Shown piece after piece: positions 1 through 64,000 of a stretch of DNA of 64,000 bases (position 1 is the stretch's first letter; the number at the start of each line of letters is the position of its first letter). This stretch comes from Symbiodinium sp. CCMP2592. Taxonomy: Eukaryota > Sar > Dinophyceae > Suessiales > Symbiodiniaceae. A program made the translations under genes and the position numbers. The notes under the pieces were generated by a model. That model ran no database searches. It saw only the letters and a program-made list of their open reading frames with translations, and was not told the origin of the DNA. Where the stretch lies: assembly GCA_905221615.1 (NCBI GenBank), contig CAJNDT010004668.1, positions 943,001-1,007,000 of the forward strand, in the 5' to 3' direction.

Positions 1-2
1 TG

Positions 3-251
3 ACGGAGAGAAGATGGCTCTATGCCTGTCATCAGGGCTGGGCGCGGGGGGCTGAGAATTTGACGCTGTGGGAAGGGGAAGTCCGCGAAGGTGAGCAACT
101 CTTGTGGACCACGACCATGGTGAGATTCGGTTACGACGAAGATGATCCGGAGGCCTGGAATGAAGAGCGTGTGGACGATGAGGAGGATTACAACGAGTTC
201 GAGCCTGCTATTGTGCAAGAAAACATCCTGATGATGGACGGCGAATCGTGA
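3..251 (+). CDS. 3' end of an unrecognised acidic protein (partial)
   Basis: The frame is open from base 3 to a TGA at 249-251, about 82 residues, so the gene enters from the left edge; there is no convincing start inside the window. The C-terminal half is strongly acidic (DEDDPEAW, then DDEEDYNEFEP). The peptide GAENLT near residues 17-22 also occurs in the kinase-like protein at 1378-5229, just before its DFG-equivalent, and the DNA there is similar (gagaatttgacg). That hints at, but does not prove, a related gene upstream. Three GGCAGAGTGCC elements begin 12 nt after the stop. I do not recognise the family. Confidence 0.5.
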   Translation, partial: TERRWLYACHQGWARGAENLTLWEGEVREGEQLLWTTTMVRFGYDEDDPEAWNEERVDDEEDYNEFEPAIVQENILMMDGES

Positions 252-1377
252 GAAAAAAGAAGGGCAGAGTGCCTTAAAAGGCAGAGTGCCAAAGGCAGAG
301 TGCCCAGAATTGGACCATTCAGTGAGTGGCAAATTCCAACATCAATTTAATTTACAGGCCAGGACAGTGACGAAGGCAGAGTGCCAGGTGGGTCAGGCTT
401 CGTCGACTGACTCTTCTCAAGTTTTTCAGTGCCGATGTCTGCTCATGTGGACTTCTGCCTGCCTTTCGCACAGCAACAGGTTATTTGTTTGTGGTGCAGG
501 CAAACCAACAAGTCATGATCAAAGTTGTGAGTGTTTTGGAGAAGGCCTCGTCGCTGTCAGAGTAGTGCCTCCAGAAGAGCATTGCTTGCTGCAGAAGCAA
601 AACTGTGAGTGCTGAGACTTCTGAAGACCGAGCACTTCTGAGTTCTGTTGGATGTGTTGGGTTTGCGACTGTGCTGAGAGAGTCTGAGTATGAATGAAAG
701 TGACCATGCAAGGTTTGGCCGTCAGCTGGCGTCTCCAGACCCCAGGATTGCTGGTCATCGGTGCTGTTCTTAGCTTCCGATCATGCTGCTTCTGCGTTGC
801 CAAATTCAACTTAGCATTCTCGGGCTTCTGAAGTGTCATGTCATGATTGTTTTGCCTATGGCTTATGATGGTTGCTCAGGTTTCAAATGTTGCTGCAGTG
901 GTCCTTGAATCATGGCATATGGCAGATTTGAATATCAACACAGCCCTTGAATTAGGTTTCATTCGTGTGCTAAGCTCCCGATCATGCTGAGTCTGTCTGG
1001 CCCCTCAATTAAGTTAAACTCCGTGTAGCTGCTGCTTCAATAAAAGTGTCATGTCATGATTATTCTGTCGATGGAGTTGCTCAAAGTGAAGTGAGTCGTG
1101 GTCCTTGAATGATGGCATATGCATGATATTTAATGTCAATGTGAGCATAATATCAAAATATAGTTGATATAATTTAAATTGTGTCAAATACTAGTAACTA
1201 TAATCTAACAACACATTGACGTCAGAGGTAGTATATCATTTCGACATTATAAGGCAGAGTGCCGCCTCGCCATTCTTTGCAGAGTGCCTTGAGCTGGACT
1301 GAGAAGGCTGAGTGCCTGCATCTGGCTGGACAAGGCAGAGTGCCGCAATCTGGCTGGACAAGGCAGAGTGCCGCAGG
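252..1377. other. intergenic stretch with GGCAGAGTGCC elements and a duplicated segment
   Basis: No coding frame here looks real. The stretch holds nine copies or near copies of the GGCAGAGTGCC element (about 263, 280, 293, 385, 1251, 1273, 1303, 1333 and 1360) and an imperfect internal duplication at 773-1122. The last copies lie immediately upstream of the ATG at 1378. Confidence 0.6.
773..1122 (+). repeat. imperfect direct duplication, two ~145-bp copies
   Basis: Bases 773-918 and 974-1122 share ordered blocks: GCT(T/C)CCGATCATGCTG, then AAGTGTCATGTCATGATT, then GTGGTCCTTGAAT(C/G)ATGGCATATG. The sequence between the blocks has diverged. This looks like an old tandem duplication of noncoding sequence; no function is apparent. 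Confidence 0.6.
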
Positions 1378-4300
1378 ATGACAGCGCCTGTGCATACGAG
1401 TCCGCTTGGTCAGACGTTTTGGGCCAATGTGCGAGCCGGCAACATCACCTGTGAGTTTTACGAACAACAGCTGGATGGATCCTTGCAGATGGGTCCGAAT
1501 TATCCCTGGCCGATCAAAAAACCTCTAGAATACTATGTCACAGCCTTCGGTGAGGTCCGCCTGCAATTCCGCGTGAGAGGCGGGAAAGGATTCAAACAGT
1601 GCAAGTGTGAATGGAAATACATCGGTCATGGAATGAATCGGGACTCAATGATTGCGAGGATCCCACAGCCGTGGGTCATCGACATTCTGAAGCTTCTGCG
1701 CGAGGTCAGGATTCCTCGGTCTGAAAGGCAGAGTGCCGAAGTCCTCAAAGCCTCGACAGTCGCAGCAGAGGCCCTGAGACTGGTGGATTCTATTCCTGAA
1801 GATGCTCTGGACTTCCATCATCCGACAGATCAGGTGCACCTCTGTGTCAAGCTGCACAGGCCACTCGCAAAGGATGAAAAAGAGTGTGGAAACCAATTTG
1901 ACTGGCGTTTTCTGCAATCTCGAATGTTCACAACCCACTGGCAATCGTTTCCTGTCCCGCTCGCTTTCGACTTGAAAACCTTGGTCACCCATGCCTCGGG
2001 CGTAGTGGCACCGCGGATGAGAAAATCGGTGATCGTCACAGAAGCCAAAGGCAACGGGACGACTGTGGGAGCCTTCCTCAACCAGAGGTTTTCCGACCCA
2101 AGCAAGTTCCCAGAGAAAGAGACCATGCTGATCCTCTTCAAGCTGTTCAAGTTTGTCTTGAAGCTACAAATGCATACCCTTAGGCAGGAAGGGAGTCTTC
2201 TGGGGGACCTCCATGAGAATAACATTACTGTCATGGGAGGCAGAGTGCCGGACCACAAAGGCAGAGTGCCAGTGGGGGCGGAGAATTTGACGTTTGCCTT
2301 GGTGGACTGCTCCGGTTGCCTACCAATTAATGATGTTCCCGCAAAAAAGATGAAGGGTCACCTCAACTGCTTTCTGAGCTTGTGGCAAATTCCCTCAAAC
2401 CACAGCGCCACCGTCTCCGAGTACGCGTCACAGGTCTGGAAGAAGATGCTTGCCGCTGGCGAAAAATTCAAAACGGACTATGGACCGAATAAGTGGAGAG
2501 TTGGTGAAATGGTGTACGATCTGTACAAGTTGTGCAAGAATCTGGAAGCAAAGTTCCAGCAGGGTCTGGACTTGATGCAACAATGCCAGCAAATGAGGGT
2601 CGAGGCAACAAGGGCAGTAATGAGCAGAATGCAGCCGCAGGCACTTGCGCCGCCGAATCCTCCGCCAACACCTCAGTGTTGGGATTCGACACCTCCCTGG
2701 GATCCCCCTGGATCTGCGACTGCAAAAGCCAAAGGGATGAAAGGAGGAGTGCCAGTAGAAGGCAGAGTGCCAGGCAAAGGCAAAGCAATACATCATCCTG
2801 ATGGGACTCCTCCCAGGGGGGCCCGCCCGCCTTTGCATAAACCGCCTCAGCAAAAGGCGAGGCCTCCTGCTCCGTGGCAGGTGCCAGTAAGACCGCTGCG
2901 AAATGCTGGGCCTCTGCCTGATCACCCTTGGCAGCAGGAGTGGGAACCACTTCCTCCTGGCAGGGTGCAACCACATCATCCTCCTCCTGGCAGGGGGCCG
3001 GTGCAACCAGATCATCCTCCTCCTGGCAGGGGGCCGGTGCAACCAGATCATCCTCCTCCTGGCAGGGGGCCGGTGCAACCAGCTCATCCTCCTCCTGGCC
3101 ACCAGCAGCAGCAACATCGCTGGGGCAGAACGGCCAGAATGCCCGTCATCCAGGACGAATACGATGCCTGGCATGACGATGAGCCGAATCCCGAGCCGAA
3201 TTCCCGGCCAAGAGTGCCAGAGCCGATGGGTCCCCCGCCGGCAAAGCAAGGCAGAGTGCCAGAGCCGATGGGTCCCCCGCCGGCAAAGCAAGGCAGAGTG
3301 CCAGATCCCGAGCCGAATCCCCCGCCAAGAGTGCCAGAGCCGATGGGTCCCCCGCCGGCAAAGCAAGGCAGAGTGCCAGAGCCGATGGGTCCCCCGCCGG
3401 CAAAGCAGCCTCCTGCCAAAAGGAAATTCGGCGACGGACAGCCTGTGCCTGTTGGTTCCAAGCCACAGTTTATGTCGGCAAGTGCTCCTGCTGAAATGAC
3501 GGAAAAGCAAAGGATGGACGAGCAGGATTTCGCCAAGGAACTTGCCGAGTATGCTGACGATACGGCAAGAGGCTCCAATTTCGTTCCGCAGGGCCGACGC
3601 GCTGAGCCGGCCTGGGTGGCAAAGGCCCAGGGCTTGAAAAGCAAGGGCGACGCCGTCCCGATCGGGAAAGCAGCTTACTTCGCCCAAAAGGGCAAGCCTG
3701 CCGGAAAGGGCCACAAAGGCAGAGTGCCAGTGGAGGACAATATCCCTACTGACCTTGTTGGAAAGGGCCGTCCAGCCCTAGTGCCACTTGTTGGAAAGGG
3801 CCGTCCCAATATCCCTACTCACCTTGTTGGAAAGGGCCGTCCAGGCGAAGCTCATCCTGCTTTTTTGCGGCATATGAAGACGGAGAAGGGAGGAATATGG
3901 TTGGACCCCAAGGAGGAGGTGGAAGCCGAGGAGGAGGACACTTTGGTTGATGTTGTGGTGGAAGAGGAGGAGCCTGTGCAAGATCCGTCGGACGATGAAA
4001 TGGAATTTGTCGAGGTTATGGTGCAGGATGAGCAACCGCCGCTTGAGATGGAGGCGGAGCCCGACCCGGATCGCTTGGACGAGGATGAGGGTGACAGCCA
4101 AGCAACAATGGTACTAGGGGACCATCTCCGAGAGGAGCAAGATGAGCCGATGCCTTCTGTACCGGAGACCCGGGTGACTGAGAGCGAGCACGATGCCGTC
4201 GTCGCCAAGGTCATGAACGAGCTGGAGGCTATGAATGTGGACCCGAGCCCGAAGGCTGCCGCAAACCCCAAGAGTGCGACTGCGCCAGTGCCTGGAGAGG

Positions 4301-5229
4301 TGAAGCCTTTCTTGGAAGCGGAGGAGGACCTCGGAATTACGGACCCCCAAGGCAGAGTGCCAAGGGGTCAAAACAAGATCAAGGTTCCAGCCGAGCTTTT
4401 GCAGCCAGAGACTGAGGAGGAGAAAACTCTCAGAGCGTTGCGGGGAATGCTGCCATGCAGTCACAGGGCGGTGACGACTTCGAAGGTGGGCCGCCTCGCC
4501 AATCGGGCACGTATGGCGAGACCGGTGCCACAAGATCAGCCGTTCAACCCCCAGCACAACGATCGGAAGTTCAACAGCAAGACTACGACTGTCATGACCC
4601 AGCTGCTCATGGCTGTCCATGAGATCACAGTCCGAGAATGCGAGAAGAATAACGTGCCAGTGGATAGAAAGGACATGGCGTGGAATGACTTTCGGTCGAA
4701 GGGCTCGAAAACTGCGGTTGTCTGGGAGCTGTTGTGTGACCAGAACGTGAAGGAGATTCCAAACAATTCTGAGCCTGGGGACTGGCACCTGTTGCTTCAG
4801 AGGGAAACTGGGGTGGCGGTCATTGAGCAGATTCTCCAGTGCATGTTCAATGTCACTCCGCCAAAACATGGCCGTGATCGAGTCAAGGGAAAAAATCTGA
4901 CATACTGGCACTGGTTTGAGGCCTCCAAGACACTCGTTGAGGTTTATACGACGGAAGATGTCATCTCAAAGGAAAAATTCAAGCCAAAAGACCTGCAGAG
5001 CTGGATTGTGCCTTTGTCCTGCAAGATTTGGGATGCTTACAATTACACCATGCTTGTGTATTGTCAGAAGAAGCTGGAACAGAAGGCAAGGGGGGAAAAC
5101 CTAGACGCGGTGAGCCAGATGGGTGATGATGTCCCGCCATCGGAAGATGAAGAGTATGTGGATGTTTACCAGACCACTGCGAACTTCGTTCCTGATTGGG
5201 GAGTAACTGCAGATGGCTTTAAGGATTGA
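1378..5229 (+). CDS. large protein with kinase-like catalytic loop and proline-rich/acidic middle
   Basis: 1283 residues from the first good ATG; the open frame extends a little further upstream without an ATG. The region around residues 213-320 resembles a phosphotransferase core of the APH/ABC1 type: LGDLHENN at 275-282 matches the catalytic loop pattern (D277, N282), and LVDCSG at 308-313 could be the DFG equivalent (D310). Two GGCAGAGTGCC elements, each read as GRVP, lie between these motifs. I cannot identify a glycine-rich loop or catalytic lysine with certainty, so activity is unproven. Residues ~420-690 are proline-rich and repetitive: three or four PPPGRGPVQPDH-type units (about 2955-3110) and five RVPEPMGPPPAKQ-type units (about 3203-3410). 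LVGKGRP repeats follow (3750-3845), then a Glu/Asp-rich stretch. The last ~250 residues look like a second folded domain (WHWFEASKTLVEVY) with an acidic tail. A second, truncated copy lies beyond the gap at 7783-9714. Confidence 0.75.
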   Translation: MTAPVHTSPLGQTFWANVRAGNITCEFYEQQLDGSLQMGPNYPWPIKKPLEYYVTAFGEVRLQFRVRGGKGFKQCKCEWKYIGHGMNRDSMIARIPQPWVIDILKLLREVRIPRSERQSAEVLKASTVAAEALRLVDSIPEDALDFHHPTDQVHLCVKLHRPLAKDEKECGNQFDWRFLQSRMFTTHWQSFPVPLAFDLKTLVTHASGVVAPRMRKSVIVTEAKGNGTTVGAFLNQRFSDPSKFPEKETMLILFKLFKFVLKLQMHTLRQEGSLLGDLHENNITVMGGRVPDHKGRVPVGAENLTFALVDCSGCLPINDVPAKKMKGHLNCFLSLWQIPSNHSATVSEYASQVWKKMLAAGEKFKTDYGPNKWRVGEMVYDLYKLCKNLEAKFQQGLDLMQQCQQMRVEATRAVMSRMQPQALAPPNPPPTPQCWDSTPPWDPPGSATAKAKGMKGGVPVEGRVPGKGKAIHHPDGTPPRGARPPLHKPPQQKARPPAPWQVPVRPLRNAGPLPDHPWQQEWEPLPPGRVQPHHPPPGRGPVQPDHPPPGRGPVQPDHPPPGRGPVQPAHPPPGHQQQQHRWGRTARMPVIQDEYDAWHDDEPNPEPNSRPRVPEPMGPPPAKQGRVPEPMGPPPAKQGRVPDPEPNPPPRVPEPMGPPPAKQGRVPEPMGPPPAKQPPAKRKFGDGQPVPVGSKPQFMSASAPAEMTEKQRMDEQDFAKELAEYADDTARGSNFVPQGRRAEPAWVAKAQGLKSKGDAVPIGKAAYFAQKGKPAGKGHKGRVPVEDNIPTDLVGKGRPALVPLVGKGRPNIPTHLVGKGRPGEAHPAFLRHMKTEKGGIWLDPKEEVEAEEEDTLVDVVVEEEEPVQDPSDDEMEFVEVMVQDEQPPLEMEAEPDPDRLDEDEGDSQATMVLGDHLREEQDEPMPSVPETRVTESEHDAVVAKVMNELEAMNVDPSPKAAANPKSATAPVPGEVKPFLEAEEDLGITDPQGRVPRGQNKIKVPAELLQPETEEEKTLRALRGMLPCSHRAVTTSKVGRLANRARMARPVPQDQPFNPQHNDRKFNSKTTTVMTQLLMAVHEITVRECEKNNVPVDRKDMAWNDFRSKGSKTAVVWELLCDQNVKEIPNNSEPGDWHLLLQRETGVAVIEQILQCMFNVTPPKHGRDRVKGKNLTYWHWFEASKTLVEVYTTEDVISKEKFKPKDLQSWIVPLSCKIWDAYNYTMLVYCQKKLEQKARGENLDAVSQMGDDVPPSEDEEYVDVYQTTANFVPDWGVTADGFKD

Positions 5230-5939
5230 TCAGTGTCAATGATTGAGCTGAACGAGTAGGTTTATTAATTGTGTTGCCAAAACAAAGCCATCTAGTGGAC
5301 CTCCTCTTCTTCATCCCATTCGTCCTTGGGCACTAGGGACTTTCACAAGGCAGAGTGCCAGAGAGTTCTCGGTGTGACTAAGGCAGAGTGCCACCAAACA
5401 GTGTGGCCTGTTCAGATTCATTTTTGTGTCGCTGTCACTAGGCAGAGTGCCGGAAAGGCAGAGTGCAAATGTGAAATCGCATTTCTTGGGGCGTTTGAAT
5501 GTTGTCACTTTTGCAGTCCGTCTGATCTGGCACATTTCAGCTTGCCGTTTTGGAAAACAAAGACGATGCCTATGCATACAGTCATGTCGGCAGTAACTCG
5601 ATGGATTAATTACTGTGCCTGTGCATTGATTGGTTCAACCTTGGTTTCCTGTGACAGCCCCATAAAACCTTTCAGGTGCTGGCGTCCAAGGTGGTTGGCT
5701 ACTATGGCAAGGCTGGAATGCATGATGCACGTGATTGTGAGTTGTGGAAGCTGAAACGCTTGCTATCTGGCCGTTGATGGGACCATGCCACGTAGTGTGT
5801 ACGGACTCTAGTGACTAGTGAGTGGATGCGCAAGAATTTCTTGACCTGGCCGCAATCAACATATGTGTGTTCTAGATCGAGTCCCTTAGTGCTGCAGTGG
5901 TGCTTCCAGGCAGAGTGCCAGAGACAGTCGCCGAGAGCA
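5230..5939. other. 3' UTR/intergenic stretch between the kinase-like and Gln-rich genes
   Basis: I see no convincing gene. Five GGCAGAGTGCC elements occur (about 5348, 5382, 5441, 5455 and 5908). Frames across it are open only because the element contains no stops. Confidence 0.5.
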
Positions 5940-6374
5940 ATGGGAAAGTCGAGGAAGAGCGCTCGTGTGAGTTATCAGATGATGTTCCCAATGCCGGGGG
6001 CAATGAACCCAGCAATGGGAATGAACAACCCACTGGCCATGATGAACCCTTTCATGTTGCAACAGCAGCAACAGATGCAGCAGCAGCAACAGATGCAGCA
6101 AATGAAGCAGATGCAGCAAATGCAGCAACAGCAGCAGATGGCTGCTGTGGGTGAATCAAGGCAGAGTGCCAACGACTCCTCCTCGTCGGAATCAGAAGAC
6201 CAAGAAGTGAGGAGGATTCGTAAGGAAACCAAGAAGAACAGAGCAAGGCAAGCAGCAACGATCGGGATTGATCGGCTGGCCACGTCCACTACCGATGCAG
6301 ATGCAATCCCGAGAAGCGCCACGACATTGCGTTCGATCCCTCTGGCTGCTTGTCAATCAACAGAGTATCCCTAA
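5940..6374 (+). CDS. Gln/Met-rich low-complexity protein
   Basis: 144 residues from the ATG at 5940, starting MGKSRKSARVS. It has an MNP/MGMNNP stretch, a Q/M-rich tract at about 6058-6140, and a Ser/Glu segment followed by a basic one (RRIRKETKKNRARQ). One element is read as RQSA (about 6159). The next open frame (6435 onward) is in the same phase and opens just after a CAG/GAG-type acceptor-like site, so this could be the 5' exon of the RING gene with an intron removing the TAA at 6372. Possible donors are GTGAGG and GTAAGG near 6208-6222. The same arrangement occurs in the second copy. Family not recognised. Confidence 0.5.
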   Translation: MGKSRKSARVSYQMMFPMPGAMNPAMGMNNPLAMMNPFMLQQQQQMQQQQQMQQMKQMQQMQQQQQMAAVGESRQSANDSSSSESEDQEVRRIRKETKKNRARQAATIGIDRLATSTTDADAIPRSATTLRSIPLAACQSTEYP

Positions 6375-6434
6375 GGTCAGCAAGGATCCCTGAACCCTCC
6401 CCCCACAAAGCCTAGATAAGCCTTACTGACTGAG

Positions 6435-7682
6435 GTGAAGGTGAAAGCTCTGCTCGAGCGAGTTCATAGTGCATGGGATGCTGCGGTCACGGCTGACCTG
6501 CCACAACAAACAGCGCTGCAACTGCTCTTCATATTGACCAATCTGAAGCCGACCACAAAGGTCAGTGAACTCAGGGTCGATATGAAATACAGCTTGCGTG
6601 GTCAGCGATGTGAGAATGCCCATAGGCGTCAATCCGTCTGCGATAGCAGCAGTTGGAACCGCATAGCCAAACCGGTTCTGGGACTGGGGGTGAATATGTC
6701 TGAGCATTCTGTTGACAGGGTTGCCTTGGAGTGTGGATGGCAGTCCACATGGATGACCGAGGATATCACGACCTATGCCAGGCGTAGAGCGAGAGCAAGG
6801 CAGTCCACTGAGACGCAGGGACGTCTCAGTTTCAATCCGAGTCCTGCTCCAGCTGCCCCGCCAACGGTTCCGCCGTCGGAAGGCAGAGTGCCAGACGTGG
6901 TCCGTTCTGGTCCTTTGCCAACGACTGCTCCTAGTTCCAATCCCAGCCAGGCTGTGGGTCGCAGCCCGGCTGGGGAACAAGGCAGAGTGCCGATTCAACA
7001 GCCGCCTGCCTCCCCTCATGCCGTTCCGGGTTCCAATGCAAGCCAGGCAACCGAAGGCAGCCAGGCTGCAGGAAGTGAACAAGACAGAGTGCCGAGGGGT
7101 GTGGAAGGCAGAGTGCCAGTTGATGGGAATGCTCCTGCCATGGATGACGATGGTCTAGCGCCGGCAGAGGCAGAGATCAGGCCCGATCAGGAGATCGTCA
7201 TGCCTCCTGCAGAAGTCACCACTGCACCTCAAACAGTTGAGTTGCCAGAGCCAGACACCTCCACGAACAGTGACTCGACAGCCGGTGCTGACGTGAATGC
7301 CGTTGTGCCCTTTGCGACACCCAAGTCGAAAGCCAAAGCAAAAGCCAAGGGCAAGTAGAAAGCCAAGGCCAAGTCCAAGGCCAGGGCGACGGCACCAAAC
7401 ACAGAGTCGCAGGACGAGGTCGCAGTCGAGGTCGATGATGAGGTCATGGCCGAGGCCGGGGCCGAGGTCGAGGCCGGGGCCGAGGTCGAGGCCGAGGTCG
7501 AGCGCGAGGCCGACGACAGTGGCTTCTTTGAGGAGGAGGAGGAGGAGGATGCTCCGAATGAGTCGAGCAGACCTGCGAACCGGTGGAACCAGGACCTCTG
7601 TGTCATTTGCCATTCGGAGATGCACCCGGGCCAGGCAGGCTTGTTTCGTTTGCCTTTGGTTAATGAACCATTGATAGTGGTG
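6435..7682 (+). pseudogene. RING-H2 protein, first copy: nonsense codon and cut by the gap
   Basis: This matches the gene at 10920-12543, but carries TAG at 7356-7358 (GGCAAGTAG) where the other copy has TCG. The frame continues open after the stop through the Lys/Ala-rich and acidic regions to the first half of the RING (CVIC at about 7599-7610), and is then cut by the N gap at 7683, at what would be the intron donor. Four elements encode GRVP or DRVP (about 6882, 6978, 7081, 7106). There is no in-frame ATG at the 5' end of the frame, so an upstream exon is likely. The stop may be a real lesion or a base-call error. Confidence 0.6.
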
Positions 7683-7782
7683 NNNNNNNNNNNNNNNNNN
7701 NNNNNNNNNNNNNNNNNNNNNNNNNNNNNNNNNNNNNNNNNNNNNNNNNNNNNNNNNNNNNNNNNNNNNNNNNNNNNNNNNN
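7683..7782. other. assembly gap (100 N)
   Basis: Exactly 100 N, a conventional gap of unknown size. Sequence ending at 7682 is continued at 12165, and sequence starting at 7783 matches from 3297, so the gap joins two overlapping or duplicated segments. Confidence 0.99.
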
Positions 7783-9714
7783 AGTGCCAGATCCCGAGCC
7801 GAATCCCCCGCCAAGAGTGCCAGAGCCGATGGGTCCCCCGCCGGCAACGCAAGGCAGAGTGCCAGAGCCGATGGGTCCCCCGCCGGCAAAGCAGCCTCCT
7901 GCCAAAAGGAAATTCGGCGACGGACAGCCTGTGCCTGTTGGTTCCAGGCCACAGTTTATGTCGGCAAGTGCTCCTGCTGAAATGACGGAAAAGCAAAGGA
8001 TGGACGAGCAGGATTTCGCCAAGGAACTTGCCGAGTATGCTGACGATACGGCAAGAGGCTCCAATTTCGTTCCGCAGGGCCGACGCGCTGAGCCGGCCTG
8101 GGTGGCAAAGGCCCAGGGCTTGAAAAGCAAGGGCGACGCCGTCCCGATCGGGAAAGCAGCTTACTTCGCCCAAAAGGGCAAGCCTGCCGGAAAGGGCCAC
8201 AAAGGCAGAGTGCCAGTGGAGGACAATATCCCTACTGACCTTGTTGGAAAGGGCCGTCCAGCCCTAGTGCCACTTGTTGGAAAGGGCCGTCCCAATATCC
8301 CTACTCACCTTGTTGGAAAGGGCCGTCCAGGCGAAGCTCATCCTGCTTTTTTGCGGCATATGAAGACGGAGAAGGGAGGAATATGGTTGGACCCAAAGGA
8401 GGAGGTGGAAGCCGAGGAGGAGGACACTTTGGTTGATGTTGTGGTGGAAGAGGAGGAGCCTGTGCAAGATCCGTCGGACGATGAAATGGAATTTGTCGAG
8501 GTTATGGTGCAGGATGAGCAACCGCCGCTTGAGATGGAGGCGGAGCCAGACCCGGATCGCTTGGACGAGGATGAGGGTGACAGCCAAGCAACAATGGTAC
8601 TAGGGGACCATCTCCGAGAGGAGCAAGATGAGCCGATGCCTTCTGTACCGGAGACCCGGGTGACTGAGAGCGAGCACGATGCCGTCGTCGCCAAGGTCAT
8701 GAACGAGCTGGAGGCTATGAATGTGGACCCGAGCCCGAAGGCTGCCGCAAACCCCAAGAGTGCGACTGCGCCAGTGCCTGGAGAGGTGAAGCCTTTCTTG
8801 GAAGCGGAGGAGGACCTCGGAATTACGGACCCCCAAGGCAGAGTGCCAAGGGGTCAAAACAAGATCAAGGTTCCAGCCGAGCTTTTGCAGCCAGAGACTG
8901 AGGAGGAGAAAACTCTCAGAGCGTTGCGGGGAATGCTGCCATGCAGTCACAGGGCGGTGACGACTTCGAAGGTGGGCCGCCTCGCCAATCGGGCACGTAT
9001 GGCGAGACCGGTGCCACAAGATCAGCCGTTCAACCCCCAGCACAACGATCGGAAGTTCAACAGCAAGACTACGACTGTCATGACCCAGCTGCTCATGGCT
9101 GTCCATGAGATCACAGTCCGAGAATGCGAGAAGAATAACGTGCCAGTGGATAGAAAGGACATGGCGTGGAATGACTTTCGGTCGAAGGGCTCGAAAACTG
9201 CGGTTGTCTGGGAGCTGTTGTGTGACCAGAACGTGAAGGAGATTCCAAACAATTCTGAGCCTGGGGACTGGCACCTGTGGCTTCAGAGGGAAACTGGGGT
9301 GGCGGTCATTGAGCAGATTCTCCAGTGCATGTTCAATGTCACTCCGCCAAAACATGGCCGTGATAAAGTCAAGGGAAAAAATCTGACATACTGGCACTGG
9401 TTTGAGGCCTCCAAGACACTCGTTGAGGTTTATACGACGGAAGATGTCATCTCAAAGGAAAAATTCAGCCCAAAGACCTGCAGAGCTGGATTGTGCCTTT
9501 GTCCTGCAAGATTTGGGATGCTTACAATTACACCATGCTTGTGTATTGTCAGAAGAAGCTGGAACAGAAGGCAAGGGGGGAAGACCTAGACGCGGTGAGC
9601 CAGATGGGTGATGATGTCCCGCCATCGGAAGATGAAGAGTATGTGGATGTTTACCAGACCACTGCGAACTTCGTTCCTGATTGGGGAGTAACTGCAGATG
9701 GCTTTCAGGATTGA
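7783..9714 (+). pseudogene. kinase-like protein, second copy: 5'-truncated and frameshifted
   Basis: It corresponds to the C-terminal half of the protein at 1378-5229, beginning in the RVPEPMGPPPAKQ repeats directly after the gap; the kinase-like motifs are not present. One base is missing around 9467-9474 (TTCAGCCCAAAG against TTCAAGCCAAAAG), so the frame shifts and ends early at 9589. The original frame resumes to a TGA at 9712-9714. Other differences are substitutions. Read as a lesion, this copy is broken while the first copy is intact here; read as assembly overlap, it is allelic or sequencing variation. Confidence 0.65.
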
Positions 9715-10424
9715 TCAGTGTCAATGATTGAGCTGAACGAGTAGGTTTATTAATTGTGTTGCCAAAACAAAGCCATCTAGTGGACCTCCTCTTCTTCATC
9801 CCATTCGTCCTTGGGCACTGGGGACTTTCACAAGGCAGAGTGCCAGAGAGTTCTCGGTGTGACTAAGGCAGAGTGCCACCAAACAGTGTGGCCTGTTCAG
9901 ATTCATTTTTGTGTCGCTGTCACTAGGCAGAGTGCCGGAAAGGCAGAGTGCCAATGTGAAATCGCATTTCTTGGGGCGTTTGAATGTTGTCACTTTTGCG
10001 GTCCGTCTGATCTGGCACATTTCAGCTTGCCGTTTTGGAAAACAAAGACGATGCCTATGCATACAGTCATGTCGGCAGTAACTCGATGGATTAATTACTG
10101 TGCCTGTGAATTGATTGGTTCAACCTTGGTTTCCTGTGACAGCCCCATAAAACCTTTCAGGTGCTGGCGTCCAAGGTGGTTGGCTACTATGGCAAGGCTG
10201 GAATGCATGATGCAAGTGATTGTGAGTTGTGGAAGCTGAAACGCTTGCTATCTGGCCGTTGATGGGACCATGCCACGTAGTGTGTACGGACTCTAGTGAC
10301 TAGTGAGTGGATGCGCAAGAATTTCTTGACCTGGCCGCAATCAACATATGTGTGTTCAAGATCGAGTCCCTTAGTGCTGCAGTGGTGCTTCCAGGCAGAG
10401 TGCCAGAGACAGTCGCCGAGAGCA

Positions 10425-10859
10425 ATGGGAAAGTCGAGGAAGAGCGCTCGTGTGAGTGATCAGATGATGTTCCCAATGCCGGGGGCAATGAACCCAGCAA
10501 TGGGAATGAACAACCCACTGGCCATGATGAACCCTTTCATGTTGCAACAGCAGCAACAGATGCAGCAGCAGCAACAGATGCAGCAAATGCAGCAGATGCA
10601 GCAAATGCAGCAACAGCAGCAGATGGCTGCTGTGGGTGAATCAAGGCAGAGTGCCAACGACTCCTCCTCGTCGGAATCAGAAGACCAAGAAGTGAGGAGG
10701 ATTCGTAAGGAAACCAAGAAGAACAGAGCAAGGCAAGCAGCAACGATCGGGATTGATCGGCTGGCAACGTCCACTACCGATGCAGATGCAATCCCGAGAA
10801 GCGCCACGACATTGCGTTCGATCCCTCTGGCTGCTTGTCAATCAACAGAGTATCCCTAA
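10425..10859 (+). CDS. Gln/Met-rich low-complexity protein, second copy
   Basis: Same length and layout as 5940-6374 with a few substitutions (one Lys in the Q/M tract is Gln here; Tyr near residue 12 is Asp). Its position relative to the following RING frame is identical, so the same possibility of being an upstream exon applies. Confidence 0.45.
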   Translation: MGKSRKSARVSDQMMFPMPGAMNPAMGMNNPLAMMNPFMLQQQQQMQQQQQMQQMQQMQQMQQQQQMAAVGESRQSANDSSSSESEDQEVRRIRKETKKNRARQAATIGIDRLATSTTDADAIPRSATTLRSIPLAACQSTEYP

Positions 10860-10919
10860 GGTCAGCAATGATCCCTGAACCCTCCCCCCACAAAGCCTAG
10901 ATAAGCCTTACTGACTGAG

Positions 10920-12543
10920 GTGAAGGTGAAAGCTCTGCTCGAGCGAGTTCATAGTGCATGGGATGCTGCGGTCACGGCTGACCTGCCACAACAAACAGCG
11001 CTGCAACTGCTCTTCATATTGACCAATCTGAAGCCGACCACAAAGGTCAGTGAACTCAGGGTCGATATGAAATACAGCTTGCTTGGTCAGCGATGTGAGA
11101 ATGCCCATAGGCGTCAATCCGTCTGCGATAGCAGCAGTTGGAACCGCATAGCCAAACCGGTTCTGGGACTGGGGGTGAATATGTCTGAGCATTCTGTTGA
11201 CAGGGTTGCCTTGGAGTGTGGATGGCAGTCCACATGGATGACCGAGGATGTCACGACCTATGCCAGGCGTAGAGCGAGAGCAAGGCAGTCCACTGAGACG
11301 CAGGGACGTCTCAGTTTCAATCCGAGTCCTGCTCCAGCTGCCCCGCCAACGGTTCCGCCGTCGGAAGGCAGAGTGCCAGACGTGGTCCGTTCTGGTCCTT
11401 TGCCAACGACTGCTCCTAGTTCCAATCCAAGCCAGGCTGTGGGTCGCAGCCCGGCTGGGGAACAAGGCAGAGTGCCGATTCAACAGCCGCCTGCCTCCCC
11501 TCATGCCGTTCCGGGTTCCAATGCAAGCCAGGCAACCGAAGGCAGCCAGGCTGCAGGAAGTGAACAAGACAGAGTGCCGAGGGTTGTGGAAGGCAGAGTG
11601 CCAGTTGATGGGAATGCTCCTGCCATGGATGACGATGGTCTAGCGCCGGCAGAGGCAGAGATCAGGCCCGATCAGGAGATCGTCATGCCTCCTGCAGAAG
11701 TGACCACTGCACCTCAAACAGTTGAGTTGCCAGAGCCAGACACCTCCACGAACAGTGACTCGACAGCCGGTGCTGACGTGAATGCCGTTGTGCCCTTTGC
11801 GACACCCAAGTCGAAAGCCAAAGCAAAAGCCAAGGGCAAGTCGAAAGCCAAGGCCAAGTCCAAGGCCAGGGCGACGGCACCAAACACAGAGTCGCAGGAC
11901 GAGGTCGCAGTCGAGGTCGATGATGAGGTCATGGCCGAGGCCGGGGCCGAGGTCGAGGCCGGGGCCGAGGTCGAGGCCGAGGTCGAGCGCGAGGCCGACG
12001 ACAGTGCCTTCTTTGAGGAGGAGGAGGAGGATGCTCCGAATGAGTCGAGCAGACCTGCGAACCGGTGGAACCAGGACCTCTGTGTCATTTGCCATTCGGA
12101 GATGCACCCGGGCCAGGCAGGCTGGTTTCGTTTGCCTTTGGTTAATGAACCATTGATAGTGGTGCCTGTCCTGTTTGTACATTCCACTAATCCTCAGAAC
12201 AGTACCTCTCACATGACGTGTCTTTTTCTGTTGCTTCCCTGGAATGCAGGCATTGGAAGCGCTATCGTGTGGCCACCTCTTTCACAGCGAATGTATCAAT
12301 CGATACTGTGAGTCGACCGGGCGGAACAAGGCCACCGCTTGCCCTCTCAAGTGTGCGAGCTCAGCCTCTATGGCAAGGTTCTTTTTGGGTCCGAGGGGGT
12401 CCACGGGAAGCAATGCCCCTGTTCCTGTCGAAGATGATGCTAATGATGTGGACGCAATCGTTCAGGAAATACAAGCTCAACTCGTTGACGACCGCACTCG
12501 TGAAGAGGAAGCTCCTGAGGTCAACGACCCCGTGGTGGACTGA
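10920..12543 (+). CDS. RING-H2 zinc-finger protein, two exons visible
   Basis: Exon 10920-12161 joins 12250-12543 in phase, giving about 511 residues. The 5' end has no ATG, so at least one upstream exon is probably missing from this model. After an N-terminal segment come Pro/Ser-rich linkers holding four GRVP/DRVP elements, a Lys/Ala-rich tract (KAKAKAKGK), a Glu/Val/Ala-rich acidic tract, and a RING: CVIC, then after the splice SCGHLFHSEC, then ACPLKC. This supplies C-x2-C, C-x-H-x2-H-x2-C and a final Cys pair, the RING-H2 arrangement of E3 ubiquitin ligases. The last pair is spaced C-x3-C rather than the usual C-x2-C. The tail is acidic. Role inferred: ubiquitin ligase. An element follows 28 nt after the TGA. 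Confidence 0.7.
12162..12249 (+). other. 88-nt intron splitting the RING finger
   Basis: The sequence runs GTGCCTGTCC...GAATGCAG. Removing it joins the first Cys pair to the CGH-x2-H-x2-C half in frame (phase 0). Without removal the frame stops at 12309-12311. GT-AG borders; the acceptor has a T-rich approach (TTTTTCTGTTGCTTCC). Confidence 0.75.
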
Positions 12544-14034
12544 TTGCGTCGACAAGGTGGCTCGGTAACAAGGCAGAGTGCCACAATAACTGGCTCATGT
12601 GTATGTGTTGTCGGTGATGTGGCCTCGAGTCTTATTAATTTTGGAGGTGTGGCAATGCCATTGTCACAGACATGTTTCTGAAGGCGGAGTGCCATGGGTT
12701 GTAACATGTGTTCCATGATCATTATGTATTGACATGATTGTGTTGCCTTGTGTTGCATTATGCCATCAGGAATGTATGTCTCTTTGTAATCCCAGGCGGT
12801 CTGTCGATTTCACAAGGATACTGCAGATGCCTGTGGACAAATCCGCGCCAAAGGCAGGATCCAACCTGTCCTAGAACACCAGTTGGGAGGGACCCAACAA
12901 AGGACCACGGAAGTCTGCAATGGGGTGCATCCGTGTTTAAAAAAACATATGGCCTTTGAAGGGACACCATCCCCATACCGCCCCACAGGCCCTGCAAAAT
13001 CTTAGAAGACATTTGTGACACTTGTGGCATGCCCCGGAAAAATCTTATTGAATCTTATTGAATCTTATTGAATCTTATTGAATCTTATTGAATCTTATTG
13101 AATCTTATTGGTCCATCATTTTTAAAAGGGACACGACTCCAGATCGCCCCAAAAAATCTTATTGAATCTTATTGAATCTTAGAAGACATTTGTACAATTG
13201 TGGCCTACCCCGAAAAAATCTTATTGAATCTTATTGAATCTTATTGAATCTTATTGAATCTTATTGAATCTTATTGAATCTTATTGAATCTTATTGAATC
13301 TTATTGAATCGGTTTTACAAGGGACACAGCCTCCAGCTCGCCCAAAAAATCTTATTGAATCTTAGAAGACATTTGCAGGATTGTGGACTACCCGAAAAAA
13401 TCTTATTGAATCTTAGTGTTCGGGCCATCACGTTTTGAAGGCACACCGACCCTGTACCAGACAATTGCACACATGTAGCATCCCCTCCCAAAAGTCTTGT
13501 TGGAGCTTATTGAATCTTGGGAGCTAGTTATACAATATCGAATCCCATTGAATCGGCACAGTCCAGCTAACCCAACCAAATCCCTACGAGTAGTAACACA
13601 TCTTATGATTAAGCATAAACTAGGTGGCACTCTGCCTTGAAGTACCTTTAAACCATGGACCTCCTTAAAACCTAAAACCCTGAAGCTCTTTTAAACCCTA
13701 AACCGTTACTGTGTGTGGTAAGTTTACACATAGACCTAGGTATATGTATAACATACATACATACATATAGATATATGTATGGATTATATGCATACACTTA
13801 TTATTGGGCATACTGCTTTCGAACATTAAACTACATCATCTATTAATAGCACTCTGTCTTCAAATATGTGTTAATCTAATGATCATGTGCATAAATGCTT
13901 GTGTCGTCCAGTGGAACCTATTGCATGTGGTATTGAAACGGACATGACAATCAACTTCTAGTACCTGTTCGTACTATCCAACACATATAGTTGCTTGCAG
14001 CTTGTTGGATCAAAGATATTTAAAGTTAAGCACC
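12544..14034. other. intergenic stretch with decamer repeats
   Basis: No gene seen. It holds two elements after the RING gene (12571 and a near match at 12681), the AATCTTATTG arrays (13041-13425), one reverse-orientation element (about 13626), an ATACAT/TATA-rich patch near 13740-13790, and a few CCCTAAA-like bits. Confidence 0.5.
13041..13425 (+). repeat. AATCTTATTG decamer arrays within a larger repeat
   Basis: Seven perfect AATCTTATTG units lie at 13041-13110, about three at 13155-13184, nine or more at 13217-13310, and short runs near 13347 and 13399. The arrays are separated by a conserved linker (AATCTTAGAAGACATTTG, then TTGTGG-C-TACCCCGAAAAA), so this is a higher-order repeat with expanded decamers inside. 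The sequence between is noncoding. Confidence 0.9.
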
Positions 14035-15044
14035 ATGGCACCGAAACCGAAGGCCAAACCGGCAGCAGCGGGGAGGATCGGCGGGTGAGGACTCCGAAGC
14101 GACGGCCTCGTAGAGTGCCGCCAACCGGTGTGAATGGCATTGGTGAAGAAGGTGGTGGGGCGGAAGGCAGAGTGCCAGGGCCACAAATGGGTCCGCCGCC
14201 ACCAACGCCTGTGAATCGGCCACCTTACCCACCTGGCCCAAGACCTCCCGCCCCTGCGCGACATGAGTTTGAGATTGCCCAAGCTGTGGCAGAAGCGTTG
14301 GACATTATGGAGACCCCGATCATGATCAACTTCGAGCCGGATGTGGTTACTGTTAGGGAGGGCCGCATTGTTCTGGTCACCCTTGAGAACTTGACCCCTG
14401 AAGAGATGCAACGTCGGCAGTTGGGACGGCGAATTTGTGCCATGTGTTTCAATGCTCCAGACAACCCGCCGCCACCAATAGTGCCGCCAAGGCCGATGCC
14501 TGAAAATGGCTATCCTGGCCCTAACAATAATGCCAACAGTGGAGCTACTGAAGGCAGAGTGCCAGAAGGCAGAGTGCCGGAAGGCAGAGTGCCAGATGAG
14601 TTCGAAAGTGGAGTTCGTGGTCAAATGTTTTTTCGTTTGGAATCTCGCCCGGATGCCTGGTTGACTGGGCCAGCTCGTGCCGAAGGTGAGATTCACGCCT
14701 CAGACTCAGATGTGATTGAGGAAGGTGTTCGAGATGTTCGTCTTGGTGAGCTTGGAGGGCGGGGTCGTTTGGGTATTGATTATGGGCACATCTCAGAAGA
14801 AGACCCGGACTGGAGTCAGCGCGGCTCAGCGGATGATGGAGCCCCCTCAGATGTGGAGGAAGGTGAGGAGTCAGACAATGAGGAGATGGACGCACTGGAC
14901 GAAGCTCAGTCGTCCCCAGACTCAAATCAGTATGATTCTGCAGGTGAAGGCAGAGGATTTCGCATTCGTGGTCGTCGATCGGGGTATATCTCCTCAGAAC
15001 CACCCTCCGACTGTGAGCCACCTGAAGATTTCTGGTGGCCCTAA
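14035..15044 (+). CDS. acidic, proline-rich protein with GRVP inserts; 5' end unresolved
   Basis: The main frame is open from 13995 to the TAA at 15042-15044. Its first in-frame ATG is at 14187, giving 285 residues. A well-placed ATG at 14035 (CACCATGG) starts MAPKPKAKPAAAG but is one frame off and stops after 17 codons; it may be the real start joined by a splice (a GTGAGG donor sits near 14085) or a base error. The protein has a proline-rich start, a segment that may fold (about 14265-14440: FEIAQAVAEALDIMETPIMINFEPDVV), three tandem EGRVP units at 14550-14594, and an acidic C-terminal third ending EPPEDFWWP. Family not recognised. An element lies about 40 nt after the stop. Confidence 0.55.
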
Positions 15045-15427
15045 GGTTGATGTCTTTCAATGACAGCTTGGAAACTTTACAGAAGGCAGAGTGCCAAGAA
15101 TGCTTGTGTCTGCCACCTCGGTGGCCTCGGAATCGTCGAGGACGATGGATGGACTGCTGTGTGCGGTACCAGAAAAACGAGAATCGAGTGAGGGTCTGGC
15201 AGTGCTGTATTTGATTGCTTGAGCATGAAGTCATGGTCTGCAACAACTATGCCACATGTGAATTTCAACGAGTGATTGCATCATGTCTGTCTCATCCTTG
15301 TGTTGTGATGGATCAATCGACTCACAAGTGTGTCAACTGCTGAATGTGCTGGTTCACAATTACGTTGTTAATTCGAACACCCTTGAGGTTAAGGTGTTAC
15401 ACTTTCTTGCGGATAGGACAGAGTGCC

Positions 15428-16501
15428 ATGCACAGTGCAATTCGGAGTGCCATGTCTGCAGCAGCAGATGACCCGGCTGAAACAAGAAGAAGACTGTTAG
15501 CAGACATTCGGCGGCAGTTTGATGCAAACATCGCACTGGAGAAGAGATTCTTGGCCATTTCGAGAGGACAGGATGTTCTGCGCCTTTGCGAAGTTGACCC
15601 GTCGCTTCTGGAGTTCCATAATGAAGGTCCTTATGAAGTTCTGCCTGAGTGCAACTATGATGTGATTCTTGAAGCCAGTGGGTTTTCCTGGATGATATCA
15701 ATCTGGCAACAAATGTTATCAGAAACTTTTCCCATCATGACTTCGTGGCCATGGAAGAAACAGATGAGATTCCTCATCAACTTTTGTCATTGGAAGCGGA
15801 ACATAAGGCAGAGTGCCAGGTTCCACTTCCTGGAGATCTTTGCAGGGCAGGGCAACCTCAGTCGGGAGATGCTCCGTGCTGGCTGGCAGGGGCTAGCCTT
15901 GGACATCAGGTACGGCACAGATCATGATATTCTTTCTGTGAGAGGACTTCGCCTGGCTGTCAATGCTGTGTGTCAAACACACAAACACGGCCTGGTGTGG
16001 TTTGGAACTCCATGCTCTTCCTTCGTCCAACTCTGTAAATACAGTACTGGAAGGTCCATTGCCAATGACTGGATGGGAGAACCTGAGCGATCGCTGGCAT
16101 GCCAAGAAGGCAATCGTTTCATGTATGTGACGCTGCTGTTGACTTTGCTCGCGGCTTTGAATGACAACCGGTTTGTGATCGAGCAGCCTTGCTCCAGCAT
16201 GCTGTTCGACATTCCACTCGTCGATCGTGTCATGGGAATGATCCAGGCTATGAAGGTCAAAACCTATGGTGGTGCCTTCGGCCAGCCCATCCTGAAACCG
16301 CTTCAACTGTGGAGCAACTGTCAGCACATCAATGGTATGCGGCGCAGCTATCCTTCCCATGTCAGAGGAAGTGCTGGTTGCGTTGATCGAGATGGTGAGA
16401 AGTTCACCGGTCGTCCTGAAGATCTTCAGGTGTCAGAGGAGTACACCCCGGAGTTCGGCAAGGCTGTGGCCTTTCATATGATGAGGGATGTCCCAACATG
16501 A
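15428..16501 (+). CDS. C5-cytosine-methyltransferase-like protein
   Basis: 357 residues from the ATG at 15428; ATGs at 15452 and 15344 are in frame. Motifs resemble the C5-MTase fold: FLEIFAGQGNLS at residues 134-145 (SAM-binding motif I), LALDIRYGTD following as an acidic strand (motif II/III), WFGTPCSSF at 191-199 with C196 in the place of the catalytic PC motif IV, and FVIEQP at 249-254 near the ENV of motif VI. YGGAFGQPILKPLQLWSN resembles a KPT-x-LW-x-N block of some phage-type relatives. No clear target-recognition domain is visible. EQP instead of ENV and TPC instead of PPC make catalysis plausible but unproven. Published work reports C5-MTase genes carried by retrotransposons in dinoflagellates (established knowledge); I see no reverse transcriptase here. 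One element is read as RQSA just before motif I; two more begin 11 nt after the stop. Confidence 0.65.
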   Translation: MHSAIRSAMSAAADDPAETRRRLLADIRRQFDANIALEKRFLAISRGQDVLRLCEVDPSLLEFHNEGPYEVLPECNYDVILEASGFSWMISIWQQMLSETFPIMTSWPWKKQMRFLINFCHWKRNIRQSARFHFLEIFAGQGNLSREMLRAGWQGLALDIRYGTDHDILSVRGLRLAVNAVCQTHKHGLVWFGTPCSSFVQLCKYSTGRSIANDWMGEPERSLACQEGNRFMYVTLLLTLLAALNDNRFVIEQPCSSMLFDIPLVDRVMGMIQAMKVKTYGGAFGQPILKPLQLWSNCQHINGMRRSYPSHVRGSAGCVDRDGEKFTGRPEDLQVSEEYTPEFGKAVAFHMMRDVPT

Positions 16502-17081
16502 ATTGTAGCTGAAGGCAGAGTGCCAATAAGGCAGAGTGCCATAATTCTCTAGAGTTAAATGAGCTTGCTTCATCTTTCGACATTCTGTCTTGTTGGTATT
16601 CTGCTTTCCAATGTTGGGACTGGGTTGAGCCCTGGACCCCGTCCGTTCCCTCCACGAGGTGCCGAGGAAAATCCTCGCCGCCTCGTGGAAGGATCTGAGT
16701 GATCCGAGCTGGTGCAGCTGTGCAATGAAAATGTAGAGAGCTTCAGTCACTCCGTGATCAGATGTGTTTGTCGGTATTGTCTCAGTTCGTATGCTGCTGT
16801 CGTGCAGGTGGCAATGACCTGGCTGGTGTCTCGACCTCCAGTTGCAGGCATCGGTGGCCTGTGTTAATCATTCCATGTGGTTGTCAGTTCAGTGCCATCT
16901 GCGATAGTTTCCTGTCTCAAGTTCGAGTGACATGATGTGGCTGCTGACATGTCATCGTGAGTCTTTGGGTTGATTTCTTAAGAATTCAATGTGTTGTGAA
17001 CTGGGGCTTGTTACACAAGTGCAGGTGTGTGTCAGTATTTAGTAAGATTCAAGTACAGTGTTGCTTTGGAGGATTTCGGTG
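16502..17081. other. intergenic stretch after the methyltransferase-like gene
   Basis: No gene seen. It contains two elements (16512 and 16528) and a strong two-part hairpin at 16651-16689. Confidence 0.5.
16651..16689 (+). other. two-tier hairpin
   Basis: TCCACGAGG (16651-16659) pairs with CCTCGTGGA (16681-16689), and inside it CGAGGA (16663-16668) pairs with TCCTCG (16672-16677) around an AAA loop, with small internal loops between the tiers. It lies 150 nt downstream of the methyltransferase-like stop codon. It could be a 3' UTR structure; it is not a bacterial terminator (no T tract and a eukaryotic setting). Confidence 0.55.
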
Positions 17082-18110
17082 ATGCTTCTGAAACTGTGGG
17101 TCATGCTATTGCTCCGTGATGGGCAATTGCTTAACTTGGAAAATGATGCAAAACTGCCAGCGAGAGCAGCTTGGCTCTCACAGGGCGAACTGTGGTGGCG
17201 TCTGGACTTGTTTTTCGATGAGAGCAACAGGAACGGCTCAGAACGTCGACAGTACCACAAATGGTACAACTTCTTCAGTGATCTTCTCAGGAAGACCCCC
17301 TTGGCTGCGAACTGGGGGTCACATGTGCAAAGTCAAAAAGGCAGAGTGCCAAACCCTGATGCTGTGCAGGAGGATGTGGCATCTTCCACAGCCTTGGCCC
17401 GATTCATGTTGCAAGCATCCTTCGACACAAGGACAGACGCCCACAGGGAATGGTACAAGAGAAAACTGAATGATGCTATGGTACGTGTGTGTGAAACTAT
17501 CAGTGATGAGCCTCTGGTCATGCAGTTGGATGAAGGCAGAGTGTCATGGTTTCTTCAATCAGCTGGGTTGGTGTCAGGCTTTGCCGCTTGGATGATGAAG
17601 TCGCTGGCAGGCAACACGTCCCGATCTTTGCGGCAGCTTTGGGAATCTATGTTCAATGCAAGGACGCTGTCTTCATCTCTCCGAGATGAATCTGAAGGCA
17701 GAGTGCCACGAGATTGGGAGGAGGTTGAAACTAGCATCTACGACATCATCGCCTTTGCAACCATGGCAAAAAAACACAGAGCGCTTCAACCGTCGGGGCA
17801 GGCTCATGGATTTGCCAAGACAGTCGTGAATGCCTTCATGCACATACATGAGTGTCTGTCCGAGACATTGTCAGCCGGCCTCCAGGTGTATGTCATTGGG
17901 CACTACTTGAGTGTACATGATGCTGGTGTGCCTGTGACGTCTCGCAGGGCACTTCTGGGCAAGCGTGTTCCATTGAAAAAGACTGTGGACATCAAAAGCA
18001 TCTGGAAGTTGCTAGAGGGCGCTGCAAAAAGTGGGACCTCTTTGCGACAAGCCCTCATTCTCAAGAACCAGGACGAACGCAGCGACCTGCATGGTTCCTT
18101 GGTGATTTGA
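17082..18110 (+). CDS. unrecognised 342-residue protein
   Basis: From the first ATG (17082) to the TGA at 18108-18110; the frame opens slightly upstream without an ATG. The start is hydrophobic (MLLKLWVMLLL). The rest looks like a folded, mostly helical soluble protein (HKWYNFFSDLLRK, REWYKRKLNDAMVRVCETI). Three elements are read as GRVP, GRVS and GRVP (about 17339, 17533, 17695), the middle one mutated (GGCAGAGTGTCA). It stands between the methyltransferase-like gene and the structured noncoding modules, on the same strand. I assign no function. Confidence 0.6.
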   Translation: MLLKLWVMLLLRDGQLLNLENDAKLPARAAWLSQGELWWRLDLFFDESNRNGSERRQYHKWYNFFSDLLRKTPLAANWGSHVQSQKGRVPNPDAVQEDVASSTALARFMLQASFDTRTDAHREWYKRKLNDAMVRVCETISDEPLVMQLDEGRVSWFLQSAGLVSGFAAWMMKSLAGNTSRSLRQLWESMFNARTLSSSLRDESEGRVPRDWEEVETSIYDIIAFATMAKKHRALQPSGQAHGFAKTVVNAFMHIHECLSETLSAGLQVYVIGHYLSVHDAGVPVTSRRALLGKRVPLKKTVDIKSIWKLLEGAAKSGTSLRQALILKNQDERSDLHGSLVI

Positions 18111-18934
18111 TATGGAGTAGAATGTTGTTTTGTTAACCAGTTGTTTAAGATTAGTGAATTCTTTGTCACACATTCATTTGATGCCACGTACCCGCGCCAC
18201 AGTCGAACTAAATTCGACTACCGCTCTTGCCATGGCCGACCCGACGTTCGGCTCTTGCGCCAAGCTGTTGGCCAAGTCCAGCAGAAGGTAATGTCGGGGG
18301 CAGAAGTATCCGCTGCGAACTCTGGGATGGCACCACGACGACCACGACGTCCTGCTTCTTTGCGAGCAGAGGGCGACATAAGCATAGCGCGGGCAAATGC
18401 TTGCAGCTGCTAGTGGTCGTTGAGAGCCTCATATCCCCATGGCAGAGCGGGGTGACCCCATATCTCGGCCGAATGGGGGTGGCCTAAGTCTCCGGTCCGC
18501 ATGACTGTCAGAGCACGTTCGTCTTTGCAAAGACGCCGGGGAGGCCGTTACAGAAAGGGATGCTTAAGTCAGGTTGTGCATTTAATATTTATGAAAGGCA
18601 GAGTGCCAGTAAAACTTCTAAGGGTTCAGGGTTTAGTGGTTTGCTGCGCTTGCTGTTGATCAGAAAATCCTTGTCGATTCGCTTGCCGGCATGTGGAGTG
18701 TGGCCGCTACCCAGGACTCGCTGTGTCTCGCACAGGGCTCTGAGGGAAGAACGTAGTGCAGGGCAGCTTACAAGTCTCCTGCCCTTACCCACGGTGCACT
18801 TCCGCCGAACGCTTCTTTCGAGATTCAGTTCGAGTTGTGTGCTGCAGCACCGCTGGCCGGGTGCTGGGGGGCCGCTGCATCGAGTTTTTCGAGCTCTTGA
18901 GGCCAACGCAGAGAGCTCTGTGCTCTCTGTATGA

Positions 18935-18965
18935 CAGTCGGACACATGGGCTAACGTGCCGGCTG
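18935..18965 (+). ncRNA. conserved hairpin, module B
   Basis: Arms CAGTCGG and CCGGCTG (one G-U pair), inner CAC/GTG, loop ATGGGCTAAC. The preceding helix is CTGGCC (18853) with GGCCAAC (18901), and GGGAGGCC follows at 19011. A truncated copy of the hairpin lacking the 5' arm lies at 19023-19046. Confidence 0.55.
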
Positions 18966-19430
18966 GGAGCTCCTTAGTCTCTGCGTGAGCATCGCTCGGG
19001 CGGTTCGGAGGGGAGGCCCGGTGTGACATGGGCTAACGTGCTGGCTGGGTCCGAGGTCGGCACCCGAGTGTCCTCCTCTGCAACTTGGGAGGCCGAATCG
19101 AGTATTATAGCAATTACGTCAGGTTGTGATCAATTTTTTGAAAGGCAGAGTGCCAAAGGCAGAGTGCCAGTAAAACTTCTCAGGGTTTAGTAGGGTTTAG
19201 TGGTTTGCTGTGCTTGCTTTTGATCATAAACGTCCTTGTCGATTCGCTTGCCCGACCTAAACCTGAGCAGCGGGCTGGCCGAGGGGGCCCTAGAGACCTG
19301 CCAGGTTCCATCTTGTTGGCCGTGTTGGGGGCAGCGATCCATCCGGAGCTGAAAGCTTGGCCACTGACGCCTGCGTGGCCTCGTGGCGGCCACCCTTGGG
19401 GCCAACTCCCCTACAGCCCGAGGGGTATGA

Positions 19431-19460
19431 CAGCAGGGCGATGCGCTAATGCGCCTGCTG
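19431..19460 (+). ncRNA. conserved hairpin, module C
   Basis: Arms CAGCAGG and CCTGCTG, a fully paired 7-bp stem that differs from the other copies on both sides; loop region ATGCGCTAAT. The helix GTTGGCC 19315 / GGCCAAC 19400 precedes it; GGGAGGCC at 19517 follows. Confidence 0.55.
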
Positions 19461-20193
19461 GGGGTGGCTTAAATGGGGGGCGGGTGTGTCCTTCCCCCCC
19501 CGGTGAGATCCTAAAAGGGAGGCCGCTTGAGTTGTGTTGTAAAGAGAAGGGTGAGATAGTGCCTTCTTCAGTTCTTGCCTGTGCTCACTTTTGCGCGCAA
19601 GTGGCCCTGGGATCAGGTCTATCGTTGATCGTTTGGCATGGCCTGTAGTGGCAGTGTAGCAGCCTGCTGTAAGTTTCCACTACCCCAGCCGCCAGCTGTG
19701 CCTAGAGCCTGCTACTCACAGGGTGATTTCGGCCTGTGCCTGGTTTGTTTCTATCGGCGCGTTGCGGGCGATGTTTACGCCGAAGCAAACCAAGTCTCCG
19801 GGATCTGTTACATCGCAGGTGTGCCAAATGGCCTGCTGAGCAACAGCTGCGACGGGATCCGGCACAGCGCTGTCATCTTAATTCATTCCCTGTGAGCATG
19901 GCGACCCACCTTGGCCGAGTGGGGTGGATTTCAGCAAATGGGGGAGGCCGCTAACCCATGATTAGGCTATATCTCTTTCTGCTGAGCACATGCTTTCTGT
20001 TCTCTTGGATCGACGACAGAGGCAGAGTGCCGAGGCAGAGTGCCAGTCGAACCTCTTCGGTGTTGCCTTACCTAAGGAGTAAACCCCTGCCCCACCAGGG
20101 TTGCTCCCCACACCATTGGCCATGTGTGAGGCGTTCGGTTTGCCTGTGTCACAGCCTTGAGGCCAACCTATCCCAGGGGCAGGGGGTAGATGA

Positions 20194-20224
20194 CAGCCGG
20201 GCACATGGGCTAATGCGCCGGCTG
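20194..20224 (+). ncRNA. conserved hairpin, module D1
   Basis: Arms CAGCCGG and CCGGCTG fully paired, inner GCA/TGC, loop CATGGGCTAA. TTGGCC (20116) and GGCCAA (20161) precede it; GGGAGGCC at 20289 follows. Confidence 0.55.
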
Positions 20225-20638
20225 GGGCTGTGACCTGGTGACATCGAAGCAGTCATGCAAGTCACCGGAAGCAATACCGGACAAAGAAGGGAGGCCGTTC
20301 TTGGGACATGGCTGTGTTGTTGAGCTGGTGTGTTCCTCCGTCTCATTCATAGTAGAATGTTGTTTTGTTAGCCAGTTGTTTAAGATTATAGTGAATTCTT
20401 TGTCACACCAACCTTACCAACAAGTCGCGGTGTGTCCAGTTTTGATTCACCAGCCGCGCTTGCATGCCGATGGCCGGGCATGGGGTCGCTTTGGGGGACC
20501 ATGGAAGGAAGACGGAACCGAGGACTTGTGACCTCTGCCAGGGCCATCTGCGCAACGCCCTCAGGGACTGAGGGTCGTCGCGCCGATGGCGTTGGCAGAG
20601 GCCTGTGGCCAACCACCAGAGCGGACACCTGGTGATGA

Positions 20639-20669
20639 CAGCCAGACACATGGGCTAACGTGCTGGCTG
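20639..20669 (+). ncRNA. conserved hairpin, module D2
   Basis: Arms CAGCCAG and CTGGCTG fully paired, inner CAC/GTG, loop ATGGGCTAAC. GTTGGC (20591) and GCCAAC (20608) precede it; GGGAGGCC at 20709 follows. Confidence 0.55.
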
Positions 20670-21109
20670 GGTCCGAGCTCGGCACCCGAGTGTCCCCCTT
20701 TGCAACATGGGAGGCCAAATATCGAGCAGAAGTACAGTAATTAGAGTGTCAGTCGAACCTCCTCAAGGTTGCCTTACCTAGCTGGATTTTCTGCGACCTC
20801 GGATCGTGTTGTCCGGGCCAGACTTCCAGGTTCCGAACAAAGAAGGGAGGCCGTCCGTTCTTGGGACATGGTTGTCTTATTGAGCAGAGAACCTTGCTCG
20901 GCTTGCTGTTCGGTTGTGTTTGTCACGAGTGCCAACATGTTCAGAATGGGGTTTGGTGTATGTTGCTCTACCAAGCGGCAGCTGCATGCCCGCCAATTTT
21001 GGCAGCTACCGACACACTGTTGGCCGGGTGTGGAGCGAGGGCAAGGGCACTGGGGTCCCGCAGTCTAGGGGGGGGTTGGGGCCAACGGCCAGCGGGCATC
21101 TGGCTATGA

Positions 21110-21140
21110 CATCTGGACACATGCGCTAACGTGCCAGGTG
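21110..21140 (+). ncRNA. conserved hairpin, module E
   Basis: Arms CATCTGG and CCAGGTG (7 bp with one G-U), inner CAC/GTG, loop ATGCGCTAAC. GTTGGCC (21019) and GGCCAAC (21080) precede it; GGGAGGCC at 21187 follows. Compared with module D1, three stem positions differ and pairing is kept. Confidence 0.55.
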
Positions 21141-21371
21141 GCCCCTCCCGAAAATGACGTAGCCTCGGTGACCCAAGCTCTTCCATGGGAGGCCGAAGAA
21201 TGGTGTTGCTTGCGCATAGTGTTGAAGTCCAAGTTGTACTTTTGTATCTCAACGATTGCAGCGAACGAATCGATCGCTCTTTGACTTGCCAGCTCAGGTG
21301 TGCCTGAGTCCAGCTGTGACGAGTGGCAGCTTCGAATCAATCGGTTGTACCAGGAGAGAGCTATCACTGCT

Positions 21372-24173
21372 ATGCAGCACTGTCGACAAATCAACTTCAT
21401 CGCCGATGGGTCTACTCACAGCACCAGCGATTGTCTTGTGACAGTGGCTTGGGCGAATGAGATTTCTGCTGCAGTGTTTGCACCCATGCAAGTGATGAAG
21501 ACTGGACAAGTTTCTCCACAAGACCGGTTTGACGACGACCTGCTTCTTCACATATCAAAGCGAAAGAAGCTGGAAAGGATTGCTGCATTCAGGCAGCTTC
21601 AAGCGATCAGTCACCAAATCTGGATTTTGCACAGAGGGCGAATGGATTTGGGCTCTTTCAAGATCGCCCCCTCTCTTGGGCAGAGGCCTGTGAAAAGATA
21701 TGAAAGCAGGGTGGTTTTCCAAGTTGGAAAAGAAGACAATGACATTGACCGCTGTTTTCAGTGGTTGAGGGACAATCCGGATCCGGCTGAAGGCAGAGTG
21801 CCAGAAGGCAGAGTGCCAGAAGGCAGAGTGCCACCAGCTTTTCCTCATGTCTCCTTTCTGAAGACAATGTCTGAGGATGGAGAGATCACAAATGTGCTCC
21901 CCGTCTTGCCAGAGTCAGAGAAGTGGTGGCTGAACATTCCACTGCTGGTCTTGGGCCTTGACCAGGGCAGCATCGGACTTGCTGGCATGGCCTATGCTAT
22001 GCGTGAAAACATGATTCATGTGAAATGTGACAAGATTCACAGGGCCATTCGAGATTTCAAAAACAGCATGTCGAGATGCCTCAAAGGACTCTTCCTGAAA
22101 GCACAACTTCACTCCTCTTACATCTTTGCCCTGAATTATAAACCCTTTGGAAGTGGTGGTTTCTACCAGCAGAAGAAGGAAATGCTGGCGAGTTTTGTTT
22201 CCTGCACATCACCGAGCAGAAGCTTGTTGTGGGACGCTTTTCGAGATAAGATTGCCTATGACTTAGACAGGCAGCTATCCGGTGACGAGCATGAGATTGA
22301 ACATATGCTTGCAAATGTCGAATCCTTCATGAAGAAGGGCAGCTTGGTGAAATCCTCCAGATGGTTCAGCTGGAACCAGCTATGTTGTGAGCAACTTCAT
22401 GAGTTTCATGTCCTCAAAATGCTGCTGGCTGATCATTTCGGTGAAGATCAATCTTTCAGCCCTTGCTCAAGGGAAAGACTCAGCCTGTATTCCAACTCGG
22501 CGAATACACAATCGGGCAAGGAGCTCTTCGAAGGCAGAGTGCCAGAGTCCGAAGGCAGAGTGCCGGACTCTGACAATGGTGAGAGGCAGGAAGATGCACT
22601 GGGTGATTTGCAAAAGCTGTCACAGGCTGGTCGTGCCACTGATCCACGGAAAGAACTCAGCTTGTTGAAAGCCAGCATGGGGGGCTTCAAGTTGGCATAC
22701 TATCTCATGACAGAAGACCTTTTCGATCACTCCAAGATATTGTACAAAGTGACCGAACCGTTGTGGACATGGTATGGGAAACAAGTAAAAAACGTTAAAT
22801 CGCCGCAGGATGGTCGAGGTTATGCCGAGTTGATGACAGTGAATGATGCCTGGAAAGCAGACAAACATTTGTTGCAGATTGTCTCCAACCTGCAGAAGAC
22901 CGAGTTGTGGAAGGAGCATCTGGATACTGATTTACACGAGCCCGCAGAAAAAATCATGATGTTGAGCTTGCATTTGCTGATGAACAGGGTCTGGACTTGC
23001 AGTCTTTTTTCACTTCCACCAGATGCCTATGCGGGATTGCTGTCACCTGATGCAGAAATTCGGACGATCACGGCTTTGAAGGCAAAGGGCCATCACACAT
23101 CACTCTTGAGGTTGGAGTCGACATTGGCACGGTCCACTCCAAGTGTTCATGCCCGGCAACTCTTCACAGACCTGCAAGTTGGAATCAGCCATCCTTCGAG
23201 ACTTTTTCTGGACACATTGGAGGCACAGGGATATGAAGTGGCGCCTCCGGGGTCAGAAGACATTGTCGTGGATGATGTTGACACAGAGCAGGACGGGGAG
23301 ATGGAGGATTCTGTGCCTGAAGAAGCAGATGACGGTGCCGGAGTTGGTGACATTTTGTTAGACGGGCAAGAGGGCAGAGTGCCAGCTCAAAGGACTGTAA
23401 CAATATCGGTACCAGCATGCCCTGCAACCCACCTGCTGAGTGTTCTGGTGCAGACGCTGCCAGACAACAAGATTGTGGAAGATGTGCACAACAAGATTCG
23501 TAATGATTCTTTGTTGAACAAAACCCGCAAGCAAACATACTCCACGATTCAAACTGTGATCGAGAATTCAAACGTCTTTGAAAGCCGTTCAATCAGGCAT
23601 CCGGCAAAAGTCAAACGGGAATATTTTGAAAGGGAGTTTTGGAATGTGGACAGGAAGCGCCAAAAGTTGTGCTTCAGAGGATGTGTCCACAAGCTGCCGT
23701 CACAGTATACCGAGATTGTCGGCGACAAGACATGGAACACCCTGTCAGAAGAGACACTCGAACGAGCATCAGCTGCGTGGTCATGGCTAATTCACTACAA
23801 TGATGCAAGACTGGCATCTCAGCATGTTCCCTTGCGTGCTGGGAAGTTTAGCAGCCTTGCAGCCCCTTTGAAGATCTTGAACCATGTCTTGGATTTGACA
23901 TGCTATCTCTCTCTTGGGGCAAAAACCTGGGCTGCTCTCATGTGGCCAGTGGTCCAGCATGAGGACCAGTCGACAGGAGAGATATATTTTGTTTTGAAGG
24001 CAGAGTGCCCGGATGGTTCCAGCGTCAAGGCCTGCTGGATTCATTTGTATGAGCCCCAGTATTGGGAAGTCATCGAAACAGAGGCAGTCTTCTGGAATGG
24101 CTTCATTTGCCTCCGTCGTTGTGCTACAAGCTCAGTGTCACTTCTATCCTATATGTTGCAGCATCCCAAGTGA
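21372..24173 (+). CDS. large unrecognised protein, possibly nuclease/transposase-like
   Basis: 933 residues from the first in-frame ATG. The frame is already open and protein-like from about 21300, right after a TTGCCAGCTCAG acceptor-like site, so an upstream exon is likely. NFIADGSTHS near the start and LLVLGLDQGS about 200 residues later are the type of Asp-bearing strands found in RNase H-fold transposases, but I cannot place the remaining catalytic residues, so this is a guess. Six elements encode GRVP: three in tandem at 21790-21834, two near 22531-22563, and one at about 23370. One near 23997 is read in the rare KAEC frame. An acidic linker (about 23265-23345) separates the N- and C-terminal regions. 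The last ~250 residues are again well structured (LCFRGCVHKLPSQYTEIVGDK). No second copy is seen in this window. Confidence 0.6.
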   Translation: MQHCRQINFIADGSTHSTSDCLVTVAWANEISAAVFAPMQVMKTGQVSPQDRFDDDLLLHISKRKKLERIAAFRQLQAISHQIWILHRGRMDLGSFKIAPSLGQRPVKRYESRVVFQVGKEDNDIDRCFQWLRDNPDPAEGRVPEGRVPEGRVPPAFPHVSFLKTMSEDGEITNVLPVLPESEKWWLNIPLLVLGLDQGSIGLAGMAYAMRENMIHVKCDKIHRAIRDFKNSMSRCLKGLFLKAQLHSSYIFALNYKPFGSGGFYQQKKEMLASFVSCTSPSRSLLWDAFRDKIAYDLDRQLSGDEHEIEHMLANVESFMKKGSLVKSSRWFSWNQLCCEQLHEFHVLKMLLADHFGEDQSFSPCSRERLSLYSNSANTQSGKELFEGRVPESEGRVPDSDNGERQEDALGDLQKLSQAGRATDPRKELSLLKASMGGFKLAYYLMTEDLFDHSKILYKVTEPLWTWYGKQVKNVKSPQDGRGYAELMTVNDAWKADKHLLQIVSNLQKTELWKEHLDTDLHEPAEKIMMLSLHLLMNRVWTCSLFSLPPDAYAGLLSPDAEIRTITALKAKGHHTSLLRLESTLARSTPSVHARQLFTDLQVGISHPSRLFLDTLEAQGYEVAPPGSEDIVVDDVDTEQDGEMEDSVPEEADDGAGVGDILLDGQEGRVPAQRTVTISVPACPATHLLSVLVQTLPDNKIVEDVHNKIRNDSLLNKTRKQTYSTIQTVIENSNVFESRSIRHPAKVKREYFEREFWNVDRKRQKLCFRGCVHKLPSQYTEIVGDKTWNTLSEETLERASAAWSWLIHYNDARLASQHVPLRAGKFSSLAAPLKILNHVLDLTCYLSLGAKTWAALMWPVVQHEDQSTGEIYFVLKAECPDGSSVKACWIHLYEPQYWEVIETEAVFWNGFICLRRCATSSVSLLSYMLQHPK

Positions 24174-24279
24174 CATGTTTTCATTTAGGATTCTGTCAAC
24201 TGTCGACCCATACAGTAAATAGTACAATAAACTTATATAAGTTTTGCTGTGCTTGTTTTTGCTGACTCGACTGAGGGAA

Positions 24280-25467
24280 ATGTCACAAGCATGTCGGACT
24301 CTCGCAGACTGCCAGAATCTCGCCGAGCATGTGATCTCCCAGACTGGAAACGTAGACGAAAAAAAGCGAAAGGAGCTGCAACGAATGCGCCGTCCAAAGC
24401 TCATGAGCCTGATCGCTTCTCATCACCTTCCGGAAGATGAGGATTTCATGCGCAAAATTGAGGCTATGTATTCGACAGCCAAAGATTCAACAGAGGATGA
24501 GGATGAGGATGACATTATCATGGGGGACTTTGTTGATGAGCTGGTTCTTGACGACCTGCTTGCTGAGGACAAACAGGAATTTAAACTGGTCTCAGACGCA
24601 GTCAGAAAACGCAGAATCAAAAGGGTGCATCAAACCTGGCAGGCCATCAAGACGCAGCAAGCAAAGGCCAAGGCAAAGGGCAAGGCCAAAGCAAAGACCA
24701 AAGCAAAGGCCAAGCCACAGGCCAAACGGAAAGCCAAGAGAAAGATTTGTCGCCCACGTATGTTGCCCAGGAAGCAACCCGCGCCTCCTGATGAAAGTGG
24801 TCAAGAGGGAGCAGAAGGCAGAGTGCCAGCACCTCCTGCTGAGGTGCCGGTGGAGCCGGAGCCTGATAATCACGTGGAGGCCGCGGAAGGCAGAGTGCCA
24901 GCCCCTCCTGCTGAGATGCCGGAGGTGCCTGCTGCAATCCCTGTCCCAGAGCCTGATGATCACGTGGAGCCCGAGGAAGGCAGAGTGCCAGCCCCTCCTG
25001 CTGAGATGCCGGAGGTGCCTGCAGTGCCTATCCCAGCACTCGAGCCACGGGAGGTTGCAGTCCGTGGCCCCCAACATCAGCGGCGGCCGAACCGTGTTGA
25101 CTACCAAGGGGTATGGACACCTGTTCAATGCCCGGAGTGTCCCAAGATCGCTGGTGAGATGAAGTACGACCCGAATCCTGGTGGCACTGACAAAGCAAAA
25201 TGGTTTCTCCGAGTTCGTGTGACAGACGGCGGTCTCTTGGAAAGATTCGGAACATTTGTTATAGCTTCGATGTGGTTGCCTGATCTGCTGTGTGTTGTGT
25301 CACATTACATGAACCCATGTGTGTCTGGCATTGAAGGCGAGTGGAGCCACCTCGTACCCTATCACTGGGGACGTGTGGCTTCCAAGATGACAGAAGCGCA
25401 GGCCAGACAACACGTCATTGACCATAGGCCCTGTTGTGGCCCGACCAGGAGGCCTGGCAACAACTAG
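24280..25467 (+). CDS. Lys/Ala-rich, proline-rich protein with C-terminal Cys-containing domain
   Basis: 395 residues from the ATG at 24280 (MSQACRTLADCQNLAEH); the open frame extends upstream without an ATG. Order: a short helical N-terminus, an acidic stretch (DSTEDEDEDD), a strongly basic KAKAKGKAK-type tract (about 24655-24745) like those of histone H1-type chromatin proteins, then three repeats of EGRVPAPPAE(V/M)P separated by acidic linkers. The C-terminal ~120 residues look folded (WTPVQCPECPKIAGEMKYDPN, WFLRVRVTDGGLLERFGTFVIASMWLPDLL) with a CPEC pair and a final CC. Nucleic-acid binding through the basic tract is a reasonable inference; no named family is recognised. Confidence 0.6.
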   Translation: MSQACRTLADCQNLAEHVISQTGNVDEKKRKELQRMRRPKLMSLIASHHLPEDEDFMRKIEAMYSTAKDSTEDEDEDDIIMGDFVDELVLDDLLAEDKQEFKLVSDAVRKRRIKRVHQTWQAIKTQQAKAKAKGKAKAKTKAKAKPQAKRKAKRKICRPRMLPRKQPAPPDESGQEGAEGRVPAPPAEVPVEPEPDNHVEAAEGRVPAPPAEMPEVPAAIPVPEPDDHVEPEEGRVPAPPAEMPEVPAVPIPALEPREVAVRGPQHQRRPNRVDYQGVWTPVQCPECPKIAGEMKYDPNPGGTDKAKWFLRVRVTDGGLLERFGTFVIASMWLPDLLCVVSHYMNPCVSGIEGEWSHLVPYHWGRVASKMTEAQARQHVIDHRPCCGPTRRPGNN

Positions 25468-25747
25468 AGGATTCATCCTGCGCTGCAAAGAAAAGTTGTG
25501 TGTCTGTCTGTGTGCTTGCATTGATGGCAGCGGGTCCTGCTAGATTGGAATGCGTCCGAGAGACTGTGTGTTTCTGCTTGGGGAAGACGGATTGCGAAAG
25601 CATGTTCGCATTTTCACACATGTGGAATTTGTCACGTGCAAGCACATGGACAATCATTTCGAGTGCCACAACCCGGAAGCCGCACAAACTAGCACATGTG
25701 GTTTGAAGCCGTGCGTGCTTGTGACTGAACAGTAGCCGTCCAGAGCA

Positions 25748-26248
25748 ATGCATTTCGCCCCGATCGAACGAGGAGAGTGTTTCTTCAGAGGCGAGCTCTC
25801 CCCAATCTTGATCAAAACCGCTTGCGAAAAATTGGCCAAAGCGCCTGACCAGTGGAAACCAGCTGAGAGATGGAATGAAGTTTATGACGACGTGCCTTGG
25901 GAAATCATGGTTCGCTACCTGCGTTACTGGCCACGTATTGGCTCCCGCATTACAGGAGGCCTCAGGCTTCTTCGACGGTACCAAGGCCCCTTCCCGAAGT
26001 GTTATCAGGTGGGTGAAGGAGAAGAACCGCTGGAGTTGCCGCGCGTTTCTCTCGTTTGTGATTTTGTTTATGTTTGGAACGACGAAGATGAACAACAACG
26101 GCAGTTTGTCCTTCAGATGAAACACCTCTCACTTGTTGCCATCCGTCTCGGTGGTCCGGGGGAACTTCCTGACCTTGATGCTGGAGCAATACCTTTGACC
26201 GACCAGCTGAGTGCAAAGTTGGGGTGGGCAATAATTAATGGATCTTGA
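25748..26248 (+). CDS. unrecognised 166-residue protein
   Basis: ATG at 25748 to TGA at 26246-26248. It is compact and aromatic-rich, without low complexity (ERWNEVYDDVPWEIMVRYLRYWPRIG; VCDFVYVWNDEDEQQRQFVLQMKHLSLVAIRLGG), so probably a single globular domain. It contains no element inside, unlike most neighbours, but one begins 7 nt after the stop and another at about 26278. It is the last gene of the left block. No function assigned. Confidence 0.6.
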   Translation: MHFAPIERGECFFRGELSPILIKTACEKLAKAPDQWKPAERWNEVYDDVPWEIMVRYLRYWPRIGSRITGGLRLLRRYQGPFPKCYQVGEGEEPLELPRVSLVCDFVYVWNDEDEQQRQFVLQMKHLSLVAIRLGGPGELPDLDAGAIPLTDQLSAKLGWAIINGS

Positions 26249-26404
26249 GGCGGGAAGGCAGAGTGCCAGCAGCTGGGAAGGCAGAGTGCCAGACGTTGTC
26301 GCGTCACCCAGCTGTACCCTGCTTCGCCTGCACGTGATTCGCTTGACAGTGTGGTCAACGCAGAAAAGCGCAACATCCAGCAGTTCGTAGCCACTTCACG
26401 CGAT

Positions 26405-27240
26405 TTGTGCATCCCTAATACTATCAAACCCTAAAACTATGGCACTCTGCCTTCTAGCCCCAAACCCTAAATACTAAAGACCCTGAAACTCTAACCCTAA
26501 CCCTTTCATTACCCTCAAACCCTAACACTATGGCACTCTGCCTTCTAACCCCAAACCCTAAATATACTAAAGACCCTGAAACTCTAACCCTAACCCTTTC
26601 ATTACCCTCAAACCCCTAATACTATGGCACTCTGCCTTCTAACCCCAAACCCTAAATATACTAAAGACCCTGAAACTCTAACCCTAACCCTTTCATTACC
26701 CTCAAACCCTAACACTATGGCACTCTGCCTGCTAACCCCAAACCCTAAATACTAAAGACCCTGAAACTCTAACCCTAACCCTTTCATTACCCTCAAACCC
26801 CTAATACTATGGCACTCTGCCTTCTAACCCCAAACCCTAAATATACTAAAGACCCTGAAACTCTAACCCTAACCCTTTCATTACCCTCAAACCCTAACAC
26901 TATGGCACTCTGCCTGCTAACCCCAAACCCTAATACTAAAGACCCTGAAACTCTAACCCTAACCCTTTCATTACCCTCAAACCCCTAATACTATGGCACT
27001 CTGCCTTCTAACCCCAAACCCTAAATATAATAAAGACCCTGAAACTCTAACCCTAACCCTTTCATTACCCTCAAACCCCTAATACTATGGCACTCTGCCT
27101 TCTAACCCCAAACCCTAAATATAATAAAGACCCTGAAACTCTAACCCTAACCCTTTCATTACCCTCAAACCCCTAATACTATGGCACTCTGCCTTCTTAA
27201 CCCCAAACCCTAAAGACCCTGAAACTGTAAACCCTGTGCC
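26405..27240. repeat. tandem array of ~93-bp units with telomere-like sequence and reverse-orientation elements
   Basis: Nine units share the phase CTAACCCTAACCCTTTCATT, then ACCCTCAAACCCCTAATACT, then ATGGCACTCTGCCTTCTAACC, then AAACCCTAAATATACTAAAG. GGCACTCTGCC (the element in reverse) begins near 26440, 26532, 26626, 26719, 26811, 26903, 26994, 27089 and 27183. Units differ by small changes (TATACT/TATAAT, CTTCT/CTGCT, short deletions). Noncoding. Confidence 0.9.
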
Positions 27241-27269
27241 AGGTCTTCTTCATCCTCGTCTTCTCGGAA

Positions 27270-27625
27270 AAAACATTAGTTTTTTTTGTTTTAAAGTTTT
27301 TAAAAATTTTTAAAAGTTGTTTAAAGTCTTTAAAAGTCTTTCAAATTCTTTTTAAAGTTTGTAAAAGCTTTTAAAAGCGTTTAAAAGTCTTTTAAAGTAT
27401 TTTTAAAGCTTTTAAATGTATTTTAATGTTTTTAAAAGTCTTTTAAATATTTTAAAAGCCTTTTAAAGTTTTGAAAAGTCTTTTAAAGTTTGCAAAAGTC
27501 TTCTAAAAGTTTCTAAAAGACTTTTAAAGTCTTCTAAAAGTTTTTAGAATGTTTTTTCTTGCATTTGAAAGTTTTTAAAAGTCTGTAAACGTCTTTAAAA
27601 GCCAACTCTGTCGAAAAAGCCCTGT
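27270..27625. repeat. AT-rich TTTTAAAG-type degenerate repeat
   Basis: Runs of TTTAAAAGTCTTTTAAAG-like sequence with many small variations over about 350 bp. It lies between the last GGCAGAGTGCC array and the gene-poor right half, so it marks the change of sequence type. Confidence 0.85.
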
Positions 27626-28350
27626 GGATCTAAACCTTGTGGTTCTGGTTCGGTGCAAAAGGGCAATGATTAAATTAAGTCCCTAACCAAGAACCCAGTA
27701 ATACCAGCAATGCGAAGACTCTGCTACCCTGGAGCCTCGACCCTCTGAAAACCTCTGACAGGTCCCGGTTTGCACCTGCGCCCGCTTGTGCGACACGCAG
27801 CGCGCGGCCTTCGCATCGTCCAGCCCCCAGAACTTAACAGCCCTGGACAGCAGACCCCTAGCCAAAGGGCTTACTATAATAGTCTACAAACCAGACTCTG
27901 TATGTAAAGGAACCTCGGCCTGTTGAACGTATATAACCCCACGTTATATGGAGCTCCCTCTAGTATAATGTTCGCGGAAACTAGCAAGAAGAAACGCCTT
28001 TTCAGGTTCTTTTTCGATCGCAGTGCCGCTCGGCACACACAAACCACTGAGTCATGCATACTGGAAATGTGGAAATACTTCATGCAGTAGTGCGAAGGTT
28101 CTCTTGAAGTTCGGCAGGGGCTTCTTAGGGGTTTGTTTTGCTGCTGCTGCTACTGCAGGGTATATGGAGAGTAGAGCTTCATGGCAAAGTCTGAGGACAT
28201 GTCGAAAGGCAACCGCGACCGCCGCAGCCCTTTCCGATCGCAAGATCAACATGCCATTGCCATGGAGGCACTACATGTCCAAAGACTTCACAGCAAGCTC
28301 GTCAGGTTTGTGTGCCCGGCGATATGACAAAGCCACCAATGTGAGACATT

Positions 28351-28462
28351 CTGCAGCTACTTAAAGGATCATGGGACTACGTAAGTATAGGGTCATAAGC
28401 ACAGTTACCCTAATTATGACCCTAGTTACTAAGTCCCATGACCCTTTAAGTAGCCGCCGCAG
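28351..28462. mobile_element. MITE-like palindrome
   Basis: The left arm GC-GCTACTTAAAGG-TCATGGGACT-GTAA is repeated inverted at the right end with few mismatches (arms about 45 bp). The centre is short. No coding capacity. Confidence 0.7.
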
Positions 28463-28523
28463 TAGACCAGGTCATAGACCTTAAGGCCGGCTGCTCCCCT
28501 AAACCGCCGCTAAGCCCTACCGT

Positions 28524-28614
28524 TACCCAGAGGGTCCAAGTACTCCCTATTATAGGACTTTAGGGCCTTATTAGGTACCAAAACCCATAAATAAGGACTA
28601 CTTGGACCCTTGGT
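28524..28614. mobile_element. MITE-like palindrome, TACCCARAGRGYCC group
   Basis: Begins TACCCAGAGGGTCCAAGTA and ends with the inverse TACTTGGACCCTT; arms about 20 bp, total about 90 bp. Confidence 0.7.
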
Positions 28615-31600
28615 CAAAACAGGGTTTTGAGCATACTTCAACATGGCCTGGAGATAAATTCAGAGGTGCTGGAAATGGAGAGAGCACCCACTTTTGCCAC
28701 AACTTCCCAGCATGTGGCTTCTCAGCAGAAAAAAACCAACGCGTTAAAGAGACTACCTGAAGACGGGCATATCTCTAGAACTCCGAGCAACACGAACCCG
28801 GAGCCCTGCACTAGATCCCCGAGCACTTCACTTAAGACCCTCCCTGTTCCCATGACCTGCCATGGACCTCACAGCAGCTGCTTGGCTCGTGGAGGGTGCC
28901 GAGGTTGAGCGGGAACTGGATGACATCGGAACCTTGCCTACGCAGGAAGGGTATAAGGATTGGGGTTTTCATCGGCCTCAGTAGTACTGGTTTAAAAGAA
29001 AGGGTGGATAAGGTTTAGGGATCGGTTCGGGGACGTGTGCGGGGCGGTCTGGAGTCGCGGGTGTTGGGATGTTGACCTAGGCAAGTACACCAGAAAGTAG
29101 TACTCCCGAACTACTGTGCTTGTGACGACTTTTGTTGTGACCACTCTGATTGTTAACAGTGCTTTTGGTACCATATCATAACATCAGCCGAATGTGTTTT
29201 TGCATTCCATCCTATGTAAGTCAAGTTCCCGTGCTCTTGGGGAGATCGCGTAGCTAGAGCCAAAAGGCTGACTGAACGCATCTTGGAGTGATGCAGTCTT
29301 CGAAGTGATGATCTGTGCAAGTTTTGGATGGCTGGCGTGTTTTGGCTTACTTCGTTTTCGATCTGTATTTGTCAGTCTCGACACTGGCACCCGAGTGGGT
29401 GCACAACACACAGAGGCCCTGCTGCAAACTATCCCGAAGCCTGCACGGAAAGGCATGACTACTTTACTTTCGGTCGAAGGTAAGACACAATACCATCGTA
29501 ATTTTCTCTGCATCTTCTGTTTCTAGTAACTAGTATAGAGGGTCCTTGGAAGACTATCCGTTCTAGTATATCAGCTCACAAGAATCTCAGGAAACATCTG
29601 GATCCGGGGTCACATCACGCGCGTCCTCGACGGAAGACAGCTCGGGGCTGAGAGCTCGGTGCGTGCACGGAGAAGCCGCAAGGTGCAGGTTCAGGTTCGG
29701 GAGTTGTGGTTTATGGGAGTCTGGGTTGAGGGGTTAGGATTCAAGTTCTAGGCTTGTGGGGTTGAGGGTTAGGGCTACGGTTCGTTAAGTTCGCTTGTTT
29801 TTGGGGTGCCTGACATAGTAGAAGGGAGTCGACAATCGTGAGGATCCGGAATGTCATCATGAATTGAAGCAGCCCCCACAATGGATGTGGCATGGTGCTC
29901 ACGTGGTGCCGTAACTGTCGACGTCTATGCTACAGAGGATCTGGATCCCTTGGGAGAAAGCTCTTATTGGGATTCGGCATTTGGGCTTAAACCCTAAACC
30001 CTAAACCCTGCTTTGTGCAAGCCTCCTACCGAGGCGGACCCTTGGACGCAAGGAAAGGGGCAGTGCATTAAAAGAAAAACCCTAAACCCTATAAACCCTA
30101 AACCTTTTTTTTTGGAGGGGGAGGAGGGGGACGGCAATTGAAGCAGCTTCCGACTTCGAAGGCTCCTGGGCTTAGTGGGGGGGGCTGCCTTATACTTAGG
30201 AGATCGCCAGTCAGGGTCTGCGTCTCCCAAGGGTTTAGGGTTTACGGTTTAGGGTTTAGGGTTTGGGGAAGTGCAAGAGTCTGTCAACCAGGCTTGTGGA
30301 CCTCAGCTACCACGACGGGACCGGGGAGCAGGATGTGCCGGTGCCTGGGCTCAAAGTTGCTTGTTGCATATCTGCATTGATCCACACTGAGTCTAGTTGA
30401 GACGCTTATAGTCTTCACTGGCAGTGTGGCATGGGGCATGAGAGAACTTCAGGAAGCTTTGCGAATCAAGTCTTAAGTCCAGTCTCAGATCTACCTGCCA
30501 GAACTTACCGGACCAGCTCTTACGGATGTGTTCTCAGCCAGCTGTCCATTCCGCTGAGGTCGCGGACCTCAGACCACTGCTGCCTGCGGCCTTCTCCCCA
30601 CCTCAGAGACAGAGTGTCTCCCCTTCCAAGGTCCAGCTCATCCGAAGCAGTGCGACACTAATCATCCTATGGAAGTTCATGTGTAGGCTCCATGAGGGGG
30701 TTCGTGGACCCTGGCGGCTTGATTCTCTGTGCACATCGAAAGCAGAGCCCCGAAATGCAGGCTCCCTTGCATGTACATGGAACCCGTCTCAGATAAACTG
30801 CATCAGTGTCGAGAGGATCGCGGCACTCCGGCACCACCGCCTCCGCCACCAAGTGCTCCAGAGGAGGCAACGCGGTGGTCGAATTGAGTTTCCAACACTT
30901 CATTTGGAGTCCAAGAATCGCAGTTAAACCGTCGACATCTCATCACCACGACTCAACCACGAAGCCAACCACCGAAACAAGGCCCGAAACCCTGACGGCC
31001 CTAACGCACACTTAGCTTTTTCCACCGAGGAGCTGGCACGTCCCAGTCCCAGTCCCTCCCTCACGCAGCGAATCGCTGCGCTCCGTGCAGAGGCAGGTCT
31101 ACTGGTGTCTCGACATTGATGTAAACAAGTGTATGGGGCCAGCAAAGCGCTGTGGAGCACGGAATTTTATCAGGTCTTTGGTCGGAACGTCGCAGAACTG
31201 ATTTGATGGGCACCTCATACCGAGGACCGGAATGTCCAGACGTTGAAGGAGCGGCAGGACTGCTCTCCAATCCTACTCGGAGTATTCAGGGTTAGATGTC
31301 TCGTCAAGACAAGCCGAGGCCCGCTCTATAAGAGTAGTCTGCACCGACGGAGACTTCACCTGTGCTTTTCGATGCTTTTGGTGACCCCAAGCTGCAGACA
31401 GCCTGCCGCCTGATGCTAGCATCCTCAGTAATTATGAGGACCGCCCCTCTTTGTGAAACTGCCAAACAGGATTCGAGCCTTGCGGCCCTCGAGACTGCGA
31501 ATCAGGGCGTTTCCGAGGTGCACTAGGGAGTTGCATCGGGCCGCACGGAAATCTGCGCATAACATCGCGAAACTACCGTGTGCTAAGGTCTCTTTCAATA

Positions 31601-32454
31601 CGACGGTGTCGGGTTTTCAGTAACTGCGGGCGGCAAGCCCTTTTGGAGGAAATCGTGGAAGCCTTTCTTGACGCTTGATTCGCCACGAAACTGGCAGGCA
31701 GCATGCCACACAACGTAGAACCCACAACGGCTGCGATGATTGTTACAGTACACGCACACTCGGTGCATACCATGAAAACTTTGCCCGATGTCTTTGCTTC
31801 CCCAAAAACACCAAACTAGTTATATAAAATGCACCAAACCGATGTGGATTTTCAACAGCCTGCTTCCCGATGCGCCAGGCGCAGTCTGGTCTGAGCCAGC
31901 GGATGAACTCCGCCAATGAGTGTGGCTGGGTCCGAGAAGATCCCAAGGAGCCCCAAACTCAATTCCACTGGGCAATGCTTATATACCTCATAGTATGCAG
32001 GCTATACACACTATACACATAGATAGATAGATAGGTAGAGATAGATGGACAGATAGAAAACCGATCGATCGATGGATGTATCGAGAGATAGAACACCAAT
32101 TGCGACGTAGTCTAGTCTAGTCTAGCCCAAAGCTCGTTGGCGATTATTCCGAGAAGACTTCTGTGAAAGCACTTGGATTGATCGGGTTGGATTAGAATAG
32201 AAACGAGTCGATAGATACCGGGGTACAGAGCCGGAGAGATGCATACATAACTACACGCATAATTTCATACACACCTACCTACCAGCCACGACCCCTCACC
32301 CACCCATATAATTAACCAAGACTTGCAACGAACTGAGGCTTGTCCGACATCCAGGGCCTTGTCGCCGAGGCCAAGCGGATCCTCGCCGATGCAGCCAGCA
32401 GCTAGACCTGCCGTCTCCTACACTTACCTTTGGCTAGTAGGGCATGGAAGAATG

Positions 32455-32460
32455 GTAGTG

Positions 32461-32502
<42 letters not shown>

Positions 32503-32503
32503 C
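32455..32503. repeat. (GTA)n microsatellite
   Basis: About 15 near-perfect GTA units; a Val-rich frame through it is an artefact. Confidence 0.95.
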
Positions 32504-33658
32504 TTGTACCCCGTTTCTCCATTCCCTATACAAACCAAGGGTAAGTACAGGGTCTGACGCCTTGGGATTCAGACTGAAGGTTTACTGAGGGGTCGTCATC
32601 TCAAGGATTCAGAGTCTCAGGGCTCTCAAGTTGAGTTCGTTTTGGTTGACAAGGCTTTGGGTAAGGATCCAAGGATCACGACGGAATCACTCGCGGTTGT
32701 ACGTATACGCTCCATGGACTGGACAGTCTGGCTGAACTATTACGATTTCCTCCACCTCTCAGCTTTTTTCACCAAGGCAACTCCGGTTTTCGAGACCTGG
32801 CCGTCCTGGACCGACTGCGGCAGAGCGTGGGACGCGGATCAGGACCTTCAGAGGCTCTTCGCAGAGAATGCCGGCAGCAGTTGCAGTTGACTCCGAGGCG
32901 CTAGGAGGAGTTTAAGGTGCCTCATATAGGGACATTCGGTGCATGTGTGTTGCCGTCAAAGTTCTGGGAATGTGTACTGATCATACCGGCAGGTCAGCAC
33001 CATCGACGGCCACGAGGTCATTGAGGCTGAAAATATCACGCACTAGTGCAATAAGGGCATCCGTTTCGTTTATTCCTGGCTTGGCATGCATTTTCCAGTG
33101 CAACATGCAATTCCTTGTCTTATCGTCGTGGGCAACAGACACCTCGTGCAATTCTCTTCATGCACTTGCATTGGCAAACAGGCCCTTCGAGCATTCTGGC
33201 TCCTGAACAACTGAAAAACCCATTCTGCGACACACAACGAATCATGTACTGCCCCAATGTACCGGCGATGAGCCAGGTGTTTACTAGAAACACTAACAAC
33301 ATGATCTGTATAGAGAACATTGAACATGCAGCACCTTCACGTGCCCTCGATGCTACCCTGCTACCCTTCCTTTGTGCTACCCTTATAACCCCTTATATAA
33401 CTTATAGCAAAAGAATCTAAGAGTTAACCCCGTCGCATCTACGCGCGGATGCTTTGCAGGCCTGGGTGCCAGCCCCGACGAGCTCCCGAGGCACCTGCGC
33501 GCAGCCGAGCTGCAAGCAGCCACGCAGAACGAGACAAAAAGACGGAGCACGAAGAGACTAATGTAGGAACCTTAGTAAAGGCCCTAAGGTTTTTAAAACA
33601 GGTTCCTACATCAGAAAGCAAGAGCAGTAGCAATAGCAGTTATGTTTTTGTCATTTCA

Positions 33659-33670
33659 ATTCTCTCTCTC

Positions 33671-33710
<40 letters not shown>

Positions 33711-33719
33711 GCTCTCTCT
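33659..33719. repeat. (CT)n microsatellite
   Basis: About 30 CT units with two CG interruptions; it gives spurious Ser/Leu and Arg/Glu frames. Confidence 0.95.
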
Positions 33720-35084
33720 GTGTTCCTTCCTCTTCGGTACTTGTCTGTGGATGAACATCTCAGGTTGTGCACCACGCTGCGCCTTAGCGGCTTCCCCTGG
33801 CCCAGCGTGTTGGAGACGGCAGTGGAGTGGGTGCGACACCACCAGGCACTCCGTCGGGGGTGTTATTGGTTTTCTGGTTGCAGGGTCATGGAGATTTCTG
33901 CCATGTTTGAAGAATAACCTCTCGATGGTTCTCAAGTGTTTAAATCCACCATTCTCCGCGACTCTCATCTCATGTGTTCGCAGGCTCGTCGTGAACCGCA
34001 GAGTGTCGGGCCTCCAACCCTTCCAGTGTCGCACGTTCTAAGAGATGTGTCCACCCTTTCCTTTCGGAGAGTCCCGACGATCCTGCCGAGGCATTGGGAT
34101 TTGACCCAATCCTGATGTTCATGGACGAGCCGGATCCTTCAAAAACAAGCTCTTTGGCATCTGCGCTGGCAGAGAGCCTCAGCTGCTCAGACAGGGCCCC
34201 GGGGTGCGCAGCACATGGCTGTTGAGATGCATTTGTTTCTAATCGTTGCTCTGGCTCTAAGTCTCTCAGTCTCTCAGTTCTGATCGAGTGCGAGCCACGT
34301 ATACCGCACTCACAACACTTCACGGTGCTCCACACCGCAGCCCTCAGGAACCACGAACTGAAACTCCCTGCCCGAAATCGAGCTGCCCCTGCAAACCACC
34401 AGAAAACCCATGACTCCATGACTATGATCCCTCAGAGCTCCAAACTCCCATGAATCCACTTAATGCCATTCATGAGTCTTCTCGACCTCGCCAGCTTCCA
34501 GGAGCGGTCTCTCCGCGCACCTTGTGGCCGAGGCGACAGGGAAAATTCGCATTCTGGGGCTAAGGGAGTTGATAGTTTCTGGGCTTAAGGGGTCTAGTAG
34601 GAGTTTTGGATGTGAGAGCTTGTGTAGTCAGGTCGGTGTGTCTGGCGTATTTTGGCAATGTAGGGGTTCACACTGTGGGTTTAATGACGCTGTGGGGTTT
34701 TCATGCCTCAGAGTTCGAGGTTTGGCGATTCAGAGTCATCGACCGGGAGGTTCGGGCCGTTAGTGCTTATGGGGTTGCCGTGCGGTAACCAAACTAGCTG
34801 AAAGAAAGCTGTAGACATGTACACAGAGGAAGCACGCGGGATGGGATGGCAGCTATCACCAAAGGGCTCCATGGCTGGGTGGAGGTGGTGGGATCCCAAG
34901 TAAGAGTCCGGATACCTTTAAAGGATCCGTAATCCTAACCGTCTTGATCCCACGTTTTGCGGCCTCCAATCTTAGAGCTGCGTAGAATCATCGGTATAGG
35001 ATCTCTCCAGTTTCGTTCCATATGTGAATCGTTTACGAAGTCTGAACTGTTGTGTCCGTCGAGGACACCCGAAACTTACCTTAA

Positions 35085-35217
35085 GGGTCCATGTACCCAA
35101 GTAGTATATAATGCAGTATATACTTGGGCCCCAAAGTACCTACATAGGGACTACTTTAAGGCCAAAGTATATACTATATATATATATGTATATACACACT
35201 ATGTGGGTACATGGACC
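35085..35217. mobile_element. MITE-like palindrome
   Basis: GGGTCCATGTACCCA at the left and TGGGTACATGGACC at the right form the terminal inverted repeats of a 133-bp element with a TA-rich centre. The outer bases match the GGGTCC end of the group seen at 28524 and 44432. Confidence 0.7.
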
Positions 35218-35512
35218 GATGGGGTTAGAATCCCAAGCCGACAGGACGAAATGCGGGCTGGCTGGCTGCAGGCAGGTTCGCTCTGGGAGGCGGGCTCGGA
35301 GGTGTTGGGGGTTTAGGGTTTAGGGTTTCAGAGGCCAGCGAACACTCCTCAGCAGCAGGGCCTTCTCGTTTGACGAGGGGCTGGCACACAATCCAAGCCC
35401 ATGCTGAAAAAGGGCGTGAGAGGCAGCCCACAGCTCGATTGGAGGATTAGAGTGAAGGTGGAATCGCGTCAACAGCAAAATCTGTTTCTCGCAGTCTCTC
35501 TGTATGCCTCCT

Positions 35513-35551
<39 letters not shown>

Positions 35552-35616
35552 CTCTCTCACTCTCTCACTCTCTCTCTCTCTCTCTCTGTCTCCCCCTCTC
35601 TCTCTGTCTCTCTCTG

Positions 35617-35680
<64 letters not shown>
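35513..35680. repeat. long (CT)n microsatellite
   Basis: About 165 bp of CT units with occasional CA, GT and CC interruptions. Confidence 0.95.
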
Positions 35681-35684
<4 letters not shown>

Positions 35685-37589
35685 CGTTTCGTATCCGAAC
35701 AGCAGGAGTTCCGGCATCAGGTCGAGACTGAGCTCAGCGCGCTTCTCGCCAGGATAGGTCCTTAAACTATATTCTAGTCTGGTAATCCTTCGACGGTAGC
35801 ATGGCCACACGCTGCCAGGCAGGTGGTAATATAAGGGCCATGATAATTAGAATAGGGTTTGGGGGCCCATTATACCTCCATTTACACAATTTAAGGGAAC
35901 TCCCAAAATAGCACATGTAATTGTAAGGCTCCTATATCAGGTTCGACTTGCTTCGGAGAGCATGGTCTCTCAGAAGCTGCCTCCGAGCAGTGCTAATCAA
36001 AAGTTAAGGGGGAGCCAACTTGTGCCCTAATTGACACAGGGGCCTTAACAACTACCTATATTAGTTTTGGGGCTCCTTACTAGAATTATTGTAGAATATA
36101 CCACAAAACCCTAGTTTAATTATTCAGGCGCCTAGATCATACAGTTCTCCTACGGCGATGCACCCAGGAAGCAGATCCTGAACTGTGCAAGCGCACTCCG
36201 TTTCTGCCGTTCCTGCTCAGAGCCTCAGGCTGCATTTTGCTATGTCTTGTGGGAGTTCTCTTATTTTGGGGTCCTTTTCATAAGGGTGCCGGACTGAAAA
36301 GAACCCTGATTTAGAAAACTACCTATGTAGTCATGTGGCTAGTTCCGTAAATCAGGGTCGGGTGCTTTTTTGGGTCCTTTTCATATGGGTGCCGTACTAC
36401 ATACTTCGACCTAAAAAGGAACCCTCAGTTGGAGAACTACCCATGTAAAACGGATGTTAGTTGGCTGTTTCGAGGCTTCGAGCTTCGGGGTCTTCATCCC
36501 GAAGGCTTGGGGCTTACACCTGTAGCCCCAAACAACCTACCATTCTTGGGTTTCGAATCGTGCCGATCCGGTAAGAGCTCGAGATGGCGACAGTCGGAAG
36601 CAGATCCCCCAAGCAGGGTATGCAGCATACGCATACTAGCAACCATGAGAAATCTGAACATGGTGACCACGTGCAAGATGTAAACACAGCATCACCGGAC
36701 CTATATCCAGGAACCAGCTCAATGGCTTCTGAGTGCAGACCTCGACGAGGCAGTCGTCATCGATGGTGACTCTTCTGAATCGTAGCCACGCCACTCCGAG
36801 CCCAGCTCTGTTTATTGAAAGCTGCAGCATGGCATGAGCTGCAGAATGCCTGCAGAATGCAGCTCCGTTTTGTGTTCTTTGCTTTAAGGCGATGTTGCAA
36901 GTCACTTCGGGTCTATTCCTGGCAACGTTGGCCAGGTTGTGTGGCTTGGCCCGCATGACGTTCATGTTGGAGCCTTGGCTACTCTTTCACGGCCTTCAAA
37001 CCCTGTGCCCTAAGCAATGTAATGAAGCGCCCAGGTACACAAACCACGAAGCTGTGACGGGTGCAGACGCGTGCTCCACCTGGTTCACGCAGGCTCTGTT
37101 CACCTTTTCTTCGCCACACCCTGGTCAATACAACCTTACAACACGAACTAGACACTGTGCCATAAGACTTCGTGCGACATAAACATATTCCCATGTGTTT
37201 CGTGGCCCAGCCCGAAAGAGGTCCAGCAGTTCAAGATCTCGCCTTTGACCAAGCTGCCCTTTATGGCCCGGCGGTTCCCGGATCATGATGAATCCCGGCC
37301 TGAGCGCAAAGCTTTGAGAAGTTGGGTCGGGAGGCTGTTGCACAGTAGTCCATATCTGTGATTCTGCAAGAAACACCAAATCCCAAGGGTATGTACGGCA
37401 GCATCGTTCTTGAAATCCAGTCAGGCCTGCCTCATGTGGGCTTCACAGATTGTCGCCAGCGACCCGTTAAGGTCGTCTAAATCCTCAAGCCCAGGAAGAG
37501 CCACAGATCCTGGATCATCCCGAGGGCGTCGGCGAGAATACCCTCGCCTACTGGAGGCCCCTTCTGCTGTCCTTGAGGTCTCTCTTGAA

Positions 37590-37700
37590 TTGGGAGTTTC
37601 CGAAAATTAGGGGTACTTCATTTCGGGGTCCTTATAATAAGGATCCTACTAGTTAGGGTAATTACCATATTAGGGTCACCTATTCTCGGAAATTCCCAAA
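37590..37700. mobile_element. MITE-like element, TTTCCGAAAAT family (copy 1)
   Basis: Left end TTGGGAGTTTCCGAAAAT; right end is its inverse ATTCTCGGAAATTCCCAAA. GTCCTTATAATAAGGATCCT forms a small inner palindrome. A second copy is at 57598-57752. Confidence 0.75.
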
Positions 37701-38636
37701 TGCTTCTGGGTTGCTGGTTGACAATAACTGGAGAGCCTCGGTTCATCATCTGCAAAGGATCGTCTAGGAAGGAAGTAGGAAGCCAACTCCAAAGGAGGGT
37801 CTGAGGAGGTCCAGGGCTCAGGGCGTATAGGGTTTACACATGTTCCGGCTTAAAGGGCTTATATAGGATGTGGCTAGGGCGTTTTAGGCTCTGGGATGGG
37901 TTCCGCCCAAGGTTCCCTTCTTCTGTCCGCCGCCTTTGCATCACACCAGGCGCATACATTGACATGTTTTAAGATCTCTACATAAGCAGGTTCTATCTTC
38001 CAGCAGACAGAGAAGGGCAGACGCATAGGTAGGTAGTACAGGGGCCTTATTTCTTAATTACCTATACTATTTTGGGGGCTCCTTATTATTACAGTATAGT
38101 GGGCCCCAAAAACCTGTTCTAAGGCCCCTATATTATGAGGTATACCACAAAACTTGGATGATAGCTCTCCGAGCTTCAGCCTGACAGGGCGCAGAACGCA
38201 CGCCTGGCGGAACAATACAACTTCCGAAAGAGAGCTGCCGGTGCAAGCTGCGACTTGCCCGAAAATGAGGGATTGAGGGCTCGGGGCGGATCAACTTCAA
38301 CGAATTTCACGGCCATTTAATTAGGGTTTATGGTTTCAGAGTTTAAGACTTTAGGAACAGTCTGAGCGCGCAGCAACTCTTTGAGGCTGCTCCTCGGAGC
38401 CCGCAGGAACCCCTCTTTCATGGGGCAGTATACGTGTCTCCAGGCATTGCGACCTACCGTGCCCTGCTTCCCCGCTCTGCGCTTTGGGGTGAGAGTTTGT
38501 GTTTCGTAGCTCGAGTCCAGCTAGAGTTTTTTAAACTGTCACCCTTAACCTACATGTGATTATAGGCCCGAAGCATCCCTAACCCCTGAACTCTGTAAGC
38601 TTTGAAACCTCGGCCGTAGATCCTGAACAGGCCCTA

Positions 38637-38777
38637 CTTACAGGCCCAGGAGACTTAGTAAGTAGGTTACAAGTATATAGAGCTTTAAGATGGTATAAGT
38701 AATTACCCTAATTAAATGGAGTTACCCAAGTATAGCCCTGCTTACAACCGACTTACTACGTCCCCTGGGCCTGCAAG
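38637..38777. mobile_element. MITE-like element, CAGGCCCAGGGGACTTAGTAA family (copy 1)
   Basis: The left end ACTTACAGGCCCAGGAGACT and its inverse at the right (ACGTCCCCTGGGCCTGCAAGT) frame a 141-bp element. Inner sequence GGAGTTACCCAA is shared with the copy at 46795. Confidence 0.75.
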
Positions 38778-41700
38778 TAAACCCTATAAGCCCTAAACCG
38801 CAGGCAGCTACTTCGATGGTTATGTCCGCGGAAAGGCCGCCGTCCGGCTCGAGGCGATCAACGAAGCATCGAGGCTTTCAGGGTTTTGGGGTTTGGGCGT
38901 TCGGGGGTTTGTTTTTTTGTTTTGGGGGAGTTTGTGCCGTTTTGGGGTTCCCGGGCTTCGGTTTTGTGGCTTTGTGTTATGGGGGTCCAGGCTTTAGGAT
39001 GTCGGATATCGGCCATATGCAGTTTTGAAGAGTTAGTTTGGCAAGGCCTGGTGTGCACCGGTGGCTGGAGCTTTCTCCTGGCTTCAACACTGTGGTGACC
39101 CACCCTGGCAGCGCCTCCATGCTCCACTACCTGAACTGTGGAGGCCGATTACAAGCGCGAGCCGTGTGAGTCATCCCAAGAATCCTCATACAGAAGCCTA
39201 AGCAATTCCACAGGGCTCCTTATTCTCAGTATACGAAAAAGACCACAACCGTAGTATAATTATTAAGGCTCTGGTATTTTCTTCATGTCCGGCCTTCATG
39301 TCTGATGCCTGAAAGCCTGGGAGGATTGGATTGGTTTGAAGCCAAGTGACCTGGACTTCAATTGGAGGGGTAAGCTTCAGATTACTTTGTGTGATTAATG
39401 CTTCCTACCTGAGCAGTTGTCATAGAGACGCCATGAAAGCAGGTACGAAAGTAGATCTGCGTTGCAGTCAAGGTACCAAATCCGGGGCTCCGAGGAAGCC
39501 AACCGCCTCTGGTTCCATGTCCTAGCGCAGGACTACTCAACCGATTGCAGGTTCGGTTATGGCAAATTTCCGGCAGGAACAGATCAGGGCAGCACAATCC
39601 AATTGGATGTACCCACAACACTTTGCATTGACACGGTAGGTGGCTGCATGAACCAGGGGGTCAACAGAGTGCAGAGAGTGGCTTGTAGGCTGCTTCATGC
39701 GTGAGATGCTGCATATCTGTACACTGAGATGCAAAAGTGATGTGGCCAGATGCGTTTGATGCCAGGAGCGTGCGAAGATGGGGCGAGCAGCACTGAAGGA
39801 GTTGTACGATGATGTCGTTCGGCTCCGTTCAAAAGCTCGTGCCGGTCTTGCTAATCTGTATACAGATACGTATAGTTCATGATCATAATATTTCTTACCC
39901 CGAAACCCCATTTCAACAGTAAATCCACTGTATCCAGTCCTGTCGAGGCTCTCTCGAATTGTTGAGCCCTCATCCTCTCAGGTCTTGTCGGTTCCTCAAG
40001 CTGCCTTGGACGCGCAGGTCGATGAAGGCAGAAGTGGTGGACTACAGAGTTTATGGGGTTTTAGGGGTTGGGGCAATTGGTATGAGTAGGGTTTATGGGG
40101 TTTAGGGCAGTCCCAGTTAAAGGTCCAGGCTTTGGGCCTGTCTCAGACAACCCCTGGGGGAGTGCGAACGCAACGATCGACATCTTCCAAATATTCAAGA
40201 TGGGTGTTGCTCATGTCGCATGCAGAGACCTGAGGATTAGTTTGTCCTCCAGTTCCGTTTTGTGACGATGCTTTCGATTTATGCACAGATGTGAGCATCA
40301 TATATGGTCGTCCTTTTTCACAACGGTAGCTGTGGACAAATTGATGGCTACCTGTGCGAGGCTTCGTTTCCTCCCTGGGGCTGGCGATTCCGTCCAGCCA
40401 GGCGCGAACTGCCAGCGGGTCGCTTCAATTCGAGCCACTGCCATGCCAGCAGTTCGGAAACGCGCCGCTCACAAAAAAACGAAATAGAAGGGAGTTTATT
40501 ATCACTTGCCGCCAGGCGTTGGCCTCTGCCTTTCGAGGCTTTTGGGGCTGGGCAGCTGTGGGACTCGGGGATGGCCTGTATGTGTCGTGGAGGCACGTAA
40601 TGAATTGATTATGTAAGTATACAGTGTCTGGATTTGGGATTTAGTCGGTTTATTTGAGGTGGGCCAACCTGTGCAAAGCTTGTTGCTCTCTTAAAGACCA
40701 TTGTATGCTTGACGGCCTGTATAGCAGTTAACGGTTAAAACCTCATGACCAGCGACCTATCCCTTAAGCCCTACTGCAAACCAATTAACCGAGGTTCATA
40801 TCCCGTTGGCTTCTGGCCTCGCAGATTCCCCAGGCCCGGCAGTTCATTCAGAATTAGCGGTTAGGCCTAGGCAAGACGGGACGTGCTTTTTTCTGTGGGC
40901 TTTCAAAAAGCCAGTGTTAAGACTGTGATTTCGAAGGTTGTGCCATGAGCCCAGCATCTCAAAGCTTGCTAAATCAGAAGCCAAAGGCCAGAGAGTAGCT
41001 TGCGCCAGAAGCTGAAGGTCATCTGCCTCTGCAGCAAGGCATGGATGCGGCCCAGGGCATGGGCAAGCCTGTTCGGTAACTTGGCGCCTGCGGGCTCCTA
41101 TCTCTGTGGCTGCTGGCTTCGATGGAAGTAAACGGATGTCAGGAAGGGGTAGCAAAGCAAAGCTCCTGAGTTGAACCCGAGTCATGCTACTGGTGAAGAA
41201 GCTTGGGTTTCTGTGATGGAGGCCCCGCATGTCGCAAGTACCCCTGGATTCGGCTTCCAGCTTCAATTGCATCATGCCTATTGGGTTTCCCGACAAGAAA
41301 AAGTTTTGGTCCATGCAGAGGCTCCAGCTAAACAAGAGTGAACTGAGAGTGAAGGGTGGCAACTGCTCGAGTGAATGCGCTTTTGGCCACGAGTTCGTGC
41401 TGTTCCTCTCTGCTTCGTACATGGAATCAAAAAGTTGTTCAGCCCCTTGAAGCTGACCCAAACCAAGTCTCGCGACTGGTATGTCTTTGTGTTTTTTTTT
41501 TCCCCCCCTGGTTGTTTCCTTGACAGGTATCTCTTATCTCCTGGGGAGTGCTGCGGTGGCCCCATGGTTCTGGGAGTCGAGACGCCGGTGCTTTGCGCGA
41601 CTGTTCCTCCGGGCCAGCGCGGTTGCCGGGCTATAACAACTGCGTGTGTGTCTATATGTGTGTTTTATATATACATAATATATATATATATATATACATA

Positions 41701-42208
41701 CAGATAGATAGACGTGGGCATGTCTAATAATACGCACAACAACAGATGCATATAGGTATTTGTGCCTTTTTATCTAACTCCTGTACACCCAGTACATGGA
41801 GAACATGAGGCCTCGGATCTTGGGCCGTCTCGTGACAAAATCCCACCACCGCAGAGCATCATATACGCGGCTCAGACACTTACTTAGCAGTGGCATGCCG
41901 TCCCTTTCATTTAAGCTGACCTGTCTGACTTTCATTCCTGGTTTCTGCTGCATGACAATCTTTACACACAACACGCTGTCTTTCGGTTCGGGGCCAAGGG
42001 TATGCCTGGACCCAACGCTGTCACCCAAATCGGGTCGTGTATTCGTGCACAGACTGCCGCTGTTGTACTCAATGCCTTGTCTCAGTGCTTGCACGACCAG
42101 AGGAAAGGCTGTATTCACACGGTCATGCCGCTTGTCTCAACTGTTGAGTTTCGTGATTACATGAAGCCTGGTGAGCGCAACATCTGTTAGGCCAGGCACT
42201 TCGGCAAG

Positions 42209-43642
42209 ATGCAAGTCCTGGGTGGCTCCGTTGTGCGGGTTTGGCGTTTGGGCGTGCTACAGTACACCAGCCTTTATGGGCTGTGCTGCAAATGCCACAC
42301 AACGAGTCGTTTCAATGGTGTTAGTCGCAGCAGGCAAAGCAAAACCTTCCGAGCCCAGGTCATGGTTAGAAACATACAACATTACCTGGGCTCGTTCGAC
42401 AGCGAGATTGCCGCGGCACATGCGTATGATCACAAATTGCGAACTTTGTGCCCAGATGATGAGATCCGCTTGCAGAAGTCACTGAACTTCCCAACCATAC
42501 GGGAAGCATCTCTGTTCGTAAGTCAGCAAGAGAGGCGCCGGCAAGCTCTCCAAAAGCATTCTGAACATGCAGGCAAGGAGGAGGAGTCATTTCGTCGCTT
42601 GCAGACCCGCTTTATGGCATCGCCCCAAGCACTGACCTACGAGATTTTGCGCGTTTCTGGATCTTCGAAGGTGGATGCCATATTTCAGACACAGCATTCA
42701 GCCGCCGGGGGTACACCTTTGCAGCTCAAGTCTGCCAGTGCAAGGGGCCACCGACGGGATGCTTTCGCGTTTAGCAGGGTATGTGGATATGACGGCATGT
42801 TGGTTATCATGATCGCCCTTGACCACGATCTCATGTGGGCGGCAGAGGGCGCATGCATCGGACAGAAGACACTGCGAATAACCCTTGGTTCAGATGTGGA
42901 TCGAAGGCTGCGTGTGAACGACATCGGTGCAACTTTAGAAAAGTGCTTTCGACGGCGAGAGATCTATCCGCTTTTGTCTCTCAGAGAGGCAAAGTTCCGC
43001 TGCGGCCGGACCAACAAGGTAGAAGAACAGGCCCACTCTCTTCTGGCCATCGTCTTCGCCGGCATTGACTTTCGGCTTGAGAGGGCTGTGATGCAAGCAT
43101 CCGCAGTGGATTCCTTGCTCCTTGACGGCCGGTGCGAGCTCAAATGGCGTGTACAGGAGAAGGCATCGAACCTGTCGAAAGCAAACCGTTATGCGATTAA
43201 CCTCTGGAGGCGTGCAGGAACGTGTGGTCGCCGTGCGTATTCGGAATCGGAGTTTGATGTGCTGCTGGCGGCAATCTTGAATGATGGATGCCTGTCTGCA
43301 CTTTTCGCTTTTCCATCACATGTGCTGGCAAAGCATGGCTGGACCATGTCCAAGAGGGAAACAACCAAGAGGAGGCATGCCTGGCAACTTGAATACTTCG
43401 TGGACTTGCGCAGTTGGTCTGGAGATCCAACACTTCCTGCTTCAATACGCAGGTGTCTGCAGCACTTGATGCACAAGCTTGCGCATTCAAGCCCACCACA
43501 AACAGGTGCTTCTGCGGAGCAAAACAAAAAGGGCACCTTGTGTTCCACGCTTCTCAAGACGAGGCACGCATTTCCAGCTTGGCACAGATTGCCTGTGTGC
43601 ACAGGGAAGGGTCCTTGGAAAGGTCATGATTCCCTGAACTGA
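42209..43642 (+). CDS. AP2-domain protein with two PD-(D/E)xK-like modules
   Basis: 477 residues, intronless, ATG at 42209. Residues ~34-95 read as an AP2/ERF DNA-binding domain: RFNGVSR, FRAQVMV, YLGSFDSEIAAAHAYDHKLR and SLNFP fall in the expected order. A Cys cluster (CCKC) precedes it. Two similar blocks follow: KVDAIFQT...PLQLKSA (D156, Q172-x-K174) then a hydrophobic strand MLVIMIALDHD; and AVDSLLLDGRCELKWRVQEK (D301, E310-x-K312) then FDVLLAAILNDG. Each fits the D...(E/Q)xK pattern of the PD-(D/E)xK nuclease fold. AP2 plus nuclease is known from phage and homing-endonuclease-like proteins with HNH domains (established); the pairing here is inferred from motifs. The role could be a selfish endonuclease or a domesticated DNA-binding protein. 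It contains no GGCAGAGTGCC element, and no other gene is recognised nearby. Confidence 0.7.
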   Translation: MQVLGGSVVRVWRLGVLQYTSLYGLCCKCHTTSRFNGVSRSRQSKTFRAQVMVRNIQHYLGSFDSEIAAAHAYDHKLRTLCPDDEIRLQKSLNFPTIREASLFVSQQERRRQALQKHSEHAGKEEESFRRLQTRFMASPQALTYEILRVSGSSKVDAIFQTQHSAAGGTPLQLKSASARGHRRDAFAFSRVCGYDGMLVIMIALDHDLMWAAEGACIGQKTLRITLGSDVDRRLRVNDIGATLEKCFRRREIYPLLSLREAKFRCGRTNKVEEQAHSLLAIVFAGIDFRLERAVMQASAVDSLLLDGRCELKWRVQEKASNLSKANRYAINLWRRAGTCGRRAYSESEFDVLLAAILNDGCLSALFAFPSHVLAKHGWTMSKRETTKRRHAWQLEYFVDLRSWSGDPTLPASIRRCLQHLMHKLAHSSPPQTGASAEQNKKGTLCSTLLKTRHAFPAWHRLPVCTGKGPWKGHDSLN

Positions 43643-44431
43643 ACAGTGACCATGCTCTTTGATGGCAATAGAAGGAGGAATAAGAAGAGTTCATTGGATG
43701 GTTGACTGAAGCATGCGTCGGTTTAGGGTTTCGAGTTGTCCTGCAACAATAATAGTAGTTCAGGTGTGTTGGGGAGATGAGAGGCAGTTTGCTTTCGACT
43801 GTTTTGTCATTGCCGAGGCTTCTTGGTTCTGGATGTGTCCCTAGCACGTCAACCCACCTCCGACTTGGGCCTTTATGTGCCTTTGCTCGTGAAGGTCAGG
43901 CAAGCAGCGCGGAAGGGGTGCTTCGGCAATGGCTGCAAGTAGCCAGCAGTTGAATGTCTTTTTCAGTTTTCAGCATTGGGCTTTCTGGCAGAGATGCTCT
44001 GCTGGAACCTCTGGTAAGCCCTAGAGCCCTAGAGACCACCATCTGTTGTACTGGGAGGGTGGGAGGGAGGAATGGCCTCTGAAGGCTAAGAAGGACTGGG
44101 GGTGTTGCAACAAAAGCAGGACTTCAAACCAAACACGCCAAGACAGCCTTGCGAACGTGCGCCTGTCCAAGCAGTGTCGGCCTCCAACAACGGCGAGATT
44201 CTGAGCGCATTTGTTTGGGGTGCTGGGTAATAACTTTGCATCACGGTGCCTGCGATGAGGTATGTGTCTCCAAGTCTTTGCCGGCCGAGTCGCAGACAAG
44301 CTTCGAGTGTATGTTGCCTGGACGCAGTCAGGCCAAGCCACAGGTGCTGTTTCGATGTTTGGTCCGATACATTGAGAGCCTTCTCATTTTTGAAACCGTG
44401 GATTGAGTAGCGCGCTGTGGAGCCGTTGGAC

Positions 44432-44530
44432 AAACCCAAAGGGTCCAAGTATCATTATATGGTATATACCTAGACCCCCCAAAATACCCTATAAGTATAT
44501 ACCATAAGGATACTTGGGCCCTTTGGACAA
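44432..44530. mobile_element. MITE-like palindrome, TACCCARAGRGYCC group
   Basis: AACCCAAAGGGTCCAAGTAT at the left and its inverse ATACTTGGGCCCTTTGG at the right; arms about 30 bp, and the inner TATGGTATATAC is also inverted. Confidence 0.75.
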
Positions 44531-44683
44531 AGGTCTCCTATATCCTCTGCGAGCTCCGGATGGCGATGTCGCATTTTGACCCACAAGTCGCTGGGCAGGA
44601 GTTTTTTTTTGTCAAAGCGCCACTGAGTTAGGAAGTCCTGGGCATGCTGACCCGGAGCTGCCAGTGCTCGGCCAATATTACAT

Positions 44684-44716
<33 letters not shown>

Positions 44717-45456
44717 TATTGTATTATATTATATTATGTATGTATATGTATAGGTGCTGGGATGGTCGGCGTGTGCAGTGTGAGCAGGTGGTCACGCCAG
44801 AGCTCACAAGTCGCTTTCTGGATAGGCTGTGGCGGCGCCGCCAATTCCGAATCTCGCATGCAAAGCAGCATGTACATGTGACTGTAAACATGAACAATGA
44901 AGAACAGGAGACAGGGTGTGCCGGCAAGAAGCGCTTATTCTACGGGCATGCAGAGACCGACTGAAACCCAACTACTCTGAGGAGTCTGGGCCGTTGAGCC
45001 ATGCATCTGGGGTTGTCTTCGAGCCTTTACCAGGTGCTGCGGAGGTGCGCGGGTAGCTTTATAGTAATTTATGACCACTGTGCATCGACCTTTCCCCGTC
45101 ATGACTTGTTTAGACTCTACCCGTGATTTCTGGATCGTTCCCATATACCATGGAAACCGCAAGAGGCTCAATTAAGGCAATGGCCGATGATGGTCATCAG
45201 TTTCGGTGTGCTGAGATTGTTCGTGATCGTTCAAATTCAAGCAATGGTCATCGTGTCCGGGTATTTGGCAGTGAGTCCCAGATGCAAGGCATGCTACGTG
45301 TATCATCTACACCAGGGCAAGGTTTCACCTGAACCGCAGAAATCACGACCGCAGCCAGATCTCCCAAGCTGCAGTCCTTGTGAAAGGTCGCAGAAGATCT
45401 GACCTTCACAGCCGACTTGGCCTTTGAACTCGAGTCTGCGTCTCCTGGCGTGCACA

Positions 45457-45571
45457 TAGTGGTGAGGGACAAAATCTTGCATTTCCCATTATAAGGAAGA
45501 TACCATAATTTCCATAGTTTAGAGTCCTTAGGGTCATGCAAGATTTTGTCCATCAGCAGTAGTGGTGAGGG
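45457..45571. mobile_element. inverted-repeat element flanked by a 12-bp direct repeat
   Basis: GGACAAAATCTTGCAT (45467-45482) and its perfect inverse (45536-45551) frame an 85-bp element. TAGTGGTGAGGG occurs directly on both sides (45457-45468 and 45560-45571), as a target-site duplication might. Confidence 0.65.
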
Positions 45572-46794
45572 CCAGATCCAACTAGTGAATCCGCGTCGTT
45601 TGGTAGGCAACCTACAACACCTTGCAGGACCTTGCCCGAGGGCTTGGACGTCGCTCACTCCGTGTTCTACACGGCCTACCAGGACCCGGCAACAGACAAG
45701 ACGAAGCATTCCTTAGCTGGGGTCGTGAATTTTCTTATAGTGTCAAAAAGTTATGGGCGCCACAGGACATTGATGGACAACTGCTCTCTGATGCCGGGTC
45801 GGCGGGCTTCGGCGGGCGGAACTTGGAGCTCACGTGCCCATGGCTCAAGATATGACCTCGTCGAAGGCGCTGTTCTTTGTATGGAGTTGTTGTGATATGT
45901 GCAAGAGGTTGTGGCGATCGAATCAGTGCCAACTGCCCACAAGTAGAGCCAACAGTCTCTGCGGCTTCGTCGCGTGCTGTTGCAGAGTCGGCGGAGCTGA
46001 ACATCACCGTGCATGGCGTTCGGCAACACATGGTGATGGTCGTGCCATGGCATGCTGCCCAGGTATGCAGAGGTGGAGTTTGCCCCTTTCTGTGCCCTTC
46101 TGCAGAGAGTCGCCCAACCTCAGCCAGGACGGAGTGTCCATGCGAGCTGCCAGTTTTTAGCTTCAGCTTCAGCTAAACGAAGCCTTCAACATTTGGACGT
46201 GTTCAGGCCTCTTGCGACTCTTACGAACCGAAGCCGCTGGCCCCGGCTTGAATCCAAGTGCAAACCAAGAGTAGTTTTAAAGCCACAAACCCTGCCCGGT
46301 GTCATACGAGAGCCTCCTTGTACTTCCGGTATCTTACGGTGATTGAGACCTATTGTACCCAAGGTTCGAAGCCCGAAACATCCCGAAACCATAAGTAACC
46401 AAACCCTGAACGTCCTGAACCCCAAACCATTCACGGTTTTTGGGCTTAAGGACAATAAGCCCCGAGTCAAAAAAACAACCCTAAATCATATGCATTGCCT
46501 TGCGAGTGCGATCGGCAGAGCCCCAAGTAGATCCGAAACCATTTCCAGCAGAAGAGCCTTTGTTGAGCTTTATAAACCCCATGAGTGCCAAAAAAAACCT
46601 AAATATCCCAACCTCACTCACTCACTCACTCGCGATGCGGTCCCAAGGGTCCAGAGCGAAAACCTAGCGTGCACTCCCAAAAACTGGACTTGCTGTATCC
46701 CAACCTCCCTAAATCCCAGAACCCTAAACTCCCTGAGCCGCCAAAGCCCCAAACTCCTTGAACCTCCAAAGCCCCAAACTATTTCAAACAGAGG

Positions 46795-46904
46795 TGCAGG
46801 GGACTTAGTATGTAGGTTATAGGCGGAGTCATAAGTGCCCTAAATGGAGTTACCCAATCAATATAACCCTGCGTATAACCGAGTTACTCAGTCCCCTGGG
46901 CCTC
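46795..46904. mobile_element. MITE-like element, CAGGCCCAGGGGACTTAGTAA family (copy 2)
   Basis: GCAGGGGACTTAGTATGTAG at the left, inverse GAGTTACTCAGTCCCCTGGG at the right. Interior TGGAGTTACCCAA is shared with 38637-38777. A partial third copy starts at 54805 (GGGGGACTTAGTAAGTAGG). Confidence 0.7.
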
Positions 46905-47321
46905 CAAGTAGATGAGGAGAATAAGCAAAACCTTATTTTAGAGTCCACACCCTTCTAAATTCCTATAAACACTAAACCCCCACACCTACTTGAGACCCTT
47001 TGGAGAGCAGCTGTGGTATTCCTTGGCATATCTATCTATCTATCTATCTATAGATTTATATAAATATGTATATACATACATGTTTTTGCAGATCCCTAGA
47101 CTCTCAAACTCTAAACCCTAAGTGCCTTCCCTGTGCGAGCGTGAGCGTCGAAACCCAAAACCCCAGACGCCTACTTCAGACCTTTAGGAGGGAAAAAAGA
47201 CCCCTACTTCAAACCTTTAGGAGAGACCTTTCTTGACCTGGGCAGCGGCACGGGTCGAGCCCTGCTGGCCGCAGCCCTCGGCTTCCCGAGCCTCCGTTGC
47301 TGCCGAGGCACAGGGGTGCCT

Positions 47322-47435
47322 TACCCAAAGGGTCCTATGTACCGATATAGTAGAATGTAGGGTTTCCATATTAGGAATTACTATCATGACTTAGGGAAGT
47401 ATCCCCCATACCAGTACATAGGACCCTTTGGGTTA
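47322..47435. mobile_element. MITE-like palindrome, TACCCARAGRGYCC group
   Basis: TACCCAAAGGGTCCTATGTA at the left and its perfect inverse at the right; 114 bp. Confidence 0.75.
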
Positions 47436-48039
47436 ATGCTTTGTTTGTCTTTTTGGGTTTGGGTTTAATGGTTTTGTTTGCCGGGGGAGGGGGGGATGAT
47501 GTTCAATGTTGTTTGGGTGCTTTAGGGGTTTGATGGACCTTGCATTTAAAATCTAGGCTTATTTGTCTCTTGGACACTACAGTGTTCACGTTGCTGTCGG
47601 CATGTTACCGCTCAGTGGTGCTGCTGCTGGGGCAGTGTGAAGCTGAACTCTCGTAACCACCCATAAACGCGAGTTTTGCTGTGTTGGTTGTTTTCATAGG
47701 TTGGTCGCAGGTTGCTTCGTTCGAATGCTTTTAGGCAAACATTGAAGAGTATGTAATTCCCACTGTTCCTCGATGCATCACATCTGAAGCTTAATTTCAC
47801 AAGCAAAACGATAATGTCCCCTTCAAGTCCTTTAATACAGCTTAAGACTATTATCATATGCCTAAAAACCCATACTCCCCTGATATTTATCGAGGCTACG
47901 AGCTACTTGAACCGCTCCACGCCGCTGCAGAGCGCGCGGCGGCGAGCGCGGGGAGCCTGGCAAGTGGGCCACACGGCCGCAACGGAAGGGTTTGGTGCTT
48001 TCGGGTTTCAGGGCTCGGCTCTACCTTGTGGTATACCAC

Positions 48040-48132
48040 GGTTTAGGGTTTAGGGTTTTGGGTTTTGGGTTTTGGGTTTAGGGTTTAGGGTTTTGGGTTT
48101 AGGGTTTTGGGTTTAGGGTTTTGGGTTTAGGG
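48040..48132. repeat. interstitial telomere-like tract
   Basis: Repeated TTTAGGG and TTTTGGG units over about 95 bp. Confidence 0.9.
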
Positions 48133-48625
48133 GGTACCACATCGACGAAATGACGAGCTGCAGGGACACGGCTTACAGTGGGTTTGAAGTGTATTCTCTG
48201 TTCCTGTTTCGCCAAACTGTCATGGACCGCTTTTTGTTCCGAGAGATCCAATCACAAGCACAAAGGTTTCAGGAATCTTGTTTCAGAGGGTCAGAATTTG
48301 CGGAACTTCGTAGGCCACGGGCTGAAGAGGACTCGACAGGGTGTTCGTTCTGAATAGATTGAGAAGTTTTGGAGCAGGCTTGCAGTCTTTCGGAGTTTGG
48401 TTTGAGTTTGGTATGGATCATCATGCAAGACTAGATTACTGTACTGGTTTGTACCATACAATACTATAACATAATAGATTCGCTAGACCGCTGGACTGTA
48501 TTATACTGCACTCTACTATACTATACTGTATGGTTATGCTGGAACATGAAATCCAATTGCTGTACCGACAGACATCCTACTCGTAACATCCACTGCATCG
48601 AGGCACGGACATCTCTTGCCGCATT

Positions 48626-48738
48626 GCCCAGAGACTCCAAGATCCCTTAATAAAGGGAGTAGCCTTACATTATAGTAGGATACCAACTATGATCTAAAGA
48701 ATATTCCGTAATTCAGGGGAAAATTGAGTCTCTGGGTT
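48626..48738. mobile_element. MITE-like palindrome, TACCCARAGRGYCC group (diverged)
   Basis: GCCCAGAGACTC at the left and its inverse GAGTCTCTGGGT at the right; the interior has diverged. Confidence 0.6.
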
Positions 48739-49074
48739 CACCTTTGTCGAGGCAGCTGGCCCCGGTGGACCTTCGCATGCAGAGCTTCCTGGGCTCAGAT
48801 GTTGCGTGGGAGGAGGAGTCTATCTTCACAAACTTATAAGTTTCCCCTGAAATGACCGTGGGAGGCCAATCTTACGATTAGTAGTTAAGTAAGTTTAGGT
48901 GTTCATTAGTTGTGTGACGATGCTACGGAAGTCCGATCGTTCTCCCTGAGCCCTGGAGGAGGATGTAGATATCGTTTGGGTCGCTTCACTGTGTTTGCGG
49001 CTGCTTGGCTGCAACGGAGCTAGCCGTCCAGCAAATAACAATCGTGAGCAAAACGGTCCTCTGATTGTCCTAGC

Positions 49075-49142
49075 GGTCCCCATATTGAGAATTCTATAAG
49101 ATAATATAATCCCAAAAAGGGACTACCCTGGGGCCTATGGGC
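49075..49142. mobile_element. truncated MITE-like element
   Basis: The right end CTGGGGCCTATGGG and interior AGAATTCTATAAG match the elements at 55049 and 62057, but the left end is shortened. Confidence 0.45.
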
Positions 49143-50920
49143 ACCGTGATAGTAGGCTTCGGCAGAGAGTCCACTAGATCGCCGACGTGGGGTCTGACTT
49201 TCGGGCTTTCAGGTTGAATTTTTTTGGGGCCGACTGAGCCCTAAACCAACTCAAACCCTACAGTCTCGTCCGGTTTTGAAGGGGGGTATTCAAAAGATTA
49301 ATGAGGTGTCCTCGGTGTTCCTAGGGACAGCTATTGTTGTTACAGTGAACCCAGCAAGTTGGAACATGGATTTAGGATGAGTAATGCTGGGATTGCTCAG
49401 ATTTTGTTTTGAGGGCATTAGGATAATGATATTCCAAGTTTTCAACCCTAAACCCTAAACCCCTAAACCCTAAACCCAGTTCAGGATCCACTCCCAAATG
49501 GGGCTGAAGCTCCCCGATCGCCCTAAGGCCCGAGACGCTGGCAGAAGTCCGCGCCCGCGCTACGCGCCTGCGGCCGGGTGCCAGGATTCTGCTCGGCCCT
49601 GAGAGGACCATCCGATGTTTACAGAATGTTAGGGTTTAGGGATGTTAGGATGACCGTTGCGGTCGTAGTGATTTCTCACATTCTGAGACTCTTTACGTAA
49701 TTAGTTGATATTAGTTGTCAAGTAGGAGATGCAGCACACCTGTGTATTCGTTAGCCGCTAGTGTATGTGCATGCCAACATGACATGTGTTTGTGTATATT
49801 TGTATAGTATGTCATAGAAATTGTTGCATCTTGTGGCATGTCAGCCCCGTAGGCATGCATGTAGATTCAATTCTCAGACATGTTAACGTAGCCGTGGGTA
49901 TACATATATTGCCTAGGTATATGTAGACACGGAGGATCCCGAGCTGAGGTACACGGGTTCAAAGGTGTAGGGTGGAGGTGCATGCATGCGTGCATACATG
50001 CACGTAAGCATGCATGCAATGGAATGGATCATATAACTTTGGTGTAGCGCCGGGTATGGTAATGTAATGAAATGCATGTAACTTAAGGTTGTGTCTTATT
50101 TTGTATTTTAATGGCATACCCCTCTTTACATTGTTCATCCATACACATGCGCACACTGCTAGAGTCAGCCAAGAGTGCTTACACATAGCTGTATAAATTG
50201 GTTCTACAACATTGGACAGCAGAGACTTCGAGTTCGTCTGGGGCAGAATTGAAGCTCTATAGCCCAATGCCCGAAACACGCTAAACGCTTGCCTAACCCC
50301 CAACATCCCAGTACCCTAAACCATCCCCAGAGACCTCGTCAGGCTTGTCCGAGTTGCGAGAGCGTAAACCATCCTGAACCTCAAAAGCCCAAAACCCTTA
50401 AAACAAAAATGAGACCCCTTCATAAACCTCAAAGCCCAGAACCCTAAAGTCAAGAACACTAAGAAGCCTGAAGCCCTCTAAACACAACAACTTCCTGAGC
50501 CTCATAAACCCCAGAAGTCCTAAGAACCATGGACCCTCACTTCGCGGAAGCCGCGCCGGGCTTCGAGCAGATCCTGGTCGACGGTGACTTGCTGGATTTC
50601 TGCTTAGGGTTTAGGGTTCACGGTTTAGGGTTCAGGGAGTTTTTGGGTTCAGGATCTAGAATTTCGGGTTTGGGGTTCAGGGTTTGGGGCAGTTAGAATA
50701 TAGGGCTTACAGTGCAGCAGTGCAGCAGCAGCAGCAGTTCTATGGGGTTTCAGGCTTTATTCAGTGTTCAGAAGATTTTCCAGATGGGATTCTTATGATA
50801 TGGTGATAAGCTTAGAACTATTGGTTTCAAACGGATTACAATATGGCTTTTGGTTTGGAGTTTCATTTCTTGCAGGATCAGGGTTCCGGGTTTAGTATTC
50901 AGGATTTGGAGAGTGGGGTT

Positions 50921-51019
50921 TACCCAGAGGCCCCATAGTACAGTAGTTCCTTGTTGGGATAACCTCCAAAGATTCTATATATGAACCACCAAAGGGAACT
51001 ACTTTGGGGCTTTAGGGTA
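50921..51019. mobile_element. MITE-like palindrome, GGCCCCATAGTAGTTCC subgroup
   Basis: TACCCAGAGGCCCCATAGTA at the left, inverse ACTTTGGGGCTTTAGGGTA at the right, inner ATTCTATATATGAACC. Very similar to 55049 and 62057. Confidence 0.8.
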
Positions 51020-51395
51020 GGGTTTTGGAGCGCCAATAGCAGCTCAATGGGCTTCAGGCTTTATGCGGTAACCAGAAGGTCTATCAGATGGGATTCTTGT
51101 GAGAAGGATAGAATTAGTCGTTTCAACTGGCTTTGTGTCTTTGGGTTTCATTTTGTTGTAAGGCTGTCAGGTTTGATTTTTGATTCATGGCCATAGGCGC
51201 GAACTAACGCCTGCTCCTGCACCAAACCGGCAAGCATCCACCCAAAGCGCACACAGGCAAGCTTACTCCCACATGCATCTCCGAACCCTTTGCTATAAAA
51301 TGCTCAAGAAGGTGATTGAGAGGATGTTGCCGTTACGCAATCCTCGTGATTTTTCCGCGTAATGCATATCAACCTGGCAGTATGTACATACCATC

Positions 51396-51457
51396 TACCC
51401 ATAGACTCCATAGTTGCTTTTGGGGATTCAAAAGCAACTACTATGGAGCCTAAGGGT
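51396..51457. mobile_element. short MITE-like palindrome of the same group
   Basis: TACCCATAGACTCCATAGTTG and its inverse CAACTACTATGGAGCCTAAGGGTA (15 nt of tight match) with a minimal centre; 62 bp, so probably an internal deletion form. Confidence 0.65.
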
Positions 51458-53241
51458 AAAGCAAAGTCCAACCGAGGTGCCACGCGGATCCCAGTGGAAA
51501 TGAGTTTCGGAGAGGCGACTGTCTACGCCGTGCGCCGCGTGTGACATCGGAAATAGACTGCTGCTTAGGGAAAGCTGCTGGTAGCCCGCAACTATGGGCT
51601 CGGAAGTGGTGCAACTTAGGTATTCTCTAGACGAGTCGGATGATAAGCTGATAAACCAGGATTGTCTTAGCTACAATCCTGTTACATGCTGGCCCCAGAC
51701 CGTACATAAACACAGATGAGAGCTTTAAGGCTTCTGTCCTGGGTCCGGACAGTATCTATAGACTCAAACACCCGAGTCTCTCCCTTAATCTATGTCATCA
51801 GGGCTAATGCAAAGAGTTGCCTATCAGCTGCCACCTGAGGCCCGGTGACGTCTCCAGGCAAAAGTCGCCTGAGTCCACTCCGTCTCCATCACCCGCCGCG
51901 AAATCCGCTGGGGTCCCGGCTTTGTTACTGTCTGTCTCTGTGTGTGTGTGTGTTTGTTGCGCCTTTTTGGTGTGTGTGTGCGCATGTATCTGTTTGTTTG
52001 CCTGTTTGCCTGTTTGTTGGTCTGTCTGCCTTTGTTTGCAATGTTATTGAGGTGGCTGTGTGTTGTTAGTCTTTGTCGTGATTGCCACTCAGACGCAGGT
52101 ACTGTAGTGATACCATCTTACTTCATGTTGTGGTTGCATGAACACCGTTCTTGTCAATGAGTTTGTTGATCATTGTCATTGTTAGTCTCATCATCCTCGT
52201 CGTGGTCATTGTGTTGCCGCTGCCTCTGCAGTGGTTGTTGTGGTCATGGTGGTTCTTGTTGTTGTCGCGGGTGTTTTGTTCGAGAAGATGTCATCCGTCG
52301 CAATGCTTTTGTCAGCATACGTCTGTGTGCAACTTCGCAGACTTCTGTGTATTCGCTGACCCCGCAGGGGATCCCTCACTATCAGGCAACCTAAGAGTAA
52401 GCAAGATACCCAGAGTTCTAGACTCCCCTTGCTCAGTCGTTCAAACTCATAGGTCGGAGCATCAGAATCAACCCCCAGCTTCTGCACAAAGAGGTTTCTC
52501 TTAATGGCAGGCACTTGTTGTCTCGTTATGGTCAGGGTAAGGATCCTACCCAAGACCTAAACCCGGAACGTCTTGAACCCTGAAGCCTCTGCAGAGCATG
52601 TAGCCGAACTGGGAGAAACGGAAAACCAGTCCAAAGCCACTCCAAGCTCACTGCATGTCTATATGGTAGTGATCGTCGTCACACTGTGAGGTGGCGACGG
52701 CTCCCGCTGGAAAGTGCCCGGTGTTTGGACAGTCTGGATGAGACTTCGAAGCTTAATGGGGCAACGTTCTCGCAACATTTATAGCACTGATTGGTCTTCA
52801 GAGATGCTACAAGTGCCTTGGGGAAACATGTATAATTAATATCTTCCTGTCGTGTCTGCGAAGCTCAAGAAGTGTATGCAGCTGATCTGCAGGTACTTGC
52901 CTGACTCCCAGCTGTCGCCTGGGCCCTGTCGACCTCTCTCAGATATGTACTAGCACGGACTGATTTTAGAATGTCGAGTCTTGGCATCGCCCTCCACCCT
53001 ATAAACCCCTAAACCCTATAAACCATAGACATAGACCTCCATTGCAATGCCAGAGGGAAAAAACCCTAACAAAAACCCTAACCCTGAGGTTTCTTGTTGA
53101 CTCCGCGGAGGCAGCATGGAATATGACCTGTCGCGTAGGTTGCGGAGGCATCGAAGGCCAGAGGCCGGAGTGACGGAGACATGCTCCCGTTGAAAACCTT
53201 TGTAAATACAAATATGCGTATACATGCAATATCATGTAATT

Positions 53242-53243
<2 letters not shown>

Positions 53244-53298
<55 letters not shown>

Positions 53299-53320
53299 TA
53301 TGTATATGTATGTATACATA
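53244..53320. repeat. (TA)n microsatellite
   Basis: Nearly pure TA for about 75 bp, with TGTA interruptions at the end. Confidence 0.95.
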
Positions 53321-55048
53321 TTATGCATCTTGATACACATAGTTGTTGATAGATTCAGCTAGTTGACTCTTGTCTGTTTACCTCTGCGTTTATACAGGAC
53401 TATGCATGCTTTCCGGGTTGCTATGAGAATGAGGGGTTTAAAGTCAATGGCTGATAGGGTTTAGGGCTCAAGGTATGAGGAGGAATTTGCTTTACTGGGT
53501 TCTTGTTCAGAGGTTAAACATGTAAGATGCCATAGTAAGGATATATAATCGCTTCCCCCTAACATTCAACCCCCCCCTAATATAAAAACTGCCGGCCCCC
53601 GGAATGTCGCGGGTTCGGGCCCCGCATTCAATTTAAAGGGGGCAACATTTGGGGGGGTGGCAGATCTGTATGTGTTTTAATTGAAGGAAGACTACCGTAA
53701 TACTAAAGACACCAGAGCTTTAGGGTTTAAGGGTTTAGGGCTCACGGCTTTAATTATAGAGGCAAAGATGAATTACAGCAGTACTAAAGAGACACGAGAG
53801 CTTCAGGGTTTAAGGGTTTAGGGCTCAGGGCTAAAGCTTTAGGGCTCAGGGCTTTATAAGGCTTAAAGTTTAGGGCTCAGGCCTTTAGGGTTTGGGGCTC
53901 GAGGTTTAAGGCTTAGGGTGTTAAGTTTTAGGCTGGACAGGAAATGCTCGCTGTTGACTTGTCTGACTGTCTGACTGTAATTATAATTATTGACTAACTA
54001 CGTGGATGCCTCATTAATTATTCCTGTCAGTCCGACTCATACCCGCAGGACCCGAAACCCACCCTAATATAAAAACTAAACCTCCGAATTCCAGTTTTTA
54101 TATTAGGGGGGGGGGAGCGGTTTAATATTAGGGGGAAGGGATTAACATGGTTTCTTTTTTATTGTAACTCAACTCTTTTTTCTTGTATCTCAATTAAATC
54201 GCTTAGCAAGAACCCAGTTTAGGCTCCTTGACTCCTTCACTCAAAGCATCCCCGTTCCTGGTGTGTGGATTTCTGCCGAATGCGCAATGATCCCACATCT
54301 ATAAGAACTCTAGCTAGTACCGCGTGGGCCAATGCGCCCGGCACAGATTCGCAGAAAAACTGCAAAGCCCGAAAAACGCCAGACTTTAGGCAAGGGTTGG
54401 TGTCTTCTTATACATCTCCCGTATGTTGCCATGCGTTTCCAGATAGTCTGAGTCCTGTTAGGTATATGGGATATGCACGCTTCCGGGACGAATTTCGCTT
54501 CAGGATGGGTGGGTTGTGCTTAGGACTTACTGGAATGCTGTTGCGAAGTAGATGTCTTGAAGTTTAGCGTCGCGTTTCTGCGCTCATCCACTTGTTCCGG
54601 AGGGTGCAGTCGTGCTTTTCGAGGTCTACGCTTGCAAAGAACAGTTCCAGCATGCACACATACATCTATACATACATGCATACATGCGTACACCCATCCC
54701 TGCACACCTACACAGCCATCCATCTGTGTGTGTGTGTGTTCTACACATGTCTGTAGTCAGCATGCATCTACCTCCTTTAAGGATCGGGTGCTCTTGCGGA
54801 GTGTCGGGGGACTTAGTAAGTAGGAAGTGAGTAGTGAGTTCTAAATGCCCTAAAAGGGATCCTAATTGGTGTTATGGCACTTATAGCCTCAGAACATAAC
54901 TACTATACCCTAAACCCTAAAGCCCCCTCCCCTGACCCTCAAAGTTGAGGGGCGTCTAGCTCTGGAAGGATTCGGGCTCCTTGAAGCCAGTTGTGTGTGA
55001 GCTTGAAAGCAGAATTCAGCCTCCAGTTCCCTAAGCCCTTATGAGCCC

Positions 55049-55143
55049 TACCCAGAGGCCCCATAGTAGTTCCTTTTTGGGGTTCATATTTAGAATTCTA
55101 TAAGGTAGTCACAAAAAGGAACTGCTATGGGGCCTTATGGGTA
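55049..55143. mobile_element. MITE-like palindrome, GGCCCCATAGTAGTTCC subgroup
   Basis: TACCCAGAGGCCCCATAGTA at the left; its inverse at the right ends CTTATGGGTA. Inner AAAAAGGAACT pairs with AGTTCCTTTTT. Confidence 0.8.
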
Positions 55144-55614
55144 AGCCCTTATAATTCCCCAATAGACCCAAGACCCTAAACTTGGACCAGCAGCCTGTCA
55201 GTCACCGAGCAGAGAACCATCAGAAATGCGCCGAAACCAGCAACCTTGAAGCTCAGGCTCGTAATGCCCTCCCCGCAAACATCCCGATCAATATTATGAT
55301 ACGTACTTTTGTTCGCTACTGCGGCTGCAACCACAGCACTTTTCCAGGGATGTCGAAGGGAGGTGAACCGCTGTGGGGTTCTGCACGGCGCTTGGAAAAA
55401 GAGGATCCCAGGATCAGTGAGAATCTTGTTTCGGAGGTAGGTTCAGGGATTTTCTTTGGTGCAGCCTCGACCGAAGCGACAGCACAAACCCTAAAAAGAT
55501 TGGAGTCCCGCGGCGCCACGAGTCGCAATTTGTCCATCCTGCAGATGCTCAAGCTCACTGTACAGTCTAGAGCTGTTCCTTCGGGGCCACAGAGTGTCCG
55601 TTTCTGCAGTCAAA

Positions 55615-56904
55615 ATGGGTTGGGGCCGTTCCCGTTACAGCATTCTGCCCATTGCGACCGTTGCGGGCATCGTGGTGGTGTGTCAGTTGCCGTATGGCAC
55701 GAAATCGCCGGTTGAGGAACTAGACGGCCTGGCGGAAGAAGGCTACCTGCCCCACTGGATGGTCCCCGTGATCATAGGGCTGGCAGCAGTGTCTTCGTGC
55801 GTTTTCTTGGCCGGATGCTTCTTTTCAGCCAAGATTGCTGCCGGCTTCCTGGTGCCGAAGACTCTTGTCGATCCCCTGATCTACTTGGAGGAGGCGTCCA
55901 GTGCTGGGGCTCGACTGCCGCCCAGCCGCTGCTCGCTGTGTTTGTGCCCGCCCTGTGCCATCTCGGGCTATGAGACGGGAGATTTGCTGCTGGGGTCCTG
56001 CAGACGGGAGTGGCGTGTCAGCTGGATCCCGGTCTTGGGATCTCTTTATGCTCTTTTTTCATGGCGGCCCCGAGAGGAGAATATCCAGGGTGTGGACTCC
56101 CAGCGCACGGTTCGCTGGCCTCTCGCCACCTCCTCTTTGGTGGGCAGTGCATGCGCTATCTCCTTCTGGGAGTCCGGAGACATGATGACAGGCCTTTGTA
56201 GAGGAGATGCCAGGCGAGCCCTTTGGTGCACGGTCTTTCTCTGTCCGATGGCCTGGCCTTGCCATGCGCGCTGGGCCTGGGCTCCCCAAATCAAGAACTT
56301 CCGACGCACTTCCGGCACAGTGCCAGACGACCTTGTGGGCCAGCCAATGCTCGTACGACAGCCTTCACCGCAGGTGTCCGGAAACTTCCTCGTTTTCCAG
56401 GACCAGCACGTCGGGCCTAATGTGAGCTTCCAGCAGCCAGAGCTGTACACGCGTGATCTTGGCCTTTGTGAAACACTCGAGGACTGTGTGGAGACCATGA
56501 CTTCTGATGTGGACGTGGCGGTATGGAATCCCGACACCAAATCACTGAGAGCCTTGGCAGTACCGCAACGAGCCATGTTTTCGGTTCCCTACCACACAGC
56601 AGTTGGCATGACGACTCTGCAAAAGAAGTGGATACCTCTCCACACACAACACTTGGACCTCTCCCACGGACCCAGAGTACACTACTTGGGAAGCCTCGGA
56701 ACGGCTTGGACGAGCCAGGAGTGCTTAGAGCTTTTGCTGAAGCATCCGAAGGCCAACTACGCTGTGTGGCTGAGGGAGCAGGACCACGTGCTGCACATCT
56801 TCGACATTTCCCCTAAAGTAAATGCAAAGGCGTTGCGATTCTACAAGCAGCCCGGGGTCACAAGCTTCAGGTCTACGGCTCAGGTGCGCAGTCCGGAGCC
56901 CTAA
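55615..56904 (+). CDS. intronless membrane protein with Cys-rich segments
   Basis: 429 residues from the ATG at 55615 (a favourable AAAATGG context); the same frame has an ATG-less extension to 55594. Two hydrophobic segments near the N-terminus, YSILPIATVAGIVVVCQL (residues ~8-25) and MVPVIIGLAAVSSCVFLAGCFF (~45-66), suggest a membrane anchor. Then come two similar Cys-rich blocks: CSLCLCPPCAISGYETGDLLLGSC and, about 70 residues later, CAISFWESGDMMTGLC...LCPMAWPC. The shared CAIS-x(3-4)-GD-x-L/M pattern suggests an internal duplication; a PLAC8-like fold is conceivable but unproven. The C-terminal 180 residues include LCETLEDCVETMTSDVDVAVWN and SQECLELLLKHPKANYAVW, again a repeated pattern. 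The long uninterrupted frame would fit a retrocopy, but no leader relic is visible upstream. Confidence 0.6.
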   Translation: MGWGRSRYSILPIATVAGIVVVCQLPYGTKSPVEELDGLAEEGYLPHWMVPVIIGLAAVSSCVFLAGCFFSAKIAAGFLVPKTLVDPLIYLEEASSAGARLPPSRCSLCLCPPCAISGYETGDLLLGSCRREWRVSWIPVLGSLYALFSWRPREENIQGVDSQRTVRWPLATSSLVGSACAISFWESGDMMTGLCRGDARRALWCTVFLCPMAWPCHARWAWAPQIKNFRRTSGTVPDDLVGQPMLVRQPSPQVSGNFLVFQDQHVGPNVSFQQPELYTRDLGLCETLEDCVETMTSDVDVAVWNPDTKSLRALAVPQRAMFSVPYHTAVGMTTLQKKWIPLHTQHLDLSHGPRVHYLGSLGTAWTSQECLELLLKHPKANYAVWLREQDHVLHIFDISPKVNAKALRFYKQPGVTSFRSTAQVRSPEP

Positions 56905-57597
56905 AATCTAATTACCATCGGCCTCATTGGAGTGGATGTAAAGTTGTAGAGTTGAAGCAGTGTTCCCAGAACCACCCCGGAAGGATCTATGAGACAGGTT
57001 TCGTACCTGCTTTCTGTAGGGGCTTGACCCTGATCCGTTACATGCCTCCTTGGGGTGGGTTTGAGTCTGCAAGGGAACAGCTCCTTGATTTTGGAAGCCA
57101 GAGTTATGTCATAGAGCAGTGGATCTTGCATAGGTGTAGTAGGTAGTTAAGTACAGCCTACTCTGGCAGGTGAGGCTTTAGTACGCCAAAGCATAGTTCA
57201 GTGTTCATCTCATCACATCCTTTATAGGTAGGTCCCCGCCACCCCACAAGGGGTCGCTTGGGCCAGTGCCAACACGGGAAGTCCCCTCACAAGCGACTTC
57301 GAGAAGAAAAGAGCTCGGAGTGCCGAGTAGCGTGCCGCGTGGTAAGGTGGGAGGCGTGAGACCGATCTAGCACGTCTAGTTAGCCTTTCTCCCTTCGTGC
57401 CTCGCACTTGATGTTTCGCCCGATACACTGTTCACCTTGGATCTGAACTCCCGATGCTCCGGAAAACCCGAGAAACCCGGCGTGGCGAAGCCATCACATG
57501 CACCCCCCGCCATCAGTCCATTCAACGGTTGCTGAGTTGTTCTTTGCATCCTGCCAGCCCCTGCATGCGCCCCATATCGGTAGAATAGTCGTAAAGT

Positions 57598-57752
57598 TGG
57601 GGTTTCCGAAAACTGGGGGGTACCTTATTTAAGGATCCTTATAACAAGGATCTTATCACTATTATTATTGTTATACCTATTATTAATTAATATTAATTAT
57701 TATTAGTATTATTACTATTATTGTTAGGGTCGCCTATTTTCGGAAACTCCCA
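57598..57752. mobile_element. MITE-like element, TTTCCGAAAAT family (copy 2)
   Basis: TGGGGTTTCCGAAAACT at the left, inverse TTTTCGGAAACTCCCA at the right. The centre contains an ATT/TTA expansion. GTTAGGGTCGCCTATTTTCG parallels the right end of copy 1 (37590). Confidence 0.7.
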
Positions 57753-57822
57753 TTTAGTAATCCGCTGCATCGGACCGGTGGTTTCCAGGTGGGGAGGCGT
57801 TCAGGTGTCAAGTCCGGGTGTC

Positions 57823-58094
57823 TTACCCAGAGAGCCCAATACCCCTTAATTAAGGAAAAGGGCTAAGGCTCCTTTAAGGGATCATTTGAGGGATCTATAG
57901 CTCTAAGGACTCATATTTCGGTGCCTTTGGGCCTAAAGACCATATTATTTAAGGCTTCTGGGCCATTTTGAGCCTTAGGGTTACCCAGAGAGCCCAGTAC
58001 CCCTTAACTAAGGAACATGGCTTAAATTATATAGGGCTTCATATTATGATTTTAACCTGTATTCCTTAAGCAAGGGGTATTTGGCTCTCTGGGT
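57823..58094. mobile_element. two adjacent MITE-like elements, GAGAGCCCARTACCCC subgroup
   Basis: 57981-58094 is complete: TACCCAGAGAGCCCAGTACC at the left and its inverse ending GGCTCTCTGGGTA at the right. Just before it, 57823 starts an identical left end (TACCCAGAGAGCCCAATACC) without a matching right end, so a partial copy precedes it. Confidence 0.75.
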
Positions 58095-58544
58095 ATACCC
58101 GGTCCCTAACTCATCCAAGCGCGCAGATTACAGACTGCCTCATGCACAAATGAAATGCAGCGGCTGGGTTGCTCTATAGGCATGTAGCTTCATAGATACA
58201 TGCTTCTTGGGATTCATGCTTCTTGGCTTACAGCTGTCGTTCGCAGGGCGCATCATTAATGCCAGCAAAACAAAAGTCAGATGCCCTTTTGCAGCCGCAC
58301 TTGCTTAGTTTGGCAGGGCGGCAGTCGTAGTGTGCTTTGATTTGAAGGGGATGCGGGACGCAGAGACTCTCGCAGGACAAGGTTTGTACAATGCTGTAAA
58401 TGCTTTATCTCAATCAGGCATTGCACCCACAGACACCCACAGACCCAGTAACTCGTCCCTCTATACAGATTAACAGCTCATGCCATGCTTGCAGAGCTGA
58501 GAATGAGCTGGCCCATGATGCCACGAGGCTTCCGCAAATCAGAT

Positions 58545-58656
58545 TCCCAGAGAGCCCAATACCCCTTAATGAAGGAATATGGCTTAAATTATTTAGGGCT
58601 TCATATTATGATTTAAGCTGTATTCCTTAATTAAGGGGTATTGGGCTCTCTGGGTT
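58545..58656. mobile_element. MITE-like element, GAGAGCCCARTACCCC subgroup
   Basis: TCCCAGAGAGCCCAATACCC and its perfect inverse at the right. The interior GGCTTAAATTAT, AGGGCTTCATATTATGAT is nearly identical to 57981-58094. Confidence 0.8.
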
Positions 58657-59610
58657 CCGAATGTCCAAGACAGCCGGTCACGACGGGGTTGCAGGGATTA
58701 GCTGGTGGTTGTTTTGTCGGCATGCCCACAGTTGCACCAAGAAACAAACAATCATCAAGTTTCCGAGGGCACCCTTCGGTCGATGCTATTGCATCCCCTT
58801 GTGTTGATACTGGACCCCTCAAGCACGATCCATGTGCCTGTGCATATTCCCATGTCCCTGCTGACGGTGCACATCTGTGCTGCCAGACGTATGAGCAAAG
58901 CCATCACATGTGCTGCGGATCGCGCACACGGGGTTGGTTCTGAGTCTCGAAGAGGAATCGCTTTGGGGCTGGGAGCCATCTGGCTGCAGAGTCTGACGCT
59001 GGGCCTCGCCTCGCGGATGCAGAGCAGGTTCTAGGGGGGATGGTGTCAAGGCCAAAGCCTAACCAGGTTCGGTCGTGATTCCCTGGTGGGGAAGTTCGAA
59101 GCGTGTTGAGCCCGCGAAGATGCGTGGGCACAACACGTTTCCGGAAAATCAGTGCATCCTGATTTCGACCCCTCCTGGAGGTGGCAGCTACTTCCACCTT
59201 AAACCATTACAGTAATCCCGTCACTATACACCAAGCCCCAGACCCAGAAAGCTACTGCATCAGCTTTACAAGACAAGGCTGCGCCTATCTTGAGCAGAAG
59301 TTGTGCACATGAAGGCTTCGGCAGCCTGGCGATGGCACAGGAAATAGGTCTTGCTTCTTACCAGTCTTATGTGTGGATGCCCTGTCTTAAACTGGGTGTT
59401 TCTGAAGGCGGGTATGCATTGTCTTAAAAGTTTTGTTCCTGAGGAAATGAGGGTAAGACGTATGTAGACTTCCTCAAGAAGTGTTGGGGCTTGGCTGTGG
59501 GGTGTTCCGTAAACAGGCCTCGCATGTTGCTTTGGGCTCCAAACTGGGGGCTGCCATCCGACCTTTGACTGAGAGGGTACGACACATCACGCAACAGGAG
59601 AGACTAGAAT

Positions 59611-59758
59611 GGGTTTGGGGTTTATAGGGGTTTCGGGTTTTAGGGTTTGTGGGGGTTTATGGTGGTTTAGGGTTTTGGGGTTTTTGGGGGTTTAGGGTTT
59701 TAGGGTTTGGGGGTTTAGGGTTTTGGGGTTTAGGGTTTTGGGTTTTAGGGTTTAGGGA
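59611..59758. repeat. interstitial telomere-like tract
   Basis: About 150 bp of degenerate TTTAGGG/TTTTGGGG units. Confidence 0.9.
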
Positions 59759-62056
59759 ATGTCCTCACGTGCTGACAGCCAAATCCTCGGTTTCCGGCCG
59801 GCAATAGAGCAGGGAGCGGCTAAGGTTATGATGATCCGGATCACCCCGACCTGAACGGCGGGTATGTTGCGGATTACAACGTATGCCAGTGCTACGGTTG
59901 CAGTGTGGGCTTGGGAGTGTTTTGCATTTTTTGACAGAGCCAGAGCAATGCGATAGCCCCTAAACCCTAAACCCTAAATTGGTGAACTGGTACAAGAGAG
60001 AATCCGGTCGAGCAATGTATTACACCGACTGCGCACCTCGCCTGGCTAAGTCCGAGTTGTGAGAGCGTAAACCCCAAAATTGAACTTTTCCGAAGCCTCC
60101 TCGCCTTGCTAGTGATTTCCGGTGTTGCCGCGGTGGGGTCAGCCCGAACCAATGCCGTTCTGCTTCATTCAGAGCCGGCTCAGAGCCATGTGCCGTGGAG
60201 ACATGTGGCGAGTCTCAGATCTGAGGAACACTTGCCGGAATACGTTTTACTGCGCACTTTGGCTTGCAGAGAAAATCTTGGATGAGCATGGATGAAAAAT
60301 GTCCATGCATGGCCAACTGTGATTCTGCTTTTAGCTGCTAGCAGTGGTTGATGCGATGCTTTTCGGACGTGAGCAAGATGTAGAACTCCTGCGAACTGTC
60401 CCTGTCCCGAAGAACCCTCCCAGGAGGTCTTCACCTACTTTGAGGACACCAAAGTGCTTCGGACTGCAAAGCCGAACGATGGGCGCTGGACTCTGGTGAC
60501 GTCCGGTCCCAGCCCAGTCTGGAAGTCGGAGATCGAGCAATAACAAGAATAAGAGCAGTATAATAACTCTTATAAGAATACAATGAGTTTAAATTCTAAC
60601 AATGACAATGCAAATCATATAACTATCAGTACATAATATGAATGGTGCTAATAATAAAAATATAGTAATAATAGTACTAATATTACTAATAAATGTAGTC
60701 CTTGTTATGCGCTATCTCCTGACGTAGAAACCAGGCTTGCTGGCTTCATGGCAGCAGCGCAGTGGCGAGGCCCGGCAGATGACATAGCGGTGCGACTGTC
60801 AACTTTGGAAAACTCGGGAGCGGCATGCAGAGGAGATCCGACGGGATGCCTCATGGTCTCGCCTTGTGCATGCCTGTAGCACCGCAATTGTGAAGCCTAA
60901 AGTCTAAAGCATACAGTGGGAAGTCAACCAATCGCTTCAAGCAACGAAGGCTGATTGATTAAGAAATGCAACATGGTAACGGCTCTTATGTACATTGACA
61001 GTTTTGATATCGCCCATAGAAGTGATTATTTTTCAGCTTGGTGAAGGCCGATGAGCAACGCTTTCAGCGCTGAGCGATGGTGCGATTTGAGCAAAGCCAC
61101 CATGTCGGCAAGAGTTCAGGTGTTTGGTCTAGGTGTGGGGTCGGAGGGTTTGGGGCGGGTCGGGCAATAGGATTCTAGATTGTGCGAGATTGGGCTTCTC
61201 CTTTCAGTTTGAGGAGCTTGAGTGCAAGAGTCTGGGACTGTTGGCGGTATCGGGTGGCTTCCCGACAAAACCAAAAATTACCCCAAGACGTCGGATCGAT
61301 TTGATAGCTGTTACTGGCCAGAAGACGCTCCGGAGCCAGACAGCCCGAACAGGAGAGCATCCACAAGGATCAGCAGTTGTCCTTGAAACCTTTTCTTGAC
61401 GCCAGCACATGATTCAAAACAAAGCATTACTTGCAGGGGCTGAAACTCGAGCTCGGAGCACCCTCGCGTACTTGCGGTTAGCTGTCTCAGAAGACGATGT
61501 TTCCTGGACGTTTCAGGCACTATGCGGACCTTGTGAACGGTATCCGAAAGCGAACAGTCCTACAGCCCCAAACGACCTCAAGAAGCCCGAGACCCTATTC
61601 TATGCCATTACAAGTCATATTCACCCTAACAAGAGCCCTGCTCGAGGTAATATAGGGCCCCTATGCTGTAGCGAACATCCGCAGCCCCAAATCCTCAACT
61701 GTCCTGAGCCTGGATCTTGCGAGACGGAAAAGGGACGTTCCACAAATCCAACTGTCCCAAGACCTCCTCTGATCTGCTGAGGTCTCAAAGAACTCCCAGG
61801 CCGATTGTAGCTTTCCTTCGAAGTGTGCACCTTGAAGTGGCGCTTGCCTAGCATCTACACATACGTACATACATGCCAATATTGCCGAAATCCTTGAGGG
61901 TTTGCATGCTTGCATCTGCAGCTTGCGATCGCGAGATCTTTTTGGACTGTCGACCTGACCACATAGGGAAGCCGAGATCAAGTGTTGGATTGGGTTGTGG
62001 GACCTGAAAAGTCTTCCTGATTTCGGTGTCCGCAGTCTCCTGAATCCTGACGATGC

Positions 62057-62150
62057 TACCCATAGGCCCCATAGTAGTTCCTTTTTGGGATTACCTTAGA
62101 GGATTCTATATATGAACCACAAAAAGGAACTACTTTGGGGCCTATGAGTA
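62057..62150. mobile_element. MITE-like palindrome, GGCCCCATAGTAGTTCC subgroup
   Basis: TACCCATAGGCCCCATAGTA at the left, inverse TACTTTGGGGCCTATGAGTA at the right; inner GATTCTATATATGAACC is shared with 50921. Confidence 0.8.
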
Positions 62151-62629
62151 GAGCCAGACTGGCGCAGGACTTCCGTAGCATCCTCACACTGGCTCAGAAA
62201 GCTGCCCTCAAAGCCGAGAAGGACTCTCGGTGCAGGGGTTAGACAGGACGATATTACCAGGCTGCGAGTTTTCCCAGTGTAGAGCTTATCTCGCAGCTGA
62301 CGAACCCGAGTCTGCGACAGAGCGAGAGAAGGGTTTCATGTATCCTCGCTACCTGGCGAGAGTAAGAAGCAACCCGCATCCGGTGCTCTGATTGACGAAT
62401 CTGAAGCCTTCGCATGCCCTCTTTGAAGATCTGAGCTGTGGCAATGCCAGCTGCTGTTACAGATGTTGATGGTATCGAACTCTTCGATGTCCCATATAGT
62501 CCTTAGTGCCAAGGCTTTACGCCAAGAGTATCCAATGGCAAACCATCACGTGCACTATCGTAGGAACGCTGTCGTTGCTCGCAGCTTAGAGGTTCTGGTT
62601 GCGAAGAGGCCCTAAACCCTAAACCCCTA

Positions 62630-62646
62630 AGCCATTTTGGCTCAAG
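62630..62646 (+). other. dinoflagellate spliced-leader relic
   Basis: AGCCATTTTGGCTCAAG is identical to the last 17 nt of the 22-nt dinoflagellate spliced leader (established sequence). The first five bases do not match and merge into CCCTAAA-type sequence. In a genome such a leader appears upstream of a gene when a trans-spliced mRNA has been reverse-transcribed and reinserted. The ATG of the next gene lies 62 nt downstream. Confidence 0.85.
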
Positions 62647-62708
62647 CTACGAGCAGATAGGGCCCGGGAACGTGGTTGCCCCGATCCGCCGGCAAAGCAG
62701 GTCCACAA

Positions 62709-64000
62709 ATGGACCGGCCACCGCCTCCAGCGTTTCCACCACCGCCGCCGCCTCCGTGGTTGTTGCGGCGTTTGGGAACCGCGGTGGAGGGCACCATCAA
62801 GTCCTACAGCGACCGGCACGGCTATGGGCAGCAGATGGGGCAAAACCAGGACCAGTTCCCTCAACATCAGCCGCAACAGCAGCTGACGCCCATGCAGCAG
62901 CAGCAGCAGCAGCAGCTGCAACAGCAGCAGCTACAGCAGCAGCAGTTGCAAATGCAGCTCCAGCAGGGACAGGCCATGGGCCCACAGCAGATGAATCAGC
63001 CGCAGATGAACCAGCAACACATGAGCCAACAGCAGCAGCAATTGCTGCAGCAGCAGCAGGCTGCTGGCAGCTCCCAGCCGTCGGCAAGCGCGCAGGGAGC
63101 GTCCGCCTTGTCTGGGGCGTCTCACTACACGGTCATCTGCAAGGGCGACGACCAGGGGGAGGCCGTCATCAGGACCCTGGTGGGCGACTATGTCGAGAAG
63201 GGTTCCCACCATGGAAGAGTGTGTTTCCAGAAGCTGCCGAACAAGGGAGGGACGGGCGATTTCGTGGAGGTAGAGGTCTACCTCTACTATTGGGACTCGC
63301 GGGACGGACCTGACTTCGAAGGATGGTGGTTCGGCAAGGAGCTGGGTGGCATGAAGGTCTGGTCCCACAACTCAGACAGCAGCCAACTCCCGCAGAGATC
63401 GGGGTGGAAGATCCCTTGGAACGGGCAGGTCAGCCCCACTTTGGTCTTGGGCCCGACGCAGCAGATCCAGCGCGAGGAGGCCGAGCTCAAGGAGATTTCT
63501 GCCGAGGCCGCCAAAGTCGACGCCGAGGCCAAGGAGGCTGTGGCCCAGGCCTCGGCCTTGGGAAACAACCAGTCCAACATGCAGAGTCTGCTTCAGGCGG
63601 AGCAGTTGCTGCAGCTGCACAGTAATGCCATTATGGAGGTGCAGCGGAAGCTGCAGGACGCGCAGAAGGGACATCCTGGCGACATCGCGCGGAACTTCAA
63701 TCAGCTGGCCAACCAGTTGAGGATGACACGGCAGCAGGCCCAGAAGCTGACCAACAAGCTCCGGCAGTCCCGCATGCAGGAAGCCTTCGAGACACTCCGG
63801 GGCGAACCCCCGCAGCTGGCCCAGGCGGAGCAGGAAACCAAGGCCTTCGAGGACATGATGCCAGATGTTAGCCAGAAGTGGACTGCCGCGGAAGCGGCCA
63901 TCGGAAAGGCGATTGCCACACACGAGGCCATTGCATCGTCAAACGATGGCGGCAATCAGGTCTCTGCAAGTGTGGAAGAAATGCCGCCGTTCAAGCAGAG
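62709..64000 (+). CDS. Gln-rich/coiled-coil protein, retrogene, 3' end beyond the window
   Basis: First ATG after an in-frame TAG at 62658. The frame stays open for 430 codons to the window edge with no intron. Order: a proline-rich start (residues 1-17), a Gln-rich tract with poly-Q runs (about 37-135), a folded domain of about 110 residues (139-250) rich in beta-strand-like and Trp residues (HYTVICKGDD, VEVEVYLYYWDSRDGPDFEGWWFG, GWKIPWNG), and then a long heptad-like, Ala/Glu/Gln-rich coiled coil to the edge. I recognise no named family for the central domain. The leader relic 62 nt upstream plus the intronless frame mark it as a recycled cDNA. Competing frames over 62672-63625 are out of frame with the clear domain and should be ignored. 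Whether it is expressed is unknown. Confidence 0.8.
   Translation, partial: MDRPPPPAFPPPPPPPWLLRRLGTAVEGTIKSYSDRHGYGQQMGQNQDQFPQHQPQQQLTPMQQQQQQQLQQQQLQQQQLQMQLQQGQAMGPQQMNQPQMNQQHMSQQQQQLLQQQQAAGSSQPSASAQGASALSGASHYTVICKGDDQGEAVIRTLVGDYVEKGSHHGRVCFQKLPNKGGTGDFVEVEVYLYYWDSRDGPDFEGWWFGKELGGMKVWSHNSDSSQLPQRSGWKIPWNGQVSPTLVLGPTQQIQREEAELKEISAEAAKVDAEAKEAVAQASALGNNQSNMQSLLQAEQLLQLHSNAIMEVQRKLQDAQKGHPGDIARNFNQLANQLRMTRQQAQKLTNKLRQSRMQEAFETLRGEPPQLAQAEQETKAFEDMMPDVSQKWTAAEAAIGKAIATHEAIASSNDGGNQVSASVEEMPPFKQ

Follow-up and report, generated by a model that had tools for sequence, protein, structure and literature searches.

Bacterial DNA uptake sequences are short words distributed across genes and intergenic DNA, where they serve as an identity mark. 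Among mobile elements, hAT transposons generate 8-bp target duplications, and Maverick/Polinton elements have 6-bp duplications and long terminal repeats. For the VANDAL/VANC system of Arabidopsis, the consulted parts of PMC5735166 describe a short, dense, same-orientation word that is enriched in a transposon family, is gained and lost as tandem repeats and differs between related families. The VANC protein acts by binding its target word and removing methylation from DNA. CACTA elements (En/Spm, Tgmt) have subterminal repeats and TNPA, with a family-specific short motif in a dense subterminal array (PMC2613891, in the sections consulted), and SymbioLINE-Dnmt and SymbioDIRS-Dnmt3 are dinoflagellate mobile elements with a C5 DNA methyltransferase (PMC5890265, in excerpt). 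Maverick/Polinton elements and polinton-like viruses have protist hosts and a size range of 15–40 kb in the consulted part of PMC11071213; the subjects of this paper and of PMC12695648, from the excerpts available, are Mavericks and base modification. Several of these systems share properties with the locus presented below.

The window, the entire 64-kb stretch of DNA analysed here, opens on a 27-kb block that is almost certainly a single copy of a giant DNA transposon of a dinoflagellate alga. Its borders were located as follows, negative positions lying upstream of the window.

-5480 to 27669 (G000:C4667:937520-970669), + strand: whole DNA transposon, 33,150 bp
1..27669, + strand: part of the transposon within the window, its left end being 5.48 kb upstream of the window
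27618..27669, - strand: right terminal inverted repeat, matching the left one at 44/52 positions
27670-27674: 5-bp target duplication TTAAA, adjoining the right terminal inverted repeat

The terminal inverted repeats were imperfect and 52 bp long, and the transposon ends start with TCCTTAACCC. The position of the left end was identical in 20/20 sampled, and 136 exact right ends were counted genome-wide. The target-site duplication was exactly 5 bp in all nine readable pairs (11 tried); the copy on contig C1 sits in an AT repeat, where the duplication match spans 9 bp, and for the C677 copy the right end was absent from the stretch examined. CpG was 0.64 in the element versus 0.68–0.69 in the flanks, a depletion difference too small for use. 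No relatives of the transposon were found in viral contigs. Within the same genome, queries with P0009, P0007 and P0040 gave this family alone among the 36/1033, 52/831 and 118/826 candidates scored, and further families may be hidden among the unscored candidates. None of the literature found on dinoflagellate giant or cargo transposons matched this element in the parts consulted.

The transposon is densely populated by the motif GGCAGAGTGCC, with consensus AAGGCAGAGTGCC(A/G). There were 74 exact copies in the window (64 + and 10 -), all within 263-27193, and ten further + matches with one mismatch, two of which (34168 and 56314) lay beyond the block. Counting at most one mismatch, the block contains 82 copies, in agreement with the roughly 85 of the original prediction, which was also correct in describing a GGCA/TGCC pairing around a GAG loop without stops in any frame; neither the GGCA-GAG-TGCC layout nor the stop-free frames are noteworthy alone. 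Across the whole transposon there were 87 exact motifs, 77 on the + and 10 on the - strand, and these ended at its borders.

263..26290, + strand: exact + motifs in the window, 64 of the element's 77, the other 13 being upstream of the window
13626..13636, - strand: lone inverted motif outside the right-hand array
26424..27214, - strand: 94-bp tandem array of 8.5 units (Tandem Repeats Finder) with nine inverted, inward-pointing motifs

Random occurrence was rejected as an explanation. Markov models of order 1–3 gave means of 0.03–0.33 motifs per element and a maximum of 2, versus the 87 observed, and the 1.098-Gb genome contained 20,442 exact motifs (9890 + 10552) versus 244 for the reversed control (118 + 126), a frequency not near random. 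Most genomic motifs can probably be attributed to the number of transposon copies; 20,442/87 corresponds to about 235 element equivalents versus the 136 exact right ends, so these totals do not balance. No exact motif was present in 80.9 kb of DNA flanking this transposon copy, and upstream of the copy at 1,147,141 on contig C1 there was none among the first 100 matches listed, if these are ordered by position. The 11-mer occurs in ten papers of the open literature, none of them on this subject as judged by titles and the start of abstracts.

The motifs were compared with the modelled genes of the transposon, which within the window were the following.

1372..5226, + strand: kinase-like ORF, 1285 aa, with GDLHENN...VDCSG by eye; eight GRVP, one QSA
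5940..7355, + strand: RING-type gene, first copy (ORFs taken as one gene); one QSA, three GRVP
10425..12541, + strand: RING-type gene, second copy, with joined last exons above the cut-off for zf-RING_2
14037..15041, + strand: ORF of unknown function; four GRVP
15443..16498, + strand: C5-cytosine DNA methyltransferase fold protein, 352 aa
17082..18107, + strand: transposase candidate, first exon, by eye like the N-terminal part of P0008/P0009
18108..21284, + strand: intron-like stretch of repeated modules with five motifs, splice sites inferred
21285..24170, + strand: transposase candidate, 962-aa ORF; six GRVP, one AEC
24292..25464, + strand: 391-aa ORF with a Lys/Ala-rich stretch; three GRVP
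25748..26245, + strand: 166-aa ORF, motif absent, no Pfam match

The + ORFs are overlapped by antisense ORFs, the longest of 449 aa, which were treated as mechanical.

Motif density was 2.31 per kb in coding versus 2.34 per kb in noncoding DNA, the coding value including duplicated ORFs, among them a second kinase copy with its three motifs. A motif was present in 10/13 non-duplicated modelled ORF segments and missing from -75..248, 7359-7682 and 25748-26245, so the earlier claim that nearly every coding frame contains it holds for ten segments but fails for three. Codon content did not reproduce this abundance: a shuffle preserving proteins and codon usage gave a mean of 1.67 and a maximum of 6 motifs, versus 37 observed.

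Within ORFs the motifs used all three reading frames. With the second kinase copy omitted from the frame counts, 26 of the 37 non-duplicated coding copies were in the GRVP frame. This preference, together with enrichment of GVVP or GVLP in place of GRVP in three distant relatives, would be expected if GRVP were a protein linear motif that the DNA merely follows. However, the remaining 11 coding copies were in other frames, 28/65 non-duplicated + copies were noncoding, and a uniform codon set encoded 26/26 GRVP peptides, with other codon sets in 0/26. A peptide-level motif was rejected on these three grounds and is considered highly improbable. In some distant relatives the corresponding linkers carry GVVP or GVLP; these families, known here from peptides alone, may have a peptide-level cause. 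No enriched tetrapeptide above shuffles was found in 18/25 homologues, and the AASR enrichment in P0019 is probably low complexity.

Whether the copies are conserved as ordinary protein sequence had a mixed answer. A single QSA-frame site was common to 6/6 covering kinase-like relatives (31–44% identical, BLASTP), but many other motif sites varied among relatives, some having the motif and others lacking it.

Motifs occurred alike in ORFs, the putative intron and intergenic DNA, and 77 of the 87 were on the strand of the modelled ORFs. Both observations are compatible with an RNA-level tag, in which transposon transcripts would carry the word as a sense-strand element with a 4-bp stem and a GAG loop, and for which roles in export, stability, translation or small-RNA escape are suggested. 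The strand bias fits such a tag equally well but is not diagnostic, because VANC DNA targets likewise share one orientation in the part of the literature consulted. The nine inverted copies in the right subterminal array also count against the tag. An RNA tag is regarded as unlikely, though not negligible.

The same array is dense and inward-pointing and ends 455 bp short of the right end of the transposon, as might be expected of a transposase-binding repeat acting as a cis-site for transposition, like that of TNPA in CACTA elements; in the consulted sections of PMC2613891, CACTA subterminal motifs are family-specific and bound by element-encoded proteins. Against such a role for the word as a whole, the leftmost motif is isolated, 688 bp inside the left end, and most motifs are many kilobases from both ends, many of them within ORFs. 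This explanation appears rather improbable.

Comparison between transposon copies showed differences of entire 14- or 15-nt units. The tandem units and the sites that differ were as follows.

14550..14596, + strand: three 15-nt units GAAGGCAGAGTGCC(A/G), in frame, encoding (EGRVP)x3 (Tandem Repeats Finder)
18594..18607, + strand: single 14-nt unit; two in the C1 and C358 copies (one gained or lost)
20924..20933, + strand: motif broken by a 5-bp difference, intact on C1, C358, C2501 and C2213
21789..21833, + strand: (EGRVP)x3 from three 15-nt units, where the C2501 and C2213 copies have two

Both triplets of direct tandem units had been predicted and were recovered by Tandem Repeats Finder. It had further been proposed that the motif is a proliferating element that enters exons. 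Its presence in ORFs in three frames and the gain or loss of exact units agree with this, but it is locally confined to the transposon. A free 15-nt micro-transposon inserting genome-wide could explain why exact units are present in some copies and absent from others; set against the lack of exact copies in the 80.9-kb flanks and the finding that the changes seen were tandem units plus one 5-bp edit, with no jumps to new places, it is extremely improbable, and that part of the original prediction was not borne out.

Gain and loss of entire tandem units, and the large internal duplication of the C1 copy, are also what would be seen if slippage, unequal exchange and gene conversion had spread a functionless G+C-rich word as a neutral by-product. 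Substitutions in motifs were 4/847 versus 383/30,130 (P 0.04); this depletion is not specific to the motif because the near flanks were equally low (11/1711), which again suits a neutral origin. In contrast, motif clusters were spaced more evenly than chance (the largest inter-cluster gap was not unusually small, P 0.08–0.20), one-mismatch copies were few, and the QSA-frame site is shared by the kinase-like relatives. A neutral by-product is judged to be improbable.

The predicted proteins offered few functional assignments. Among the ORFs scanned against Pfam there were no matches except RING and weak phosphatase ones, including none to polymerase, capsid or integrase, and there was no reverse transcriptase match. 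The phosphatase-like assignment is weak and concerns an ORF upstream, with HCYGGINRT and with DSPc and CDKN3 below their cut-offs. The kinase-like label comes from sight of GDLHENN and VDCSG only; neither the window ORF nor P0049, P0050 and P0055 matched Pfam. Of the 52 genomic copies of the transposase candidate that were scored (52 of 831 candidates), 48 had an open frame of the full 962 aa, three had 957 aa and one had 950. It had no Pfam match, its alignment had no significant PDB sequence match, and its structure model was unusable (pLDDT 48); PDB sequence profiles for alignments A1 and A2 gave nothing significant. The methyltransferase-fold ORF has a QSA-frame motif at 15807, directly before FAGQGN, and no Pfam model, DNA_methylase included, matched this ORF or the relatives P0026, P0027, P0039 and P0040. 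The predicted methyltransferase could serve something besides the motif.

We conclude that the motif is probably a word maintained at the nucleic-acid level across the element, also within exons. It is best read as a recognition word, probably an identity tag for the transposon's own or host machinery. In the mechanism we propose, the transposon would be recently amplified and possibly autonomous, with AAGGCAGAGTGCC(A/G) as its own recognition word. A sequence-specific protein, element-encoded or recruited, would bind this word as DNA, and motifs every roughly 0.5–0.7 kb, almost all in the same orientation, would label the entire element as self. The most likely role would be in epigenetic state (anti-silencing or self-modification), like VANC on VANDAL, and the right-hand inverted array may aid transposition. 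Selection on motif density would work on nucleotides, and the motif would therefore be retained in exons that tolerate GRVP, QSA or AEC, often at linkers, while new copies would arise by local duplication of 14-/15-nt units and small edits. For this explanation as a whole, a transposon-owned recognition word bound as DNA and setting epigenetic state, the case is about evenly balanced. An action in anti-silencing or self-marking, argued by analogy, is plausible but falls slightly short of an even chance. More tentatively, related families may have altered the word throughout together with its reader, giving GRVP-, GVVP- and GVLP-coding versions of a nucleotide self-address spread evenly over the whole element, in exons and all three frames as well, that may be linked to the cytosine methyltransferase encoded by the element.

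The locus provides a countable case in which the DNA-level identity code of a mobile element appears to override coding constraint. It also bears on how transposons mark themselves to counter silencing by the host, with a word now defined together with its spacing, frame use and candidate family versions. Caution is also indicated for dinoflagellate protein sets, where repeated peptides like GRVP can reflect a DNA word rather than a protein motif.

Of the known systems, VANDAL/VANC likewise has dense same-orientation word arrays confined to the family, matched locally here by the 77 + and 10 - motifs and the absence of exact copies from the 80.9 kb around the element. Its words are mainly noncoding in the consulted parts of PMC5735166, whereas here density is equal in ORFs; the element also has a 5-bp target duplication, and the scanned ORFs lack Pfam matches save RING and the weak phosphatase. 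Unlike CACTA elements, its ends do not start with CACTA, the duplication is 5 bp rather than 3 bp, and the motif spans the entire element. SymbioLINE-Dnmt and SymbioDIRS-Dnmt3 are retrotransposons, whereas the terminal inverted repeats and target duplications here are of DNA transposon type. The 5-bp duplication further differs from those of hAT and Maverick/Polinton elements, as do the 52-bp terminal repeats from those of the latter, and in contrast to introners and MITEs, the compared copies show no unit insertion at new sites and none in the 80.9 kb. Bacterial uptake sequences serve DNA import and mark whole genomes, whereas here a single transposon is marked; if the more tentative reading above is true, the motif would be their transposon-wide equivalent, an epigenetic identity that rewrites protein-coding sequence.

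The DNA from window position -5480 to about 27670 aligned to a second locus of the same assembly (contig C1, 1146664-1190172) at 98-99 % identity over long blocks. This shows the block to be a repeated unit. Identity between copies breaks off abruptly at both ends, which are inverted repeats of each other (44 of 52 positions matching), and 20 other left ends, from 40 scored, had the identical start base with unrelated flanks. All nine readable left/right end pairs were bordered by an exact 5-bp target duplication (TTAAA, TACTG, TCAGT, TATAG, TGGAA, ATTAA, ATCTA, TTAAA and TAGTA). The C1 pair, outside these nine, is embedded in an AT repeat, so that its match extends over 9 bp; for the copy on contig C677 the right end was not found within the stretch examined. 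Eight of the end pairs span 29.6 to 78.5 kb, the longest being on contig C1746. The right-end 23-mer occurs exactly 136 times genome-wide (control, 0). The block is a giant DNA transposon, to which searches of open papers yielded no match. As judged from sequence, its amplification looks recent, since the 40 scored left ends are 100 % identical. The features of the element discussed here are as follows.

1372-5226, kinase-like ORF (labelled by eye)
3297-7682 and 7783-12164, 4.4-kb direct duplication (99.3 %) adjoining a 100-N assembly gap at 7683-7782
13041-13310, decamer AATCTTATTG in perfect arrays, between two element genes
18110-21284, intron-like stretch built of repeated modules GGGAGGCCGT and ACATGGGCTAACGTGC, the former also present near the left end of the element
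21285-24170, 962-aa ORF, transposase candidate
26424-27214, 94-bp array in which telomere-like AACCCTAAA units accompany the motif
27289-27601, A/T-rich TTTAAAAGTT-like array adjoining the right terminal repeat, with a similar stretch inside the left end

The 4.4-kb duplication may be an assembly artefact, because both of its copies align to the same C1 places. The C1 copy itself contains an internal tandem duplication of ~14.8 kb, and the ends paired elsewhere lie up to 78.5 kb apart, so many element copies may be internally duplicated or nested. Telomere-like tracts similar to the AACCCTAAA units were also observed at 30230, 48040, 49444 and 59614. At 62626-62646 there is a spliced-leader-like word, with two mismatches to the leader sequence, as expected of a retrocopied dinoflagellate transcript. 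The host is a dinoflagellate and probably belongs to the Symbiodiniaceae.

The motif GGCAGAGTGCC was present in 74 exact copies in the window (64 on the forward strand and 10 on the reverse), spanning 263-27193. For the whole element the mismatch spectrum was 87 exact copies, 9 with one and 15 with two mismatches, compared to 0, 3 and 35 respectively in the surrounding 80.9 kb. Markov nulls within the element gave at most 2 copies, and a shuffle preserving proteins and codon usage gave a mean of 1.67 and a maximum of 6 against 37 actual. Across the whole element the forward copies extend to the form AAGGCAGAGTGCC(A/G), with A at the two preceding positions in 67/77 and 73/77 copies and A or G directly following in 72/77. 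Genome-wide, 9890 + 10552 copies were counted, compared to 118 + 126 for the reversed word. At 87 copies per element this equals about 235 elements, which exceeds the number of exact right ends (136); the remainder must come from copies that are truncated or carry internal duplications, or from other carriers. The original prediction of a free, proliferating 15-nt micro-element saturating a 27-kb block is borne out in its motif observation, including the presence of tandem units. In place of a free micro-element, we read the motif as a word that runs through the whole transposon.

Strand use is strongly one-sided across the element (77 forward, 10 reverse), and nine of the reverse copies belong to the 94-bp array close to the right terminus. 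Of the non-duplicated forward copies, 28 are noncoding, while the GRVP frame accounts for 26, the QSA frame for 8 and the AEC frame for 3; all 26 GRVP peptides were encoded by GGC AGA GTG CC(A/G). Density amounted to 2.31 copies per kb within ORFs, duplicated ORFs counted in, and to 2.34 outside them. When the duplicated copy and the right-hand array were left out, the spacing of 47 clusters (60-bp merge) was more even than in a hard-core random model (CV 0.625 vs 0.862, P 0.007); merges of 30, 130 and 200 gave P 0.014, 0/20,000 and 0.0008. The largest gap between clusters was not unusual (P 0.08-0.20).

Between element copies, the motif changed by whole units (one vs two 14-nt units at 18594, two vs three 15-nt units at 21789), by a 5-bp difference at 20924 that creates or destroys a copy, and by point differences such as those at 5457 and 7107. 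Differences fell in 4/847 motif columns against 383/30,130 elsewhere, but the near flanks were as low (11/1711), and motif-specific selection is therefore not claimed from these counts.

All seven relatives of the kinase-like ORF (31-44 % identity by BLASTP), including P0053 from Symbiodinium microadriaticum, contained between 5 and 11 GRVP, numbers above those obtained in 200 shuffles. A QSA-frame site (window 1727) was common to all six relatives covering it, many GRVP sites were present in some relatives and missing in others, and the N-terminal extension of relative P0055 carries GRVP, KAEC, RQSA and GRVP in series. The 962-aa ORF was compared with 25 relatives, one of them (P0016) from Polarella glacialis; GRVP was enriched in three close ones and tetrapeptide enrichment was absent in 18. 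GVVP was enriched in P0007 and weakly in P0005 (P 0.04), and GVLP in P0006, in each case in the linkers where GRVP is found. The word thus seems to vary from one family to another, although these families are known here through their peptides only. The AASR enrichment of P0019 is probably low complexity. Many relatives also share ADGSTHS, LDQGSIG, an RWFSWN stretch and KIVED with the transposase candidate, for which a hAT-like DDE arrangement is a guess.

VANC targets on VANDAL transposons are described, in an excerpt of PMC5735166, as densely repeated short words of a single orientation that are enriched in one transposon family, evolve by tandem repeats and differ between related families. 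Subterminal words of CACTA elements are family-specific and bound by element proteins (excerpt of PMC2613891), and dinoflagellate retrotransposons with C5 methyltransferases are reported (excerpt of PMC5890265). On these parallels we propose that the word is a nucleic-acid self-address read, as DNA or RNA, by a putative protein, its reading most likely setting the modification state of the element, while the right-hand inverted array might be used in transposition. Transposons that carry a recognition word specific to their family are already known as a kind, and the dense one-orientation word changing by tandem repeats resembles VANDAL/VANC as described in the same excerpt (PMC5735166); the even, ORF-inclusive use of the word in three frames is new.
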